The translations under genes were made by a program, and so were the position numbers. Shown piece after piece: positions 1 through 64,000 of a DNA stretch of 64,000 bases. The stretch's first letter is position 1, and each line of letters starts with the position of its first letter. The DNA comes from Marchantia polymorpha subsp. ruderalis (Eukaryota; Streptophyta; Marchantiopsida; Marchantiales; Marchantiaceae): NCBI GenBank assembly GCA_037833965.1, contig AP031352.1:10582501-10646500 (forward strand), given 5' to 3'. The notes beneath the pieces were generated by a model that was given only the letters and a program-made list of their open reading frames with translations, ran no database searches and was not told the DNA's origin.

Positions 1-2700
1 CATTACTTTCTAGCATATACAAAGTAATGGTGAAGACATCGGAAGGTCAACAAGCTCGAATTGCAAAATCTATGCAATTACTGTACTGTTCTCAGAGGAT
101 GGAATCGTACTCTGTGGCTGAGATGTCGACTGTGGTTGCGGTGTGAGCTGAAGGGCAGAATGCAAACTTTCGTTCTCCATTTTGGGAAGGAAGCTAGTGT
201 TGAAGACAAAAGGTGTCAGCCCTGACTGACCAACTGTTTGGTGTCCCCGTTATTGATTCCAACATTTATCCCCGCAATGTGCGGAAATAAATTTTGCTTC
301 TTGACAAATGAACTTGGAAGTTTCGATGTTCCAAAGGAGCACACAGTGACATCACCTACAGGAGCTCTTAATCTATGTCTTCGATTTGTGTGCATAATGT
401 GAAGCCGTTAATTTGGTCCTACAAAGTGAGATTGTAGTGCCGTGCCAAATATGGAAGTTCTTGTGCAATCCTGGAAAGGAGAAAGTCTCATATTTGGGGT
501 CTACCCAATGTTACACCTTTGGTTTCATCTATCTAAAACTTGATGAGTTTTTCCTAGAATTTCGCTATATTTCTTCGTACTTCTTCTGATTAGAGAGAGA
601 CAATGATTTTGCAGCTGTATGGTAACGATTCAGCCGTTTGCAGAAGCTGAAGGCACAGTTCTTTTAGCTGTATGTGACTTATAGAGCATTGTAAGCGAGC
701 TGAGTGCATTATTGTAAGAACCACATAATAACGCGAAAAGCTCAAGGTTTACTTCAACGGAGTTGATACATTATATGTGGAGTTGTAAAATTTTGAATGA
801 CACAGGTAAATGGCAAAGAACGTAAATGTTGAAGGTAATGAAGAAAGTGTTGTTCTCTGGTTAGAGCAACAGGTGTAGATATCTTAAGTATATCAGAGTT
901 CACTAATCGTCAATGACAACGTCTGCAATCCACGGTCATGAGGATGATGACGATAATCTTCATGTGTGCAAAGGTCATGCTTTAATCAGATTCTGCACTT
1001 CCATGGATGGCACTCACGTGCGGTCTCAAAAGAGAATTTTTTTTTTCATATCCAAATCCAAGCTCTAGTATCATCTTTAGTGGCCAAGACTTGTGTACAT
1101 GAATAGAAAGTGCTTGTAGTTGACTTTTGTCGTTCAAGAATATAGCACGAGTCTCACGAGAACCTTCGGTAATCGTGACATGTCATCCTTTATCTCTGTG
1201 CCAGTTATCCGTAATCATCAGAGAGATGCACTCTGAACTCACCCACCCATTAGATTATTAGTATGCTCACATCTTTAATCAGCGGTGCCATGATTTAATC
1301 GGCAAGATCTGTGGATATGTCGTACAACGTAGTAAAGTATCTTCAAGGCTTGCATGTATGTTTTATGTAGGATCTAGGGAAGTCACGTGTGGATAAGGCG
1401 GAGAACCATAGAGCTAAAAGAGCCCGGAGGTGGGACATGACGCAGGATGCACATAAAGTGTGTCATGAAGACCGCTGTGCAAGGCCCAATGAGATGCTCT
1501 GCAAGCCGTTCCGATTATTAAGAAACAACAATGTCACAATTAGTGCTGCATCATTCTGATGAAGGAATACGCCAGAGATCAATGGAGTGCAATCGAAAGA
1601 GGCGAAGCATACACATCGACGTCGATGAAAGAAGAAAATAGCAACATGAAGAGCGTAAATCATTTTTAATTTTTGTTAGTAGACAGAGGCAGTGCTCTGT
1701 ACTCTTACTGATGCTATTGTAATGATAGCCTTTCCGTCTACACATAATGCTGCAAGGGCTGTTGGGGGTTAAACCTCCACATCCCTCTTCCTTTAGATGT
1801 GTAAACATGGTGCTAATGCAGAAAGAAGAATACAAACCTTCCAGGTCTAGCTTGACGTTTCATGTCTCTTCCAGATCTGGGTTCTTTATAATTAGGACGG
1901 TTCGCTGAGAGATCCTCAGTAGAGCCTGTTCGCTGTTTTTTGTTACCACCCATCTTCATCTAACTAACATTCTAAGGGTATATCTTTCTAGCTCTGCTCG
2001 ACTCCATCCTACGGTTCAGTTCTATCACTCTCACGCTCCAAAGCCCATGTGCTTTCCAATGAAGCTAGAGGCTCCAGCAAGCCTGTTTTCCCTCTTGTGA
2101 GATCCAAAATAGAGCTCATGATTTATTTTGAGCTGTCCACCTTGCCGACTCTCCACGTTCGAGCGAAATTCACGAGTAAGTTTCAATTCCCACTTTTTGA
2201 TGATCCTGAAGCCATTTTGAACTCAATATCCATGATTAGCCGATATTTCTCTTCAAATTTCAACTCAAAGGATTCATTCTCATTCATCTCTTTTGCATGA
2301 CCAACATTTATGCAATACGATGATTACTTGGTGACATCTTGTAAATGGTCTCATCAAGATCATCCTATTCTTCGGGGTCAACCTCATTTTTAGGTTCATC
2401 CTCTGAGGATTCCGATCCAGGTTCAAGCACAAGTTTACGATGTATAAGAGCTTTGCCCCTCGCTTTTTGAGCTTAAGTATGTATGCCATTCCTCAATACA
2501 ACTTGGTCCTCAGTCTTCAGTCCCATTTTTTAACAGAACCCGATACCACATGACACACACACACAGATATATATACAAGAGCAAGAACATTGTAATGAAG
2601 GTTACTGTCAGGGTCCATGTCTTCTTTGGTTATGTTTAGCATCCTAGCTCTCCGTGCTGAATGGATGTAATGCATGTAATAATCTTGTACGACGAACGGG
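1..2700. other. gene-free flank
   Basis: I see no recognisable gene here. Open frames are short (under about 95 codons), have no family motifs, and look like chance frames in AT-rich DNA. A short CA/TA simple repeat lies near 2550-2575. No RNA gene or element end was recognised. Confidence 0.5.
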
Positions 2701-2711
2701 AAGGATTTACC

Positions 2712-3330
2712 CTAAACCCTGAAGGAGGCACGTACTCGACGGGCTGATTTACAACGCAGCTCGACTCTCAGCGAGCACTCGGCCTGGTGGACCGACCGGC
2801 GATCGCAGGTCGTCCACTCGGTGGACCGCTTCGTGATGCAGCCGGCCCTCGCCCGCGAGCTCTTCTCCTTCGCCTTCAGGTTCTGCCGCATGGTCAACGG
2901 CGGCGGGGGGACCTGGGGACGCTCATATCCTTGATCGGGCCCCTTCAGAATCTCGTCGTTCGCTCGCTCGCCATTCTCGTCGCCAAGTGGCTCTTCCTCG
3001 TCGCCTTCAACGCCATGGTGAGCTACGGGCTCCTCGAGCCTTTCTTCCCCGCGCAGCTCACGCTCATGGTGCACAGCGGCGGGCTGGATTCGGCCTCGGC
3101 TGCGAATACTCATGCTCTTGATGACGATCGGCAAGGCTCGGACCCTCCGGCGGCGGAAGGCATTTCTATATCTCCCGACCGCGATTCTGAATCCGAACCT
3201 CCCAATCCGAATGAAGAAGAAAAACCTCGGGCGGCAGCGACGCAGACTCTGAGTCTCATGCAGCCCAGAGCGACCGCAGTTCATCATGAAGCCTCCTCCT
3301 CCTCCTCCTGCCTGTGAAGCTGGTAAATGA
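2712..3330 (+). other. GC-rich island with an unidentified open frame
   Basis: About 600 bp of clearly GC-rich sequence lies in an otherwise AT-rich flank. Plus-strand frame 2787-3317 is open for 176 codons but has no ATG at its left edge. Around residues 45-95 it shows a hydrophobic stretch (LVVRSLAILVAKWLFLVAF) and then a polar, acidic, Pro/Glu-rich tail. The minus strand is also open over much of the same interval, as GC-rich DNA often is. I do not recognise the protein. It may be an exon or a decayed gene fragment, because composition and hydrophobic pattern look coding-like, but the real frame and ends are unknown. Confidence 0.25.
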
Positions 3331-4138
3331 ACTTCAGAAACTGCCTCGCGATGTTCCGAGCTCGATAGTTGTAGCACCCCAGGCTCAGCGATGAAATCAG
3401 GAAGATCATGATGTACATTGTCGACAGACAGTGGTATTGTTTGGTACCGAACTGTAGAGCGACGGCCGAGGGTGACTCTTTTTTGTATAGGGAAACCATT
3501 AGTTTATGAGCGATCGAGAGGAGTACATAGGAAGATTTTGGCAGCAGTCTTGTAAATTAATTATCTCCTGAATTAGAAATATCCTCCTGACAGAGTGGTG
3601 TCATATCGACCATCGAAAGCGAAGGGGCGATTGTTTATCGAAGGCTCTTTTTTTCTGTGAGAAGCGCCTCGATGAGAATTAAACTGCAGATAACCTCAGA
3701 TGCCGTGCCTGCAGGATACTATTAACCGATGAGTGTAATATGAAAATATTCGCGTTACGTATGATGTCTAATATTCCCTCCATCACCAGGTCCTGTTGTG
3801 ATCTTTAGATGCTTTCATTCCTCTGCACTGCGTTGTTTCCTGTCATCATGGCAAAAAGGTTGGTCCACAATTCCGTCAAACTTACTAAGCTCTGAAGTCG
3901 GTTCATTCAAGCTCTCCGTTCTGCTGTCTCCTGCTTCCCACGTCGACTACTTCTTTCATCATACCAAACGAAGGTCCGAGCTCTCTGTTGCGATGACTTT
4001 TTTGTGCTTTAGGATCTGTAGGGTGGAATTGAGTCTTAGATCCAAAGATGTTTAGCCTGGAGCAGATTCCGGTTAAATTTTTGCAAGGTGTTAAAGAAGT
4101 TCAATGATTTGTGACGATATAAGTTAGATGCAATTTAA
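3331..4138. other. intergenic, nothing recognised
   Basis: Apart from short chance frames I see no gene, RNA or repeat family member here. The interval ends where homology to the NRPA2 exon begins. Confidence 0.4.
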
Positions 4139-4894
4139 TGACTTCTGTGCCATGGTTATTGAAACCGTATTCCTTCAACTGCTTTCCATACTTGTCGACA
4201 AGAGACTCATCCTTTTTTTTATGGCTGCTCTTCGAGTCGGCAGCGCACTTTTGAAATAAATTAGCATTTATAAACTTCCCTTTTAAAACGCCAACCTGAG
4301 AAAAGTTGAGCCGCTCATAAACCTGACGTATCCTGTTTCTTATAAAGAAAACGCACCGCATTGTTCCTACCTAAAACGTCAGATGATTGATCATCGAATA
4401 GCACTATAACTTCGTTTCAGGAGTTACCTTCGCAGACATTGATTACAAGAGCATCGTCATACGGAATAGAAAGGCGTGGGGATTGATAATGAGACCATGT
4501 CGCATTCCAGTAACAGCTGAAAATGGCATGTCAATATGCTGTGAGAGCACACCCTTCTGTCCATGCCGAATACTGAACTTGTCTCCAATAACAGGGTTAC
4601 GACCGTATGGCATCCGAATGCTTACCTGTGAAGGTCCATACCAATTACAAAGACAAAAAAAAAGTACACCAATTTTCTCCAACAATAAAAGGTGGAGAAC
4701 ACAGCTACAATTTACTCATTGAAATAATATTCAGATCCGGGCGTATATTTTACCTTCTGCATCGGCTCCTTGGGTCCTGTTCCGACTGCTGCCACAAAGT
4801 CCACAACAGCTCTATCTCCACCCTTTAGCTTTGACAATTGTGCGCTACCAGTAACGGTGTTCAATATTCTACAGTAAGGATTACTCTCCACCAA
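4139..4894 (-). pseudogene. NRPA2: RNA polymerase I second-largest subunit fragment (copy 1)
   Basis: Three exon-like blocks run in gene order on the minus strand. Block 1, about 4894-4754, carries KLKGGDRAVVDFVAAVGTG and ends at a GT donor. Block 2, 4625-4447, carries RNPVIGDKF, RHGQKGV and DMPFSAVTGMR, the conserved hybrid-binding region of second-largest RNA polymerase subunits, then LIINPHAF. Block 3, 4295 to about 4139, carries LVDKYGKQLKEYGFNNHGTEV. The wording is that of Pol I (NRPA2/RPA135) rather than Pol II or III. Both ends are cut: the N-terminal two thirds and the C-terminal exons are missing. Block 2 has small in-frame losses, including the residues expected between GVLSQ and IDMPF. 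It is a non-functional fragment, paralogous to the one at 16.4-17.5 kb. Confidence 0.8.
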
Positions 4895-4954
4895 GGTCTA
4901 CTTACAGGAAATTAGACTGTACTTCCAAAGTGAAGTCAGCTGCAGTGCATTCGG

Positions 4955-5195
4955 TTGGTTCGAATATTGGTAGGCCGACGAGCTCCTTCTCTGGATTCAG
5001 TCAGAGTAAACGTTGGCATGCACTCCTCGTCCTCCTACAGAATAAATTTATCGGGAAGAATGATAGAGAAAGTTGGTTACAGTCAGCGACGTCTACCTCA
5101 TCGAGCTGATATCCATCACCTCTTTCCACTTCCCCCCACCCGCATCTGTGAATGCAGCACAATTTCAGTCGCTGGCGGACTCATGGTGTCGCCAC
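4955..5195. repeat. segment with an inverted copy at about 60290-60541
   Basis: The text here (for example GACGAGCTCCTTCTCTGGAT and CATCACCTCTTTCCACTTCC) recurs in reverse complement just right of the retrotransposon array. In both places it sits next to a piece of NRPA2. It marks a segmental duplication that predates the array. Confidence 0.7.
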
Positions 5196-6051
5196 CATGG
5201 AATTGGATTAAATATTTTTTCTTATTATATTATCAGTTTGTATCAAATATCGAGTTAAATATTCAGATATTTAATGATGCGCGTGGACAGGTTTGTATTC
5301 GCATTTGCAAGGTGACCATCCGAGTCATAGCGGTAGATAGAGAAATGGGACATCGGTTTCGCAACAAATAACTCTTACGAAGGAAACACATTAACTTGCA
5401 ACGGGCACTGCATGCAACTTGTCGTTGTTGCAAGTATATTCCCGCTAGCTCGAGCTGGGAATCTGTAGCCGAGCAGAAGAATGTCATGGCAATGTCTCGA
5501 GTCAACATGTCAATCCGTTATTTAAGCATTGTCACGACAAATCTGTTGTGCAACGGCATGGCGAGAACGGTGAGAAACATAAGTTGCGTACTTCGAATAT
5601 GCGGTATTTATCCTTTGACTTGGATTTGTCTGCAGGACAAGAAGTGCTTGCCGACGTAAACTCTGGCTGAATTCATACAAGGACCTCGTCCGCTTACCGA
5701 TTCTGGATCCAGAAATACTAGCAGCTGAATTCACTCTGGAAGAACAACCACCCTTTTCAAATTTTCATTAGTTCAAAATATTTGAAATGTTATCATTGTT
5801 TCAGAACGATTACTAATTCCAATGCATCCGTGTTTTGAACCAATTCATCTCAAACTCGCCATGGAGGACGAAGAGACATTTGTTTACGGCTTGTAGCTGT
5901 CAAACCGCAAAGTATACTTCTTGGGCCAGATCTGGACTCCATGGAAACGGTTCAAAGAGGATATCTGACGATTCTTCTTAAGGACAAATTTCAAATTCAG
6001 TTGATTTGCGGTTGAGAGAAGGAGACGTTGGTCTGAAGCCCCGGGTGATAG

Positions 6052-6059
6052 CAATAAAG
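6052..6059 (+). promoter_or_regulatory. decayed TATA position of lipase A
   Basis: Copies B and C have CTATAAAG about 190 bp before the ATG. The aligned site here reads CAATAAAG, with the central TATA disturbed. The surrounding 200 bp is otherwise conserved. Confidence 0.4.
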
Positions 6060-6277
6060 AGGCAAGGTGTTGATCAATCAGTATCTTTTCGAAGATACAG
6101 CATACATCTGCAAGTTCTATCGTTGTCCAAAGCTCAGATACATTTGCAAGTTCTATAGTTGTCTACAGCTCAGTTTTATCAGCAAACCTTCATTATCGCC
6201 TTTTTGCAAATCAGTTGTGTCAAAATCAGCAACATCCAGTGAACGACAGTTCGAGCATCGTCAGCCAACTGAGAACA

Positions 6278-9200
6278 ATGGGGTCGAGCAATCGGCCCTT
6301 ATCATCATGGCTATCACTAGCTACTCTAATTGCTACTCTGGCTGTTGTGAGCCAATGCGTGGAGATGCTGGAAATGGATGCGCATGCGTCGTTAACCTTC
6401 TGCGAGAGTCATGTACTTTCTCGAGGATACAATTGCGAAGAGCATCAGGTTAGTGGTCTCATTTACTAGTAGATACTCTGTCGGCTCTACGATCAGTATT
6501 CTAAAGCAGAATAGGGTGAAAAAAGCTGCAACTTTTGCTTTTGTTTTTTCATTGCTTTACTCAAATTGTGTATCCAGAAGATAGCTAAACATGGTCGGTC
6601 TATGTGTAATGTGTGTACGCTGGTAGGTATATTCGCAGGATGGTTATCGGGTCATACCTCGGGGCAGCCTGAAAAACTCTGTGTGGGAATGGCTGGAGCT
6701 GAAGCTCCAACATAAGCAAAAACACAAGGGGCTCTTCCCTGGGTTCAAGAAACCACGCCCAGCTCCTGAGGCTGTACCCTCGAACACAAGTCCTAGCAGC
6801 AGGTCAGAAAGTCCACCATCTCCAAGTCCTCCTCCTTCCTCCTTCTCGGCTCCAAGTGAAGGAGCATATGGAGGACCATCTCCGCCGTCGTCCTCCTACT
6901 TTCCACCTGCTGCATATGGAGGTCCCAGTGATCCGTCCTCCTCCTCGCCTCCAAGTGAAGGCACATATGGAGGAGCATCTCCGCCATCGTCTTCGAGTTC
7001 TCCACCTGGTGGATTTGGAAGTCCCAGTGATCCGTCCTCCTCCTCGCCTCCAAGTGAAGGCACATATGGAGGAGCATCTCCGCCATCTTCTTCGAGCTCT
7101 CCACCTGGTGGATATGGAGGTCCCAGTGATCCGTCCTCCTCCTCGCCTCCAAGTGAAGGCACATATGGAGGAGCATCTCCGCCATCGTCTTCGAGTTCTC
7201 CACCTGGTGGATATGGAGGTCCCAGTGATCCGTCCTCCTCCTCGCCTCCAAGTGAAGGCACATATGGAGGAGCATCTCCGCCATCTTCTTCGAGCTCTCC
7301 ACCTGGTGGATATGGAGGTCCCAGTGATCCGTCCTCCTCCTCGCCTCCAAGTGAAGGCACATATGGAGGAGCATCTCCGCCATCGTCTTCGAGTTCTCCA
7401 CCTGGTGGATATGGAAGTCCCAGTGATCCGTCCTCCTCCTCGCCTCCAAGTGAAGGCACATATGGAGGAGCATCTCCGCCATCTTCTTCGAGCTCTCCAC
7501 CTGGTGGATATGGAGGTCCCAGTGATCCGTCCTCCTCCTCGCCTCCAAGTGAAGGCACATATGGAGGAGCATCTCCGCCATCTTCTTCGAGCTCTCCACC
7601 TGGTGGATATGGAGGTCCCAGTGATCCGTCCTCCTCCTCGCCTCCAAGTGAAGGCACATATGGAGAAGCATCTCCGCCATCTTCTTCAAGCTCTCCACCT
7701 GGTGGATATGGAGGTCCCAGTGATCCGTCCTCCTCCTCGCCTCCAAGTGAAGGCACATATGGAGGAGCATCTCCGCCATCGTCTTCGAGCTCTCCACCTG
7801 GTGGATATGGAGGTCCCAGTGTTCCCTTCTCCTCCTTGCCTCCAAGTGAAGGCACATATGGAGGAGCATCTCCGCCATCGTCTTCGAGCTCTCCACCTGG
7901 TGGATATGGAGGTCCCAGTGATCCGTCCTCCTCCTCGCCTTCAAGTGAAGGCACATATGTAGGATTATCTCCGCCATCGTCCTCCTTCTTTCCGCCCGGT
8001 GAATATGGAGGTCCTACTCCTTCTGCGGTCTCCCCACCAGGCGCAAGCACATATGGAGGATCGAACTCAGCTCCATCGTCTTACTCTTCCCCGGCAGCCG
8101 CTAGATATGGGGCACCCAGTCCCGCCAGTTCTAGGAACTCACCACCAAGTGCCGGCACAATAGGAGGAGGATCTTCATCTCCCACGTCCTTCGACCCTCC
8201 TCCTGCTGCTGGCGGATATGGAGCACCGAGTCCTGCTGAAACGGAGCCATACGGAAAAGAATCCACGCCGCCGCCTTCCTACTCTCTACCCACTCCTTCA
8301 GAATCGAACTCGCCACCAGGTGCAGGGAATTACGGAGAGGGATCATCAGGACCATCAACATCTGCTATTTCCCCACCACCTGGTAGATCCGGATACGGAG
8401 GCTTGCCACCATCGTCAACGAGCTCCCCACCGAATGGGTCAGGAGGATCTACTTCCAGTGCTGAATGTCCACCTGGCTTGTCCTCGCTGAACATTGCAAG
8501 AAGGGGACTTACTAGCAGCAATGGCCGAGAGCAACCTCGGACTCCAACCCGAAATGCAGAACTCGTCGACCGGGACCAGGTTCTGCTCATGCACCACGAG
8601 CTTCTCAACAGGGGCACCTGGTTCACGCCCGTGGCCACTCTGCTCACGCTCAGGGTCATGGACCAGGGCTTCGATGTGTGGATCGGTCACGAGCCGGCGA
8701 CGCTCTGGAGCCACGAGCATCGGAAGCCTACTCCCAACGATGCTGTAAGTACAACACAATCCTCCCGGTTATTCGTGATTTTCGCTTGGAGATTGATGAT
8801 ACGTAGCATTTGTGTGTCGTTTTTGCAAGTATTTGCTGGCTCTTGCTAATGACTGACAGGAAGGATACGACCATGCAGGCGTACTGGAACTGGACTTGGG
8901 ATCAGCACGTAGAGCTGCTGACATACATCAGCGGCGAGACCGGTTCCAAAGTGCATATTGTTGGCTTCTCTCTGGTGCGCGAATGTATCCTTGAAGTGAT
9001 TTCCTCCCTCCTTACATGTAAGATAATCTTTCTGGCTTCGAGCTCCAGCTTATTTCCCGTGACTGGTTGGATGGATGTATGCAGAGCGCCGCAGTCGGGG
9101 CAGCCGCAGCCACGAACGCTGGCGTCACCAGTCTCATGAAAACTCTGACTCTGATAGCTCCCGCCTTCTATCGGGGGAAGACTACTTCAGAGTTCCTGCA

Positions 9201-10229
9201 AGCCTGGGATCCTATTCCATTTCCCTCGGTGAGGCTTCCGACCGCCTTCTCCATTTCTGTTTCATTATGTGAGACTTGATAGTGCTGACTACGGGATTGC
9301 AATCAAGAATCGACTATGACAGCCGCTGTATTGTGATTACAGGCCTTGGGCACGAGCGACGACGAATGGCACGACAACAGGCTCGGTGCGTTCAACTTTC
9401 CGAGGTCAGTATGGCATCAGCAGCATGCTTGACTTGACATGAAATCGATTATCTTCGATCTGTCCACATCAGCAGCGATGAAAAGATTTTGGTGAAGTTA
9501 GGAAAGATCGATAGCTAATACTAATCCGTGGTGCCCCAGGGAGTTTCTTCTAGATGCCATTCCATTGACCGGCCCCACTTCTCGTCTGCGGTTCGCCATC
9601 TCGGGTGACTGACCATCCCTTCTTCATTCGGTTTTTCCCAGTGATTTAGAAAAATTGTGCTCGTGGGATGATTCGGTTTATCGATACCCTTCTGTCGATC
9701 GACTTGTTTGTGGAATCAGATTAATATCTGAACCCGTTTCTCGTTGTTGTGCATGCATGTACATAATAAAGGCCCCGATTGTTGCCTGGGTCCGAGTGTG
9801 CTCTCGCTTGCCAAGGGGTGGGATGGAGTGACGTCGTACAAGAATCTCGAGCACCTCCATCAGGGTAAACTGGACGATCGATCTTGACTAGATTAGAAGG
9901 AAGGAAGGCAAGCAGGGCTGGATCGATTCACATGGATTTGATACTTTTGGAGCAAAGCATGGACTGACTTCTCACATCATCGTGTGAACTGCTTGCATGC
10001 AGGAATCTCGACGAGTACCTTTCAGCACTTCGAATACGGGTCGGCAGCCTTCAATGCGCTGGCATACGAGGGCAAAACCGACCCTCCGACTTACGAGCCC
10101 AAAGATATTCCCAGCGACCTTCCGATGTTGGTGGTCTACGGAGGGCAGGATTTATACTCGCCTCCCGAAGGTGCGCTGGAATTCATGAGCTTGACGCAGA
10201 CTATGAAACTTATTCATGAAACTTATTAA
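6278..10229 (+). CDS. extensin-like lipase A, lacks catalytic-His end
   Basis: Predicted exons: 6278-6448, 6627-8744, 8864-8974, 9085-9228, 9343-9404, 9540-9604, 9772-9864 and 10003-10229. They give one 996-residue frame and all introns are GT-AG. Residues 1-28 look like a signal peptide. GYNCEEH plus DGY is the acid-lipase (abhydro-lipase) N-terminal signature. About 590 residues of Pro/Ser/Gly repeats follow, then the hydrolase core: FDVW, YWNWTWD, the nucleophile elbow [12 protein letters not shown] and the acid motif YGGQD. Compared with B and C it lacks five codons after DGY, four at ENDT and five after the WDQHVE motif, all in frame. The end stops at MKLIHETY, about 43 residues early, so the HxxFD histidine is gone. 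Probably secreted to the wall but catalytically dead. It could still serve as a wall protein. Confidence 0.7.
6922..8010 (+). repeat. 99-bp coding minisatellite, 11 units
   Basis: Units start at 6922 and recur every 99 bp (7021, 7120, 7219 and so on). Each encodes 33 residues of the type [19 protein letters not shown] followed by [12 protein letters not shown]. Two sub-types (CATCGTCTTCGAGTTCT and CATCTTCTTCGAGCTCT) alternate over the first six units, which shows growth by a 198-bp double unit. The last units have diverged. Because 99 is a multiple of three and the unit lacks stops, other frames are also open across the block. Confidence 0.9.
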
Positions 10230-10986
10230 TCCATGGTCCCAGTAGTAGTAGTTAGTGATAATAGAAATATCATCAGGAGCTGTTGTTGGAGAGGTTTATG
10301 CCTTCAATCGTACGATTAGTCCCAGTAGTCTATAGAGGTATAGATATCTCAATAAGCAAAATGAGCTGTTGCCCATATGATATTCATGCGGAGATAGCCA
10401 CAATTTATTCAGTACTTGACGTAGAATCAACTTTTACTGGTTATGTACCATTTCACCGATGGGGCTCTATCCACTCAGAGCATGTGAACAAGTCACTTGT
10501 GCACTCGTCTCTCGAACATTCATGAAATCAATGAAATTTTTCCTTTATTCTTTTCTTGATTTGGATCCCTGGTTCGATAAGAAAAATCTCGTCTGCCATG
10601 GAGTGAGCTATCAGTCTATCCTTGGGCATGAAGATATTTGAACCCTCTGACAGTCCTAGTCCCATCCCGGTTGGAAGGTGCCCAGTTTCAGATCTTGCTA
10701 ACACCTGGTCGATGCAATCGTTGACTGTCGCAAACCACTTACTCTAAAACCGTATTCAGATGACGCTCTTGCTCGTTTCCCGTACGTAGCTTTCATAGAA
10801 AAATCACATGGATCCATTAGATTAGAGTAAGATGATATTTATACAGCCAATCCTGTTTTTATCGTGTCCGGGTGATTTTGTCCATTTTCCAAGTGGTTCC
10901 CATTCGCTCGGTGATAAGTATGTTGGTATTTTGCAATTTTTGGTTGGTCAGATCGACGTTTGTCGTGTCCATCACGATTTCAATTC

Positions 10987-11060
10987 CTGAAGAGGTAGAG
11001 TTTTGGTGAAGATCAAACTTGACTTGTTGGAACTCACTACCGGAGAAAAATATTATGTAT
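10987..11060 (+). repeat. single unit of the ~80-bp repeat seen at 24.15-24.67 kb
   Basis: CCTGAAGAGGTAGAGTTTTG, then AAACTTGACTTGTTGGAACT, then a second CCGGAGA start. This matches the degenerate tandem units downstream of lipase B and lies at the same place relative to the duplicated 3' flank. Confidence 0.6.
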
Positions 11061-12885
11061 ATATGTATATATGCACACAAATGAATGATATAGTTTCTCA
11101 AGTCATGCTTTGGTCCCAAACCACTCAACCAAGCCTCAAAAAAGCACTATATCTCAAAGGTTCCCTCCATGCATTCACAAGTTGTACAACTAGTTTTTTC
11201 TATTTTCTTTATTTTTATATACATTCTGTAATCGCCAGAGTCAATAATGAAGGATTTTTGAAGTACACATCTAAAGATTTGATACAAAGACAATGGCCTC
11301 AATAAAAATATATTTGGGCGAAAAATATATTTAAAAATATATTTGGACTTCTAATTTACTGGTTATTATGCCCATCAATATAACATCACCTCTATGAAGT
11401 GTCAAACAATTCTAAATTTAAGCTCAAATGTAATCAGGAGTAGAGTAGCACAACAGATTATAAACACATTCTATGACCAAATGTGATTGATTTAACAATT
11501 TTCTACTTACTATTGAATAGTTCAAGAAGGTTGTGACATCTTTCCTTTTTTCAAGATGAACAGCATAAACAAGATCGACACATTGCATACATTTTCTACA
11601 TATATATCTTGAAAAAATAAATAATATAAAACTTCAAAGGTGTATATGAAATAACAGAAAAGGAAAATACTGATTTTCAGAGGATTCAGAGTGAAAAAAT
11701 TAATAGCTTATACTGAGATAAAAAGAAAGGATGTCCATGGAATAAAATATGGGTATGTGTCCAACAAGCAAATGTCTTTCGCAGAAAAAAAATCAAGCTA
11801 AGACTTACTATAACTATTTGGTAACTGTTTATACTGAAAGATACATCTGGAATCTATACAGAGTAAGTTATTTTCTCCCAATCTTATTGGGTTGGGAGAT
11901 TAGATCTTCCAGATTGTAAATTTTTCAAACGAAGCAAGGCCCCTGACATTGATGCAGCCCATAAATGCCATGATTTTTCCTTGAAGCACATTCATTTAAC
12001 CCTCATTTTTAGACACAGTCGAACTAGACAGAGTCATTGGGAATAATTTGGACGGATCAAATTTTGGTGAAGAAGAATTGGGGGAAAGCTCCCACAGTCA
12101 TCATTTGCTCTCACATGTGATAAAACTGATAAGAGCTGATATGTGCTAAAGATATCGACATTCTTAAGTAGTAGAGAGCTCTTCACTGTAAGTGAAGGGT
12201 CATACCCGTCGGAAAGCACTCCAGCCTCCGGCCCGCCGAGGCTCGCTGTTCTTCCTGCTTGATCTGGTTCAGCTACTCTTCCCCTTTCTAATGACATTTT
12301 GACAATCTTGAGATACTGTTGGATCCAAATGAACTCCATGAACTCAGCAATGTTTTCAAAGAGGTCTGCGGCAAGAGCTCCTCCACCATTCCCCCTGGAA
12401 CTTTTTGTCCTCGCAGCTATGTGTGTATATATCCGCTGTCCGATCCATGTAACAGTACTGTGTAGATCCATGTAGCAGTAACATCCATGTACTGATCCAT
12501 AGATTTATACATGTATTCTTCTACTGTCTCCTCATTAGAAACCTTCGCTGTCATGTTTTAGCTCCTTGGCCTTGGTTGACTGATTTATTTGCATCTTATT
12601 CTGAAACCTTGTGCTCATACACCCCTTGGAAAAACCAGATTGTTTAGAACTTTATGTCCTTTTTGTCTACGACAGGTAGCGATCTCATCTATCTTTCTCC
12701 ATCTTTCATTTTCTACTATTAGAATTGGAAAGAAATATCAGATCCATGACAAGGTTTATATTTACTCCGGATGAAGCTTTATATCCAAACACATCTTTAT
12801 TCAATTGTAGACTCAGTTCTAGTTGTATCACAAAGTACCTACCGTCTCTTGATGATTGAGTGAAGGAATTAAGTAGCAAATTTAA

Positions 12886-12916
12886 GTCCGAAAAAGGGTA
12901 ATACCCTTTTTCGGAC
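12886..12916. repeat. perfect 31-bp palindrome
   Basis: Arms GTCCGAAAAAGGGTA and TACCCTTTTTCGGAC are perfect 15-bp inverted repeats around a single A. Confidence 0.9.
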
Positions 12917-14194
12917 ACGTGGATTTTTCATCTCAAATATAATCTCAAGTCAGTCAAATGTTGAGGACGAGTCCAATTTTGATATCAGATGAATCCGATA
13001 ATGATAATGAACTCCTAGAAGCATGAAGTATTTGCTACTACATTGTTATATGCTGCTTAGTTACCGGTAGTCTTATAATTGATTAAAACCATTGTTGAAA
13101 TTAGGTTCTTCAATCAACCCGAATTATTTCAATAAAAATCGGGCTTTTTCCATCCCTGAAACAAAGTAGTTACTTTTTAATTCGTACTTATGAACTGTAA
13201 ACTTTATAACCGGCTTCATTTGTCACGGAAACCCTGTGCACAGACTACATACTTCGTATCAGATCCTCGTGTATTTCCTACTTTGCAAGGAGTGGATATA
13301 CTGTACTTTCGAAGACATAAAGTGTAATCTCTATGCAGCTGTCACCCCAATCGCCTTTGAAGGTGAAGACAGAGTCACCGCTAGTGAATAGTACTTATGG
13401 ACCCAATAAAGGGACTGTGCAAAAAAAGGACCCAATAAGCTCCACGTCGCAAAGAGAGTTGGTAGGCACTAAATCAAATTCTATAGAAAGATCACAAGGT
13501 CTATCAGATTGATCGACCTGGATAGATTACCCTACCTTGATTTATCAAGTTGGATGCAAGCAAAATCATTTGTGATTAATTCTACATTATGGGTTATATC
13601 ACTTCGTAGAGGTTCATTTTTTCTGTGAATCAATACTTCGAGCAGTTGCTTAATTTTTCTACTCACAACGCATCAATAGCACGAAGATATGATTTCTAAT
13701 TCAAATTTATTCGATTTAGTATAAGGGTCCATATAGTCATGCCCTACGATTTATGATAACGTTCATTGAGTGATCTAATAAACTTATAATCTTTCCAAGA
13801 TTCAAATAGAGACAGCGCATAGCTTGATACTCCTCTTTGAAAGGAAATTCTTGGTGAGTTGACAAGTGACTTCTTTTACATAGGCAGGATATCCTTTAAC
13901 ATTAAGAGAGCATAAAGATATTTGAAGATATGAGAAAAAATAATTGTAATTTAAATATAAAAATAATCAAGCAACTTGTTATACTAACTTCACAACATCT
14001 TAACATGTTATTTTTATAGTTAGGTCATGTTTAAAAAAAAAACTATGGCATAAAATGTCCATATATAAAACTTAATATGTAAATTTTTCCAATAATCAAG
14101 TTTGACACAAATTGAAACTAGATAATACATGACTCAAATATTTTATTACATTTAATCAATGCAAATAAGTAATTTTCCTTTTATAAAAATTCTA

Positions 14195-14243
14195 AACAGA
14201 TTTGCTCTAATTTTGCTTCAAGAAAATTTAGAGCAAATCTGTT
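14195..14243. repeat. inverted repeat, 16-bp perfect arms
   Basis: AACAGATTTGCTCTAA pairs with TTAGAGCAAATCTGTT across a 17-nt gap that can itself pair partly (TTTT with AAAA). It lies in very AT-rich DNA. Confidence 0.85.
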
Positions 14244-16189
14244 AATATCTTGTTGAAGATTATAATGGGTATCAAATTTTAGCTGAAATTTGTTTTAACA
14301 AAAATCTGAGGCTGATGAAAAATTCAAATTAGAAAAAACATATACATTCATAGAAATTTTTAAGCAAATGAATCTTGCGAAGTTTCACCAAGTTTATCAA
14401 ATAATATTCAAAGAAGGGTCAAAAAATATTATAAGGATTTATCATCACTAAATATTTGACAGTGGATCATTTTAACAAGAAATTTAAATATGCAAGTCGA
14501 AGAACATAATACTCAATGTTTAGAATTTTTGGACTTAAATACATATATATTTTAAAGTTTAATCTCCAATTAGCAAATTAAATCAAACTGAATTTTTTGA
14601 TACACATTAAATGGGCTTCTTATTGCTCAATCTAATATTACAGTAAAAGATTTTGACTTAGTTACATTATAAAAGCCAAGTAAAAAATATTTTTATGTAA
14701 TAAAGTATACTAATTTCATTGATTTAAAGAATATGAAGTCCCTTCGTTCTACTGATGACATTTAACATTAAATTTTTAAAATTCACTATATGCTGAAATT
14801 TTTTACAGTATAAATGAATTGTGTACATACTTTCAAACTTTCATACATGCATTATTAAAAATAAATGTTTCGAGTTTGACATTTAAAGTTTTTTTGACTC
14901 AGATACCCATTGCCACAATCCAACTCAGTTGCCAATTTCTGCACTGCTCTGAGCGGATGATAGATACTGGTTACAGGGACATCTGCCCTTAAGCATCAGG
15001 TCACGTAGTTAGTGGTGCAAGTGAAAATACGAACTGATGAGATCCATTTCGTGATGTTGTGGAAAAAAATCATATACTGTATTCTGTCTGTGGAGATTCT
15101 ACTCAGGTAACTCACACCACTGACTCCTACTGCACCGGTACTCCCAAGGATCTTAAGAATATATAAGAAATCTCGGGGATGTCCTTATCAGAACATGGTG
15201 GAGCGTGAAAGCATTTCAAGTGCAGAGTATACTGGTCCTGTCAAAACACACTTATGTTAGTGCCGTAAAAGCAATTTGGGAAAAACCTTTACCAATTTGG
15301 GCAAAAAAAGTGGAGTCATTAAAAGCTCACCTAAATGTATGATCTTTTGGTTCATTCATTTTAGGAGAATATATCTTATAAATTTCTCCAAGTTTGTTCT
15401 CCTGAATGTAACGATCTCTTCTGTGAGAACTTTAGGGGCTATGTGACAAGCCTTGAACCTCAATGAACAACCTCATAGATCTTGATAACACAAGAACTGG
15501 TTGGAGACGATGCTGTGCCTTACTCCAACCGTAATCCACGGATGAAAATGCTATTGTAGATGACAGCCATGTATGACCTTCCAAAATTTCTGTGGAGCTG
15601 TTCCTCTTCTTCGCTTTGTGAAGATCTTCTTGCATACCTCTCCTGCGATTTCTAAATTATATCTGACAAAAACTCGTTAGCGATAATCTTTCAGACCAAT
15701 AATAGAATTTGTATAAGATTCCAACCACTATCTCATTGTTATTGCTGTGTTGAATGAAAATTTCTCACCGATATTTCTTCCTACCAAGTGTCTGTCTCAA
15801 GAAAGCTCAAATGTTCTGCACTGAATATGGGCGGAATTTATCTGACTGATGAAACACTAGAACAACTGTACGAGATCGAAACAGACGAAATGTAAATTAA
15901 TGGGAAGAAAATCTTATCAATCATGTATAAACAGCGAAGCAGGCCTGGCAATGTGAAGCAAGTTCGCTAGTGTTACTAACTACTGCAACGGGATTGTAGG
16001 TAGAGAGGTCTGAGTTCGTATCGAGATCACAAGGAAGTGGTTACAAGGCTGGAGGGGTATTCGAGCTTCTACCTTGCATCAGTTTAAAATTAACTTTAAT
16101 AAACCGTCATCCATTAACAAGAAGATATCAATGTGTTTACTGCTGTGAAGAAAAAAATCTCTCTTGCTGATTCAATTCTGATCATAAAT

Positions 16190-16400
16190 GAAAAATTTCC
16201 AACCAGAATTGAGTTTCGCCGAAAGTTCTCCGAAAAATTGGACGGACCTTCACTGTTCGTCTCTTGTGATACATGTATCAAGCTCCTGGACATTTCTGGA
16301 AGGTGTGCACTCAAAGAGCGTGGTAAACTCAAAGCATCCGCTCGGCTCGACGAAGTGCATTGCATTCAAATTCGTCAAATGTACGAATGGGGAGGATGTG
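16190..16400 (+). repeat. dispersed segment shared with B and C upstream flanks
   Basis: The run CTGTTCGTCTCTTGTGATAC and the following 120 bp recur at about 31870-31990 in the same orientation and at about 18500-18620 inverted. I recognise no gene in it. It travels with the NRPA2 and lipase duplications. Confidence 0.65.
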
Positions 16401-16428
16401 AAGCTGAAAATAGATATACTTTTATATA

Positions 16429-17543
16429 TCAGCCATTGCTAATTGTAAGTGTTAATTTGATCTTCATGGCTGCCAACTCTGAGGCAGGATATCTGAAAAC
16501 GTAAGGCATGGCCACAAGCTCAATATCCCGACTTGAATTGCACACTCTACAGATGACTTTGCTCTCTTTACTTGACCCTAATTCCATAGCAAAAGCTGCA
16601 CTGCTCTTCTGCTGAATTACAGGTGGGGTAGGCAACAGACTTCCACATCGAACACAAATGTCCGCAGTTGGATAGTCTGAGCAAGTATGTAGCCTATCAT
16701 GCAACAAGTACGCTGCACCATGAGCATGTAACGAATCTCGCTCCATCTCTCCGAAACGAATACCACTTCCAAACTTTCGCCCTTTAACAGGCTGTCGTGT
16801 CACAGGATTCACAGCACCAGTGGATCTCACCTAAGGAGAAAATTACGGGGTGAACAGGCATATGGTTATGCATTTGGTACGGCAACAGACAAAACCAAGC
16901 ATGACACAGAACATAGATCTATCAACTTTAAGATCCCATGATGAACCAAACAACATGACTCAGTTTGGCAAGAAGTCCAGTACGAATATTCCAAATTGCA
17001 CGAACTTCTTGAGATAAAAACCATATGATTTAAGCCAAGCTTCGCGCACCTGATACTTGTCTCCAACCATATGACGAAGTCTTTGATAGTACACACAGCC
17101 GATGTAAATTTCACACGTAAGTTCTGTGCCCAAGACACCACTATACATGACTTCTGTGCCATGGTAATTGAAACCGTGATCCTTCAACTGCATCCATACT
17201 TGTGGACAAGAGACTCATCCTTGTTTTTATGGCTGGTCTTCGAGTCGGCAGCGCACTTCTGAAATGGAGTAGCATTTATAATCTTCCCTTTTAAAACGCC
17301 AACCTGGGAAAAGTTGAGCCGCTCAGAAACCTGACGTATCCTCTTTCTTATAAACAACAAGCAACCGCATTGTTCCTACCATAAAAATAAAATTCTAACT
17401 CCAAAAACGTCAGATGATTGATCATCGAATAGCACTATAACTTCGTTTCAGGAGTTACCTTCACAGCCATTGATTACAAGAGCATCCCAATCGTCATACG
17501 GAATGGAAAGGCGTGGGGATTGATAATAAGACCAGGTCGCATT
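16429..17543 (-). pseudogene. NRPA2: RNA polymerase I second-largest subunit, C-terminal part (copy 2)
   Basis: Minus-strand blocks in gene order: 17543-17478 (GLIINPHAFPFRMTIGML), 17303-17050 (GVLKGK through [24 protein letters not shown] and [15 protein letters not shown]) and 16830-16429. The last exon is 133 codons plus a stop. It opens VRSTGAVNPVTRQPVKGRK, continues with IRFGEMERDSL and LLHDRLHTCSDY, then the C-terminal zinc-ribbon cysteines (CVRCG and CRVC), and ends in the family-typical MPYVFRYPASELAAMKIKL. Donor and acceptor sites join DKYQ to VRSTG exactly. The gene is cut off within the exon at 17543, and the middle exon has a one-base loss near YGK-QLK, so it is a pseudogene. Exon 16429-16830 alone is intact. 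Confidence 0.85.
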
Positions 17544-17559
17544 CAGCGTGGGGATTTGC

Positions 17560-18075
17560 TGAATCGGCCTACCAATATTCAACCAGGAGAAACCAGCAGT
17601 TGAATGCATTGCGTCTGACTTCACTTTGGAAGTACAATAATCTATTTCATTTTCTTCTCAGTTCAAAATATTTGAAACGTAATCTTTGTTTTAGCACGAT
17701 AAGAAGTTCCAATGCAGCCATGTATTTGATAAGTTGATCTAAGGCTCGCCATCGAGAACAATGATACATATGTTTACATCCGTTTGACAGCTACTAGCCT
17801 CAACGTAACTTTCATGGGCCAGATGTGGAGTCCACCAGTCTGATGAATCAGTATCTTCTCAAAGATACAACATTAATTTGCAAGTTCTATCGTTCTAGCT
17901 CACTTTTAGTCAGCAAACCAATTTTGTAGCCCTTCTGTAAATCAGTTTAGTGTTGGAACCAGCAACAAACAGAGTCTTTCATCCATGACAGTGAGGCATG
18001 GACCGACTTCTCACATCTGCGGGTGAACTGCTTGCATGCAGCAATTTCGACGAATACCTTTCGCCTGAGTTGGAA
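17560..18075 (+). pseudogene. gutted fourth lipase copy
   Basis: 17560-17960 resembles the 5' flank of lipases A-C (CAGCAGTTGAATGCATTGCG, GTTCAAAATATTTGAAA and the CATATGTTTAC region). It is followed at about 17991-18064 by the end of intron 7 and start of exon 8 (GTGAACTGCTTGCATGCAG, then ACGAATACCTTTC). Everything between, about 4 kb in the other copies, is missing. No frame remains. Confidence 0.65.
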
Positions 18076-18309
18076 AGGCAATTCGAGTAGCAAGATCATT
18101 GGCTTCAGTCCGACATTAGTTCTCCTCGTGCGTCGCACATTTATCTATATTTTGTTAAAGACTATCACCTCGTAAGATACGTCGGCGCCGCAGTGATCCA
18201 TACCCCCTTCCCTGACGGAACCGCATTTACCGAGTTTGCAAAGAAAATTTTCATAGATAAAAATTTAGAAGGTATAAATGTCACTATATTCCACATTTTC
18301 TCTGTCAGT
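18076..18309. other. short spacer
   Basis: No gene or repeat recognised between the gutted lipase copy and the start of segment B. Confidence 0.4.
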
Positions 18310-19467
18310 ATAGACGATGTGTGGAAAGTCGAGGTTTATCGTTAGTGAACGATGGACTGGAGCAGCATAGAGAGAAATAAGAGCTCACCTTGCGCGGCCA
18401 AATTTCAAAGAAAGAAATGCATTGACCAATGCTTATTCGCTTTTCATTTGAGACTAAGTTTTCAAATATGCACAGAATCTTCTGGGCCAGCAATGTTACG
18501 ATGATGTTAAAAAATTTTCTGAAGTCGAGCCGAGTGGATGCAGTGAATTTACCACGCTCTAGGTGCACACCTTCCAGAAATTCTAAGGAGCTTGATACTT
18601 GAATCACAAGAAACGAACAGTGAGGTTCTAAACTCCAGTTCCATGGTGGCGAGTGTGCAATCGAATCAAATATTCAGATATTGTGATGCCCGTTGACAGG
18701 TTTGTGTTCGCATTTGCAAGATGACCATCCGAGTCATAGCGTTAGATAGAGAAATGGGATTCGGTTTCGCAACAAATAACTTACGAATGAAACTCATTAA
18801 CTTGCAACGGGCACTGCATGCAACTTGTCGTTGTTGCAAGTATATTCCCGCTAGCTCGAGCTGAGAATTTGTAGCCGAGCAGAAGAAAAAATGTCATGGC
18901 AATGTCCCGAGTCAATAGGTCATCATTTAAGCATTGTCATGACACATCTGTTGTGCAACGGCCTGGCAGAACGGTGATAAACGTAAGTTGCGTAATTCGA
19001 ATATGCGTTATCTATCCTGTGACTCGGATTTGTCTGCGTTATTCATCCTTAGACTTGGATTTGTCTGCAGTGCCTGCGAATGTATACACTAGCTCAATTC
19101 ACACAAGGACCTCGTCCACTTACCGATTTTGGATCCAGCAGCTGAATTCACTGTGAAGAAACAACCACCCACTTCAAGTTTTCATCGTTTCAAAATATTT
19201 GAAATCTAATCCATGTTTTAGAACGATTAGTAATGACAATGCAGCGGTATTTTGGACCGATCCATCTCAGGCTCGCCATGGAGCATGAAGAGACATTGTT
19301 TTACGGCTAGTAGCTATCAAACCGCAACGTATACTTCTTGCGCCAGATCTGGACTCCATGAAAGCAGTTGAGAGGATATCTGAAGATTCTTGTTAAGGAC
19401 AAATTTCAAAAGCAGTTGATTTTGCGGTTGAGAGAAGGAGACGTTAGTCTGAAGCCTCAGGTGACAG

Positions 19468-19475
19468 CTATAAAG
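19468..19475 (+). promoter_or_regulatory. putative TATA box of lipase B
   Basis: CTATAAAG lies 184-191 bp upstream of the ATG in a conserved block (CAGCTATAAAGAGGAAAGG) that is also present upstream of lipase C. Confidence 0.5.
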
Positions 19476-19658
19476 AGGAAAGGTGGTGATCAATCATTAT
19501 CTTTTCAAGATACAGCATACATTTGCTAGTTCTATCGTTGTCTAAAGCTCACTTTTATCAGCAAACCTTTATTATCGCATTTCTGTAAATCAGTTGTGTC
19601 TCAAAGTCATCAACATTCATTGTACGACAGTTCGTGCATCGTCAGCCAACTGAGAACA

Positions 19659-22600
19659 ATGGGGTCGAGCAATCGGCCCTTATCATCATGGCTGTCACTA
19701 GCTACTCTAATTGCTACTCTGGCTCTTGTGAGCCAATGCGTGGAGATGCTGGAGATGGATGCGCATGCGTCGTTGACCTTCTGCGAGATTTATGTACTTC
19801 CTCGAGGATACAATTGCGAAGAGCATGAGGTTAGTGGTCTTGATTAATAATAGACACTATGTCGGCTCGACTCATCAGTGTTATATAGCAGAGTAGTGAC
19901 AAATAAATTGCAACTTTCGCTTTTGCTTTGGCATGTTTTAAGAAGACATGGCTTCACTGAGATTGTGCAAGCAGAAGATACCTGAACATGGTCGGTGTAT
20001 GTGTGATTTGTATACATTGGCAGGTATATTCGGAAGATGGTTACATGCTTCGTCTGCATCGTGTTATACCTCAGGGCAACCTGGACAAGTCTGTGTGGGA
20101 ATGGCTGGAGCCGGAGCTCCGACATAAGCACAAGCACAAGGGGCCCTTCCATGGGTTCAGGGAACCACGCCCAGCTCCTGAGGCTGTACCCTCGTACACA
20201 AGTCCTAGCAGCAGGTCAGAAAGTCCACCATCTCCAAGTTCTCCTCCTTCCTCCTTCTCGCCTCCAGGTGAAGGAGCATATGGAGGACCATCTGCGCCGT
20301 CGTCCTCCTACTCTCCACCTAGTGGATATGGAGGTCCCAGTCTTCCGTCCTCCTCCTCGCCTCCAAGTGAAGGCGCATATGGAGGATCATATTCACCCTC
20401 GTCCTCCTACTCCCCGCCTGGTGGATATGGAGGTCCCACTCCTTCTGCGTTCTCCCCACCAGGTGCAAGCACATATGGAGGATCGAACTCAGCTCCATCG
20501 TCTTACTCTCCCCCGGCAGCCGCTGGATATGGTGCACCCAGTCCCGCCGGTTCTAGAAATTCACCACCAAGTGCCGGCGCAATAGGAGGAGGATCTCCAT
20601 CTCCCACGTCCTTCAACCCTCTTCCTGCCTCTGGCGGATATGGACCAACGAGTACTCCTGGTATGGAGCCATACGAAGGAGTATCCACGCCGCCTTCCTA
20701 CTCTCCTCCCACTCCTTCAGAATCTAACTCTCCACCAGGTGCAGGGAATTACGGAGAGGGATCGTCAGAACCATCAACTTCTGCTCTCTCTCCAGCACCT
20801 GGTGGATCCGGATACGGAGGCTCGCCACCATCGTCAACGAGCTCCCCACCTAATGGATCAGGAGGATCTTCTTCCCGTTCCAGTGCTGAATGTTCACCTG
20901 GCTTGTCTTCACCGAACATTGCAAGGAGGGGACTTACTAGCAGCAATAGCCGAGAGCAACCTTCGACTCGAACCCGAAATGCAGAACTCATAGACCGGGA
21001 TCCGGTTCTGCTCATGCACCACGAGCTTTTCAACGGGGGCAGCTGGTTCACACCCGTGGCCACCGAGAACGACACTCTGCTCCCGCTAAGGCTCGCGGAC
21101 CAGGGCTTCGATGTGTGGATCGGTCACGAGCGGGCGACGTTCTGGAGCCACGAGCATCGGAAGCTTACTCCCAACGATGTTGTATGTGCAACACGATCCT
21201 CCCGGTTTTTTCGTGATTTTTGCTTGGAAATTGACGATTCGAAGCATTTGTGTGGCCTTTTTGCAAGTATTTTCTCGCTATTGCTAATGACTGACAGGAA
21301 GGATACGACCATGCAGGCGTACTGGAACTGGACTTGGGATCAGCACGTAGAGCACGACGTTCCGAAGCTGCTGGCATACATCAGCGACGAGACTGGCTCC
21401 AGAGTGCATTACGTCGGCGTCTCTCTGGTGCGTGAATGTATTAATTACGTGATTTTCTCCCTCCCTACAGGTAAGATCCACATTCGGGCTTCGAGCTCAA
21501 GCTTATTTGCCGTGACTGCTTGGATGCTTGGATGGATGTATGCAGAGCGCTGCAGTCGGGGCAGCCGCAGCCACGAACGCGGGCGTAGCCAGTCTCATGA
21601 AAACTCTGACTCTGATAGCTCCCGCCTTCTATCGGGGGAAGACAACTTCAGAGTTCCTGCAAGCCTTGGATCCTATTCCATTTCCCTCGGTGAGGCTTCC
21701 GACCGCCTTTTCCATTTCTGTTTATTATGTCAGATTTGATAGTGCTGACTACGGGATTGCAATCAAGAATCGACGATGACTGCCACTGTATTGTGATTAC
21801 AGGCCTTAGGCACGAGCGCCGACGAATGGCACGACAACAGGCTCGGTGCGTTCAACTTTCCGAGGTGAGTATGGCATCAGTAGCATGCCTGACTTGACGT
21901 GAAATCGAGTATCTTCCATCTGTCCACATCAGCAGCCATGAAAAGAGTTTGGTGAAGTTAGGAAAGATCAGGAGCTAATACTAATCCGTGGTGCCCCAGG
22001 GAGTTTCATCTAGATGCCATTCCATTGACCAGCCCCGCTTTTCGTCTGCGGTTTGCCATCTCGGGTGACTGACCATCCCTTCTTCATTCGGTTTTTCCCA
22101 GTGATTTAGAAAAATGGGCTCGTGGGATGATTCGGTTTATCGATATTCTTCTGTCGATTGATTTGTTTGTGGAATCAGATTGGAATCTGAACCGGTTTCT
22201 CGTTGCTGTGCCTGCATGAACATAATAAAGGCCCCGATTGTTGCCTGGGTCCGAGTGTGCTCTCGCTCACCAACGGATGGGATGGAGTGACGTCGTACAA
22301 GAATCTCGAGCACCTCCATCAGGGTAAGCTGGACGATCGATCTTGATGAGATTAGAAGGAAGTAAGGCAGGCAGGGCTACATAGAGATATCACATGGATT
22401 TGATACTTTTGGAGCGAAGCATGGAGTGACTTCTCACATCATCGCGTGAACTGCTCGCATGCAGGAATCTCGACGAATACCTTTCAGCACTTCGACTACG
22501 GGTCCTCAGCCTTGAATGCGCTGGCATACGAGGGCAAAACCGACCCTCCAACTTACGAGCCGAAAGATATTCCCACCGACCTGGCGATGTTGGTGGTTTA

Positions 22601-22791
22601 CGGAGGGCAGGATTTATACTCGCCTCCCGAAGGTGCACTGGAATTCATGAGCTTGACACAGACTATGCCCATACCTGCCTCACTACGCACATTTCGACCT
22701 ATCTCAGAGCCTGCACCGAGCGGACGATGTGTATGGGCCGATCACAGCCTTTCTTCAAGACCAATCCGGACCTGAAGAACCTTACTACTGA
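19659..22791 (+). CDS. extensin-like lipase B, frameshifted at the His end
   Basis: Exons 19659-19829, 20024-21181, 21302-21427, 21546-21689, 21803-21864, 22000-22064, 22231-22323 and 22465-22775 make one 709-residue frame. It has a signal peptide, the [21 protein letters not shown] lipase signature and a short Pro/Ser/Gly insertion of about 220 residues. The core shows [19 protein letters not shown], elbow [12 protein letters not shown] and YGGQD. An 8-bp loss relative to C just after QTMP shifts the frame, so the conserved HYAHFD histidine block is read wrongly and translation ends at 22775. The stop matching C's would be 22789-22791. Intron 2 (120 bp) has no stop and keeps the frame, so it could be retained. 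Probably enzymatically dead. Expression is possible because the TATA box is kept. Confidence 0.7.
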
Positions 22792-23835
22792 TAATGTAAC
22801 CAATTAACATCGATAGGACGATGGCGATAATAGATATATCAAGCAGCAGCTGGTTCCAGAAGCGTCATGCCCTCATGGAATTGGACGATTAGTCCCCTTA
22901 GTAGTGAATAGCTCTAGGTAGTGGTTTATAGTACTATGGGCAGCAGCTTCAGTTGTTTCCCATACTATATACAAGTGGGGATAGCTACAATTTCCTGAGT
23001 ACAATTTACTAGGCCGATCACAACCTTTCTTCTAGACCAATAAGGATATTAGACCAGTGCGGATATGAAAAACCCTACTACTGATCATGAAACTTTTCAA
23101 TAGGTAGTGCCAGTAGTAGTAAGTGATAATAGAAATATCAATCAGTAGCTGTTGTTGGAGAGGTTTATGCCTTCAATCTTACGATTAGTCCAAGTAGTCT
23201 ATAAAGGTATAGATATCTTAATATGCAGGATCAGCTGTTGCTCATATGTTATTAATGCGGAGATAGCCACAATTTACTGAGTACTTGACGTAGAATAAAC
23301 TGTTACGGTTTATGTACCATTTCACCTTGGAGGATCTATCCATTCAGAACCTGTCAACAAGTAACTTGTGCACTCGTCTCTCGAACATTTATATATCAAT
23401 AAAAAATTTCCAGTACCTATTTTTTGATTTGGATACCTGGTTCGATAAGAGAATCTTGTCTGCCATGGAGTGTGCTATCAGTCTGTCCTTGAGCCATGAA
23501 GATATTTGAACCCTCTGACAGTCCTAGTCCCATCCCGGTTGGAAGGTGCCCAGTTTCAGATCCTGCTAACACCTGTTCGATGCAATCGTTGACTGTCGCA
23601 AACCACTTACTCTAAAACCGTATTGAGATGACGCTCTTGCTCGTTTCCCGTGCGTAGCGTACATAGAGGCGATCCATTAGCTAAAATAAGATGATATTTA
23701 TACAGCCAGTCCTGTCTTTATTGTGTCCGGGTGATTTTGTCCGGTTTCCAAGTAATTCCCATTCGCTCGGCGATAAGTACGTTGGTATTTTGCAATTTTC
23801 GGTTGGTCAGATTGACGTTAGAGGGCGAAACAAAA

Positions 23836-24149
23836 TTCTAGAATCGACAGTAACGTGATTCGTACTTTCTTGTTTGAGAATCTCTCCGACTCTATTGCGA
23901 CTCAGTGAAAATATGCATCTTACTTGAACAGATCAGTAAAACTCAACCTTCAACCTCTGAAACCTGTTCTTGAGATTGGGTAGCGGATTTATTTCAAACC
24001 TTTTTTTATGATTATGTGGAAGTTTCATCAGTAGGATATATCATTTACTAGGAAACATCATTTGTGTTATGAGGCTTGTGTTCATGATGTCGCCAAATCA
24101 ATGAATCTTTAGTATTAATAAAAGAGATGTTAAAATCATCTCCAGTTTA
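23836..24149. other. start of palindrome centre, nothing recognised
   Basis: AT-rich unique-looking sequence with no gene or clear repeat unit. Confidence 0.4.
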
Positions 24150-24670
24150 CTTGCTGGAAGAGATAGAACTTTGATGAAGTTCAAACTGAACTTGACGTAA
24201 CGAGGACATGATCAGACCTTAAAATTTAATCTGATGTTTTTTTCTGAAGAAGTAGTAATTAAATGAAACAAATACTAAACTGGATAGAACAGTTTCGTGA
24301 AAGAGACCTTGAAACCAATTCTGTTCTTCTTTCCTGAAGATGTAGAGATTCAATAGATTTGATGTAACCCCATCATGTGAGAAGCCCTCAAACTGCTCAC
24401 ATTTATTTTCCGGAAGATGTGAAGATTTGATGGAACTCAAATCAAATTTGTTGGAACACCGTCAAGAAAGACATACCATTATACCTTCTCCAGAAGAGAT
24501 AGAGGTTTGATGAGCCTCGAATCTAATATGTTGGAACCGTAACATGAATGATACCCTCAAATGGTTATTGAAGAGGTAGAGGTTTGATGAGACTCAAACT
24601 CCACTTGTTGTAACTCCCACATGAAAGACACCCTAATGTAACTCGAATGTAACTTCCTAAAGAGGTAGGG
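24150..24670 (+). repeat. degenerate tandem repeat, ~77-90-bp period
   Basis: About seven units begin with a GAAGAnGTAGAG-like core, at about 24154, 24243, 24333, 24410, 24488, 24567 and 24656. Each is followed by TTTGATGAGACTCAAA, then TTGTTGGAAC and CATGAAAGACACCCT-like text. Units have diverged strongly, so the array is old. Confidence 0.75.
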
Positions 24671-24888
24671 TTTAGTCCGGATTTTCACCGAATCCGGACT
24701 CCGGTCCGGGTGAGCGTGGAGTTGACCGTCCGGGAAAGCGGGGCCGAGCGGTCGTGGTCGGTTTAAATGCAGCGTCGGAGACTTGTGGCCCGAACGGGAT
24801 GCGCGTGAAAGTGAATCCGGTGTGTCATCCCTGGGTCACTGTCATGGGGATTGGGGGGCCCATGTCCGGAGGCTGAAATACCCAAGGC
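24671..24888. other. GC-rich block before the 26S-like scrap
   Basis: The composition changes sharply to GC-rich. The block opens with a 10-bp stem-loop (AGTCCGGATT / AATCCGGACT). It directly precedes the rRNA-like piece and may be rDNA- or spacer-derived, but I could not match it to a known rRNA domain. Confidence 0.35.
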
Positions 24889-24953
24889 TAATATCACTAA
24901 GAGGAGGAAAAATAAACTAACAAGGAATCCCCAAGTAGCGGCGAGCGAACCGG
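24889..24953 (+). rRNA. 26S rRNA 5'-end-like fragment (relic)
   Basis: GAGGAGGAAAAATAAACTAA, then CAAGGAATCCCCAAGTAGCG and GCGAGCGAACCGG, closely follow the conserved start of cytosolic large-subunit rRNA (GCGGAGGAAAAGAAACTAAC and onward). The AACTAACAAGG wording is cytosolic rather than organellar. Similarity stops right after GAACCGG. It is about 65 bp with several substitutions, so it is a relic and not a functional gene. Confidence 0.6.
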
Positions 24954-26664
24954 TTTATAGTTTCATAGTCTCTAGCAGAAGAGTGTTCAAAGTGCTTAAG
25001 GTGAACTCACCTCATCCGACATCAAAAGCCATATGCAAACACATGACTTGATTGTTTATTGGAAACGTTTGAGATAGTATGATTTGACAATCAACATGAG
25101 AGGCAGTATGTACTAGGAAATGAATTTTATGGGAGCGCACACTAATGTTTATATATAACACTATCTTCCATCCTTCCAAAGTAAAAGATAATCTTGAAAC
25201 TCCGCCCTGGACAGATATAAGAACTTTTTATGACAATTAACTGTTTCAACTTCAAAATTGAAAATATTGACCTCCGTAATTCAATCAGAGATTCTGAAAG
25301 CAATGTTTTTACGAACTGTGGCCTGTTTGGTAAATTATAGATGTCTACAGTTACCTGATGTTCACATGTATGCAAAACCGAAATGCACCAAATGGCTCGG
25401 ACCGAATGCTTCTGAAAGGTCAGATCTGGAACTGGAGTATACTCATGATTTAGGCAAATGAGAGTCATTCCATCCCCGGTGCAACCAATATCATGGGTGA
25501 TAAACAAATTTTGTGATTGGTTGCATCGGGGATCGAATGACTCTCATCCTGCTGATCACGAATTGTGGACGAGTTCTTAGTACGTTCCTCGGGATCGACA
25601 TGCACAAAATTTGAAGCACGACCATCGCGATGCTCTCCGAAATGTCAATCTTCTCCACCATTGCTCAATCTGCAGGAAGCGGCACGCGGTCCTGTTCTAC
25701 AGCGGCTAGAAGTCCCAGTAGGGGAAGCAATAAAACTGACAAACTCATCGTCCTAGCACAAACGTGACGTTGGTTGTGGTTGGATTAAATAACCGATGGA
25801 GGTTTTCCAGGAGACAAATGAGTCCAAGGGAAGTGAGCGTTGAAGCATAAGCGCTTCCCCAGAATCATATGAGAGTTCAAGTGTTGGCCCCAATTGATAA
25901 ATGAAATTATCAACGTGAGTTCGAAGTGACGAGGATGACAGTGATTGTTTTGACAAGAGTAACCATTTCCTACCTTCTCAAGTAAGTCTGATTATGATGT
26001 CATTGACCAGATATAAATAAAGATCATTTGACTCCAATTGAAATTCTTGTTTGATTGTGCAATATCTTCAACAGCCTTTGGCTACGCTTCACTTCAAACT
26101 CCATCAACTTTGAGATCAAATACTAATATAAAATTCTGCTATGATATAGTTTGGCAGAACTATAATTTCTTTCAATGCACATCTGAATAGAAGTTAGATT
26201 AGCTTTGTTTTGAAAATCTACATATTTTCCAGTCATGATCAATCATAAAAAAAATATAGCTAACATTGTTAATCTAATAAAGCCTCAAGTGTAAAAAAAA
26301 GAATAAGCTCGTCTTTAGAGAACATTTTGTAAGAACTAGTATAACGAATTTTATAATAGGCAGAAAAAAATCTGTAGGATAAAATATTCTGGTGGTAAAT
26401 TTGAAAATACTTGTAAGAAAATACATGTTTTAGAAGAAAAACTTAGGACATCTGGCAAAATGAATTAAGAAATACCTTCATAAATTGAAAACTGATATTA
26501 AAGGTAATGCTGATGGAAAGTATGATACTTTATATACTTCAAATATAGAGTTTTTGAAGTAATTAAATTTAATGATGGGAACTCAGGTTTCACATTAGAA
26601 TGGATCTACATTTCCATTATAGATTAAGCATTTACCAAGAATTTATATCATCTCTGATCAGTAG
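24954..26664. other. palindrome centre, AT-rich, no gene seen
   Basis: Short chance frames only. One strong hairpin (25459-25546, listed separately) is the sole structured feature recognised. Confidence 0.4.
25459..25546. repeat. long hairpin, 31-bp arms
   Basis: The arms 25459-25489 (starts TGAGAGTCATTCCATCCCCG) and 25516-25546 (ends GATCGAATGACTCTCA) pair over 31 bp with two mismatches and a 26-nt loop. Size and near-perfect pairing fit a small-RNA precursor or a tiny MITE. Which strand is transcribed, if any, is not visible. Confidence 0.85.
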
Positions 26665-27064
26665 TAGTTATCAAAAATTGACACTGTGATAATCTTTGTA
26701 TACCAGTAACAACATTATGGAATATAGACTTTATTTATAGCAGAAATAAAAAATCAAAAGAATACCTGGTTCTATAGCAAGAATCTAATTACTTCAAGTT
26801 TGGATTCGTTCCTCTTGACTTGCAACATCCACAGCTGCATGCAAACCAAAGAGAATGGAGGATCGGTCAAATGGGATGGCTTACACTGCTCACAACTGAG
26901 AAGTGCAAGCCGTCCCATTTGTCCAGATCGGCTTATTTGATTGAATATCTTTGAGCATGAATAGCCACCAACTTGCATTGAAGTCCACATGGTCTTCCCG
27001 GGTTACAGTCTTCGCGCAGGTTTTACTTGTGACTCCTTTGCAAGGATCCAGACGAATACAAAAA
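26665..27064. repeat. segment shared with about 61075-61470
   Basis: GAATACCTGGTTC, ATAGCAAGAATCTAAT, CTTGACTTGCAACATCCACA and TTGCATTGAAGTCCACATGG occur here and at 61.1-61.5 kb in the same orientation. No gene is recognised; small frames in it are not conserved between the two copies. Confidence 0.75.
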
Positions 27065-27497
27065 AAATAAAAATACTGGACAAATTTTATTGATTTCATG
27101 AATGTTCGAGAGACGAGTGCACAAGTGACTTGTTCCCATGCTCTGAATGGACAGACCCCCCAAAAGTGAAATGGTACGTAATAGTTGATTCTAAGTCAAG
27201 TAATAAGTAAATTGTGGCTATCTCCGCATAAATATCAAATGGGCAACAGCTGATCCTGCTTATTGAGATATCTATACCTCTATAGACTACTGGGACTAAT
27301 CGTACGATTGAAGGCATAAAGCTCTCCAACAAAAGCGGCTGTTTGATATTTCTATTATCACTAACTACTACTACCTATAGCTATACACTACTGATGGACT
27401 AATCGTCCAATTCCATGAAGGCATGATGCTTCTGGCAACAGCTGCTGCTTGATAAATCTATTATCGCCATCGTCCTATCGATACATTGATTAGATTA

Positions 27498-30400
27498 TCA
27501 GTAGTGAGGTTCTTCAGGTCCGTATTGGTCTTGAAGAAAGGCTGTGATCGGCCCATACACATTGTCCGCTCGGTGCAGGCTCAGAGATAGGTCGAAATGT
27601 GCGTAGTGAGGCAGGTTCACTGACTGGGGCATAGTCTGTGTCAAGCTCATGAATTCCAGCGCACCTTCGGGAGGCGAGTATAAATCCTGCCCTCCGTAAA
27701 CCACCAACATCGCCAGGTCGGTGGGAATATCTTTCGGCTCGTAAGTTGGAGGGTCGGTTTTGCCCTCGTATGCCAGGGCATTCAAGGCTGAGGACCCGTA
27801 GTCGAAGTGCTGAAAGGTATTCGTCGAGATTCCTGCATGCGAGCAGCTCACGCGATGATGTGAGAAGTCACTCCATGCTTCGCTCCAAAAGTATCAAATC
27901 CATGTGATATCTCTATGTAGCCCTGCCTGCCTTACTTCCTTCTAATCCCATCAAGATCGATCGTCCAGTTTACCCTGATGGAGGTGCTCGAGATTCTTGT
28001 ACGACGTCACTCCATCCCATCCGTTGGTGAGCGAGAGCACACTCGGACCCAGGCAACAATCGGGGCCTTTATTATGTTCATGCAGGCACAGCAACGAGAA
28101 ACCGGTTCAGATTCCAATCTGATTCCACAAACAAGTCAATCGACAGAAGAATATCGATAAACCGAATCATCCCACGAGCCCATTTTTCTAAATCACTGGG
28201 AAAAACCGAATGAAGAAGGGATGGTCAGTCACCCGAGATGGCAAACCGCAGACGAAAAGCGGGGCTGGTCAATGGAATGGCATCTAGATGAAACTCCCTG
28301 GGGCACCACGGATTAGTATTAGCTCCTGATCTTTCCTAACTTCACCAAACTCTTTTCATGGCTGCTGATGTGGACAGATGGAAGATACTCGATTTCACGT
28401 CAAGTCAGGCATGATACTGATGCCATACTCACCTCGGAAAGTTGAACGCACCGAGCCTGTTGTCGTGCCCTTCGTCGGCGCTCGTGCCTAAGGCCTGTAA
28501 TCGCAATACAGCGGCAGTCATCGTCGATTCTTGATTGCAATCTCGTAGTCAGCACTATCAAGTCTGACATAATGAACAGAAATGGAGAAGGCGGTCGGAA
28601 GCCTCACCGAGGGAAATGGAATAGGATCCAAGGCTTGCAGGAACTCTGAAGTAGTCTTCCCCCGATAGAAGGCGGGAGCTATCAGAGTCAGAGTTTTCAT
28701 GAGACTGGCGACGCCCGCGTTCGTGGCTGCGGCTGCCCCGACTGCAGCGCTCTGCATACATCCATCCAAGCATCCAAGCAGTCACGGCAAATAAGCTTGA
28801 GCTCGAAGCCTGAATGTGGATCTTACCTGTACGGAGGGAGAAAATCACGTAATGAATACATTCACGCACCAGAGACACTCCGACGTAATGCACTCTGGAG
28901 CCAGTCTCGTCGCTGATGTATGCCAGCAGCTTCGGAACGTCGTGCTCTACGTGCTGATCCCAAGTCCAGTTCCAGTACGCCTGCATGGTCGTATCCTTCC
29001 TGTCAGTCATTAGCAATAGCGAGAAAATACTTGCAAAAAGGCCACACAAATGCCTCGAATCGTCAATTTCCAAGCAAAAATCACGAAAAAACCGGGAGGA
29101 TCGTGTTGCACGTACAACATCGTTGGGAGTAAGCTTCCGATGCTCGTGGCTCCAGAACGTCGCCCGCTCGTGACCGATCCACACATCGAAGCCTTGGTCC
29201 ACGAGCCTTAGCGGGAGCAGAGTGTCGTTCTCGGTGGCCACGGGCGTGAACCAGCTGCCCCCGTTGAAAAGCTCGTGGTGCATGAGCAGAACCGGGTCCC
29301 GGTCGACGAGTTCTGCATTTTGGGCTCGAGTCGAAGGTTGCTCTCGGCCATTGCTGCTAGTAAGTCCCCTCCTTGCAATGTTCGGCGAGGACAAGCCAGG
29401 TGGACAGTCAGCACTGAAACTGGAAGTAGATCCTCCTGAATCATTCGGTGGGGAGCTCGTTGACGATGGTGGCGAGACTCCGTATCCGGATCCAACAAGT
29501 GGTGGGGAGAGAGCAGATGTTGATGGTCCTGAGAAACCCTCTCCGTAATTTCCTACACCTGGTGGAGAGTTCGATTCTGAAGGAGTGGGAGGAGAGTAGG
29601 AAGGCCGCGATGTGGATCCTCCTCCATATGGCTCCGTACCAGGAGGACTCGTTGCTCCATATCCGCCAGAGGCAGGAGGAGGGTTGAAGGACGTGGGAGA
29701 TGGAGATCCTCCTCCTATTGCGCCGGCACTTGGTGGTGAGTTCCTAGAACCGGCGGGACTGGGTGCCCCATATCCAGCGGCTGCCGGGGGAGAGTAAGAC
29801 GATGGAGCTGAGTTCGATCCTCCATATGTGCTTGAACCTGGTGGGGAGAACGCAGAAGGAGTGGGACCTCCATATCCACCGGGCGGGGAGTAGGAGGACG
29901 AGGGCGAATGTGATCCTCCATATGCGCCTTCATTTGGAGGCGAGGAGGAGGAGGACGGAAGACTGGGACCTCCATATCCACCGGGCGGGGAGTATGAGGA
30001 CGAGGGCGAATGTGATCCTCCATATGCTCCTTCACCTGGAGGCGAGGAGGAGGACGGAAGACTGGGACCTCCATATCCACCAGGTGGAGAGTATGAGGAC
30101 GACGGCGGAGATGGTCCTCGAAATGCTCCTTCACCTGGAGGCGAGGAGGAGGACGGAAGACTTGGACCTCCATATCCACCAGGTGGAGAGTAGGAGGACG
30201 ACGGCGGAGTTGGCCCTCCATATGCTCCTTCACCTGAAGTCGAGGAGGAGGAAGGAGGAGGACTTGGAGATGGTGGAGTTTCTGACGTGCTGCTAGGACT
30301 TGTTTGCGAGGGTACAGCCTCAGGAGCTGGCCGTGGATTCTTGAACCCAGGGAAGGGCCCCTTGTGCTTGTGCTTATGTCGGAGCTCCGGTTCCAGCCAT

Positions 30401-30842
30401 TCCCACACAGACTTGTCCAGGTTGCCCCGAGGTATAACACGATGCAGACGAAGTATGTAACCATCCTCGGAATATACCTGCCAATGTACACAAATCACAC
30501 ATACACCGACCATGTTCAGGTATCGTTTGGTTTCGCAATATCAATGAAGCCATGTCTTCTTAAAACATGCCAAAGCAAAAGCGAAGGTTGCAGTTTATTT
30601 GTCACTACTCTGCTTTAGAACAATGATGAGTCGAGCCGACAGAGTATCTATTAGTAATTAAGACCACTAACCTCATGCTCTTCGCAATTGTATCCTCGAG
30701 GAAGTACATGAACCTCGCAGAAGGTCAACGACGCAGGCGCATCCATCTCCAGCATCTCGACGCATTGGCTCACAAGAGCCAGAGTAGCAATTAGAGTAGC
30801 TAGTGACAGCCAGGATAATAAGGGCCGATTGCTCGACCCCAT
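27498..30842 (-). CDS. extensin-like acid lipase C, intact
   Basis: Minus-strand exons: 30842-30672, 30477-29116, 28995-28870, 28751-28608, 28494-28433, 28297-28233, 28066-27974 and 27832-27498, giving 785 residues. All junctions are GT-AG and their phases agree with copies A and B. Residues 1-28 look like a signal peptide. The lipase signature GYNCEEHE plus [16 protein letters not shown] spans about 50-73. A Pro/Ser/Gly extensin-like domain ([10 protein letters not shown] units) occupies about 110-430, and the alpha/beta-hydrolase core follows from about 450. The proposed triad is Ser552 in VGVSL, Asp724 in YGGQD and His753 in HYAHFD. Typical family members are near 400 residues with no such insertion. 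The elbow reads G-V-S-L-S instead of G-H-S-L-G. Probably a secreted, wall-associated esterase, inferred from domains. The 120-bp intron 2 is stop-free and in frame. Confidence 0.8.
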
Positions 30843-31035
30843 TGTTCTCAGTTAGCTGACGATGCACGAACTGTCGTACACTTGGTGTTGATGACTTTTA
30901 CACACAACTGATTGACAGAAATGCGATAATACAGGTTTGCTGATAAAATTGCTGATAAAATTGCTTTAGGCAACGATAGAACTTGCAAATGTATGCTGTA
31001 TCTTGATAAGATACTGATTGATCACCATCTTTCCT

Positions 31036-31043
31036 CTTTATAG
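31036..31043 (-). promoter_or_regulatory. putative TATA box of lipase C
   Basis: Minus-strand CTATAAAG about 195 bp before the ATG, in the same block (AGCTATAAAGAGG) as upstream of lipase B. Confidence 0.5.
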
Positions 31044-32264
31044 CTGTCACCCGAGGCTTCAGACCAACGTATCCTACTCTCAACCGCAAAATCAACTGCT
31101 TTTGAAATTTGTCCTTAACAAGAATCGTCAGATATTCTCTCAACCCTTTTCATGGAGTCCAGATCTGGCGCAAGAAGTAAACGTTGCGGTTTGACAGCTA
31201 CTAGCCGTAAACAAATGTCTCTTCATCCTCCCAGGCGAGCCTGAGATGGATCGGTCCAAAATACGCCTGCATTGAAATTACTAATCGTTCAAAAAAATTG
31301 ATTACATTTCAAATGTTTTGAACCAATGAAAACTTGAAGTGGGTGGTTGTTTCTTCGGAGTGAATTCAGCTGCTGGTATCTCCTGGATCCAAAATAGGTA
31401 AATGGACGAGGTCCTTGAGTGAATTCAGCTAGAGTATACATTGGCAGGCACTCCTTGTCCTGCAGACAAATCCAAGTCAAAAGATAAATAACGCATATTC
31501 GAATTACGCCACTTACGTTTCTCACCGTTCTCGCCATGCCGTTGCACAATAGATGTGTCGTGACAATGCTGAAATATCGGATTGACTCGAGACATTGACA
31601 TGACATTCTTCTGCTCGGCTACAAATTCTCAGCTCGAGCTAGCGGGAATATACTTGCAACAACGACATGTTGCATGCAGTGCCCGTTGCAAGTTAATGAG
31701 TTTCCTTCGTGAAAGTTATTTGTTGCGAAACCGATGTCCCATTTCTCTATCTACCGCTATGACTCGGATGGTCACCTTGCAAATGCGAACACAAAACTGT
31801 CAACGCGCATCACAAAATCTGAATATTTGATTCGATTTAAAACTCGCCACCATAGAATTGGTGTTTAGAACCTCACTGTTCGTTTCTTGTGATACATGTA
31901 TCAAGCTCCTTAGAATTTCTGGAGGGTGTGAACCTAGAGAGTGGTAAATTCAATGCATCCACTTGGCTCGACTTCGGCAAATTGTGTAACATCATCGTAA
32001 CATTGCTGGCCCAGAAGATTCTGTGAATATTTGAAAATTTCGTTTCAAATGAAAAGCGAATAAGCATTGGTCTATGCATTTCTTTCTTAAAAATGGCCGC
32101 GCAAGGTGAGCTCGTATTTCTCTCTATGCTGCTCCAGTCCATCGTTCACAGACGATAAACCTCGACTTTCCACATCGTCACGAAGTCAGCTTGCCAGTGA
32201 GACAAGGTCATTGTGATCAAGGACTCCATCAGCTCCATGAGAACTGGGGGCGATGGTTGAGAGA

Positions 32265-32269
32265 ATAAA
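32265..32269. other. target-site duplication, left
   Basis: ATAAA directly precedes the TG that opens the first LTR. The same five bases follow the CA that closes the third LTR. Confidence 0.85.
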
Positions 32270-33221
32270 TGTAATAACCCACTAAAGGCTAAAACTGCAA
32301 TATAGTGGTAGAAAGGTCGAACCCACAGGGACAGAGGAACACACAGGGTACAAAGTGTCACGTTTTAACAGACTATTGAGGAGTTTGAATTCTCAGGCAA
32401 CTGTCACTCCCAGAAATACTGCAAGTGTCCACTCGGAGCGCACTCGGAGGTCGCACAGTGCAGCGTAACACACACACACACACACACACACACCTGAAAC
32501 TACAGAACACAACCCAGAGATCCGTTAGGACCTCTACTTCAAGATTTCAGGGGGAAGTCTCTCACGAGCACACTCGGCAAAGCTGCGGGCAGTGACTTCC
32601 AACTCCGGCTTTTACAACGCTTCCACTAGCTTGCTGCTAGTGTAGGAAACCCGGTTTGGACTACCTACTTCGGATCGAAGTCACTCAGACGCGGTGAACA
32701 ACACTCTCAACTCACAAAACGCGCAGAGAACACAGGTCCACACTGAAGGACTCACTGTGAAACATTCCAGTAACACAATAACAGTCTATTGAAGAGTTTG
32801 AATTCTCAGGCACTTGTCATTCCCAGAAATACTACAGGGGTTACCCTCAAGGCACCTGCTGCAGCGTAACCTGAATTTACAACCAAGGCTTACACGAAGT
32901 AGCAAAACTTCACTTTGGCATTCAGGGGAAAAATCCCAAAGGAGTACAATCAGAAAGAAACACTCGAAGGTGTAGGGGCGAAACTGTTCAAGTATCTAAC
33001 TAGTCACTGGCTCTGAGCATCGGCAGTCACCCGTCGGTGCAGTTCCGAACTACTCAAGTCTCTAACCAATGTACTAGCTCTGAACATTCGGCCGAAGGCC
33101 TTCAGCTACAAAATGCGGAACGCTAAGTTGTAACTCCTCATGCGTGGTGACAGAATTCAAGGACACAAACACGCAAAGGAAATGGGTTCCTGATCTATAC
33201 TTCTGAGTTTGGGAAAGAACC

Positions 33222-33250
33222 CCAGGCAAAACGCCTGGAACTATTTTATA
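33222..33250 (-). promoter_or_regulatory. LTR core promoter: TATA box plus hairpin
   Basis: Minus-strand TATAAAATAG (33250-33241) is followed within 3 bp by a perfect stem-loop CCAGGC-GTTTT-GCCTGG (33238-33222). It places the RNA start near 33215 and so defines about 4.47 kb of U3. The same pair sits in the other LTRs, with TATA at 44451-44460, 55661-55670 and 63688-63697. Confidence 0.6.
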
Positions 33251-33286
33251 CCTTCTAAGTCCTACCTAACACTACACTGCACTACG

Positions 33287-36200
33287 CTACGCGCCTGCAC
33301 GGAACCACGCTACACTACACTCCGCGGAACCTGTACTACGTCTCCTGCGCGGCCGACTGCCGCGCACTAACTCCCTACCCTGCCACTCTTCCGCTCGACT
33401 GCGCAGTCCCAACCGCTGCAACGCCGCGGACACCTCCCCCTCGAGGGCGGACATGGTATCCTGTGCCTTCGACAGAAAAGCTTCGAGCTTCTTTGCTACC
33501 TTCCGCCGACTCCTACTGTCGCCTGACAACAACCCGGCTGCGCGCAATTCAAACTCACGCAGTGTGAGTTTCTCCTGCGCCTTCACTTCCCAGTGAGCGT
33601 AGCCCTTGAGACAGTGGGCGACTCGCCTCGCCGTCTCCACCTTCGTGCGATCCGCCTCCTTCCTGCGATCCTCTTCAATTATCACTAATTGCGATTCGGC
33701 TTCAGCACGTTGCGCTCTCAATTCGCCACACTCTGACTGTAACCTGCGGATTAATTCTTCATCCGCCTGCCGTGCGAGCTGACATTGTTCCAACAACCGC
33801 GTCTGTCGCACGAGCTCCTCTGACAAAATCCGATTCTGGGCCTGCTCAGAATCGAGTGCTTCCTTGACCTTCACCTGCTCCTTGGTGAGCTCGCCCAGTT
33901 TCTCATCCTTCATCTTCTCGGTGTGCTTGTAGAACTTCTGATTAAGCTTGTACTGACCCCACAAGCACTCATGCTTCTCCTTCAAGTCCCTCAACTCCTG
34001 GTCCACTCTAGCTAATAGCTTGCTGGTGTGGACTTTAGTGCGAGTCCGCCTGCGCACTAACTCGATGTAAGATCCCGGCTGGAGTGGGTCGGCGTATTTA
34101 TCGACCTTGCGATCCAAGTACCGCAGCAACGGAATCACCTGCTCAGAGAGCGCCGCCGCCGGCGCTCCAACAATTTCCTCCTCCTCCTCCTCGGTGTCTT
34201 CTGCTCCTGACATTTCTTCCGTGGAGCCCCCGTCGTCATCATCCGAGTGGAGAATTTCAGTCGCCATTGATTGCGTCGGCGACTGCCCCGAGTGGGGCTG
34301 CACGTCGTCGACATGTGCTGCCTGCGAAGGCACGGCTGCAGCCTCGCTGCTCGTCGCCAAAATGTCTAAGGCGGAAGGCGAATGTACCCGAGCGGCATCC
34401 CCGTCGCTCGCTTGTTGATTGCCTACCGCGTTCTCTCTGTCGCCGTCGTCCGCCGCCGAAGGCGATTGAGCGGAGGGTGGCTGCGCGGGGTTGGATTGCG
34501 CATCGCGCATCGAGATTTCATCCCGCGGGCAGTCACTCCGCTCCTCCGTCTGCTGCTCCCTTGATCGGTCCGTGGGGGCTGTGCCCGGCCCGTGCGCAGG
34601 CGCATTTGCCGGCGCCTTGTCCGCCGCAGGCGTAGCGCCGCGGACATCTATCGCCGAAGGCGACATGGCCGGGGGCCGCACGCCCGATGTTCCTTGGCCT
34701 ATAGGCCCTACCGCCGAAGGCGCATCTATCGGCGGACTTCCCGCCGATGGTGCGGCCTCCGCACGCTCTCTGCTCGTATCTCCTCGGCTCGAAGGCCCTG
34801 GCGCCGAAGGCGCAAATTGCGGCGCGTGGTGCGCCGGAGGGTCTGGCCCCGAGGGCCGATGTCTCGTAGGCGGTTCTTCCGCCGGCTCCTTCCCCTTCCT
34901 CCGTTGGAACGGGGGTGATTCTTGCCTGTGCACAGGCGGCACGTGTGGAGGTGTCCTGTGCGCAGGCGACCTGTGCACAGGCGACCTGTGCACAGGTGAG
35001 CGCCTGTGCACAGGCGGACTGCTCCTTCCCACGCGTAAGCGTAGATCCACGTCCACTTGTGTTCGCCGGTCCGCGGAGGCTCGTCCGTCCGCGGAGGTTC
35101 GCCTGTGCGCAAACGGAACATCTGTCCGCACCGCACGTGGTAACTCCGGAGGCCCTTGGCCCGTAGGCGGCCTCTCTCCCGACGAGGTTGCAGCGTGGCC
35201 CGTTGCTCCTGCGGTCGTCCGCGCTTCCTCTCGCCTTTCTGGCGACGCACTTCCTATCTCCGTCGCAATCGTCGCCGTGTCCGCACTGTCGGCTGGTAAC
35301 ACCAGTCTGCGTGCCTTCTGCTTCGGCCGGCTGTATGGCTCGCACAGCGGCCGCGGTCGAATGGGAGCAGAGGGTTCTTGATGCTGCTCCTCTTCAGACT
35401 CTTTCCTCCATCGCCGCTTCCGCGGCACTCGCGCTGCAGGGGTGTGTCTCCCTTCGTCCCTCCGTCTTGATGGGGTAGAAGTCGGTGACTCCTCTGCATC
35501 CGTGTCGACCTCGTTCTCCCGCACATACTTCCCGGGATGGTCGATGGACAATGGCGGAAAATGTTCAAGCTCCGCCGCTGTCAAACAATTCCGCTGTCGA
35601 TAAAAATTGATGAGGAAAGGAGAAAGATGGTTTAGAGTTCCCCCCTTCTCCTCAAACGCGTGCTGTCGCATCACCCTGTGCAGGATGCTCGCCCAGTGAA
35701 TTGGAGTTCCCTCGATGACGCACTCCACAAAAGAGACCTGCCACAATGTGATGTAGCAGGCGCGGTGCGGCTGCAGTAATTGCATCAGCGCCGCGGACAA
35801 AGTCCGGCGAAATCGATCCTTGTAATCACGGGTCCTGTACCCATTCTTGGTAGACCTCCCGGTCTTGAACAGCTCCACAAATTGCGCCTCTTCTTGTTTG
35901 GTCACCTTGATGCTCTCACTGTCGAAAAGGAGATGCCCTGGCATGCCAGCACATCTTCCCAACGCCTGCGCCCAATCTTGGACTGTCCACCGATCAACAT
36001 GCGGACGCAATCCGCGCGAGGGTGGTCCCTGTGGCTCTAGCCACTCGCGCACCATATTCGCACAGATGTAATTCCATCCCCATAGCAAGAAATCGAGCTT
36101 TCTTGCTATTAAGCGCTCTTCGAAAGCGCGCAGCCCGTTCTGCGGCAGGCGAAGTGGCACCATCCGCAATCTGCTCGGTCTCGTCATTGCGTTCCTGGGG

Positions 36201-36439
36201 TTCGCTCGCCCGCTCATTCTACTTCCGCACTGCCCGCGTTTCTTTCTCTCTCGGCAAACTCTAATCGCTCTCAATTCCAAATCACGCGCACTCACTTCTC
36301 CCTCAATCAACAAGAAATCTCCTGTGCGACGACGTCGAGAATGTTCCGCAGCCAGCAGATGGATGCGCGCAGCGCGCACAAGCGATTGGAATCGCGAATT
36401 CAAGAATGGGACGTTCTCCGCCGCCCGGTCGAAGGTCAT
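33287..36439 (-). CDS. U3-encoded 1,050-residue protein (LTR 1)
   Basis: An ATG-started frame wholly inside the LTR, sense to gag-pol and ending about 37 bp before the LTR TATA box. Residues 1-300 form a folded, Trp/Arg-rich part (LDFLLWGWNYICANMVREWL, then HRACYITLWQVSFVECVI and HLSPFLINFYRQ). This recalls, loosely, the plant-transposon domain in accessory proteins of Athila-type elements. Residues about 300-720 are disordered and rich in Pro, Ser and Arg with PVHRS-type repeats. An acidic patch (EEMSGAEDTEEEEEE) follows, and about 780-960 is a long coiled coil. There is no RT, integrase, capsid or envelope motif. In the full transcript this copy lies 3' of pol, beyond the polypurine tract. 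Function unknown. Confidence 0.75.
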   Translation of the reverse strand: MTFDRAAENVPFLNSRFQSLVRAARIHLLAAEHSRRRRTGDFLLIEGEVSARDLELRAIRVCRERKKRGQCGSRMSGRANPRNAMTRPSRLRMVPLRLPQNGLRAFEERLIARKLDFLLWGWNYICANMVREWLEPQGPPSRGLRPHVDRWTVQDWAQALGRCAGMPGHLLFDSESIKVTKQEEAQFVELFKTGRSTKNGYRTRDYKDRFRRTLSAALMQLLQPHRACYITLWQVSFVECVIEGTPIHWASILHRVMRQHAFEEKGGTLNHLSPFLINFYRQRNCLTAAELEHFPPLSIDHPGKYVRENEVDTDAEESPTSTPSRRRDEGRHTPAARVPRKRRWRKESEEEQHQEPSAPIRPRPLCEPYSRPKQKARRLVLPADSADTATIATEIGSASPERREEARTTAGATGHAATSSGERPPTGQGPPELPRAVRTDVPFAHRRTSADGRASADRRTQVDVDLRLRVGRSSPPVHRRSPVHRSPVHRSPAHRTPPHVPPVHRQESPPFQRRKGKEPAEEPPTRHRPSGPDPPAHHAPQFAPSAPGPSSRGDTSRERAEAAPSAGSPPIDAPSAVGPIGQGTSGVRPPAMSPSAIDVRGATPAADKAPANAPAHGPGTAPTDRSREQQTEERSDCPRDEISMRDAQSNPAQPPSAQSPSAADDGDRENAVGNQQASDGDAARVHSPSALDILATSSEAAAVPSQAAHVDDVQPHSGQSPTQSMATEILHSDDDDGGSTEEMSGAEDTEEEEEEIVGAPAAALSEQVIPLLRYLDRKVDKYADPLQPGSYIELVRRRTRTKVHTSKLLARVDQELRDLKEKHECLWGQYKLNQKFYKHTEKMKDEKLGELTKEQVKVKEALDSEQAQNRILSEELVRQTRLLEQCQLARQADEELIRRLQSECGELRAQRAEAESQLVIIEEDRRKEADRTKVETARRVAHCLKGYAHWEVKAQEKLTLREFELRAAGLLSGDSRSRRKVAKKLEAFLSKAQDTMSALEGEVSAALQRLGLRSRAEEWQGRELVRGSRPRRRRSTGSAECSVAWFRAGA

Positions 36440-37683
36440 GGTCGGCTCTTGGTCGTGAAGAACGTCTCACTTGATGGCCGCGCCGGCTGTACGCTGGAAC
36501 GGTCTTCGCTCTCACGCGCGGCTTCACGCTCCGCCGTCGTCGATTAAACTCTCACGCTCGAATTGGCGGATTTGAACTCCGCGAGCGTGTCACCCTGCGG
36601 ACATGGGGGCGTAGCGCCGAAGGCGAGTTTTCCGCCTTGCGCGGTACACTTGTTCGTACCGCCCCTCGGCCAATCTCCTTCTGCCTTGACGCGTGTGTCC
36701 GCATGTCGGACAAAAATTCAACTCCTGCCTGTGCGCAGGCAGGAGCCTCGGCGGATCCTCCGCCGGTGCGGAACTTCATCCTCCTGTGCACAGGCGTTCG
36801 CCTGTGCGCAGGCGAATTCCGTCCGCGGCGTTGCGCTGGCGCGGAAGGCGTTGACCGTGGTCAGCCGTCTCCGTCCAGCCTGTCCGTTCCTTATCTCTCC
36901 GTCGGCGCTTCCGCCGCCGCAACTCCGTCCGTCCAAGAGCGCATCCACCCGTGCCGTCCGCATGGTCCGTACCGATTGGATTACTCTGGCGGCTCCTCCG
37001 ACGTACGCGGCGCTGCGCTGGCGCGGAAGGCGCCGTACACTTTCTACCTCACAAGGCGCATTTCTAGGGCCCAAGGCGGATTTTCCGCCGACGCCGAAGT
37101 GCCTGTGCACACGCGAACGCCTGTGCGTAGGCGGACTTCGCGCCTTCCCTAACCCTACTTCGCCTGTGCACAGGCGAACGCCTTCGTCCGCGCATAGGAC
37201 AAAACTTGATTCCCCCTTCCGCGTAGGCGGAATTCGCGCCGGTGGCGAACTCCTTCCGCCGTAGGCGACCGCCTCCGTTTCTTCCAGTAGCGATAACTCC
37301 CCAAGTCCTCGTCCGTTCCAAACGTTCTTGGGCTCGTTGGAATCAGTGCGTCGAGCTCTTTCCAACGGGATCCTAACTTGGTCAAGGCGCCCGAGGGTTG
37401 ACCTAATTAGGGAGGGTTTCCCTACAGCCGCGGACGCAACCTCCGAAGGCGGGTTTTGCGCCTTGCGCCGTAGAGATCCTAACTGCAGAGCTCGCAGGGA
37501 GGGTGGTGCCTGCCCTTACTGCTGCACCCCAAATCCCAGATTCTACAAGATCCCTCGAGAATCCCCGCGATCTTCCGGATTCACTCTGTTTTGATGTACC
37601 GAAGGCCATTTACAATGCTGCCAGGGTACAGTTTTCCAAAAATGTTTTAATTTCCTCAAAATTGCCAAAAGTGGAGTACCACA

Positions 37684-37697
37684 TGCCCCCCTCCTCA
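37684..37697 (-). other. polypurine tract, unit 1
   Basis: Minus-strand GAGGAGGGGGGCA directly abuts the TGTGG start of the 3' LTR, about 24 bp after the pol stop. Confidence 0.8.
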
Positions 37698-37720
37698 ATT
37701 GTGAGCGCCCACGCGAACAC

Positions 37721-40552
37721 TCACATGTGGTATTTCTTCAACCGCCACCCGTTTACTCGGGTACCTAACAAATCGCCGGCCAGGTCCGCGAGTTGGATGG
37801 ATCCATTCGGGAAGACTTCGACAACCCTGTAAGGTCCCATCCATCTTAGGTGCAGTTTGCCTGGGAATCTGGCATGCCTGCTGTCGTAGAGTAATGCCAA
37901 ATCACCCGCCTGCAGTAGTACCGGTTTGATCTTTTTATCGTATCTCTCCTTTCGGCGGAGCTGGATTTTCCTGGTGCGATCTTCGGCGTCTCGTCTCCTC
38001 TCATCCAGCAGCGTGACCTCCTGTAACCTGTAGAGCTGACTCTCCTCTGCGCCCATCCTCTGCAAATCCAACGTTCGTTGGGTGGGTACTTCAAATTCGA
38101 TCGGGAGGATCGGGTGTTGCCCATACACCAGAAAGTATGGTGTCTGTTTGGTCGTGATCTTCTCAGCTGTGCGGTACGCCCATAGAGCGGCTGCTAGCTT
38201 CGTATCCCAGTCGTGAGCGTGATTCACCGTGACCTTGAGTAGTATTTTACACAGCAGGCCATTGGACTTCTCCGTCAGTCCATTTGCCTTGGGATTGTAT
38301 GGAGTAGTCTTCCGGTGCTTGATGTGGAAATACCGTGTCAGATCTTCGATGATCTGATTCAGAAAATGCGTGCCCCGGTCGCTGACTAGCTCTAAGGGAC
38401 ATCCGTAGCGTGTGATGATCGACTCAAACAAGAATGCTGCCACTGTGGCAGCATCATCCCTTCTGGTGGCTCTGGCCTCTACCATTTTGGTGGCATAGTC
38501 CGTTGCTACCAGAATGTAGCGCCTTCGTGTACTTCTAGTCACTGGTTGTATCGGCCCTACAAAGTCAATACCCCACTTTTCGAAAGGTGCTAGAGGCATG
38601 ATGGGAGTCAGGGGCCAGCGTGTTGTAGGCGTCGGTCTCCCCGTCCTCTGGCAACTGTCGCACTTGCGGATGTAATCGAGAACATCCTTAAACATGGTCG
38701 GCCACCAATACCCCGCATTTAGGATCTTTGTGACCGTGTTCCTGGTGGCATAGTGTCCACCCGCCTCCTCAGTATGCATCGCACTCACTATTCTTGGTAC
38801 CTCTGATTCCTCCAGGCACCTGCATAAGCGCTCATCTGCCATCTTTTTGAACAAAACCCCCTGCTGGAGTTGGTACGGACCTGCCTTATGAATAAAGACA
38901 GTTCGCTGTTCCAAATCCATGCCTTCGAGACACTGGAGGGTTAGCAGATATCGATACAGGTCGGCATAGCGGGACTCATGTCCTGCAGACAACTGAAATA
39001 ACTCTTCATCTGGAAAATCGTCCACCAATTCCTCCTCTGTCGGCTGTGTCCATAATCGGGACAAGTAATCCGCATTTTCGTGGTGCACCCCTTTCCTGGT
39101 CTGGACTGTGTAGGTGAACTCTTGTAGTAACAACACCCACCTGGCGATTCGACCGGATAGGTCGGCTTTCTTGACTAGGTGTTGCAATGCGTAGTGGTCC
39201 ACATGGAACACAAACTCGTAGCAGATTAGGTAGTGACGGAACTTTTTACAGGAGTACACCATCCCCAACGCTTCTCTCTCCGTCGTGGTGTACTTCCGCT
39301 CTGCTAGAGACAGCTGTCGGCTCGCGAAGTAGATCGGGTAGTCCTTGTTGTTGTCATCCTTTTGACTCAGTACTACACCGATGGCGAATGCCGAGGTGTC
39401 AACGTAAACATGGAATGGTCGATTCCAGTCTGGACTCCTTAGTACGGGAGCAGTCGTGAGTTTCGCTTTAAGAGTCTCAAAGGCTGACTGCTGGTTCGCA
39501 CCCCAAGCATAAGGCTCGTCCTTCTTCAACAACTTGGTCAGGTCCGCCGCCAGTATTGCATACAGGTGTATGAATCTTCGGTAGTAGCCCACATGACCCA
39601 GGAATGCTCGCAGCTCTCTTAGATTCGTGGGTGGCTCAAGCTCGAGTATAACCTTGACCTTCTCGACGTCCACCGCAATGCCGTCTGCCGAGACCCGATG
39701 ACCCAACAAGATCCCACTAGTCATGAAGAAGAAGCACTTCTCGGGATGCAGTGATAAACTGCTCTCTCTACATTTATCGAAGGTCTGCTTCAAGTGACTT
39801 AGGTGTTCAGACCGCTTCCCAAAGACACAGAAGTCATCTATGAATATTTCCAGGAACTTCCTCAGTTGTTCCTGAAAGATATTGGTCATCATCCGTTGAA
39901 AGGTGGCAGGCGCGTTGCACAGACCGAAGGGCATCTTGTGGTATGCGTAAGTTCCCCAGTCGGTTGTGAACGTAGTTTTATCCTTGTCCTGTTCACGGAT
40001 AGACACCTGATTGTAACCTGAGAACCCATCCAGGAAGCTATAACATTCATGTCCGGCAACATGGTCTAGAATGGCATCCGTGAATGGTAACGGGTGATGA
40101 TCCTTGCGTGTTGCTGCATTCAACTTCCGGAAATCCTGACACACTCGTATCTTACCCGTCAACTTCTTGGGTACGATAACAATCGGCGACACCCACTCAC
40201 TGCTGAGCACAGGGTAAATAATACCAGCGCTCAAGTACTTATCGATCTCCTCTTTAACTAGCAAGGAGTATTTTGGGTTGAGGCGATACTGGCGCTGTCG
40301 TATGGGTACTGAGTCGTCCAGTAAATCGATACGGTGTTCCCCATACCGTGCAGGTATCCCCTTCATGTCTTTGATCTTCCAGGCGAAGACGTCTACATAA
40401 TGGCTAAGGAATGCCTGTACTTTCCTTAGCTCGTCTCCTCTCACTGCGCTTGATACCTTCAAGCACTTGCCGGGACTGAGTTGTACTTCGTGACAGTCAC
40501 TAGGGTCGACAATGCCCTCGGTGTGACTCGTCTCACTCCTTCCCAGTCCCAC
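37721..40552 (-). CDS. pol: pol: RT-RNase H-integrase, unit 1
   Basis: About 943 residues in the phase of gag. Reverse transcriptase: FLDGFSGYNQ near 173-182 and catalytic FIDD at 237-240, a variant of YxDD. RNase H: VYVDTSAFAIGVVLSQ from about 382 through HENADYLSRL near 491-500. Integrase: zinc-binding H593, H600, C631 and C634, and catalytic D663, D725 (SDRGTHF) and E761 (NGLTEKSN). The GPYRV motif lies near the C-terminus. No chromodomain. There is no ATG at the left edge, in keeping with expression as an extension of gag. The frame looks whole and is matched in unit 2. Confidence 0.92.
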   Translation of the reverse strand: MGLGRSETSHTEGIVDPSDCHEVQLSPGKCLKVSSAVRGDELRKVQAFLSHYVDVFAWKIKDMKGIPARYGEHRIDLLDDSVPIRQRQYRLNPKYSLLVKEEIDKYLSAGIIYPVLSSEWVSPIVIVPKKLTGKIRVCQDFRKLNAATRKDHHPLPFTDAILDHVAGHECYSFLDGFSGYNQVSIREQDKDKTTFTTDWGTYAYHKMPFGLCNAPATFQRMMTNIFQEQLRKFLEIFIDDFCVFGKRSEHLSHLKQTFDKCRESSLSLHPEKCFFFMTSGILLGHRVSADGIAVDVEKVKVILELEPPTNLRELRAFLGHVGYYRRFIHLYAILAADLTKLLKKDEPYAWGANQQSAFETLKAKLTTAPVLRSPDWNRPFHVYVDTSAFAIGVVLSQKDDNNKDYPIYFASRQLSLAERKYTTTEREALGMVYSCKKFRHYLICYEFVFHVDHYALQHLVKKADLSGRIARWVLLLQEFTYTVQTRKGVHHENADYLSRLWTQPTEEELVDDFPDEELFQLSAGHESRYADLYRYLLTLQCLEGMDLEQRTVFIHKAGPYQLQQGVLFKKMADERLCRCLEESEVPRIVSAMHTEEAGGHYATRNTVTKILNAGYWWPTMFKDVLDYIRKCDSCQRTGRPTPTTRWPLTPIMPLAPFEKWGIDFVGPIQPVTRSTRRRYILVATDYATKMVEARATRRDDAATVAAFLFESIITRYGCPLELVSDRGTHFLNQIIEDLTRYFHIKHRKTTPYNPKANGLTEKSNGLLCKILLKVTVNHAHDWDTKLAAALWAYRTAEKITTKQTPYFLVYGQHPILPIEFEVPTQRTLDLQRMGAEESQLYRLQEVTLLDERRRDAEDRTRKIQLRRKERYDKKIKPVLLQAGDLALLYDSRHARFPGKLHLRWMGPYRVVEVFPNGSIQLADLAGDLLGTRVNGWRLKKYHM

Positions 40553-40561
40553 AGTTAATTG

Positions 40562-43393
40562 CTATTCGTCTTCCGGCTGAATAGCTTCCGGCTCTTCTTC
40601 TTCTCCCACCGAACAGCAGGCAACGAATCCCACGAAGTAATCGGATTCGGTACCACTGGAATCCGATCGCGCGGTCGACTCACTGTCCTCTCCCGATGTG
40701 TAACCTGCACTTGTCGATGGGGTCTCTCCTTCGTGCCTGACCCTATTCCAGGGCACCGTAATGGTTTTGGTCGGTTCCGAAGGATGGGGAAACTTAAGGC
40801 GATGCCTTCGCCAATCACATCTGACTTGTGCGCCATATAGCCATGGTCGCCCGAGCAGAACGTCATAGCCCTGCTTCATCATCGGTTGAAGGATGATATA
40901 CGTCAACCGAAAGTCCGCACCCCCGATGATTGTCTTGACATTGCGCAGCATACCTGCAGGCATTCTCCGCGTCTGATCCGCTAATCTCAACACACGCTTC
41001 GAGGGTTCGTATTGACTGAACCCCAAGGCTCTCGCTGTATCCTCCGTCATTATGTTGACTCCTGATCCAGAGTCGATTGGCACCCTGCGTACAGAACACC
41101 CTGCTATTTCCACATCGATCTCTGGTGGCCCTTGGTCTTCGCTCTCCACTTGATATACTTGAGAGGATGTGGATGCGCGCGGCTTCCGCGGATGCCGTAG
41201 CGAAAGCATCAACATTCTCCGATACGTCTTATTGTCCTCCAAGAGCTGCTTGAACGTGATGTTCACTTTTCGACTCCCGAGATCTTCGACCAAGTCATAG
41301 TGGGCGCGTTGGGTCGCCGGGGTCGGCGACGCTCTGCGAGGTTCCACGGTGGCTGCCAACTTCGCCCCAAGGGAGGATGTCAAGTCTGGCCGCGGTGGAT
41401 CCTTGTGAGTGCGGATCGCTTCCTTCAACAGGTTGGCTACCTCGTTGCGGATATCCGGAGCATAGTCCCGTTTCAGTAGGCGCACTGGCTCGTCCTCGAC
41501 TGCTGTCTGGGGGCGCACTGCTGGTGCCTCTCTCGTAGCCGAAGACTTCCGAGCAGGTCGCAAGTCGGACTTGCTGGATGTCTTCTCCTTCCCTTTTCCC
41601 GTCAGGTCGTCGGTTCTCCGTTCGTGCTTGCGAGTGTCACGCTCTTGCTCCTTCGATTTCTTGGAACTACGAGTTTCGACCCGTGCGCACATAACCTCTT
41701 CAGCCGGCCACTCTTCGTCTTCGTCATCTCCGTCGGAACCTACTTCGACCTGGTTAACTTGGACGTCCTCCTTGGCAGGAGTGTTCACAAATCGTACCGC
41801 TGGCCGAGGGACTGGTGGCTGATCACACTCTGGCGCAGTATGCCCGATCTTCTTGCAATTACTACATGTCGGAGCATAATCGTTTCGCCTCTTTGGATGG
41901 GGACACTGCGGTGAGAAGTGCCCAACTTCCCCGCAATTATAACAAGCTCGCGGTGGCGGTGGGTCAAACGTCCCTGGAGGTGCTCTCCGCCTCACGGGTA
42001 CTGTAGTGGCCCGATCCACCGGAATATATCGTGGGACTTGCATTGCTGAAACTGCAGGAGGGGTAGGAACCGACTGGACGGCGTAGGCTGTCTCTTCGCT
42101 AGCCTCTCCATAGTACTGAGGGTGCTCTCCGTAGTACGGTTGTGCCCATTCTACTGCGTTGACTGGATATGACGGACGGGTGGTAAGGCACTCGGTGTTT
42201 GCATGTCCCACCGCCCCGCACGTAGTACACCATAAGTTCGCTCGCACTCTCCCGGGTGATTTTCGGCGATCATGCCCGCCTACCACTTGAACCTTGAGAT
42301 CGGCGAAGTCCTTCACAAGGGTCTCCATCTTCGAAGCTATATCTCCCGGCGCTCTGTCCGCAGTCACTCGTCGGGTGCCCTTTTTCTTCGCTGACCCATG
42401 CTTCTTCCTCTTCTTCTCCTCCTCCGACGATGAGGTTTCCTCTTCTTCGGATGAGGAACGGTTCTCGTCCGAAGACGATTCCTCCGATGACGGAGTTGTA
42501 CCTCTACGTCGTCTTCGCCCTCCCTTCGGTTTTCGCTCCTTCGACTCCCGTCTCTCTCTCCCTCTTCGGTTGAGAGTGGAAGTTTCGAAGGCTTCTGCCG
42601 ATGCAATCACATCCTCAATAGTGTCGCACTTGCTGCGTCGGCAAAAAGTCTCCATCTCCCGAGTTAAACCGGTCACGTACCAATCCACAGCTTGTTGTAC
42701 CGAGAAAGGGGACCCTGGTCCTGTTTTCGGTATTCTGTCAAGGAGGTCCAGAAATCTCTCAGTGTAGTCACGCAGACTCTCCTTCTTCTCTCGCTGCAAA
42801 TTACGTAACTTTGTCAAAACCCGGCTGTCGTAGCCGAGCTCGCGAAAGCGGCGAAGGAACTTCTCCTTCAGCTGGGCCCATGTCGTCAACCCAGTCGGAT
42901 CGATGCTCTCGTGATTATACCAACTCCTCGCTTTCTTCCGCAGAAGGCTTGGAAAGATCCTTAGCCGGTCGTCGTCTGCGATCTCGCGATTGGCAATAGA
43001 CACCGATTCGAACAACTTGATGTATGAGTCTGCATCGTCATCATCCCCACTCCCTTTGTACTTCGGGTAGGAATGTTTAGTAATCGGCTGAGGTAGCCGC
43101 ACATTGGCTTGTCCGTCCGCCATCGGTGTGTCTGGCGACGGTTCTCGGGCGGTCGGTTCTACTTCACTAGGCGGGTCCGTGCAAGGAATATCTAGCAGAA
43201 CTGTAAGCACCAAGTTTGGTTCCGAGTCGCCGGGGGTAGGTTCCCCAAGGATGTCGGCCGAACTAGGCTTAGGTACTCTTTTTGATGTTTTCTTGTTTTG
43301 ACGCCGTGTCTCTTCCACGGCCTTCTCTGAATCTCGTCGGAACTTGCGGACAGCTCTAGCACTTAGGTTGCTCCCGCTAGCCCCAGTCGACAT
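40562..43393 (-). CDS. gag: gag-protease, unit 1
   Basis: 943 residues from an ATG about 46 bp after the primer site. Residues about 105-205 form the retrotransposon capsid domain (YIKLFESVSIANREIADDDR, WAQLKEKFLRRF, LRDYTERFLDLL). A Ser/Glu/Lys-rich linker follows, then three CCHC zinc knuckles (CTTCGAVGHANTEC, CYNCGEVGHFSPQC, CSNCKKIGHTAPEC). The aspartic protease sits at the C-terminal end with catalytic D774 in DSGSG and a VLLGRPWL motif near 842-849. The stop is UAG, followed by CAA-UUA in the same phase as pol. Confidence 0.92.
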   Translation of the reverse strand: MSTGASGSNLSARAVRKFRRDSEKAVEETRRQNKKTSKRVPKPSSADILGEPTPGDSEPNLVLTVLLDIPCTDPPSEVEPTAREPSPDTPMADGQANVRLPQPITKHSYPKYKGSGDDDDADSYIKLFESVSIANREIADDDRLRIFPSLLRKKARSWYNHESIDPTGLTTWAQLKEKFLRRFRELGYDSRVLTKLRNLQREKKESLRDYTERFLDLLDRIPKTGPGSPFSVQQAVDWYVTGLTREMETFCRRSKCDTIEDVIASAEAFETSTLNRRGRERRESKERKPKGGRRRRRGTTPSSEESSSDENRSSSEEEETSSSEEEKKRKKHGSAKKKGTRRVTADRAPGDIASKMETLVKDFADLKVQVVGGHDRRKSPGRVRANLWCTTCGAVGHANTECLTTRPSYPVNAVEWAQPYYGEHPQYYGEASEETAYAVQSVPTPPAVSAMQVPRYIPVDRATTVPVRRRAPPGTFDPPPPRACYNCGEVGHFSPQCPHPKRRNDYAPTCSNCKKIGHTAPECDQPPVPRPAVRFVNTPAKEDVQVNQVEVGSDGDDEDEEWPAEEVMCARVETRSSKKSKEQERDTRKHERRTDDLTGKGKEKTSSKSDLRPARKSSATREAPAVRPQTAVEDEPVRLLKRDYAPDIRNEVANLLKEAIRTHKDPPRPDLTSSLGAKLAATVEPRRASPTPATQRAHYDLVEDLGSRKVNITFKQLLEDNKTYRRMLMLSLRHPRKPRASTSSQVYQVESEDQGPPEIDVEIAGCSVRRVPIDSGSGVNIMTEDTARALGFSQYEPSKRVLRLADQTRRMPAGMLRNVKTIIGGADFRLTYIILQPMMKQGYDVLLGRPWLYGAQVRCDWRRHRLKFPHPSEPTKTITVPWNRVRHEGETPSTSAGYTSGEDSESTARSDSSGTESDYFVGFVACCSVGEEEEPEAIQPEDE

Positions 43394-43439
43394 TCACCGA
43401 GCATGGCTGCTCGTAAAAACCCCGGTGTTGACGCAACTG

Positions 43440-43457
43440 TCCCCGGCAGCGGCGCCA
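43440..43457 (-). other. primer-binding site, unit 1
   Basis: Minus-strand TGGCGCCGCTGCCGGGGA complements the 3' end of plant tRNA-Asp (UCCCCGGCAACGGCGCCA) with one mismatch. It lies 22 bp inside the 5' LTR end, a spacing seen in Athila/Tat-type elements. Confidence 0.75.
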
Positions 43458-43479
43458 AAAAGAAGTTGTCGGCTTCTTA

Positions 43480-46400
43480 TGTAATAACCCACTAAAGGCT
43501 AAAACTGCAATATAGTGGTAGAAAGGTCGAACCCATAGGGACAGAGGAACACACAGGGTACAAAGTGTCACGTTTTAACAGACTATTGAGGAGTTTGAAT
43601 TCTCAGGCAACTGTCACTCCCAGAAATACTGCAAGTGTCCACTCGGAGCGCACTCGGAGGTCGCACAGTGCAGCGTAACACACACACACACACACACACA
43701 CACCTGAAACTACAGAACACAACCCAGAGATCCGTTAGGACCTCTACTTCAAGATTTCAGGGGGAAGTCTCTCACGAGCACACTCGGCAAAGCTGCGGGC
43801 AGTGACTTCCAACTCCGGCTTTTACAACGCTTCCACTAGCTTGCTGCTAGTGTAGGAAACCCGGTTTGGACTACCTACTTCGGATCGAAGTCACTCAGAC
43901 GCGGTGAACAACACTCTCAACTCACAAAACGCGCAGAGAACACAGGTCCACACTGAAGGACTCACTGTGAAACATTCCAGTAACACAATAACAGTCTATT
44001 GAAGAGTTTGAATTCTCAGGCACTTGTCATTCCCAGAAATACTACAGGGGTTACCCTCAAGGCACCTGCTGCAGCGTAACCTGAATTTACAACCAAGGCT
44101 TACACGAAGTAGCAAAACTTCACTTTGGCATTCAGGGGAAAAATCCCAAAGGAGTACAATCAGAAAGAAACACTCGAAGGTGTAGGGGCGAAACTGTTCA
44201 AGTATCTAACTAGTCACTGGCTCTGAGCATCGGCAGTCACCCGTCGGTGCAGTTCCGAACTACTCAAGTCTCTAACCAATGTACTAGCTCTGAACATTCG
44301 GCCGAAGGCCTTCAGCTACAAAATGCGGAACGCTAAGTTGTAACTCCTCATGCGTGGTGACAGAATTCAAGGACACAAACACGCAAAGGAAATGGGTTCC
44401 TGATCTATACTTCTGAGTTTGGGAAAGAACCCCAGGCAAAACGCCTGGAACTATTTTATACCTTCTAAGTCCTACCTAACACTACACTGCACTACGCTAC
44501 GCGCCTGCACGGAACCACGCTACACTACACTCCGCGGAACCTGTACTACGTCTCCTGCGCGGCCGACTGCCGCGCACTAACTCCCTACCCTGCCACTCTT
44601 CCGCTCGACTGCGCAGTCCCAACCGCTGCAACGCCGCGGACACCTCCCCCTCGAGGGCGGACATGGTATCCTGTGCCTTCGACAGAAAAGCTTCGAGCTT
44701 CTTTGCTACCTTCCGCCGACTCCTACTGTCGCCTGACAACAACCCGGCTGCGCGCAATTCAAACTCACGCAGTGTGAGTTTCTCCTGCGCCTTCACTTCC
44801 CAGTGAGCGTAGCCCTTGAGACAGTGGGCGACTCGCCTCGCCGTCTCCACCTTCGTGCGATCCGCCTCCTTCCTGCGATCCTCTTCAATTATCACTAATT
44901 GCGATTCGGCTTCAGCACGTTGCGCTCTCAATTCGCCACACTCTGACTGTAACCTGCGGATTAATTCTTCATCCGCCTGCCGTGCGAGCTGACATTGTTC
45001 CAACAACCGCGTCTGTCGCACGAGCTCCTCTGACAAAATCCGATTCTGGGCCTGCTCAGAATCGAGTGCTTCCTTGACCTTCACCTGCTCCTTGGTGAGC
45101 TCGCCCAGTTTCTCATCCTTCATCTTCTCGGTGTGCTTGTAGAACTTCTGATTAAGCTTGTACTGACCCCACAAGCACTCATGCTTCTCCTTCAAGTCCC
45201 TCAACTCCTGATCCACTCTAGCTAATAGCTTGCTGGTGTGGACTTTAGTGCGAGTCCGCCTGCGCACTAACTCGATGTAAGATCCCGGCTGGAGTGGGTC
45301 GGCGTATTTATCGACCTTGCGATCCAAGTACCGCAGCAACGGAATCACCTGCTCAGAGAGCGCCGCCGCCGGCGCTCCAACAATTTCCTCCTCCTCCTCC
45401 TCGGTGTCTTCTGCTCCTGACATTTCTTCCGTGGAGCCCCCGTCGTCATCATCCGAGTGGAGAATTTCAGTCGCCATTGATTGCGTCGGCGACTGCCCCG
45501 AGTGGGGCTGCACGTCGTCGACATGTGCTGCCTGCGAAGGCACGGCTGCAGCCTCGCTGCTCGTCGCCAAAATGTCTAAGGCGGAAGGCGAATGTACCCG
45601 AGCGGCATCCCCGTCGCTCGCTTGTTGATTGCCTACCGCGTTCTCTCTGTCGCCGTCGTCCGCCGCCGAAGGCGATTGAGCGGAGGGTGGCTGCGCGGGG
45701 TTGGATTGCGCATCGCGCATCGAGATTTCATCCCGCGGGCAGTCACTCCGCTCCTCCGTCTGCTGCTCCCTTGATCGGTCCGTGGGGGCTGTGCCCGGCC
45801 CGTGCGCAGGCGCATTTGCCGGCGCCTTGTCCGCCGCAGGCGTAGCGCCGCGGACATCTATCGCCGAAGGCGACATGGCCGGGGGCCGCACGCCCGATGT
45901 TCCTTGGCCTATAGGCCCTACCGCCGAAGGCGCATCTATCGGCGGACTTCCCGCCGATGGTGCGGCCTCCGCACGCTCTCTGCTCGTATCTCCTCGGCTC
46001 GAAGGCCCTGGCGCCGAAGGCGCAAATTGCGGCGCGTGGTGCGCCGGAGGGTCTGGCCCCGAGGGCCGATGTCTCGTAGGCGGTTCTTCCGCCGGCTCCT
46101 TCCCCTTCCTCCGTTGGAACGGGGGTGATTCTTGCCTGTGCACAGGCGGCACGTGTGGAGGTGTCCTGTGCGCAGGCGACCTGTGCACAGGCGACCTGTG
46201 CACAGGTGAGCGCCTGTGCACAGGCGGACTGCTCCTTCCCACGCGTAAGCGTAGATCCACGTCCACTTGTGTTCGCCGGTCCGCGGAGGCTCGTCCGTCC
46301 GCGGAGGTTCGCCTGTGCGCAAACGGAACATCTGTCCGCACCGCACGTGGTAACTCCGGAGGCCCTTGGCCCGTAGGCGGCCTCTCTCCCGACGAGGTTG

Positions 46401-48893
46401 CAGCGTGGCCCGTTGCTCCTGCGGTCGTCCGCGCTTCCTCTCGCCTTTCTGGCGACGCACTTCCTATCTCCGTCGCAATCGTCGCCGTGTCCGCACTGTC
46501 GGCTGGTAACACCAGTCTGCGTGCCTTCTGCTTCGGCCGGCTGTATGGCTCGCACAGCGGCCGCGGTCGAATGGGAGCAGAGGGTTCTTGATGCTGCTCC
46601 TCTTCAGACTCTTTCCTCCATCGCCGCTTCCGCGGCACTCGCGCTGCAGGGGTGTGTCTCCCTTCGTCCCTCCGTCTTGATGGGGTAGAAGTCGGTGACT
46701 CCTCTGCATCCGTGTCGACCTCGTTCTCCCGCACATACTTCCCGGGATGGTCGATGGACAATGGCGGAAAATGTTCAAGCTCCGCCGCTGTCAAACAATT
46801 CCGCTGTCGATAAAAATTGATGAGGAAAGGAGAAAGATGGTTTAGAGTTCCCCCCTTCTCCTCAAACGCGTGCTGTCGCATCACCCTGTGCAGGATGCTC
46901 GCCCAGTGAATTGGAGTTCCCTCGATGACGCACTCCACAAAAGAGACCTGCCACAATGTGATGTAGCAGGCGCGGTGCGGCTGCAGTAATTGCATCAGCG
47001 CCGCGGACAAAGTCCGGCGAAATCGATCCTTGTAATCACGGGTCCTGTACCCATTCTTGGTAGACCTCCCGGTCTTGAACAGCTCCACAAATTGCGCCTC
47101 TTCTTGTTTGGTCACCTTGATGCTCTCACTGTCGAAAAGGAGATGCCCTGGCATGCCAGCACATCTTCCCAACGCCTGCGCCCAATCTTGGACTGTCCAC
47201 CGATCAACATGCGGACGCAATCCGCGCGAGGGTGGTCCCTGTGGCTCTAGCCACTCGCGCACCATATTCGCACAGATGTAATTCCATCCCCATAGCAAGA
47301 AATCGAGCTTTCTTGCTATTAAGCGCTCTTCGAAAGCGCGCAGCCCGTTCTGCGGCAGGCGAAGTGGCACCATCCGCAATCTGCTCGGTCTCGTCATTGC
47401 GTTCCTGGGGTTCGCTCGCCCGCTCATTCTACTTCCGCACTGCCCGCGTTTCTTTCTCTCTCGGCAAACTCTAATCGCTCTCAATTCCAAATCACGCGCA
47501 CTCACTTCTCCCTCAATCAACAAGAAATCTCCTGTGCGACGACGTCGAGAATGTTCCGCAGCCAGCAGATGGATGCGCGCAGCGCGCACAAGCGATTGGA
47601 ATCGCGAATTCAAGAATGGGACGTTCTCCGCCGCCCGGTCGAAGGTCATGGTCGGCTCTTGGTCGTGAAGAACGTCTCACTTGATGGCCGCGCCGGCTGT
47701 ACGCTGGAACGGTCTTCGCTCTCACGCGCGGCTTCACGCTCCGCCGTCGTCGATTAAACTCTCACGCTCGAATTGGCGGATTTGAACTCCGCGAGCGTGT
47801 CACCCTGCGGACATGGGGGCGTAGCGCCGAAGGCGAGTTTTCCGCCTTGCGCGGTACACTTGTTCGTACCGCCCCTCGGCCAATCTCCTTCTGCCTTGAC
47901 GCGTGTGTCCGCATGTCGGACAAAAATTCAACTCCTGCCTGTGCGCAGGCAGGAGCCTCGGCGGATCCTCCGCCGGTGCGGAACTTCATCCTCCTGTGCA
48001 CAGGCGTTCGCCTGTGCGCAGGCGAATTCCGTCCGCGGCGTTGCGCTGGCGCGGAAGGCGTTGACCGTGGTCAGCCGTCTCCGTCCAGCCTGTCCGTTCC
48101 TTATCTCTCCGTCGGCGCTTCCGCCGCCGCAACTCCGTCCGTCCAAGAGCGCATCCACCCGTGCCGTCCGCATGGTCCGTACCGATTGGATTACTCTGGC
48201 GGCTCCTCCGACGTACGCGGCGCTGCGCTGGCGCGGAAGGCGCCGTACACTTTCTACCTCACAAGGCGCATTTCTAGGGCCCAAGGCGGATTTTCCGCCG
48301 ACGCCGAAGTGCCTGTGCACACGCGAACGCCTGTGCGTAGGCGGACTTCGCGCCTTCCCTAACCCTACTTCGCCTGTGCACAGGCGAACGCCTTCGTCCG
48401 CGCATAGGACAAAACTTGATTCCCCCTTCCGCGTAGGCGGAATTCGCGCCGGTGGCGAACTCCTTCCGCCGTAGGCGACCGCCTCCGTTTCTTCCAGTAG
48501 CGATAACTCCCCAAGTCCTCGTCCGTTCCAAACGTTCTTGGGCTCGTTGGAATCAGTGCGTCGAGCTCTTTCCAACGGGATCCTAACTTGGTCAAGGCGC
48601 CCGAGGGTTGACCTAATTAGGGAGGGTTTCCCTACAGCCGCGGACGCAACCTCCGAAGGCGGGTTTTGCGCCTTGCGCCGTAGAGATCCTAACTGCAGAG
48701 CTCGCAGGGAGGGTGGTGCCTGCCCTTACTGCTGCACCCCAAATCCCAGATTCTACAAGATCCCTCGAGAATCCCCGCGATCTTCCGGATTCACTCTGTT
48801 TTGATGTACCGAAGGCCATTTACAATGCTGCCAGGGTACAGTTTTCCAAAAATGTTTTAATTTCCTCAAAATTGCCAAAAGTGGAGTACCACA
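43480..48893 (-). repeat. LTR 2 (shared by units 1 and 2)
   Basis: Same 5,414-bp length and ends as LTR 1, from which it differs at only a couple of bases that I noticed. It serves as 5' LTR for the unit to its left and 3' LTR for the unit to its right, so no target duplication flanks it. Confidence 0.9.
44497..47649 (-). CDS. U3-encoded 1,050-residue protein (LTR 2)
   Basis: Same product, position and length as at 33287-36439, with an identical predicted protein. It lies between LTR start and TATA box. As part of the 5' LTR of unit 1 it would not be in that unit's own genomic RNA unless a promoter further upstream is used. Confidence 0.75.
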   Translation of the reverse strand: MTFDRAAENVPFLNSRFQSLVRAARIHLLAAEHSRRRRTGDFLLIEGEVSARDLELRAIRVCRERKKRGQCGSRMSGRANPRNAMTRPSRLRMVPLRLPQNGLRAFEERLIARKLDFLLWGWNYICANMVREWLEPQGPPSRGLRPHVDRWTVQDWAQALGRCAGMPGHLLFDSESIKVTKQEEAQFVELFKTGRSTKNGYRTRDYKDRFRRTLSAALMQLLQPHRACYITLWQVSFVECVIEGTPIHWASILHRVMRQHAFEEKGGTLNHLSPFLINFYRQRNCLTAAELEHFPPLSIDHPGKYVRENEVDTDAEESPTSTPSRRRDEGRHTPAARVPRKRRWRKESEEEQHQEPSAPIRPRPLCEPYSRPKQKARRLVLPADSADTATIATEIGSASPERREEARTTAGATGHAATSSGERPPTGQGPPELPRAVRTDVPFAHRRTSADGRASADRRTQVDVDLRLRVGRSSPPVHRRSPVHRSPVHRSPAHRTPPHVPPVHRQESPPFQRRKGKEPAEEPPTRHRPSGPDPPAHHAPQFAPSAPGPSSRGDTSRERAEAAPSAGSPPIDAPSAVGPIGQGTSGVRPPAMSPSAIDVRGATPAADKAPANAPAHGPGTAPTDRSREQQTEERSDCPRDEISMRDAQSNPAQPPSAQSPSAADDGDRENAVGNQQASDGDAARVHSPSALDILATSSEAAAVPSQAAHVDDVQPHSGQSPTQSMATEILHSDDDDGGSTEEMSGAEDTEEEEEEIVGAPAAALSEQVIPLLRYLDRKVDKYADPLQPGSYIELVRRRTRTKVHTSKLLARVDQELRDLKEKHECLWGQYKLNQKFYKHTEKMKDEKLGELTKEQVKVKEALDSEQAQNRILSEELVRQTRLLEQCQLARQADEELIRRLQSECGELRAQRAEAESQLVIIEEDRRKEADRTKVETARRVAHCLKGYAHWEVKAQEKLTLREFELRAAGLLSGDSRSRRKVAKKLEAFLSKAQDTMSALEGEVSAALQRLGLRSRAEEWQGRELVRGSRPRRRRSTGSAECSVAWFRAGA

Positions 48894-48907
48894 TGCCCCC
48901 CTCCTCA
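48894..48907 (-). other. polypurine tract, unit 2
   Basis: Same purine tract as in unit 1, abutting LTR 2. Confidence 0.8.
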
Positions 48908-48930
48908 ATTGTGAGCGCCCACGCGAACAC

Positions 48931-51762
48931 TCACATGTGGTATTTCTTCAACCGCCACCCGTTTACTCGGGTACCTAACAAATCGCCGGCCAGGTCCGCG
49001 AGTTGGATGGATCCATTCGGGAAGACTTCGACAACCCTGTAAGGTCCCATCCATCTTAGGTGCAGTTTGCCTGGGAATCTGGCATGCCTGCTGTCGTAGA
49101 GTAATGCCAAATCACCCGCCTGCAGTAGTACCGGTTTGATCTTTTTATCGTATCTCTCCTTTCGGCGGAGCTGGATTTTCCTGGTGCGATCTTCGGCGTC
49201 TCGTCTCCTCTCATCCAGCAGCGTGACCTCCTGTAACCTGTAGAGCTGACTCTCCTCTGCGCCCATCCTCTGCAAATCCAACGTTCGTTGGGTGGGTACT
49301 TCAAATTCGATCGGGAGGATCGGGTGTTGCCCATACACCAGAAAGTATGGTGTCTGTTTGGTCGTGATCTTCTCAGCTGTGCGGTACGCCCATAGAGCGG
49401 CTGCTAGCTTCGTATCCCAGTCGTGAGCGTGATTCACCGTGACCTTGAGTAGTATTTTACACAGCAGGCCATTGGACTTCTCCGTCAGTCCATTTGCCTT
49501 GGGATTGTATGGAGTAGTCTTCCGGTGCTTGATGTGGAAATACCGTGTCAGATCTTCGATGATCTGATTCAGAAAATGCGTGCCCCGGTCGCTGACTAGC
49601 TCTAAGGGACATCCGTAGCGTGTGATGATCGACTCAAACAAGAATGCTGCCACTGTGGCAGCATCATCCCTTCTGGTGGCTCTGGCCTCTACCATTTTGG
49701 TGGCATAGTCCGTTGCTACCAGAATGTAGCGCCTTCGTGTACTTCTAGTCACTGGTTGTATCGGCCCTACAAAGTCAATACCCCACTTTTCGAAAGGTGC
49801 TAGAGGCATGATGGGAGTCAGGGGCCAGCGTGTTGTAGGCGTCGGTCTCCCCGTCCTCTGGCAACTGTCGCACTTGCGGATGTAATCGAGAACATCCTTA
49901 AACATGGTCGGCCACCAATACCCCGCATTTAGGATCTTTGTGACCGTGTTCCTGGTGGCATAGTGTCCACCCGCCTCCTCAGTATGCATCGCACTCACTA
50001 TTCTTGGTACCTCTGATTCCTCCAGGCACCTGCATAAGCGCTCATCTGCCATCTTTTTGAACAAAACCCCCTGCTGGAGTTGGTACGGACCTGCCTTATG
50101 AATAAAGACAGTTCGCTGTTCCAAATCCATGCCTTCGAGACACTGGAGGGTTAGCAGATATCGATACAGGTCGGCATAGCGGGACTCATGTCCTGCAGAC
50201 AACTGAAATAACTCTTCATCTGGAAAATCGTCCACCAATTCCTCCTCTGTCGGCTGTGTCCATAATCGGGACAAGTAATCCGCATTTTCGTGGTGCACCC
50301 CTTTCCTGGTCTGGACTGTGTAGGTGAACTCTTGTAGTAACAACACCCACCTGGCGATTCGACCGGATAGGTCGGCTTTCTTGACTAGGTGTTGCAATGC
50401 GTAGTGGTCCACATGGAACACAAACTCGTAGCAGATTAGGTAGTGACGGAACTTTTTACAGGAGTACACCATCCCCAACGCTTCTCTCTCCGTCGTGGTG
50501 TACTTCCGCTCTGCTAGAGACAGCTGTCGGCTCGCGAAGTAGATCGGGTAGTCCTTGTTGTTGTCATCCTTTTGACTCAGTACTACACCGATGGCGAATG
50601 CCGAGGTGTCAACGTAAACATGGAATGGTCGATTCCAGTCTGGACTCCTTAGTACGGGAGCAGTCGTGAGTTTCGCTTTAAGAGTCTCAAAGGCTGACTG
50701 CTGGTTCGCACCCCAAGCATAAGGCTCGTCCTTCTTCAACAACTTGGTCAGGTCCGCCGCCAGTATTGCATACAGGTGTATGAATCTTCGGTAGTAGCCC
50801 ACATGACCCAGGAATGCTCGCAGCTCTCTTAGATTCGTGGGTGGCTCAAGCTCGAGTATAACCTTGACCTTCTCGACGTCCACCGCAATGCCGTCTGCCG
50901 AGACCCGATGACCCAACAAGATCCCACTAGTCATGAAGAAGAAGCACTTCTCGGGATGCAGTGATAAACTGCTCTCTCTACATTTATCGAAGGTCTGCTT
51001 CAAGTGACTTAGGTGTTCAGACCGCTTCCCAAAGACACAGAAGTCATCTATGAATATTTCCAGGAACTTCCTCAGTTGTTCCTGAAAGATATTGGTCATC
51101 ATCCGTTGAAAGGTGGCAGGCGCGTTGCACAGACCGAAGGGCATCTTGTGGTATGCGTAAGTTCCCCAGTCGGTTGTGAACGTAGTTTTATCCTTGTCCT
51201 GTTCACGGATAGACACCTGATTGTAACCTGAGAACCCATCCAGGAAGCTATAACATTCATGTCCGGCAACATGGTCTAGAATGGCATCCGTGAATGGTAA
51301 CGGGTGATGATCCTTGCGTGTTGCTGCATTCAACTTCCGGAAATCCTGACACACTCGTATCTTACCCGTCAACTTCTTGGGTACGATAACAATCGGCGAC
51401 ACCCACTCACTGCTGAGCACAGGGTAAATAATACCAGCGCTCAAGTACTTATCGATCTCCTCTTTAACTAGCAAGGAGTATTTTGGGTTGAGGCGATACT
51501 GGCGCTGTCGTATGGGTACTGAGTCGTCCAGTAAATCGATACGGTGTTCCCCATACCGTGCAGGTATCCCCTTCATGTCTTTGATCTTCCAGGCGAAGAC
51601 GTCTACATAATGGCTAAGGAATGCCTGTACTTTCCTTAGCTCGTCTCCTCTCACTGCGCTTGATACCTTCAAGCACTTGCCGGGACTGAGTTGTACTTCG
51701 TGACAGTCACTAGGGTCGACAATGCCCTCGGTGTGACTCGTCTCACTCCTTCCCAGTCCCAC
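48931..51762 (-). CDS. pol: pol: RT-RNase H-integrase, unit 2
   Basis: Identical predicted protein to unit 1 pol, with the same RT (FIDD), RNase H and integrase motifs. Intact. Its exact identity to the unit 1 copy supports duplication after insertion and not two separate insertions. Confidence 0.92.
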   Translation of the reverse strand: MGLGRSETSHTEGIVDPSDCHEVQLSPGKCLKVSSAVRGDELRKVQAFLSHYVDVFAWKIKDMKGIPARYGEHRIDLLDDSVPIRQRQYRLNPKYSLLVKEEIDKYLSAGIIYPVLSSEWVSPIVIVPKKLTGKIRVCQDFRKLNAATRKDHHPLPFTDAILDHVAGHECYSFLDGFSGYNQVSIREQDKDKTTFTTDWGTYAYHKMPFGLCNAPATFQRMMTNIFQEQLRKFLEIFIDDFCVFGKRSEHLSHLKQTFDKCRESSLSLHPEKCFFFMTSGILLGHRVSADGIAVDVEKVKVILELEPPTNLRELRAFLGHVGYYRRFIHLYAILAADLTKLLKKDEPYAWGANQQSAFETLKAKLTTAPVLRSPDWNRPFHVYVDTSAFAIGVVLSQKDDNNKDYPIYFASRQLSLAERKYTTTEREALGMVYSCKKFRHYLICYEFVFHVDHYALQHLVKKADLSGRIARWVLLLQEFTYTVQTRKGVHHENADYLSRLWTQPTEEELVDDFPDEELFQLSAGHESRYADLYRYLLTLQCLEGMDLEQRTVFIHKAGPYQLQQGVLFKKMADERLCRCLEESEVPRIVSAMHTEEAGGHYATRNTVTKILNAGYWWPTMFKDVLDYIRKCDSCQRTGRPTPTTRWPLTPIMPLAPFEKWGIDFVGPIQPVTRSTRRRYILVATDYATKMVEARATRRDDAATVAAFLFESIITRYGCPLELVSDRGTHFLNQIIEDLTRYFHIKHRKTTPYNPKANGLTEKSNGLLCKILLKVTVNHAHDWDTKLAAALWAYRTAEKITTKQTPYFLVYGQHPILPIEFEVPTQRTLDLQRMGAEESQLYRLQEVTLLDERRRDAEDRTRKIQLRRKERYDKKIKPVLLQAGDLALLYDSRHARFPGKLHLRWMGPYRVVEVFPNGSIQLADLAGDLLGTRVNGWRLKKYHM

Positions 51763-51771
51763 AGTTAATTG

Positions 51772-54603
51772 CTATTCGTCTTCCGGCTGAATAGCTTCCG
51801 GCTCTTCTTCTTCTCCCACCGAACAGCAGGCAACGAATCCCACGAAGTAATCGGATTCGGTACCACTGGAATCCGATCGCGCGGTCGACTCACTGTCCTC
51901 TCCCGATGTGTAACCTGCACTTGTCGATGGGGTCTCTCCTTCGTGCCTGACCCTATTCCAGGGCACCGTAATGGTTTTGGTCGGTTCCGAAGGATGGGGA
52001 AACTTAAGGCGATGCCTTCGCCAATCACATCTGACTTGTGCGCCATATAGCCATGGTCGCCCGAGCAGAACGTCATAGCCCTGCTTCATCATCGGTTGAA
52101 GGATGATATACGTCAACCGAAAGTCCGCACCCCCGATGATTGTCTTGACATTGCGCAGCATACCTGCAGGCATTCTCCGCGTCTGATCCGCTAATCTCAA
52201 CACACGCTTCGAGGGTTCGTATTGACTGAACCCCAAGGCTCTCGCTGTATCCTCCGTCATTATGTTGACTCCTGATCCAGAGTCGATTGGCACCCTGCGT
52301 ACAGAACACCCTGCTATTTCCACATCGATCTCTGGTGGCCCTTGGTCTTCGCTCTCCACTTGATATACTTGAGAGGATGTGGATGCGCGCGGCTTCCGCG
52401 GATGCCGTAGCGAAAGCATCAACATTCTCCGATACGTCTTATTGTCCTCCAAGAGCTGCTTGAACGTGATGTTCACTTTTCGACTCCCGAGATCTTCGAC
52501 CAAGTCATAGTGGGCGCGTTGGGTCGCCGGGGTCGGCGACGCTCTGCGAGGTTCCACGGTGGCTGCCAACTTCGCCCCAAGGGAGGATGTCAAGTCTGGC
52601 CGCGGTGGATCCTTGTGAGTGCGGATCGCTTCCTTCAACAGGTTGGCTACCTCGTTGCGGATATCCGGAGCATAGTCCCGTTTCAGTAGGCGCACTGGCT
52701 CGTCCTCGACTGCTGTCTGGGGGCGCACTGCTGGTGCCTCTCTCGTAGCCGAAGACTTCCGAGCAGGTCGCAAGTCGGACTTGCTGGATGTCTTCTGCTT
52801 CCCTTTTCCCGTCCGGTCGTCGGTTCTCCGTTCGTGCTTGCGAGTGTCACGCTCTTGCTCCTTCGATTTCTTGGAACTACGAGTTTCGACCCGTGCGCAC
52901 ATAACCTCTTCAGCCGGCCACTCTTCGTCTTCGTCATCTCCGTCGGAACCTACTTCGACCTGGTTAACTTGGACGTCCTCCTTGGCAGGAGTGTTCACAA
53001 ATCGTACCGCTGGCCGAGGGACTGGTGGCTGATCACACTCTGGCGCAGTATGCCCGATCTTCTTGCAATTACTACATGTCGGAGCATAATCGTTTCGCCT
53101 CTTTGGATGGGGACACTGCGGTGAGAAGTGCCCAACTTCCCCGCAATTATAACAAGCTCGCGGTGGCGGTGGGTCAAACGTCCCTGGAGGTGCTCTCCGC
53201 CTCACGGGTACTGTAGTGGCCCGATCCACCGGAATATATCGTGGGACTTGCATTGCTGAAACTGCAGGAGGGGTAGGAACCGACTGGACGGCGTAGGCTG
53301 TCTCTTCGCTAGCCTCTCCATAGTACTGAGGGTGCTCTCCGTAGTACGGTTGTGCCCATTCTACTGCGTTGACTGGATATGACGGACGGGTGGTAAGGCA
53401 CTCGGTGTTTGCATGTCCCACCGCCCCGCACGTAGTACACCATAAGTTCGCTCGCACTCTCCCGGGTGATTTTCGGCGATCATGCCCGCCTACCACTTGA
53501 ACCTTGAGATCGGCGAAGTCCTTCACAAGGGTCTCCATCTTCGAAGCTATATCTCCCGGCGCTCTGTCCGCAGTCACTCGTCGGGTGCCCTTTTTCTTCG
53601 CTGACCCATGCTTCTTCCTCTTCTTCTCCTCCTCCGACGATGAGGTTTCCTCTTCTTCGGATGAGGAACGGTTCTCGTCCGAAGACGATTCCTCCGATGA
53701 CGGAGTTGTACCTCTACGTCGTCTTCGCCCTCCCTTCGGTTTTCGCTCCTTCGACTCCCGTCTCTCTCTCCCTCTTCGGTTGAGAGTGGAAGTTTCGAAG
53801 GCTTCTGCCGATGCAATCACATCCTCAATAGTGTCGCACTTGCTGCGTCGGCAAAAAGTCTCCATCTCCCGAGTTAAACCGGTCACGTACCAATCCACAG
53901 CTTGTTGTACCGAGAAAGGGGACCCTGGTCCTGTTTTCGGTATTCTGTCAAGGAGGTCCAGAAATCTCTCAGTGTAGTCACGCAGACTCTCCTTCTTCTC
54001 TCGCTGCAAATTACGTAACTTTGTCAAAACCCGGCTGTCGTAGCCGAGCTCGCGAAAGCGGCGAAGGAACTTCTCCTTCAGCTGGGCCCATGTCGTCAAC
54101 CCAGTCGGATCGATGCTCTCGTGATTATACCAACTCCTCGCTTTCTTCCGCAGAAGGCTTGGAAAGATCCTTAGCCGGTCGTCGTCTGCGATCTCGCGAT
54201 TGGCAATAGACACCGATTCGAACAACTTGATGTATGAGTCTGCATCGTCATCATCCCCACTCCCTTTGTACTTCGGGTAGGAATGTTTAGTAATCGGCTG
54301 AGGTAGCCGCACATTGGCTTGTCCGTCCGCCATCGGTGTGTCTGGCGACGGTTCTCGGGCGGTCGGTTCTACTTCACTAGGCGGGTCCGTGCAAGGAATA
54401 TCTAGCAGAACTGTAAGCACCAAGTTTGGTTCCGAGTCGCCGGGGGTAGGTTCCCCAAGGATGTCGGCCGAACTAGGCTTAGGTACTCTTTTTGATGTTT
54501 TCTTGTTTTGACGCCGTGTCTCTTCCACGGCCTTCTCTAAATCTCGTCGGAACTTGCGGACAGCTCTAGCACTTAGGTTGCTCCCGCTAGCCCCAGTCGA
54601 CAT
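51772..54603 (-). CDS. gag: gag-protease, unit 2
   Basis: Same 943-residue layout as unit 1: capsid domain, three CCHC knuckles, C-terminal aspartic protease, UAG-CAA-UUA end. It differs by only a few residues, so it is a true second copy and unlikely to be a pure assembly echo. Confidence 0.92.
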   Translation of the reverse strand: MSTGASGSNLSARAVRKFRRDLEKAVEETRRQNKKTSKRVPKPSSADILGEPTPGDSEPNLVLTVLLDIPCTDPPSEVEPTAREPSPDTPMADGQANVRLPQPITKHSYPKYKGSGDDDDADSYIKLFESVSIANREIADDDRLRIFPSLLRKKARSWYNHESIDPTGLTTWAQLKEKFLRRFRELGYDSRVLTKLRNLQREKKESLRDYTERFLDLLDRIPKTGPGSPFSVQQAVDWYVTGLTREMETFCRRSKCDTIEDVIASAEAFETSTLNRRGRERRESKERKPKGGRRRRRGTTPSSEESSSDENRSSSEEEETSSSEEEKKRKKHGSAKKKGTRRVTADRAPGDIASKMETLVKDFADLKVQVVGGHDRRKSPGRVRANLWCTTCGAVGHANTECLTTRPSYPVNAVEWAQPYYGEHPQYYGEASEETAYAVQSVPTPPAVSAMQVPRYIPVDRATTVPVRRRAPPGTFDPPPPRACYNCGEVGHFSPQCPHPKRRNDYAPTCSNCKKIGHTAPECDQPPVPRPAVRFVNTPAKEDVQVNQVEVGSDGDDEDEEWPAEEVMCARVETRSSKKSKEQERDTRKHERRTDDRTGKGKQKTSSKSDLRPARKSSATREAPAVRPQTAVEDEPVRLLKRDYAPDIRNEVANLLKEAIRTHKDPPRPDLTSSLGAKLAATVEPRRASPTPATQRAHYDLVEDLGSRKVNITFKQLLEDNKTYRRMLMLSLRHPRKPRASTSSQVYQVESEDQGPPEIDVEIAGCSVRRVPIDSGSGVNIMTEDTARALGFSQYEPSKRVLRLADQTRRMPAGMLRNVKTIIGGADFRLTYIILQPMMKQGYDVLLGRPWLYGAQVRCDWRRHRLKFPHPSEPTKTITVPWNRVRHEGETPSTSAGYTSGEDSESTARSDSSGTESDYFVGFVACCSVGEEEEPEAIQPEDE

Positions 54604-54649
54604 TCACCGAGCATGGCTGCTCGTAAAAACCCCGGTGTTGACGCAACTG

Positions 54650-54667
54650 TCCCCGGCAGCGGCGCCA
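54650..54667 (-). other. primer-binding site, unit 2
   Basis: Same tRNA-Asp-type 18-mer, 22 bp inside LTR 3. Confidence 0.75.
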
Positions 54668-54689
54668 AAAAGAAGTTGTCGGCTTCTTA

Positions 54690-57600
54690 TGTAATAACCC
54701 ACTAAAGGCTAAAACTGCAATATAGTGGTAGAAAGGTCGAACCCATAGGGACAGAGGAACACACAGGGTACAAAGTGTCACGTTTTAACAGACTATTGAG
54801 GAGTTTGAATTCTCAGGCAACTGTCACTCCCAGAAATACTGCAAGTGTCCACTCGGAGCGCACTCGGAGGTCGCACAGTGCAGCGTAACACACACACACA
54901 CACACACACACACCTGAAACTACAGAACACAACCCAGAGATCCGTTAGGACCTCTACTTCAAGATTTCAGGGGGAAGTCTCTCACGAGCACACTCGGCAA
55001 AGCTGCGGGCAGTGACTTCCAACTCCGGCTTTTACAACGCTTCCACTAGCTTGCTGCTAGTGTAGGAAACCCGGTTTGGACTACCTACTTCGGATCGAAG
55101 TCACTCAGACGCGGTGAACAACACTCTCAACTCACAAAACGCGCAGAGAACACAGGTCCACACTGAAGGACTCACTGTGAAACATTCCAGTAACACAATA
55201 ACAGTCTATTGAAGAGTTTGAATTCTCAGGCACTTGTCATTCCCAGAAATACTACAGGGGTTACCCTCAAGGCACCTGCTGCAGCGTAACCTGAATTTAC
55301 AACCAAGGCTTACACGAAGTAGCAAAACTTCACTTTGGCATTCAGGGGAAAAATCCCAAAGGAGTACAATCAGAAAGAAACACTCGAAGGTGTAGGGGCG
55401 AAACTGTTCAAGTATCTAACTAGTCACTGGCTCTGAGCATCGGCAGTCACCCGTCGGTGCAGTTCCGAACTACTCAAGTCTCTAACCAATGTACTAGCTC
55501 TGAACATTCGGCCGAAGGCCTTCAGCTACAAAATGCGGAACGCTAAGTTGTAACTCCTCATGCGTGGTGACAGAATTCAAGGACACAAACACGCAAAGGA
55601 AATGGGTTCCTGATCTATACTTCTGAGTTTGGGAAAGAACCCCAGGCAAAACGCCTGGAACTATTTTATACCTTCTAAGTCCTACCTAACACTACACTGC
55701 ACTACGCTACGCGCCTGCACGGAACCACGCTACACTACACTCCGCGGAACCTGTACTACGTCTCCTGCGCGGCCGACTGCCGCGCACTAACTCCCTACCC
55801 TGCCACTCTTCCGCTCGACTGCGCAGTCCCAACCGCTGCAACGCCGCGGACACCTCCCCCTCGAGGGCGGACATGGTATCCTGTGCCTTCGACAGAAAAG
55901 CTTCGAGCTTCTTTGCTACCTTCCGCCGACTCCTACTGTCGCCTGACAACAACCCGGCTGCGCGCAATTCAAACTCACGCAGTGTGAGTTTCTCCTGCGC
56001 CTTCACTTCCCAGTGAGCGTAGCCCTTGAGACAGTGGGCGACTCGCCTCGCCGTCTCCACCTTCGTGCGATCCGCCTCCTTCCTGCGATCCTCTTCAATT
56101 ATCACTAATTGCGATTCGGCTTCAGCACGTTGCGCTCTCAATTCGCCACACTCTGACTGTAACCTGCGGATTAATTCTTCATCCGCCTGCCGTGCGAGCT
56201 GACATTGTTCCAACAACCGCGTCTGTCGCACGAGCTCCTCTGACAAAATCCGATTCTGGGCCTGCTCAGAATCGAGTGCTTCCTTGACCTTCACCTGCTC
56301 CTTGGTGAGCTCGCCCAGTTTCTCATCCTTCATCTTCTCGGTGTGCTTGTAGAACTTCTGATTAAGCTTGTACTGACCCCACAAGCACTCATGCTTCTCC
56401 TTCAAGTCCCTCAACTCCTGATCCACTCTAGCTAATAGCTTGCTGGTGTGGACTTTAGTGCGAGTCCGCCTGCGCACTAACTCGATGTAAGATCCCGGCT
56501 GGAGTGGGTCGGCGTATTTATCGACCTTGCGATCCAAGTACCGCAGCAACGGAATCACCTGCTCAGAGAGCGCCGCCGCCGGCGCTCCAACAATTTCCTC
56601 CTCCTCCTCCTCGGTGTCTTCTGCTCCTGACATTTCTTCCGTGGAGCCCCCGTCGTCATCATCCGAGTGGAGAATTTCAGTCGCCATTGATTGCGTCGGC
56701 GACTGCCCCGAGTGGGGCTGCACGTCGTCGACATGTGCTGCCTGCGAAGGCACGGCTGCAGCCTCGCTGCTCGTCGCCAAAATGTCTAAGGCGGAAGGCG
56801 AATGTACCCGAGCGGCATCCCCGTCGCTCGCTTGTTGATTGCCTACCGCGTTCTCTCTGTCGCCGTCGTCCGCCGCCGAAGGCGATTGAGCGGAGGGTGG
56901 CTGCGCGGGGTTGGATTGCGCATCGCGCATCGAGATTTCATCCCGCGGGCAGTCACTCCGCTCCTCCGTCTGCTGCTCCCTTGATCGGTCCGTGGGGGCT
57001 GTGCCCGGCCCGTGCGCAGGCGCATTTGCCGGCGCCTTGTCCGCCGCAGGCGTAGCGCCGCGGACATCTATCGCCGAAGGCGACATGGCCGGGGGCCGCA
57101 CGCCCGATGTTCCTTGGCCTATAGGCCCTACCGCCGAAGGCGCATCTATCGGCGGACTTCCCGCCGATGGTGCGGCCTCCGCACGCTCTCTGCTCGTATC
57201 TCCTCGGCTCGAAGGCCCTGGCGCCGAAGGCGCAAATTGCGGCGCGTGGTGCGCCGGAGGGTCTGGCCCCGAGGGCCGATGTCTCGTAGGCGGTTCTTCC
57301 GCCGGCTCCTTCCCCTTGCTCCGTTGGAACGGGGGTGATTCTTGCCTGTGCACAGGCGGCACGTGTGGAGGTGTCCTGTGCGCAGGCGACCTGTGCACAG
57401 GCGACCTGTGCACAGGTGAGCGCCTGTGCACAGGCGGACTGCTCCTTCCCACGCGTAAGCGTAGATCCACGTCCACTTGTGTTCGCCGGTCCGCGGAGGC
57501 TCGTCCGTCCGCGGAGGTTCGCCTGTGCGCAAACGGAACATCTGTCCGCACCGCACGTGGTAACTCCGGAGGCCCTTGGCCCGTAGGCGGCCTCTCTCCC

Positions 57601-60103
57601 GACGAGGTTGCAGCGTGGCCCGTTGCTCCTGCGGTCGTCCGCGCTTCCTCTCGCCTTTCTGGCGACGCACTTCCTATCTCCGTCGCAATCGTCGCCGTGT
57701 CCGCACTGTCGGCTGGTAACACCAGTCTGCGTGCCTTCTGCTTCGGCCGGCTGTATGGCTCGCACAGCGGCCGCGGTCGAATGGGAGCAGAGGGTTCTTG
57801 ATGCTGCTCCTCTTCAGACTCTTCCCTCCATCGCCGCTTCCGCGGCACTCGCGCTGCAGGGGTGTGTCTCCCTTCGTCCCTCCGTCTTGATGGGGTAGAA
57901 GTCGGTGACTCCTCTACATCCGTGTCGACCTCGTTCTCCCGCACATACTTCCCGGGATGGTCGATGGACAATGGCGGAAAATGTTCAAGCTCCGCCGCTG
58001 TCAAACAATTCCGCTGTCGATAAAAATTGATGAGGAAAGGAGAAAGATGGTTTAGAGTTCCCCCCTTCTCCTCAAACGCGTGCTGTCGCATCACCCTGTG
58101 CAGGATGCTCGCCCAGTGAATTGGAGTTCCCTCGATGACGCACTCCACAAAAGAGACCTGCCACAATGTGATGTAGCAGGCGCGGTGCGGCTGCAGTAAT
58201 TGCATCAGCGCCGCGGACAAAGTCCGGCGAAATCGATCCTTGTAATCACGGGTCCTGTACCCATTCTTGGTAGACCTCCCGGTCTTGAACAGCTCCACAA
58301 ATTGCGCCTCTTCTTGTTTGGTCACCTTGATGCTCTCACTGTCAAAAAGGAGATGCCCTGGCATGCCAGCACATCTTCCCAACGCCTGCGCCCAATCTTG
58401 GACTGTCCACCGATCAACATGCGGACGCAATCCGCGCGAGGGTGGTCCCTGTGGCTCTAGCCACTCGCGCACCATATTCGCACAGATGTAATTCCATCCC
58501 CATAGCAAGAAATCGAGCTTTCTTGCTATTAAGCGCTCTTCGAAAGCGCGCAGCCCGTTCTGCGGCAGGCGAAGTGGCACCATCCGCAATCTGCTCGGTC
58601 TCGTCATTGCGTTCCTGGGGTTCGCTCGCCCGCTCATTCTACTTCCGCACTGCCCGCGTTTCTTTCTCTCTCGGCAAACTCTAATCGCTCTCAATTCCAA
58701 ATCACGCGCACTCACTTCTCCCTCAATCAACAAGAAATCTCCTGTGCGACGACGTCGAGAATGTTCCGCAGCCAGCAGATGGATGCGCGCAGCGCGCACA
58801 AGCGATTGGAATCGCGAATTCAAGAATGGGACGTTCTCCGCCGCCCGGTCGAAGGTCATGGTCGGCTCTTGGTCGTGAAGAACGTCTCACTTGATGGCCG
58901 CGCCGGCTGTACGCTGGAACGGTCTTCGCTCTCACGCGCGGCTTCACGCTCCGCCGTCGTCGATTAAACTCTCACGCTCGAATTGGCGGATTTGAACTCC
59001 GCGAGCGTGTCACCCTGCGGACATGGGGGCGTAGCGCCGAAGGCGAGTTTTCCGCCTTGCGCGGTACACTTGTTCGTACCGCCCCTCGGCCAATCTCCTT
59101 CTGCCTTGACGCGTGTGTCCGCATGTCGGACAAAAATTCAACTCCTGCCTGTGCGCAGGCAGGAGCCTCGGCGGATCCTCCGCCGGTGCGGAACTTCATC
59201 CTCCTGTGCACAGGCGTTCGCCTGTGCGCAGGCGAATTCCGTCCGCGGCGTTGCGCTGGCGCGGAAGGCGTTGACCGTGGTCAGCCGTCTCCGTCCAGCC
59301 TGTCCGTTCCTTATCTCTCCGTCGGCGCTTCCGCCGCCGCAACTCCGTCCGTCCAAGAGCGCATCCACCCGTGCCGTCCGCATGGTCCGTACCGATTGGA
59401 TTACTCTGGCGGCTCCTCCGACGTACGCGGCGCTGCGCTGGCGCGGAAGGCGCCGTACACTTTCTACCTCACAAGGCGCATTTCTAGGGCCCAAGGCGGA
59501 TTTTCCGCCGACGCCGAAGTGCCTGTGCACAGGCGAACGCCTGTGCGTAGGCGGACTTCGCGCCTTCCCTAACCCTACTTCGCCTGTGCACAGGCGAACG
59601 CCTTCGTCCGCGCATAGGACAAAACTTGATTCCCCCTTCCGCGTAGGCGGAATTCGCGCCGGTGGCGAACTCCTTCCGCCGTAGGCGACCGCCTCCGTTT
59701 CTTCCAGTAGCGATAACTCCCCAAGTCCTCGTCCGTTCCAAACGTTCTTGGGCTCGTTGGAATCAGTGCGTCGAGCTCTTTCCAACGGGATCCTAACTTG
59801 GTCAAGGCGCCCGAGGGTTGACCTAATTAGGGAGGGTTTCCCTACAGCCGCGGACGCAACCTCCGAAGGCGGGTTTTGCGCCTTGCGCCGTAGAGATCCT
59901 AACTGCAGAGCTCGCAGGGAGGGTGGTGCCTGCCCTTACTGCTGCACCCCAAATCCCAGATTCTACAAGATCCCTCGAGAATCCCCGCGATCTTCCGGAT
60001 TCACTCTGTTTTGATGTACCGAAGGCCATTTACAATGCTGCCAGGGTACAGTTTTCCAAAAATGTTTTAATTTCCTCAAAATTGCCAAAAGTGGAGTACC
60101 ACA
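54690..60103 (-). repeat. LTR 3 (outer 5' LTR)
   Basis: 5,414 bp, closing in CA at 60103 and followed by ATAAA. This outer end proves that the LTR includes the 1,050-codon frame: the repeat runs unbroken to the target-site duplication. It differs from LTRs 1 and 2 at fewer than about ten bases that I noticed. Confidence 0.9.
55707..58859 (-). CDS. U3-encoded 1,050-residue protein (LTR 3)
   Basis: Third copy of the U3 frame, full length, with a few amino-acid differences from the copies in LTRs 1 and 2. Upstream of it in the same LTR lies 1.2 kb of GC-rich DNA packed with short palindromes, a candidate control region. Confidence 0.75.
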   Translation of the reverse strand: MTFDRAAENVPFLNSRFQSLVRAARIHLLAAEHSRRRRTGDFLLIEGEVSARDLELRAIRVCRERKKRGQCGSRMSGRANPRNAMTRPSRLRMVPLRLPQNGLRAFEERLIARKLDFLLWGWNYICANMVREWLEPQGPPSRGLRPHVDRWTVQDWAQALGRCAGMPGHLLFDSESIKVTKQEEAQFVELFKTGRSTKNGYRTRDYKDRFRRTLSAALMQLLQPHRACYITLWQVSFVECVIEGTPIHWASILHRVMRQHAFEEKGGTLNHLSPFLINFYRQRNCLTAAELEHFPPLSIDHPGKYVRENEVDTDVEESPTSTPSRRRDEGRHTPAARVPRKRRWREESEEEQHQEPSAPIRPRPLCEPYSRPKQKARRLVLPADSADTATIATEIGSASPERREEARTTAGATGHAATSSGERPPTGQGPPELPRAVRTDVPFAHRRTSADGRASADRRTQVDVDLRLRVGRSSPPVHRRSPVHRSPVHRSPAHRTPPHVPPVHRQESPPFQRSKGKEPAEEPPTRHRPSGPDPPAHHAPQFAPSAPGPSSRGDTSRERAEAAPSAGSPPIDAPSAVGPIGQGTSGVRPPAMSPSAIDVRGATPAADKAPANAPAHGPGTAPTDRSREQQTEERSDCPRDEISMRDAQSNPAQPPSAQSPSAADDGDRENAVGNQQASDGDAARVHSPSALDILATSSEAAAVPSQAAHVDDVQPHSGQSPTQSMATEILHSDDDDGGSTEEMSGAEDTEEEEEEIVGAPAAALSEQVIPLLRYLDRKVDKYADPLQPGSYIELVRRRTRTKVHTSKLLARVDQELRDLKEKHECLWGQYKLNQKFYKHTEKMKDEKLGELTKEQVKVKEALDSEQAQNRILSEELVRQTRLLEQCQLARQADEELIRRLQSECGELRAQRAEAESQLVIIEEDRRKEADRTKVETARRVAHCLKGYAHWEVKAQEKLTLREFELRAAGLLSGDSRSRRKVAKKLEAFLSKAQDTMSALEGEVSAALQRLGLRSRAEEWQGRELVRGSRPRRRRSTGSAECSVAWFRAGA

Positions 60104-60108
60104 ATAAA
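60104..60108. other. target-site duplication, right
   Basis: ATAAA, matching 32265-32269. Confidence 0.85.
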
Positions 60109-60170
60109 ACTAAGAACAAAATCGTTACGACAGCTGCACCCGAGGGATTGGATAATCTACAGGAATCTAC

Positions 60171-60207
60171 AGAGATGCCACCGTGCGTCGTGCACAGTGG
60201 CATCTCT
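60171..60207. repeat. small hairpin
   Basis: AGAGATGCCAC and GTGGCATCTCT are perfect 11-bp arms around a 15-nt loop, 60 bp beyond the retrotransposon end. Confidence 0.8.
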
Positions 60208-60289
60208 GGGCGTCCCTATAGGTGCCACTTTGCCCTTTAATAGAACCTCTGATTCTCGAAAGCTCTTCAAGCAGTCGTGGAGAGGGAAG

Positions 60290-61075
60290 CAAAAATTTGA
60301 CTCGCCAGGGTGAGCATTGCGGCTGCAATTGTGCTGGATTCCCAGATGAGGGTGGGGGGAAGTGGAAAGAGGTGATTTATATATCAGCTCGATGAGTTAG
60401 ACGTCGCTGAGTGTAGCCAACTCTCTCTTTCATTCTTCCCGATAAACTTATTCTCTGGGAAGACGAGGAGTGCATGCCAACGTATACTCTGACTGAGTCC
60501 AGAGAAGGAGCTCGTCGGCTACCAATATTCGAACCAGGAGATACCAGCAGCTGAATGCACTGCAGCTGACTTCACTTTGGAAGTACAATCTAATTTCCTG
60601 TATGCAGACCTTGGTGGAGAATAATCCTTACTGTAGTGTATTGATGTTACTGTTAACGCAAAAATGTCAAAGCTAAAGGGTGGAGATAGAGCTGTTGTGG
60701 ACCGCCTGGCATCGGGCCCGGGCGGGCAGAAAGCCCTCCCGGGCAGAGCTTGCGTTCCCCCGAAAGTGGGGAGCCCTTAGTGACGAGGGTGGAAGACGAG
60801 GAGTGCATGCCAACGTATACTCTGACTGAATCCAGAGAAGGAGCTCGTCGGCCTACCAACATTCGAACCAGATGATAAACTCAACTCAACTTTGGAGGTA
60901 CAATCATCTACTTCATTTTCTTCTCAGTTCTAAACATGTGAATGTAGTCTTTGTTTTAGCACGATAAGTAGTTCAATGCAGCCATATATTTGATCAGTTC
61001 CTCTACAGCTCCCCATCGAGTACAAAAAGACATATGTTTACGTCTGTTAGACAGCAACTAGTCTCAACGTAACTT
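60290..61075 (+). repeat. rearranged pieces of the left-hand duplication
   Basis: 60290-60541 is the inverse of 4955-5195. 60655-60697 is a scrap of NRPA2 on the plus strand (SKLKGGDRAVVD). An 80-odd-bp piece (60459-60541) is repeated directly at 60790-60873. 60885-61075 resembles the lipase upstream region around 17620-17830. The order is scrambled and no gene survives. Confidence 0.65.
60698..60785. other. GC-rich insertion of unknown origin
   Basis: About 88 bp of strongly GC-rich DNA breaks the NRPA2 scrap and lies before the second direct repeat. It can fold (GCCCGGGCGGG with CCCTCCCGGGC). It has no counterpart in the other copies in this window. Confidence 0.5.
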
Positions 61076-61480
61076 GATATCAAAAAGTGACACTGTCATA
61101 TTCTTCGTATGTCAGTTATAACATTTTGAAATATAGATTTTATTTACAGGATAATAAAAAGTCAAAAGAATACCTGGTTCCATAGCAAGAATCTAATACT
61201 TCAAGGTTGGATTTATTCCTCTTGACTTGCAACATCCACAGCTGTATGCAAACCTTAAATGCAAACCAAAGAGAATGAAGGATCGGTGAAATGGGTTGGC
61301 TTACACTCCTCACAACTGAGGAGTAGCACGTCCAAATCCGCTCATTTCATCAAATTTTCGTTAAGCATGAATAGCCAGCAACTTGCATTGAAGTCCACAT
61401 GGTCTTCCCAGGTTACAGTCTTCGCGCAACCAGTACTCATTTGCAAGGATCCAGACGACTCCAAACTTCAGTTCTAGAGA
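61076..61480. repeat. second copy of the 26.7-27.06 kb segment
   Basis: Same orientation and order as 26665-27064, with small insertions and losses. No gene recognised. Confidence 0.75.
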
Positions 61481-61484
61481 AATC

Positions 61485-62545
61485 TCATGCGCGAAATTTC
61501 AGGAGGTCCTTAAGGTTCAATTCGGGCACCTCGGGATCTGCCGGGCTGGTAGCCTGGGGCACTGACAAATCATCGATTCCAGCAGTTGCGTTCATGTCAA
61601 TGGACTGAGCTATCTCAGGCACGCAGGGAGCTTCAGAAACTACTTTTGCTGGCTCCGGGAATTGATTTCTAAAATTGTCGACAGATCGAGGAATTGCGCC
61701 AGCGCTTGCTCCCATTGTTTGTCTGGAGTTGCGGGGTAGGTCAAAGACGCTTGTTTCACCACTTTTGGTGCTAAGAACGTATCATTCGAGATCATTTTGC
61801 TTCTCTCATCCTCGTCCGTGATCACTTGGTTGACTCAAATTTCGTCCTTGGACCCGCGCGTGCTCATGGGAAGACTGCCATCGTCGATGGCCTTGATGTG
61901 ATTAACTCTGTCGTAGTCAAGAAAATCGTTGAAGTTGCTTTCCACGACTGTCTCTTGATCGACGTTCTTTCCAGTGACTATATCATAGGACGTGGGTGAG
62001 TCGCCAAGCATGACGAAAAGCCGTTTTCTTTCGTTTCTGGTGAGCTCAGCGCCGTAAAAGGACGCTATCGCGAGGAGCCATGCATCACTGTGTAGGGCAA
62101 TTAGAGTCAACCAATCTTTGCGTGACATTCGGTCCCTGGAAAAATTTATCCCTACGGCAGGTTCTGGAAGATCTGTAGGACCATCTTGTGCAGGAAGTGC
62201 AACTTTCCATCCTCCATCCGGTAGCCCATACAAGCACAAGTTCTCCGTCTCTGGGTCACATTGTCGAAAGAGTTCGTCAGACTCAACCGTCAATGCCTTG
62301 ATGATTCCTGCCTGCCTCCTCATGACGGCTGCATAGATTACTTCGACGTTTTCAAACTTAGGATCGAGAACATCCTGAGTCTTCTGGTTCATGGTCTTTA
62401 GACCACTGATTCGCAGAAGCTTCAACCCTTCATCCGAGCCTCGTCCTGCACATAACAAAACGACACAAACTCTCAGTAAAGAAACTGCTGAAACCCCAGA
62501 CGCGCAGAGCAAATCTAAACCAGTCCGTCCACAGTATTCCTCCAT
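61485..62545 (-). pseudogene. ALFIN-LIKE N-terminal domain gene without PHD finger
   Basis: Minus frame 62545-61835 is 236 codons. Residues 68-193 follow the ALFIN-LIKE (DUF3594) domain: RRQAGIIKALT, QCDPETENLCLYGLP, DLPEPAVGINFSRD, DWLTLIALHSDAWLLAIA, RKRLFVML and IVTGK. Such proteins are nuclear and normally end in a C4HC3 PHD finger that reads histone H3K4 methylation; none follows here. After the stop, open pieces continue to 61485 in shifting frames (ITDEDERSK, then VPQATSPADPEVPELNLKDL) that I do not recognise. The domain is uninterrupted, while family genes usually split it by introns, which hints at a retrocopy. The first 50 residues may be intron, with a CAG acceptor near 62446 and a start at Met52. 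A divergent active gene is possible. Confidence 0.6.
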
Positions 62546-62721
62546 CGATCTTCGTTCTCTCTCACGAGGGATAATTCATCAAGGTGGTCAATATTCAGAT
62601 TCAGCGAGAATCGTGCGGCATTTTGGACTCTCCCGCTCTTTCACTACGGTAATTGATACTCTGCTCTTCTGGCCCTGTGTGAGATATCGCACATCGAGCT
62701 AGTTTTGTAGCGGTGTCCCAC

Positions 62722-64000
62722 TGTAATAACCCACTAAAGGCTAGAACTGCAATATAGTGGTAGAAAGGTCGAACCCACAGGGACAGAGGAACACACAGGG
62801 TACAAAGTGTCACGTTTTAACAGACTATTGAGGAGTTTGAATTCTCAGGCAACTGTCACTCCCAGAAATACTGCAAGTGTCCACTCGGAGCGCACTCGGA
62901 GGTCGCACAGTGCAGCGTAACACACACACACACACACACCTGAAACTACAGAAACACAACCCAGAGATCCGTTAGGACCTCTACTTCAAGATTTCAGGGG
63001 GAAAGTCTCTCAAGAGCACACTCGGCAAAGCTGCGGGCAGTGACTTCCAACTCCGGCTTTTACAACACTTCCACTAGCTTGCTGCTAGTGTAGGAAACCC
63101 GGTTTGGACTGCCTACTTCGGATCGAAGTCACTCCTACGCGGTGAACAACACTCTCAACTCACAAAACGCGCAGAGAACACAGGTCCGCACTGAAGGACT
63201 CACTGTGAACCATTCCAGTAACACAACAACAGTCTAGTGAAGAGTTTTAATTCTCAGGCACTTGTCATTCCCAGAAATACTACAGGGGTTACCCTCAAGG
63301 CACCTGCTGCAGCGTAACCTGAATTTACAACCAAGGCTTACACGAAGTAGCAAAACTTCACTTTGGCATTCAGGGGAAAAATCCCAAGGAGTACAATCAG
63401 AAAGAAACACTCGAAGGTGTAGGGGCGAAACTGTTCAAGTATCTAACTAGTCACTGGCTCTGAGCATCGGCAGTCACCCGCAGGTGCAGATCCGAACTAC
63501 TCAAGTCTCTAACCAATGTACTAGCTCTGAACATTCGGCCGAAGGCCTTCAGCTACAAAATGCGGAACGCTAAGTTGTAACTCCTCGTGCGTGGTGACAG
63601 AACTGAAGGACACAAACACGCAAAGGAAATGGGTTCCTGATCTATACTTCTGAGTTTGGGAAAGAACCCCAGGCAAAACGCCTGGAACTATTTTATACCT
63701 TCTAAGTCCTACCTAGCACCACACTGCACTACGCTACACGCCTGCACGGAACCACGCTACACTACACTCCGCGGAACCTGTACTACGTCTCCTGCGCGGC
63801 CGACTGCCGCGCACTAACTCCCTACCCTGCCACTCTTCCGCTCGACTACGCAGTCCCAACCGCTGCAACGCCGCGGACACCTCCCCCTCGAGGGCGGACA
63901 TGGTATCCTGTGCCTTCGACAGAAAGGCCTCGAGCTTCTTCGCTACCTTCCGCCGACTCCTACTGTCGCCTGACAACAACCCGGCTGCGCGCAATTCAAA
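62722..64000 (-). mobile_element. start of another LTR of the same family, cut by window end
   Basis: TGTAATAACCCACTAAAGG opens an LTR related to LTRs 1-3, including the TATA-hairpin pair and, from about 63734, the C-terminal part of the U3 protein. It is visibly more diverged than LTRs 1-3 are from each other, so it is an older or separate insertion. Whether it is a solo LTR or part of a full element lies outside the window. Confidence 0.85.

What the first reader, a model, noticed from the sequence alone, without database searches (positions are those of the whole stretch)
32270..60103. LTR retrotransposon whose 5.4-kb LTRs each contain a 1,050-codon gene inside U3
Seen: TG...CA repeat ends, flanking ATAAA, a primer site against one LTR end, a polypurine tract against the other, and the long frame between LTR start and LTR TATA box. 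The frame is therefore in U3, 3' of pol in the RNA and duplicated in both LTRs. Known: coding U3 regions are familiar from MMTV (sag) and lentiviruses (nef overlap). Extra frames in plant Athila/Tat elements usually lie between pol and the polypurine tract, not in the LTR. Inference: an accessory gene has been absorbed into U3, or the polypurine tract has moved upstream of it.
Basis: partly seen in the sequence, partly recalled or inferred. Interest (0 to 1): 0.9.

Follow-up and report, generated by a model that had tools for sequence, protein, structure and literature searches.

The report
Liverwort retrotransposon with gene in LTRs
A young family of virus-like jumping elements in a liverwort (Marchantia) carries a real, selected protein gene inside its long terminal repeats, so every copying event doubles the gene and even lone leftover repeats keep it.

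Summary
Confirmed. The element is on the minus strand and is a tandem: three 5,414-bp LTRs, two internal regions, ATAAA on both sides. Each LTR holds a 1,050-codon frame between its start and its only TATA box, so in U3. The frame is a gene: diversity 0.037 at third and 0.008 at second codon positions; at least 39 of 44 copies uninterrupted; dN/dS 0.17-0.29 over the conserved domains against divergent LTR relics. A second young family (55-58% identical in those domains) has the gene in the same place on both sides of pol, so the arrangement is old. No homologue outside Marchantia and no Pfam domain in the protein were found. The tandem fits unequal crossing-over inside the LTR. Function is inferred: a nuclear accessory regulator with a long coiled coil, not Env. 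No paper listing or passage I saw describes a U3 gene in a plant element; the closest parallel is MMTV sag.

The parts
32265..32269 (.). target-site duplication ATAAA (left)
60104..60108 (.). target-site duplication ATAAA (right)
54690..60103 (-). 5' LTR (sense order), 5,414 bp
43480..48893 (-). middle LTR; recombinant between the 3' and 5' LTR alleles
32270..37683 (-). 3' LTR, 5,414 bp
33287..36439 (-). U3 gene, 1,050 aa, in the 3' LTR
44497..47649 (-). U3 gene, 1,050 aa, in the middle LTR
55707..58859 (-). U3 gene, 1,050 aa, in the 5' LTR (99.7% identical)
33241..33252 (-). LTR TATA box GGTATAAAATAG (also 44451-44462 and 55661-55672)
37684..43479 (-). internal region 2 (pol side joins the 3' LTR)
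48894..54689 (-). internal region 1 (differs from region 2 at 3 of 5,796 nt)
40562..43393 (-). gag-protease frame, 943 aa (second copy 51772-54603)
37721..40552 (-). RT-RNaseH-integrase frame, 943 aa (second copy 48931-51762)
40556..40564 (-). UAG CAA UUA between gag-PR and pol, which share one reading frame; TMV-type leaky stop context (recalled); second copy 51766-51774
43439..43457 (-). primer binding site TGGCGCCGCTGCCGGGGAC (second copy 54649-54667)
37684..37696 (-). polypurine tract GAGGAGGGGGGCA abutting the LTR (second copy 48894-48906)
62722..64000 (-). one end of a separate, probably solo LTR of the same family; the other end is at C3:10650617, 5,396 bp away; GTGGG duplication on both sides; the middle was not read

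Best explanation
This is a recently active Ty3/gypsy LTR retrotransposon (no chromodomain, no second RNase H detected) of Marchantia whose U3 carries a protein gene. SHOWN: the gene lies wholly between the LTR start and the LTR TATA box; target duplications lie just outside the gene-bearing LTR, in solo LTRs too; the protein is under purifying selection; the same arrangement exists in a second young family and in divergent LTR relics. INFERRED: the genomic RNA starts after the TATA box, so the gene sits once, 3' of pol, and reverse transcription puts a copy in each LTR. The gene is probably expressed from the roughly 1.2 kb of U3 in front of it (about 50%; splicing of genomic RNA about 35%), which would make each LTR, solo LTRs included, a stand-alone gene. 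The product (N-terminal helical domain, variable Pro/Ser/Ala-rich linker, a helix of about 160 residues that is presumably a coiled coil, no membrane helix) is most likely a self-associating nuclear accessory regulator of the element's own U3 rather than an Env (about 55%). The tandem in the window most likely arose by unequal crossing-over between LTRs, with the breakpoint inside the U3 gene.
For: Anatomy. Duplications: 8 of 10 solo-like LTRs among 44 fetched copies plus the LTR at the window's right edge, i.e. 9 of 11; of 11 multi-LTR elements with both outer ends read (ends paired by distance), 9 match exactly, 1 at 4 of 5 bases, 1 not. Selection: pi at codon positions 1/2/3 = 0.009/0.008/0.037, and 0.0055/0.0019/0.038 in aa 86-330; pN/pS 0.157 over 946 pairs, and 29 non-synonymous to 76 synonymous among variants shared by 4 or more copies, for 2,385 and 765 sites; dN/dS 0.17-0.29 in 6 alignments over the N or C domain against divergent relics not picked by protein score. 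Family 2: PPT, LTR start, frame, with ORF-pol-ORF-pol-ORF at C4:3413973-3437857 and ORF-pol-ORF at C9:20722534-20735763; 46 of 53 scored copies have no stop. Long helix 807-969. No membrane helix: max 19-residue hydropathy 1.14. Least variable block of the U3 leader is LTR 1101-1200, pi 0.005, just 5' of the ATG. Crossing-over: the middle LTR matches the 3' LTR at 5 sites (572-2786) and the 5' LTR at 2 sites (3683, 5358).
Against: No expression data, so promoter versus splicing is undecided, and there is only one TATA box in the LTR. The N domain could not be folded (mean pLDDT 45.9), so DNA binding is unproven. The 44 copies were picked by protein similarity, which lowers pN; among singletons the ratio is weaker (111 non-synonymous to 117 synonymous) and the 14 closest pairs give pN/pS 0.40-0.45. 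Two solo-like LTRs (L021, whose two flanks come from different places, and L030) and one multi-LTR pairing (L039/L047) lack matching duplications. dN/dS is 0.63-0.95 in 2 of 5 alignments that include linker, and dS was saturated in 2 of 12; against family 2, pS is 0.69-0.81, close to saturation. Family 2's target duplications were not read.
Confidence: 0.6

Rival explanations
1. The frame is env-like: translated from a spliced genomic RNA and acting on membranes or in cell-to-cell movement.
For: It is sense-oriented and 3' of pol, where plant env-like frames sit (PMC7264820, parts 1-2 of 3 read). Four acceptor-like sites exist 5' of the ATG.
Against: No membrane-spanning stretch: highest 19-residue hydropathy 1.14, and 1.22 in family 2. 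Long helix and charged, low-complexity linker. No Pfam family is shared by more than 2 of 29 members, and none of the weak hits listed is an envelope family.
Confidence: 0.12
2. The true LTR is shorter and the gene is internal.
For: Plant extra frames are described between pol and the 3' LTR (PMC7264820; PMC6317226, passages).
Against: Target duplications flank the 5.4-kb repeat, solo LTRs included; the gene lies 5' and 3' of pol in single elements.
Confidence: 0.01
3. The open frame is chance or a low-complexity artefact of a GC-rich repeat.
For: The linker-coding part is repeat-rich and evolves fast.
Against: Frame nearly three times longer than any in 200 simulated LTRs; strong codon-position bias, strongest outside the linker; 55-58% identity in the N and C domains of a second family.
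Confidence: 0.01
4. The three-LTR tandem is an assembly error or a reverse-transcription product rather than unequal crossing-over.
For: Template switching is a published route to complex elements (PMC1950507, abstract); near-identical repeats are hard to assemble, and no reads were available.
Against: The middle LTR is a 3'-LTR/5'-LTR recombinant and the internal regions differ at 3 sites. 15 of 48 scored pol copies have a same-strand neighbour at 11.09-11.24 kb; four primer sites stand exactly 11,184 bp apart on C2.
Confidence: 0.12

Closest known systems
MMTV sag (LTR gene of mouse mammary tumour virus)
   Same: A protein gene in the LTR; LTR conservation follows the gene (one passage of PMC4667437 seen).
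   Different: MMTV is a vertebrate retrovirus with env; here a plant Ty3/gypsy element without a detected env and with a much longer protein. That sag lies in U3, and that the proteins are unrelated, is recalled, not tested.
Plant Ty3/gypsy OTA elements (Athila, Tat, Retand, Grande) with extra frames
   Same: Non-chromovirus Ty3/gypsy, extra frame 3' of pol, often large LTRs; some extra proteins are nuclear or SMC-like (PMC7264820 parts 1-2; PMC6317226 passages).
   Different: Their extra frames are described between pol and the 3' LTR, not in the LTR. Athila ORF-1, Transposase_28 and plant mobile domain were not detected here.
VANC anti-silencing proteins of Arabidopsis VANDAL transposons
   Same: Family-specific short motifs repeated in the element's own DNA and changing between families (passages of PMC5735166; here).
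   Different: VANDALs are DNA transposons (recalled); no sequence relation was tested; binding was not tested here; the pattern was not reproduced in family 2.

Membership tests
LTR retrotransposon, Ty3/gypsy | gag, protease, RT, RNase H, integrase in that order; PBS, PPT, TG...CA LTRs, target duplication | tested here: met
Chromovirus | chromodomain in pol | tested here: not met
   no chromodomain hit in pol at E up to 1
Tat clade (OTA) | second (archaeal-type) RNase H | tested here: not met
   only RT_RNaseH and RT_RNaseH_2 hits; definition from PMC6317226
Athila clade (OTA) | pol groups with Athila in RT-RNaseH-INT trees | tested here: inconclusive
   (61 sequences, chosen from the 120 listed hits): groups with Riccia sorocarpa pol (support 0.989) in a clade of liverwort, fern and unnamed metagenome sequences; no named Athila reference was in the tree
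Athila clade (OTA) | Athila ORF-1 domain (PF03078) in the extra frame (16% of members, PMC6317226) | tested here: not met
   not among the 21 families hit by any of 29 members at E up to 10 (HMMER filters drop most weak hits)
Element with a U3-encoded gene (arrangement as in MMTV) | whole frame between LTR start and LTR TATA box, target duplications outside that LTR | tested here: met
Element with a U3-encoded gene (arrangement as in MMTV) | protein made from a U3 message | not testable with these tools
   no RNA or protein data available
Env-like extra frame | membrane-spanning segment | tested here: not met
VANC-type sequence-specific anti-silencing | protein binds family-specific motifs dense in its own element | tested here: inconclusive
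   motifs present and differing between this family and divergent relics, not reproduced in family 2; binding not tested

The most novel reading that the evidence does not exclude
The U3 gene encodes a coiled-coil, element-specific DNA-binding factor that recognises short (quasi-)palindromic motifs in its own U3 and keeps the LTR transcriptionally open, converging on VANC. Gene, promoter and targets then travel as one unit: every LTR, solo LTRs included, is a complete trans-acting anti-silencing module, and the recombination that normally kills an element leaves the module behind. Support: GCCTGYGCACAGGC-type motifs stand at 4 sites in the U3 leader and 5 in the linker-coding part of this LTR, with none in the N and C domain parts, R/U5 or 5.8 kb of internal DNA (1 in 32 kb of flank); divergent LTR relics have CCTACGCATAGG in the same two parts. 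Against: in family 2 the linker palindromes did not reappear in the U3 leader.
Probability: 0.17. Interest if true: 0.88.

Novelty: new variant of a known kind. Interest (0 to 1): 0.72.

Why it matters
LTRs are usually treated as non-coding control regions, and solo LTRs as dead remains. Here the LTR is 58% coding (3,153 of 5,414 nt) and the gene has been kept in U3 through the divergence of at least two young families. Seven of the eight solo LTRs with exact duplications among the 44 copies keep an uninterrupted frame, so recombination does not delete the accessory gene, and by anatomy gene copies should outnumber pol copies (not counted). It suggests that U3 coding is not limited to vertebrate retroviruses. 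It warns annotation pipelines that such LTRs may be called host genes: 26 of 28 relatives found are listed as M. polymorpha hypothetical proteins. It gives a model plant in which a U3 protein can be tested.

Tried and rejected
Fold of the protein: AlphaFold2 of the whole protein (mean pLDDT 52.5) is confident only for the C-terminal helices; the N domain alone was not (45.9), so no fold search was run. Pfam on the protein gave no hit; its 28 relatives gave scattered weak hits to 21 families, the best being Extensin_1 (E 0.00019, in one member, far below its cut-off) and CENP-K (E 0.0018, two members), neither consistent. An Rfam scan of one unit gave one sub-threshold miRNA hit inside the linker repeats, taken as chance. 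Tests of general inverted-repeat enrichment were weak and mixed. In family 2 the repeated linker palindrome (CCGACTGCGAGTCGG type) was not found in its U3 leader, so the motif argument does not generalise so far. A host tRNA for the primer site was not identified: a search for the complement of the primer site returned 1,192 exact places, with primer-site copies and any tRNA not separated. TAGCARYTA itself is not rare in the window (5 matches, 1.3 expected, 3 of them outside the element); the argument rests on its place between two frames in phase. Literature searches for coding LTRs in plants gave no such case in their listings; the library holds only CC0/CC BY/CC BY-SA papers. A first script on LTR ends was one base off at the 3' end and was replaced. 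Considered and rejected: Env function, shorter LTR, chance frame (see rivals).

Only the best-scoring candidates are scored by the genome search, so copy numbers are lower bounds and the 44 copies are biased towards similar proteins. Protein searches scored only the 7,972-7,992 candidates sharing most words. Of 12 end stretches fetched (L048, L049, L052-L055) showed no LTR end; L045 showed an LTR 5' end where a 3' end was expected, and L051 was preceded by a PPT (array).
Full report
WHAT IS THERE. The feature lies on the minus strand. In the window it is not one element but a tandem: LTR, internal, LTR, internal, LTR, with period 11,210 bp. The LTRs are 5,414 bp, TGTGGT...ATTACA, at 32270-37683, 43480-48893 and 54690-60103. 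ATAAA stands on both outer sides. The internal regions are 5,796 bp and carry, in sense order, a primer site 22 nt from the LTR end, a gag-protease frame, an RT-RNaseH-integrase frame, and GAGGAGGGGGGCA directly against the next LTR. The gag-protease and pol frames are in one phase, separated by UAG CAA UUA, the leaky stop context of tobacco mosaic virus (recalled). The 1,050-codon frame occupies LTR positions 1,245-4,397, and the only TATA[A/T]A in the LTR is at 4,434. It is therefore in U3. The stop-free stretch is 1,059 codons; in 200 first-order Markov versions of the LTR the maximum was 374.

The window lies in an unnamed 241-Mb genome of 9 contigs. A 1,211-residue protein annotated as M. 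polymorpha subsp. ruderalis (P0084) is 100% identical in it, so the host is that species or a very close one. The U3 protein was found in 44 scored places; more exist, since only the best of 14,038 candidates were scored. All 44 were fetched with flanks. Ten are solo-like, with no PPT before and no primer site after: 8 have exact 5-bp duplications directly outside the LTR of about 5.4 kb and 2 (L021, L030) do not; L021's two flanks match different parts of the family. The LTR entering the window at 62722 is an eleventh: its two ends are 5,396 bp apart with GTGGG on both sides, the middle not read. Multi-LTR elements with both outer ends read, paired by distance, number 11: exact duplications in 9 (this locus, L006/L008, L007/L018, L010/L011, L026/L009, L035/L034, L036/L041, L046/L037, L044/L050), 4 of 5 bases in L015/L014, none in L039/L047. 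Among the copies read, no member with duplications outside a shorter repeat was seen.

THE FRAME IS A GENE. Across the 44 copies, diversity is 0.0091, 0.0080 and 0.0371 at codon positions 1, 2 and 3; in residues 86-330 position 2 is 0.0019 and position 3 is 0.038. Pairwise pN/pS is 0.157 over 946 pairs. Variants shared by 4 or more copies are 29 non-synonymous to 76 synonymous (2,385 and 765 sites); singletons are 111 to 117, and the 14 closest pairs give 0.40-0.45, as expected if recent changes are less filtered. These copies were chosen by protein similarity, which biases pN down. Divergent LTR relics met beside a solo insertion (L057/L058) are free of that bias. Of 12 alignments to them, 6 over the N or C domain give dN/dS 0.17-0.29 (one of them running into the linker), 2 that include linker give 0.37-0.39, 2 in the linker give 0.63-0.95, and 2 are saturated; the aligned relic stretches carry 0-4 stops each. 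At least 39 of 44 frames have no internal stop and a length divisible by three; L012, L030, L035, L042 and L043 do not. The LTRs of one element or array differ by 0-0.47% in 15 comparisons, against a mean of 1.9% between all copies, so insertions are recent.

THE ARRANGEMENT IS OLD. In a divergent LTR the frame also begins about 1.25 kb after TGTGGTACC (L057:7102 and 8354). A second family, found through a Riccia pol query, has a unit of about 10,657 bp. At C4:3423200-3427200 the same polypurine block is followed by TGTGGTAA (set by eye) and a frame that is open for 857 codons to the end of the stretch (863), 58% identical in the N domain, 39% in the linker and 55% in the C-terminal part to the window protein. 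By coordinates its frame stands 5' and 3' of pol in a single element (C9:20722534, pol 20727004, 20733193) and as ORF-pol-ORF-pol-ORF in an array (C4:3413973-3437857); 46 of 53 scored copies have no stop. Family 2's target duplications were not read.

THE PROTEIN. It has an N-terminal region predicted helical at low confidence (about 85-330), a linker with 52% Pro/Ser/Ala/Gly/Thr (331-742), an acidic stretch, and C-terminal helices (760-1019) including one of about 160 residues (807-969), presumably a coiled coil. No 19-residue window exceeds hydropathy 1.14, so a membrane protein is unlikely. A basic motif RPKQKAR, present in 4 of the 5 proteins, could be a nuclear signal (inference). No Pfam family is detected in it, and none in more than 2 of 29 members of the family alignment. 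Two searches of 5.8 billion proteins, each scoring the roughly 8,000 best candidates, found homologues only in M. polymorpha and two unnamed assemblies, although Riccia pol proteins up to 77% identical are in the same database. So the gene is absent, unannotated or too divergent there.

HOW IT PROBABLY WORKS. The genomic RNA should start about 30 nt after the TATA box and carry the gene once, 3' of pol (inference from established retrotransposon biology). Reverse transcription then places one gene in each LTR. The gene would be about 7 kb or more from the RNA's 5' end, so it needs its own promoter or splicing. The block 45-144 nt before the ATG is the least variable of 13 windows in the U3 leader (pi 0.005), which fits a promoter or 5' leader but could also be a splice acceptor region. 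Motifs of this family are concentrated in the U3 leader and the linker-coding DNA: GCCTGYGCACAGGC types at 4 and 5 sites, none in the N domain, C domain, R/U5 and internal DNA, 1 in 32 kb of flank; divergent relics have CCTACGCATAGG in the same two parts. Motif diversity in the leader is lower than its surroundings (0.013 against 0.026, 48 nt only). In family 2, however, the linker palindromes were not found in the leader. A coiled-coil dimer reading a palindrome in its own U3 is a natural hypothesis, comparable to VANC (PMC5735166, passages). It is untested, and the motifs may instead be repeats that spread where they do no harm.

WHY A TANDEM. The middle LTR carries the 3' LTR's bases at positions 572, 1760, 2188, 2280 and 2786 and the 5' LTR's bases at 3683 and 5358. 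That is the product expected of unequal crossing-over between a 3' and a 5' LTR, with the breakpoint inside the U3 gene; the reciprocal product is a solo LTR. Arrays are common: 15 of 48 scored pol copies have a same-strand neighbour at 11.09-11.24 kb, and four primer sites stand exactly 11,184 bp apart on C2 (a capped list). Elements sharing an LTR are already known in plants (PMC1950507, abstract).

COMPARISON. By PMC6317226 (passages and section 13) this is a non-chromovirus Ty3/gypsy element without the Tat-type second RNase H. Its pol groups with Riccia sorocarpa pol (support 0.989). Extra frames in plant elements are reviewed as lying mostly between pol and the 3' LTR (PMC7264820, parts 1-2 of 3); no LTR-internal gene is mentioned in the parts read, nor in the listings. 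The arrangement is like MMTV sag (one passage of PMC4667437) without membership of that group. Hence: new variant of a known kind.

Noticed in passing
window 40556-40564 and 51766-51774 (-): gag-protease and pol are in one phase separated by UAG CAA UUA, the TMV-type readthrough context (recalled); probable stop-codon suppression for gag-pol in a liverwort element.
   Followed up: partly
flanks of L005, L006, L012, L014/L015, L017, L021-L024, L027, L029, L033, L039, L040, L042-L044: Many insertions lie inside other copies of the same or a related family, i.e. frequent self-nesting.
   Followed up: partly
G000 C8:5920574-5948572 and C5:17494559-17506350: Another Marchantia gypsy family (open frame about 2,039 codons, unit about 8.1 kb) also forms tandem arrays, so arrays are not special to the U3-gene families.
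   Followed up: no
window 6681-8849, 19988-21739, 28558-30513: Three diverged copies of a gene with a weak, below-cut-off lipase-region match (PF04083; two of the three) and a long Pro/Ser/Gly-rich repeat insert of varying copy number (99-bp unit at 6833-8014).
   Followed up: no
L057:7102 junction (C4 about 18.585 Mb): A divergent LTR begins directly at the truncated end of another; several gene-bearing LTR relics are clustered here.
   Followed up: partly
G000 whole genome: The exact 16-nt complement of the primer site occurs 1,192 times in 241 Mb (0 for the reversed control), so elements with this primer site are abundant.
   Followed up: no
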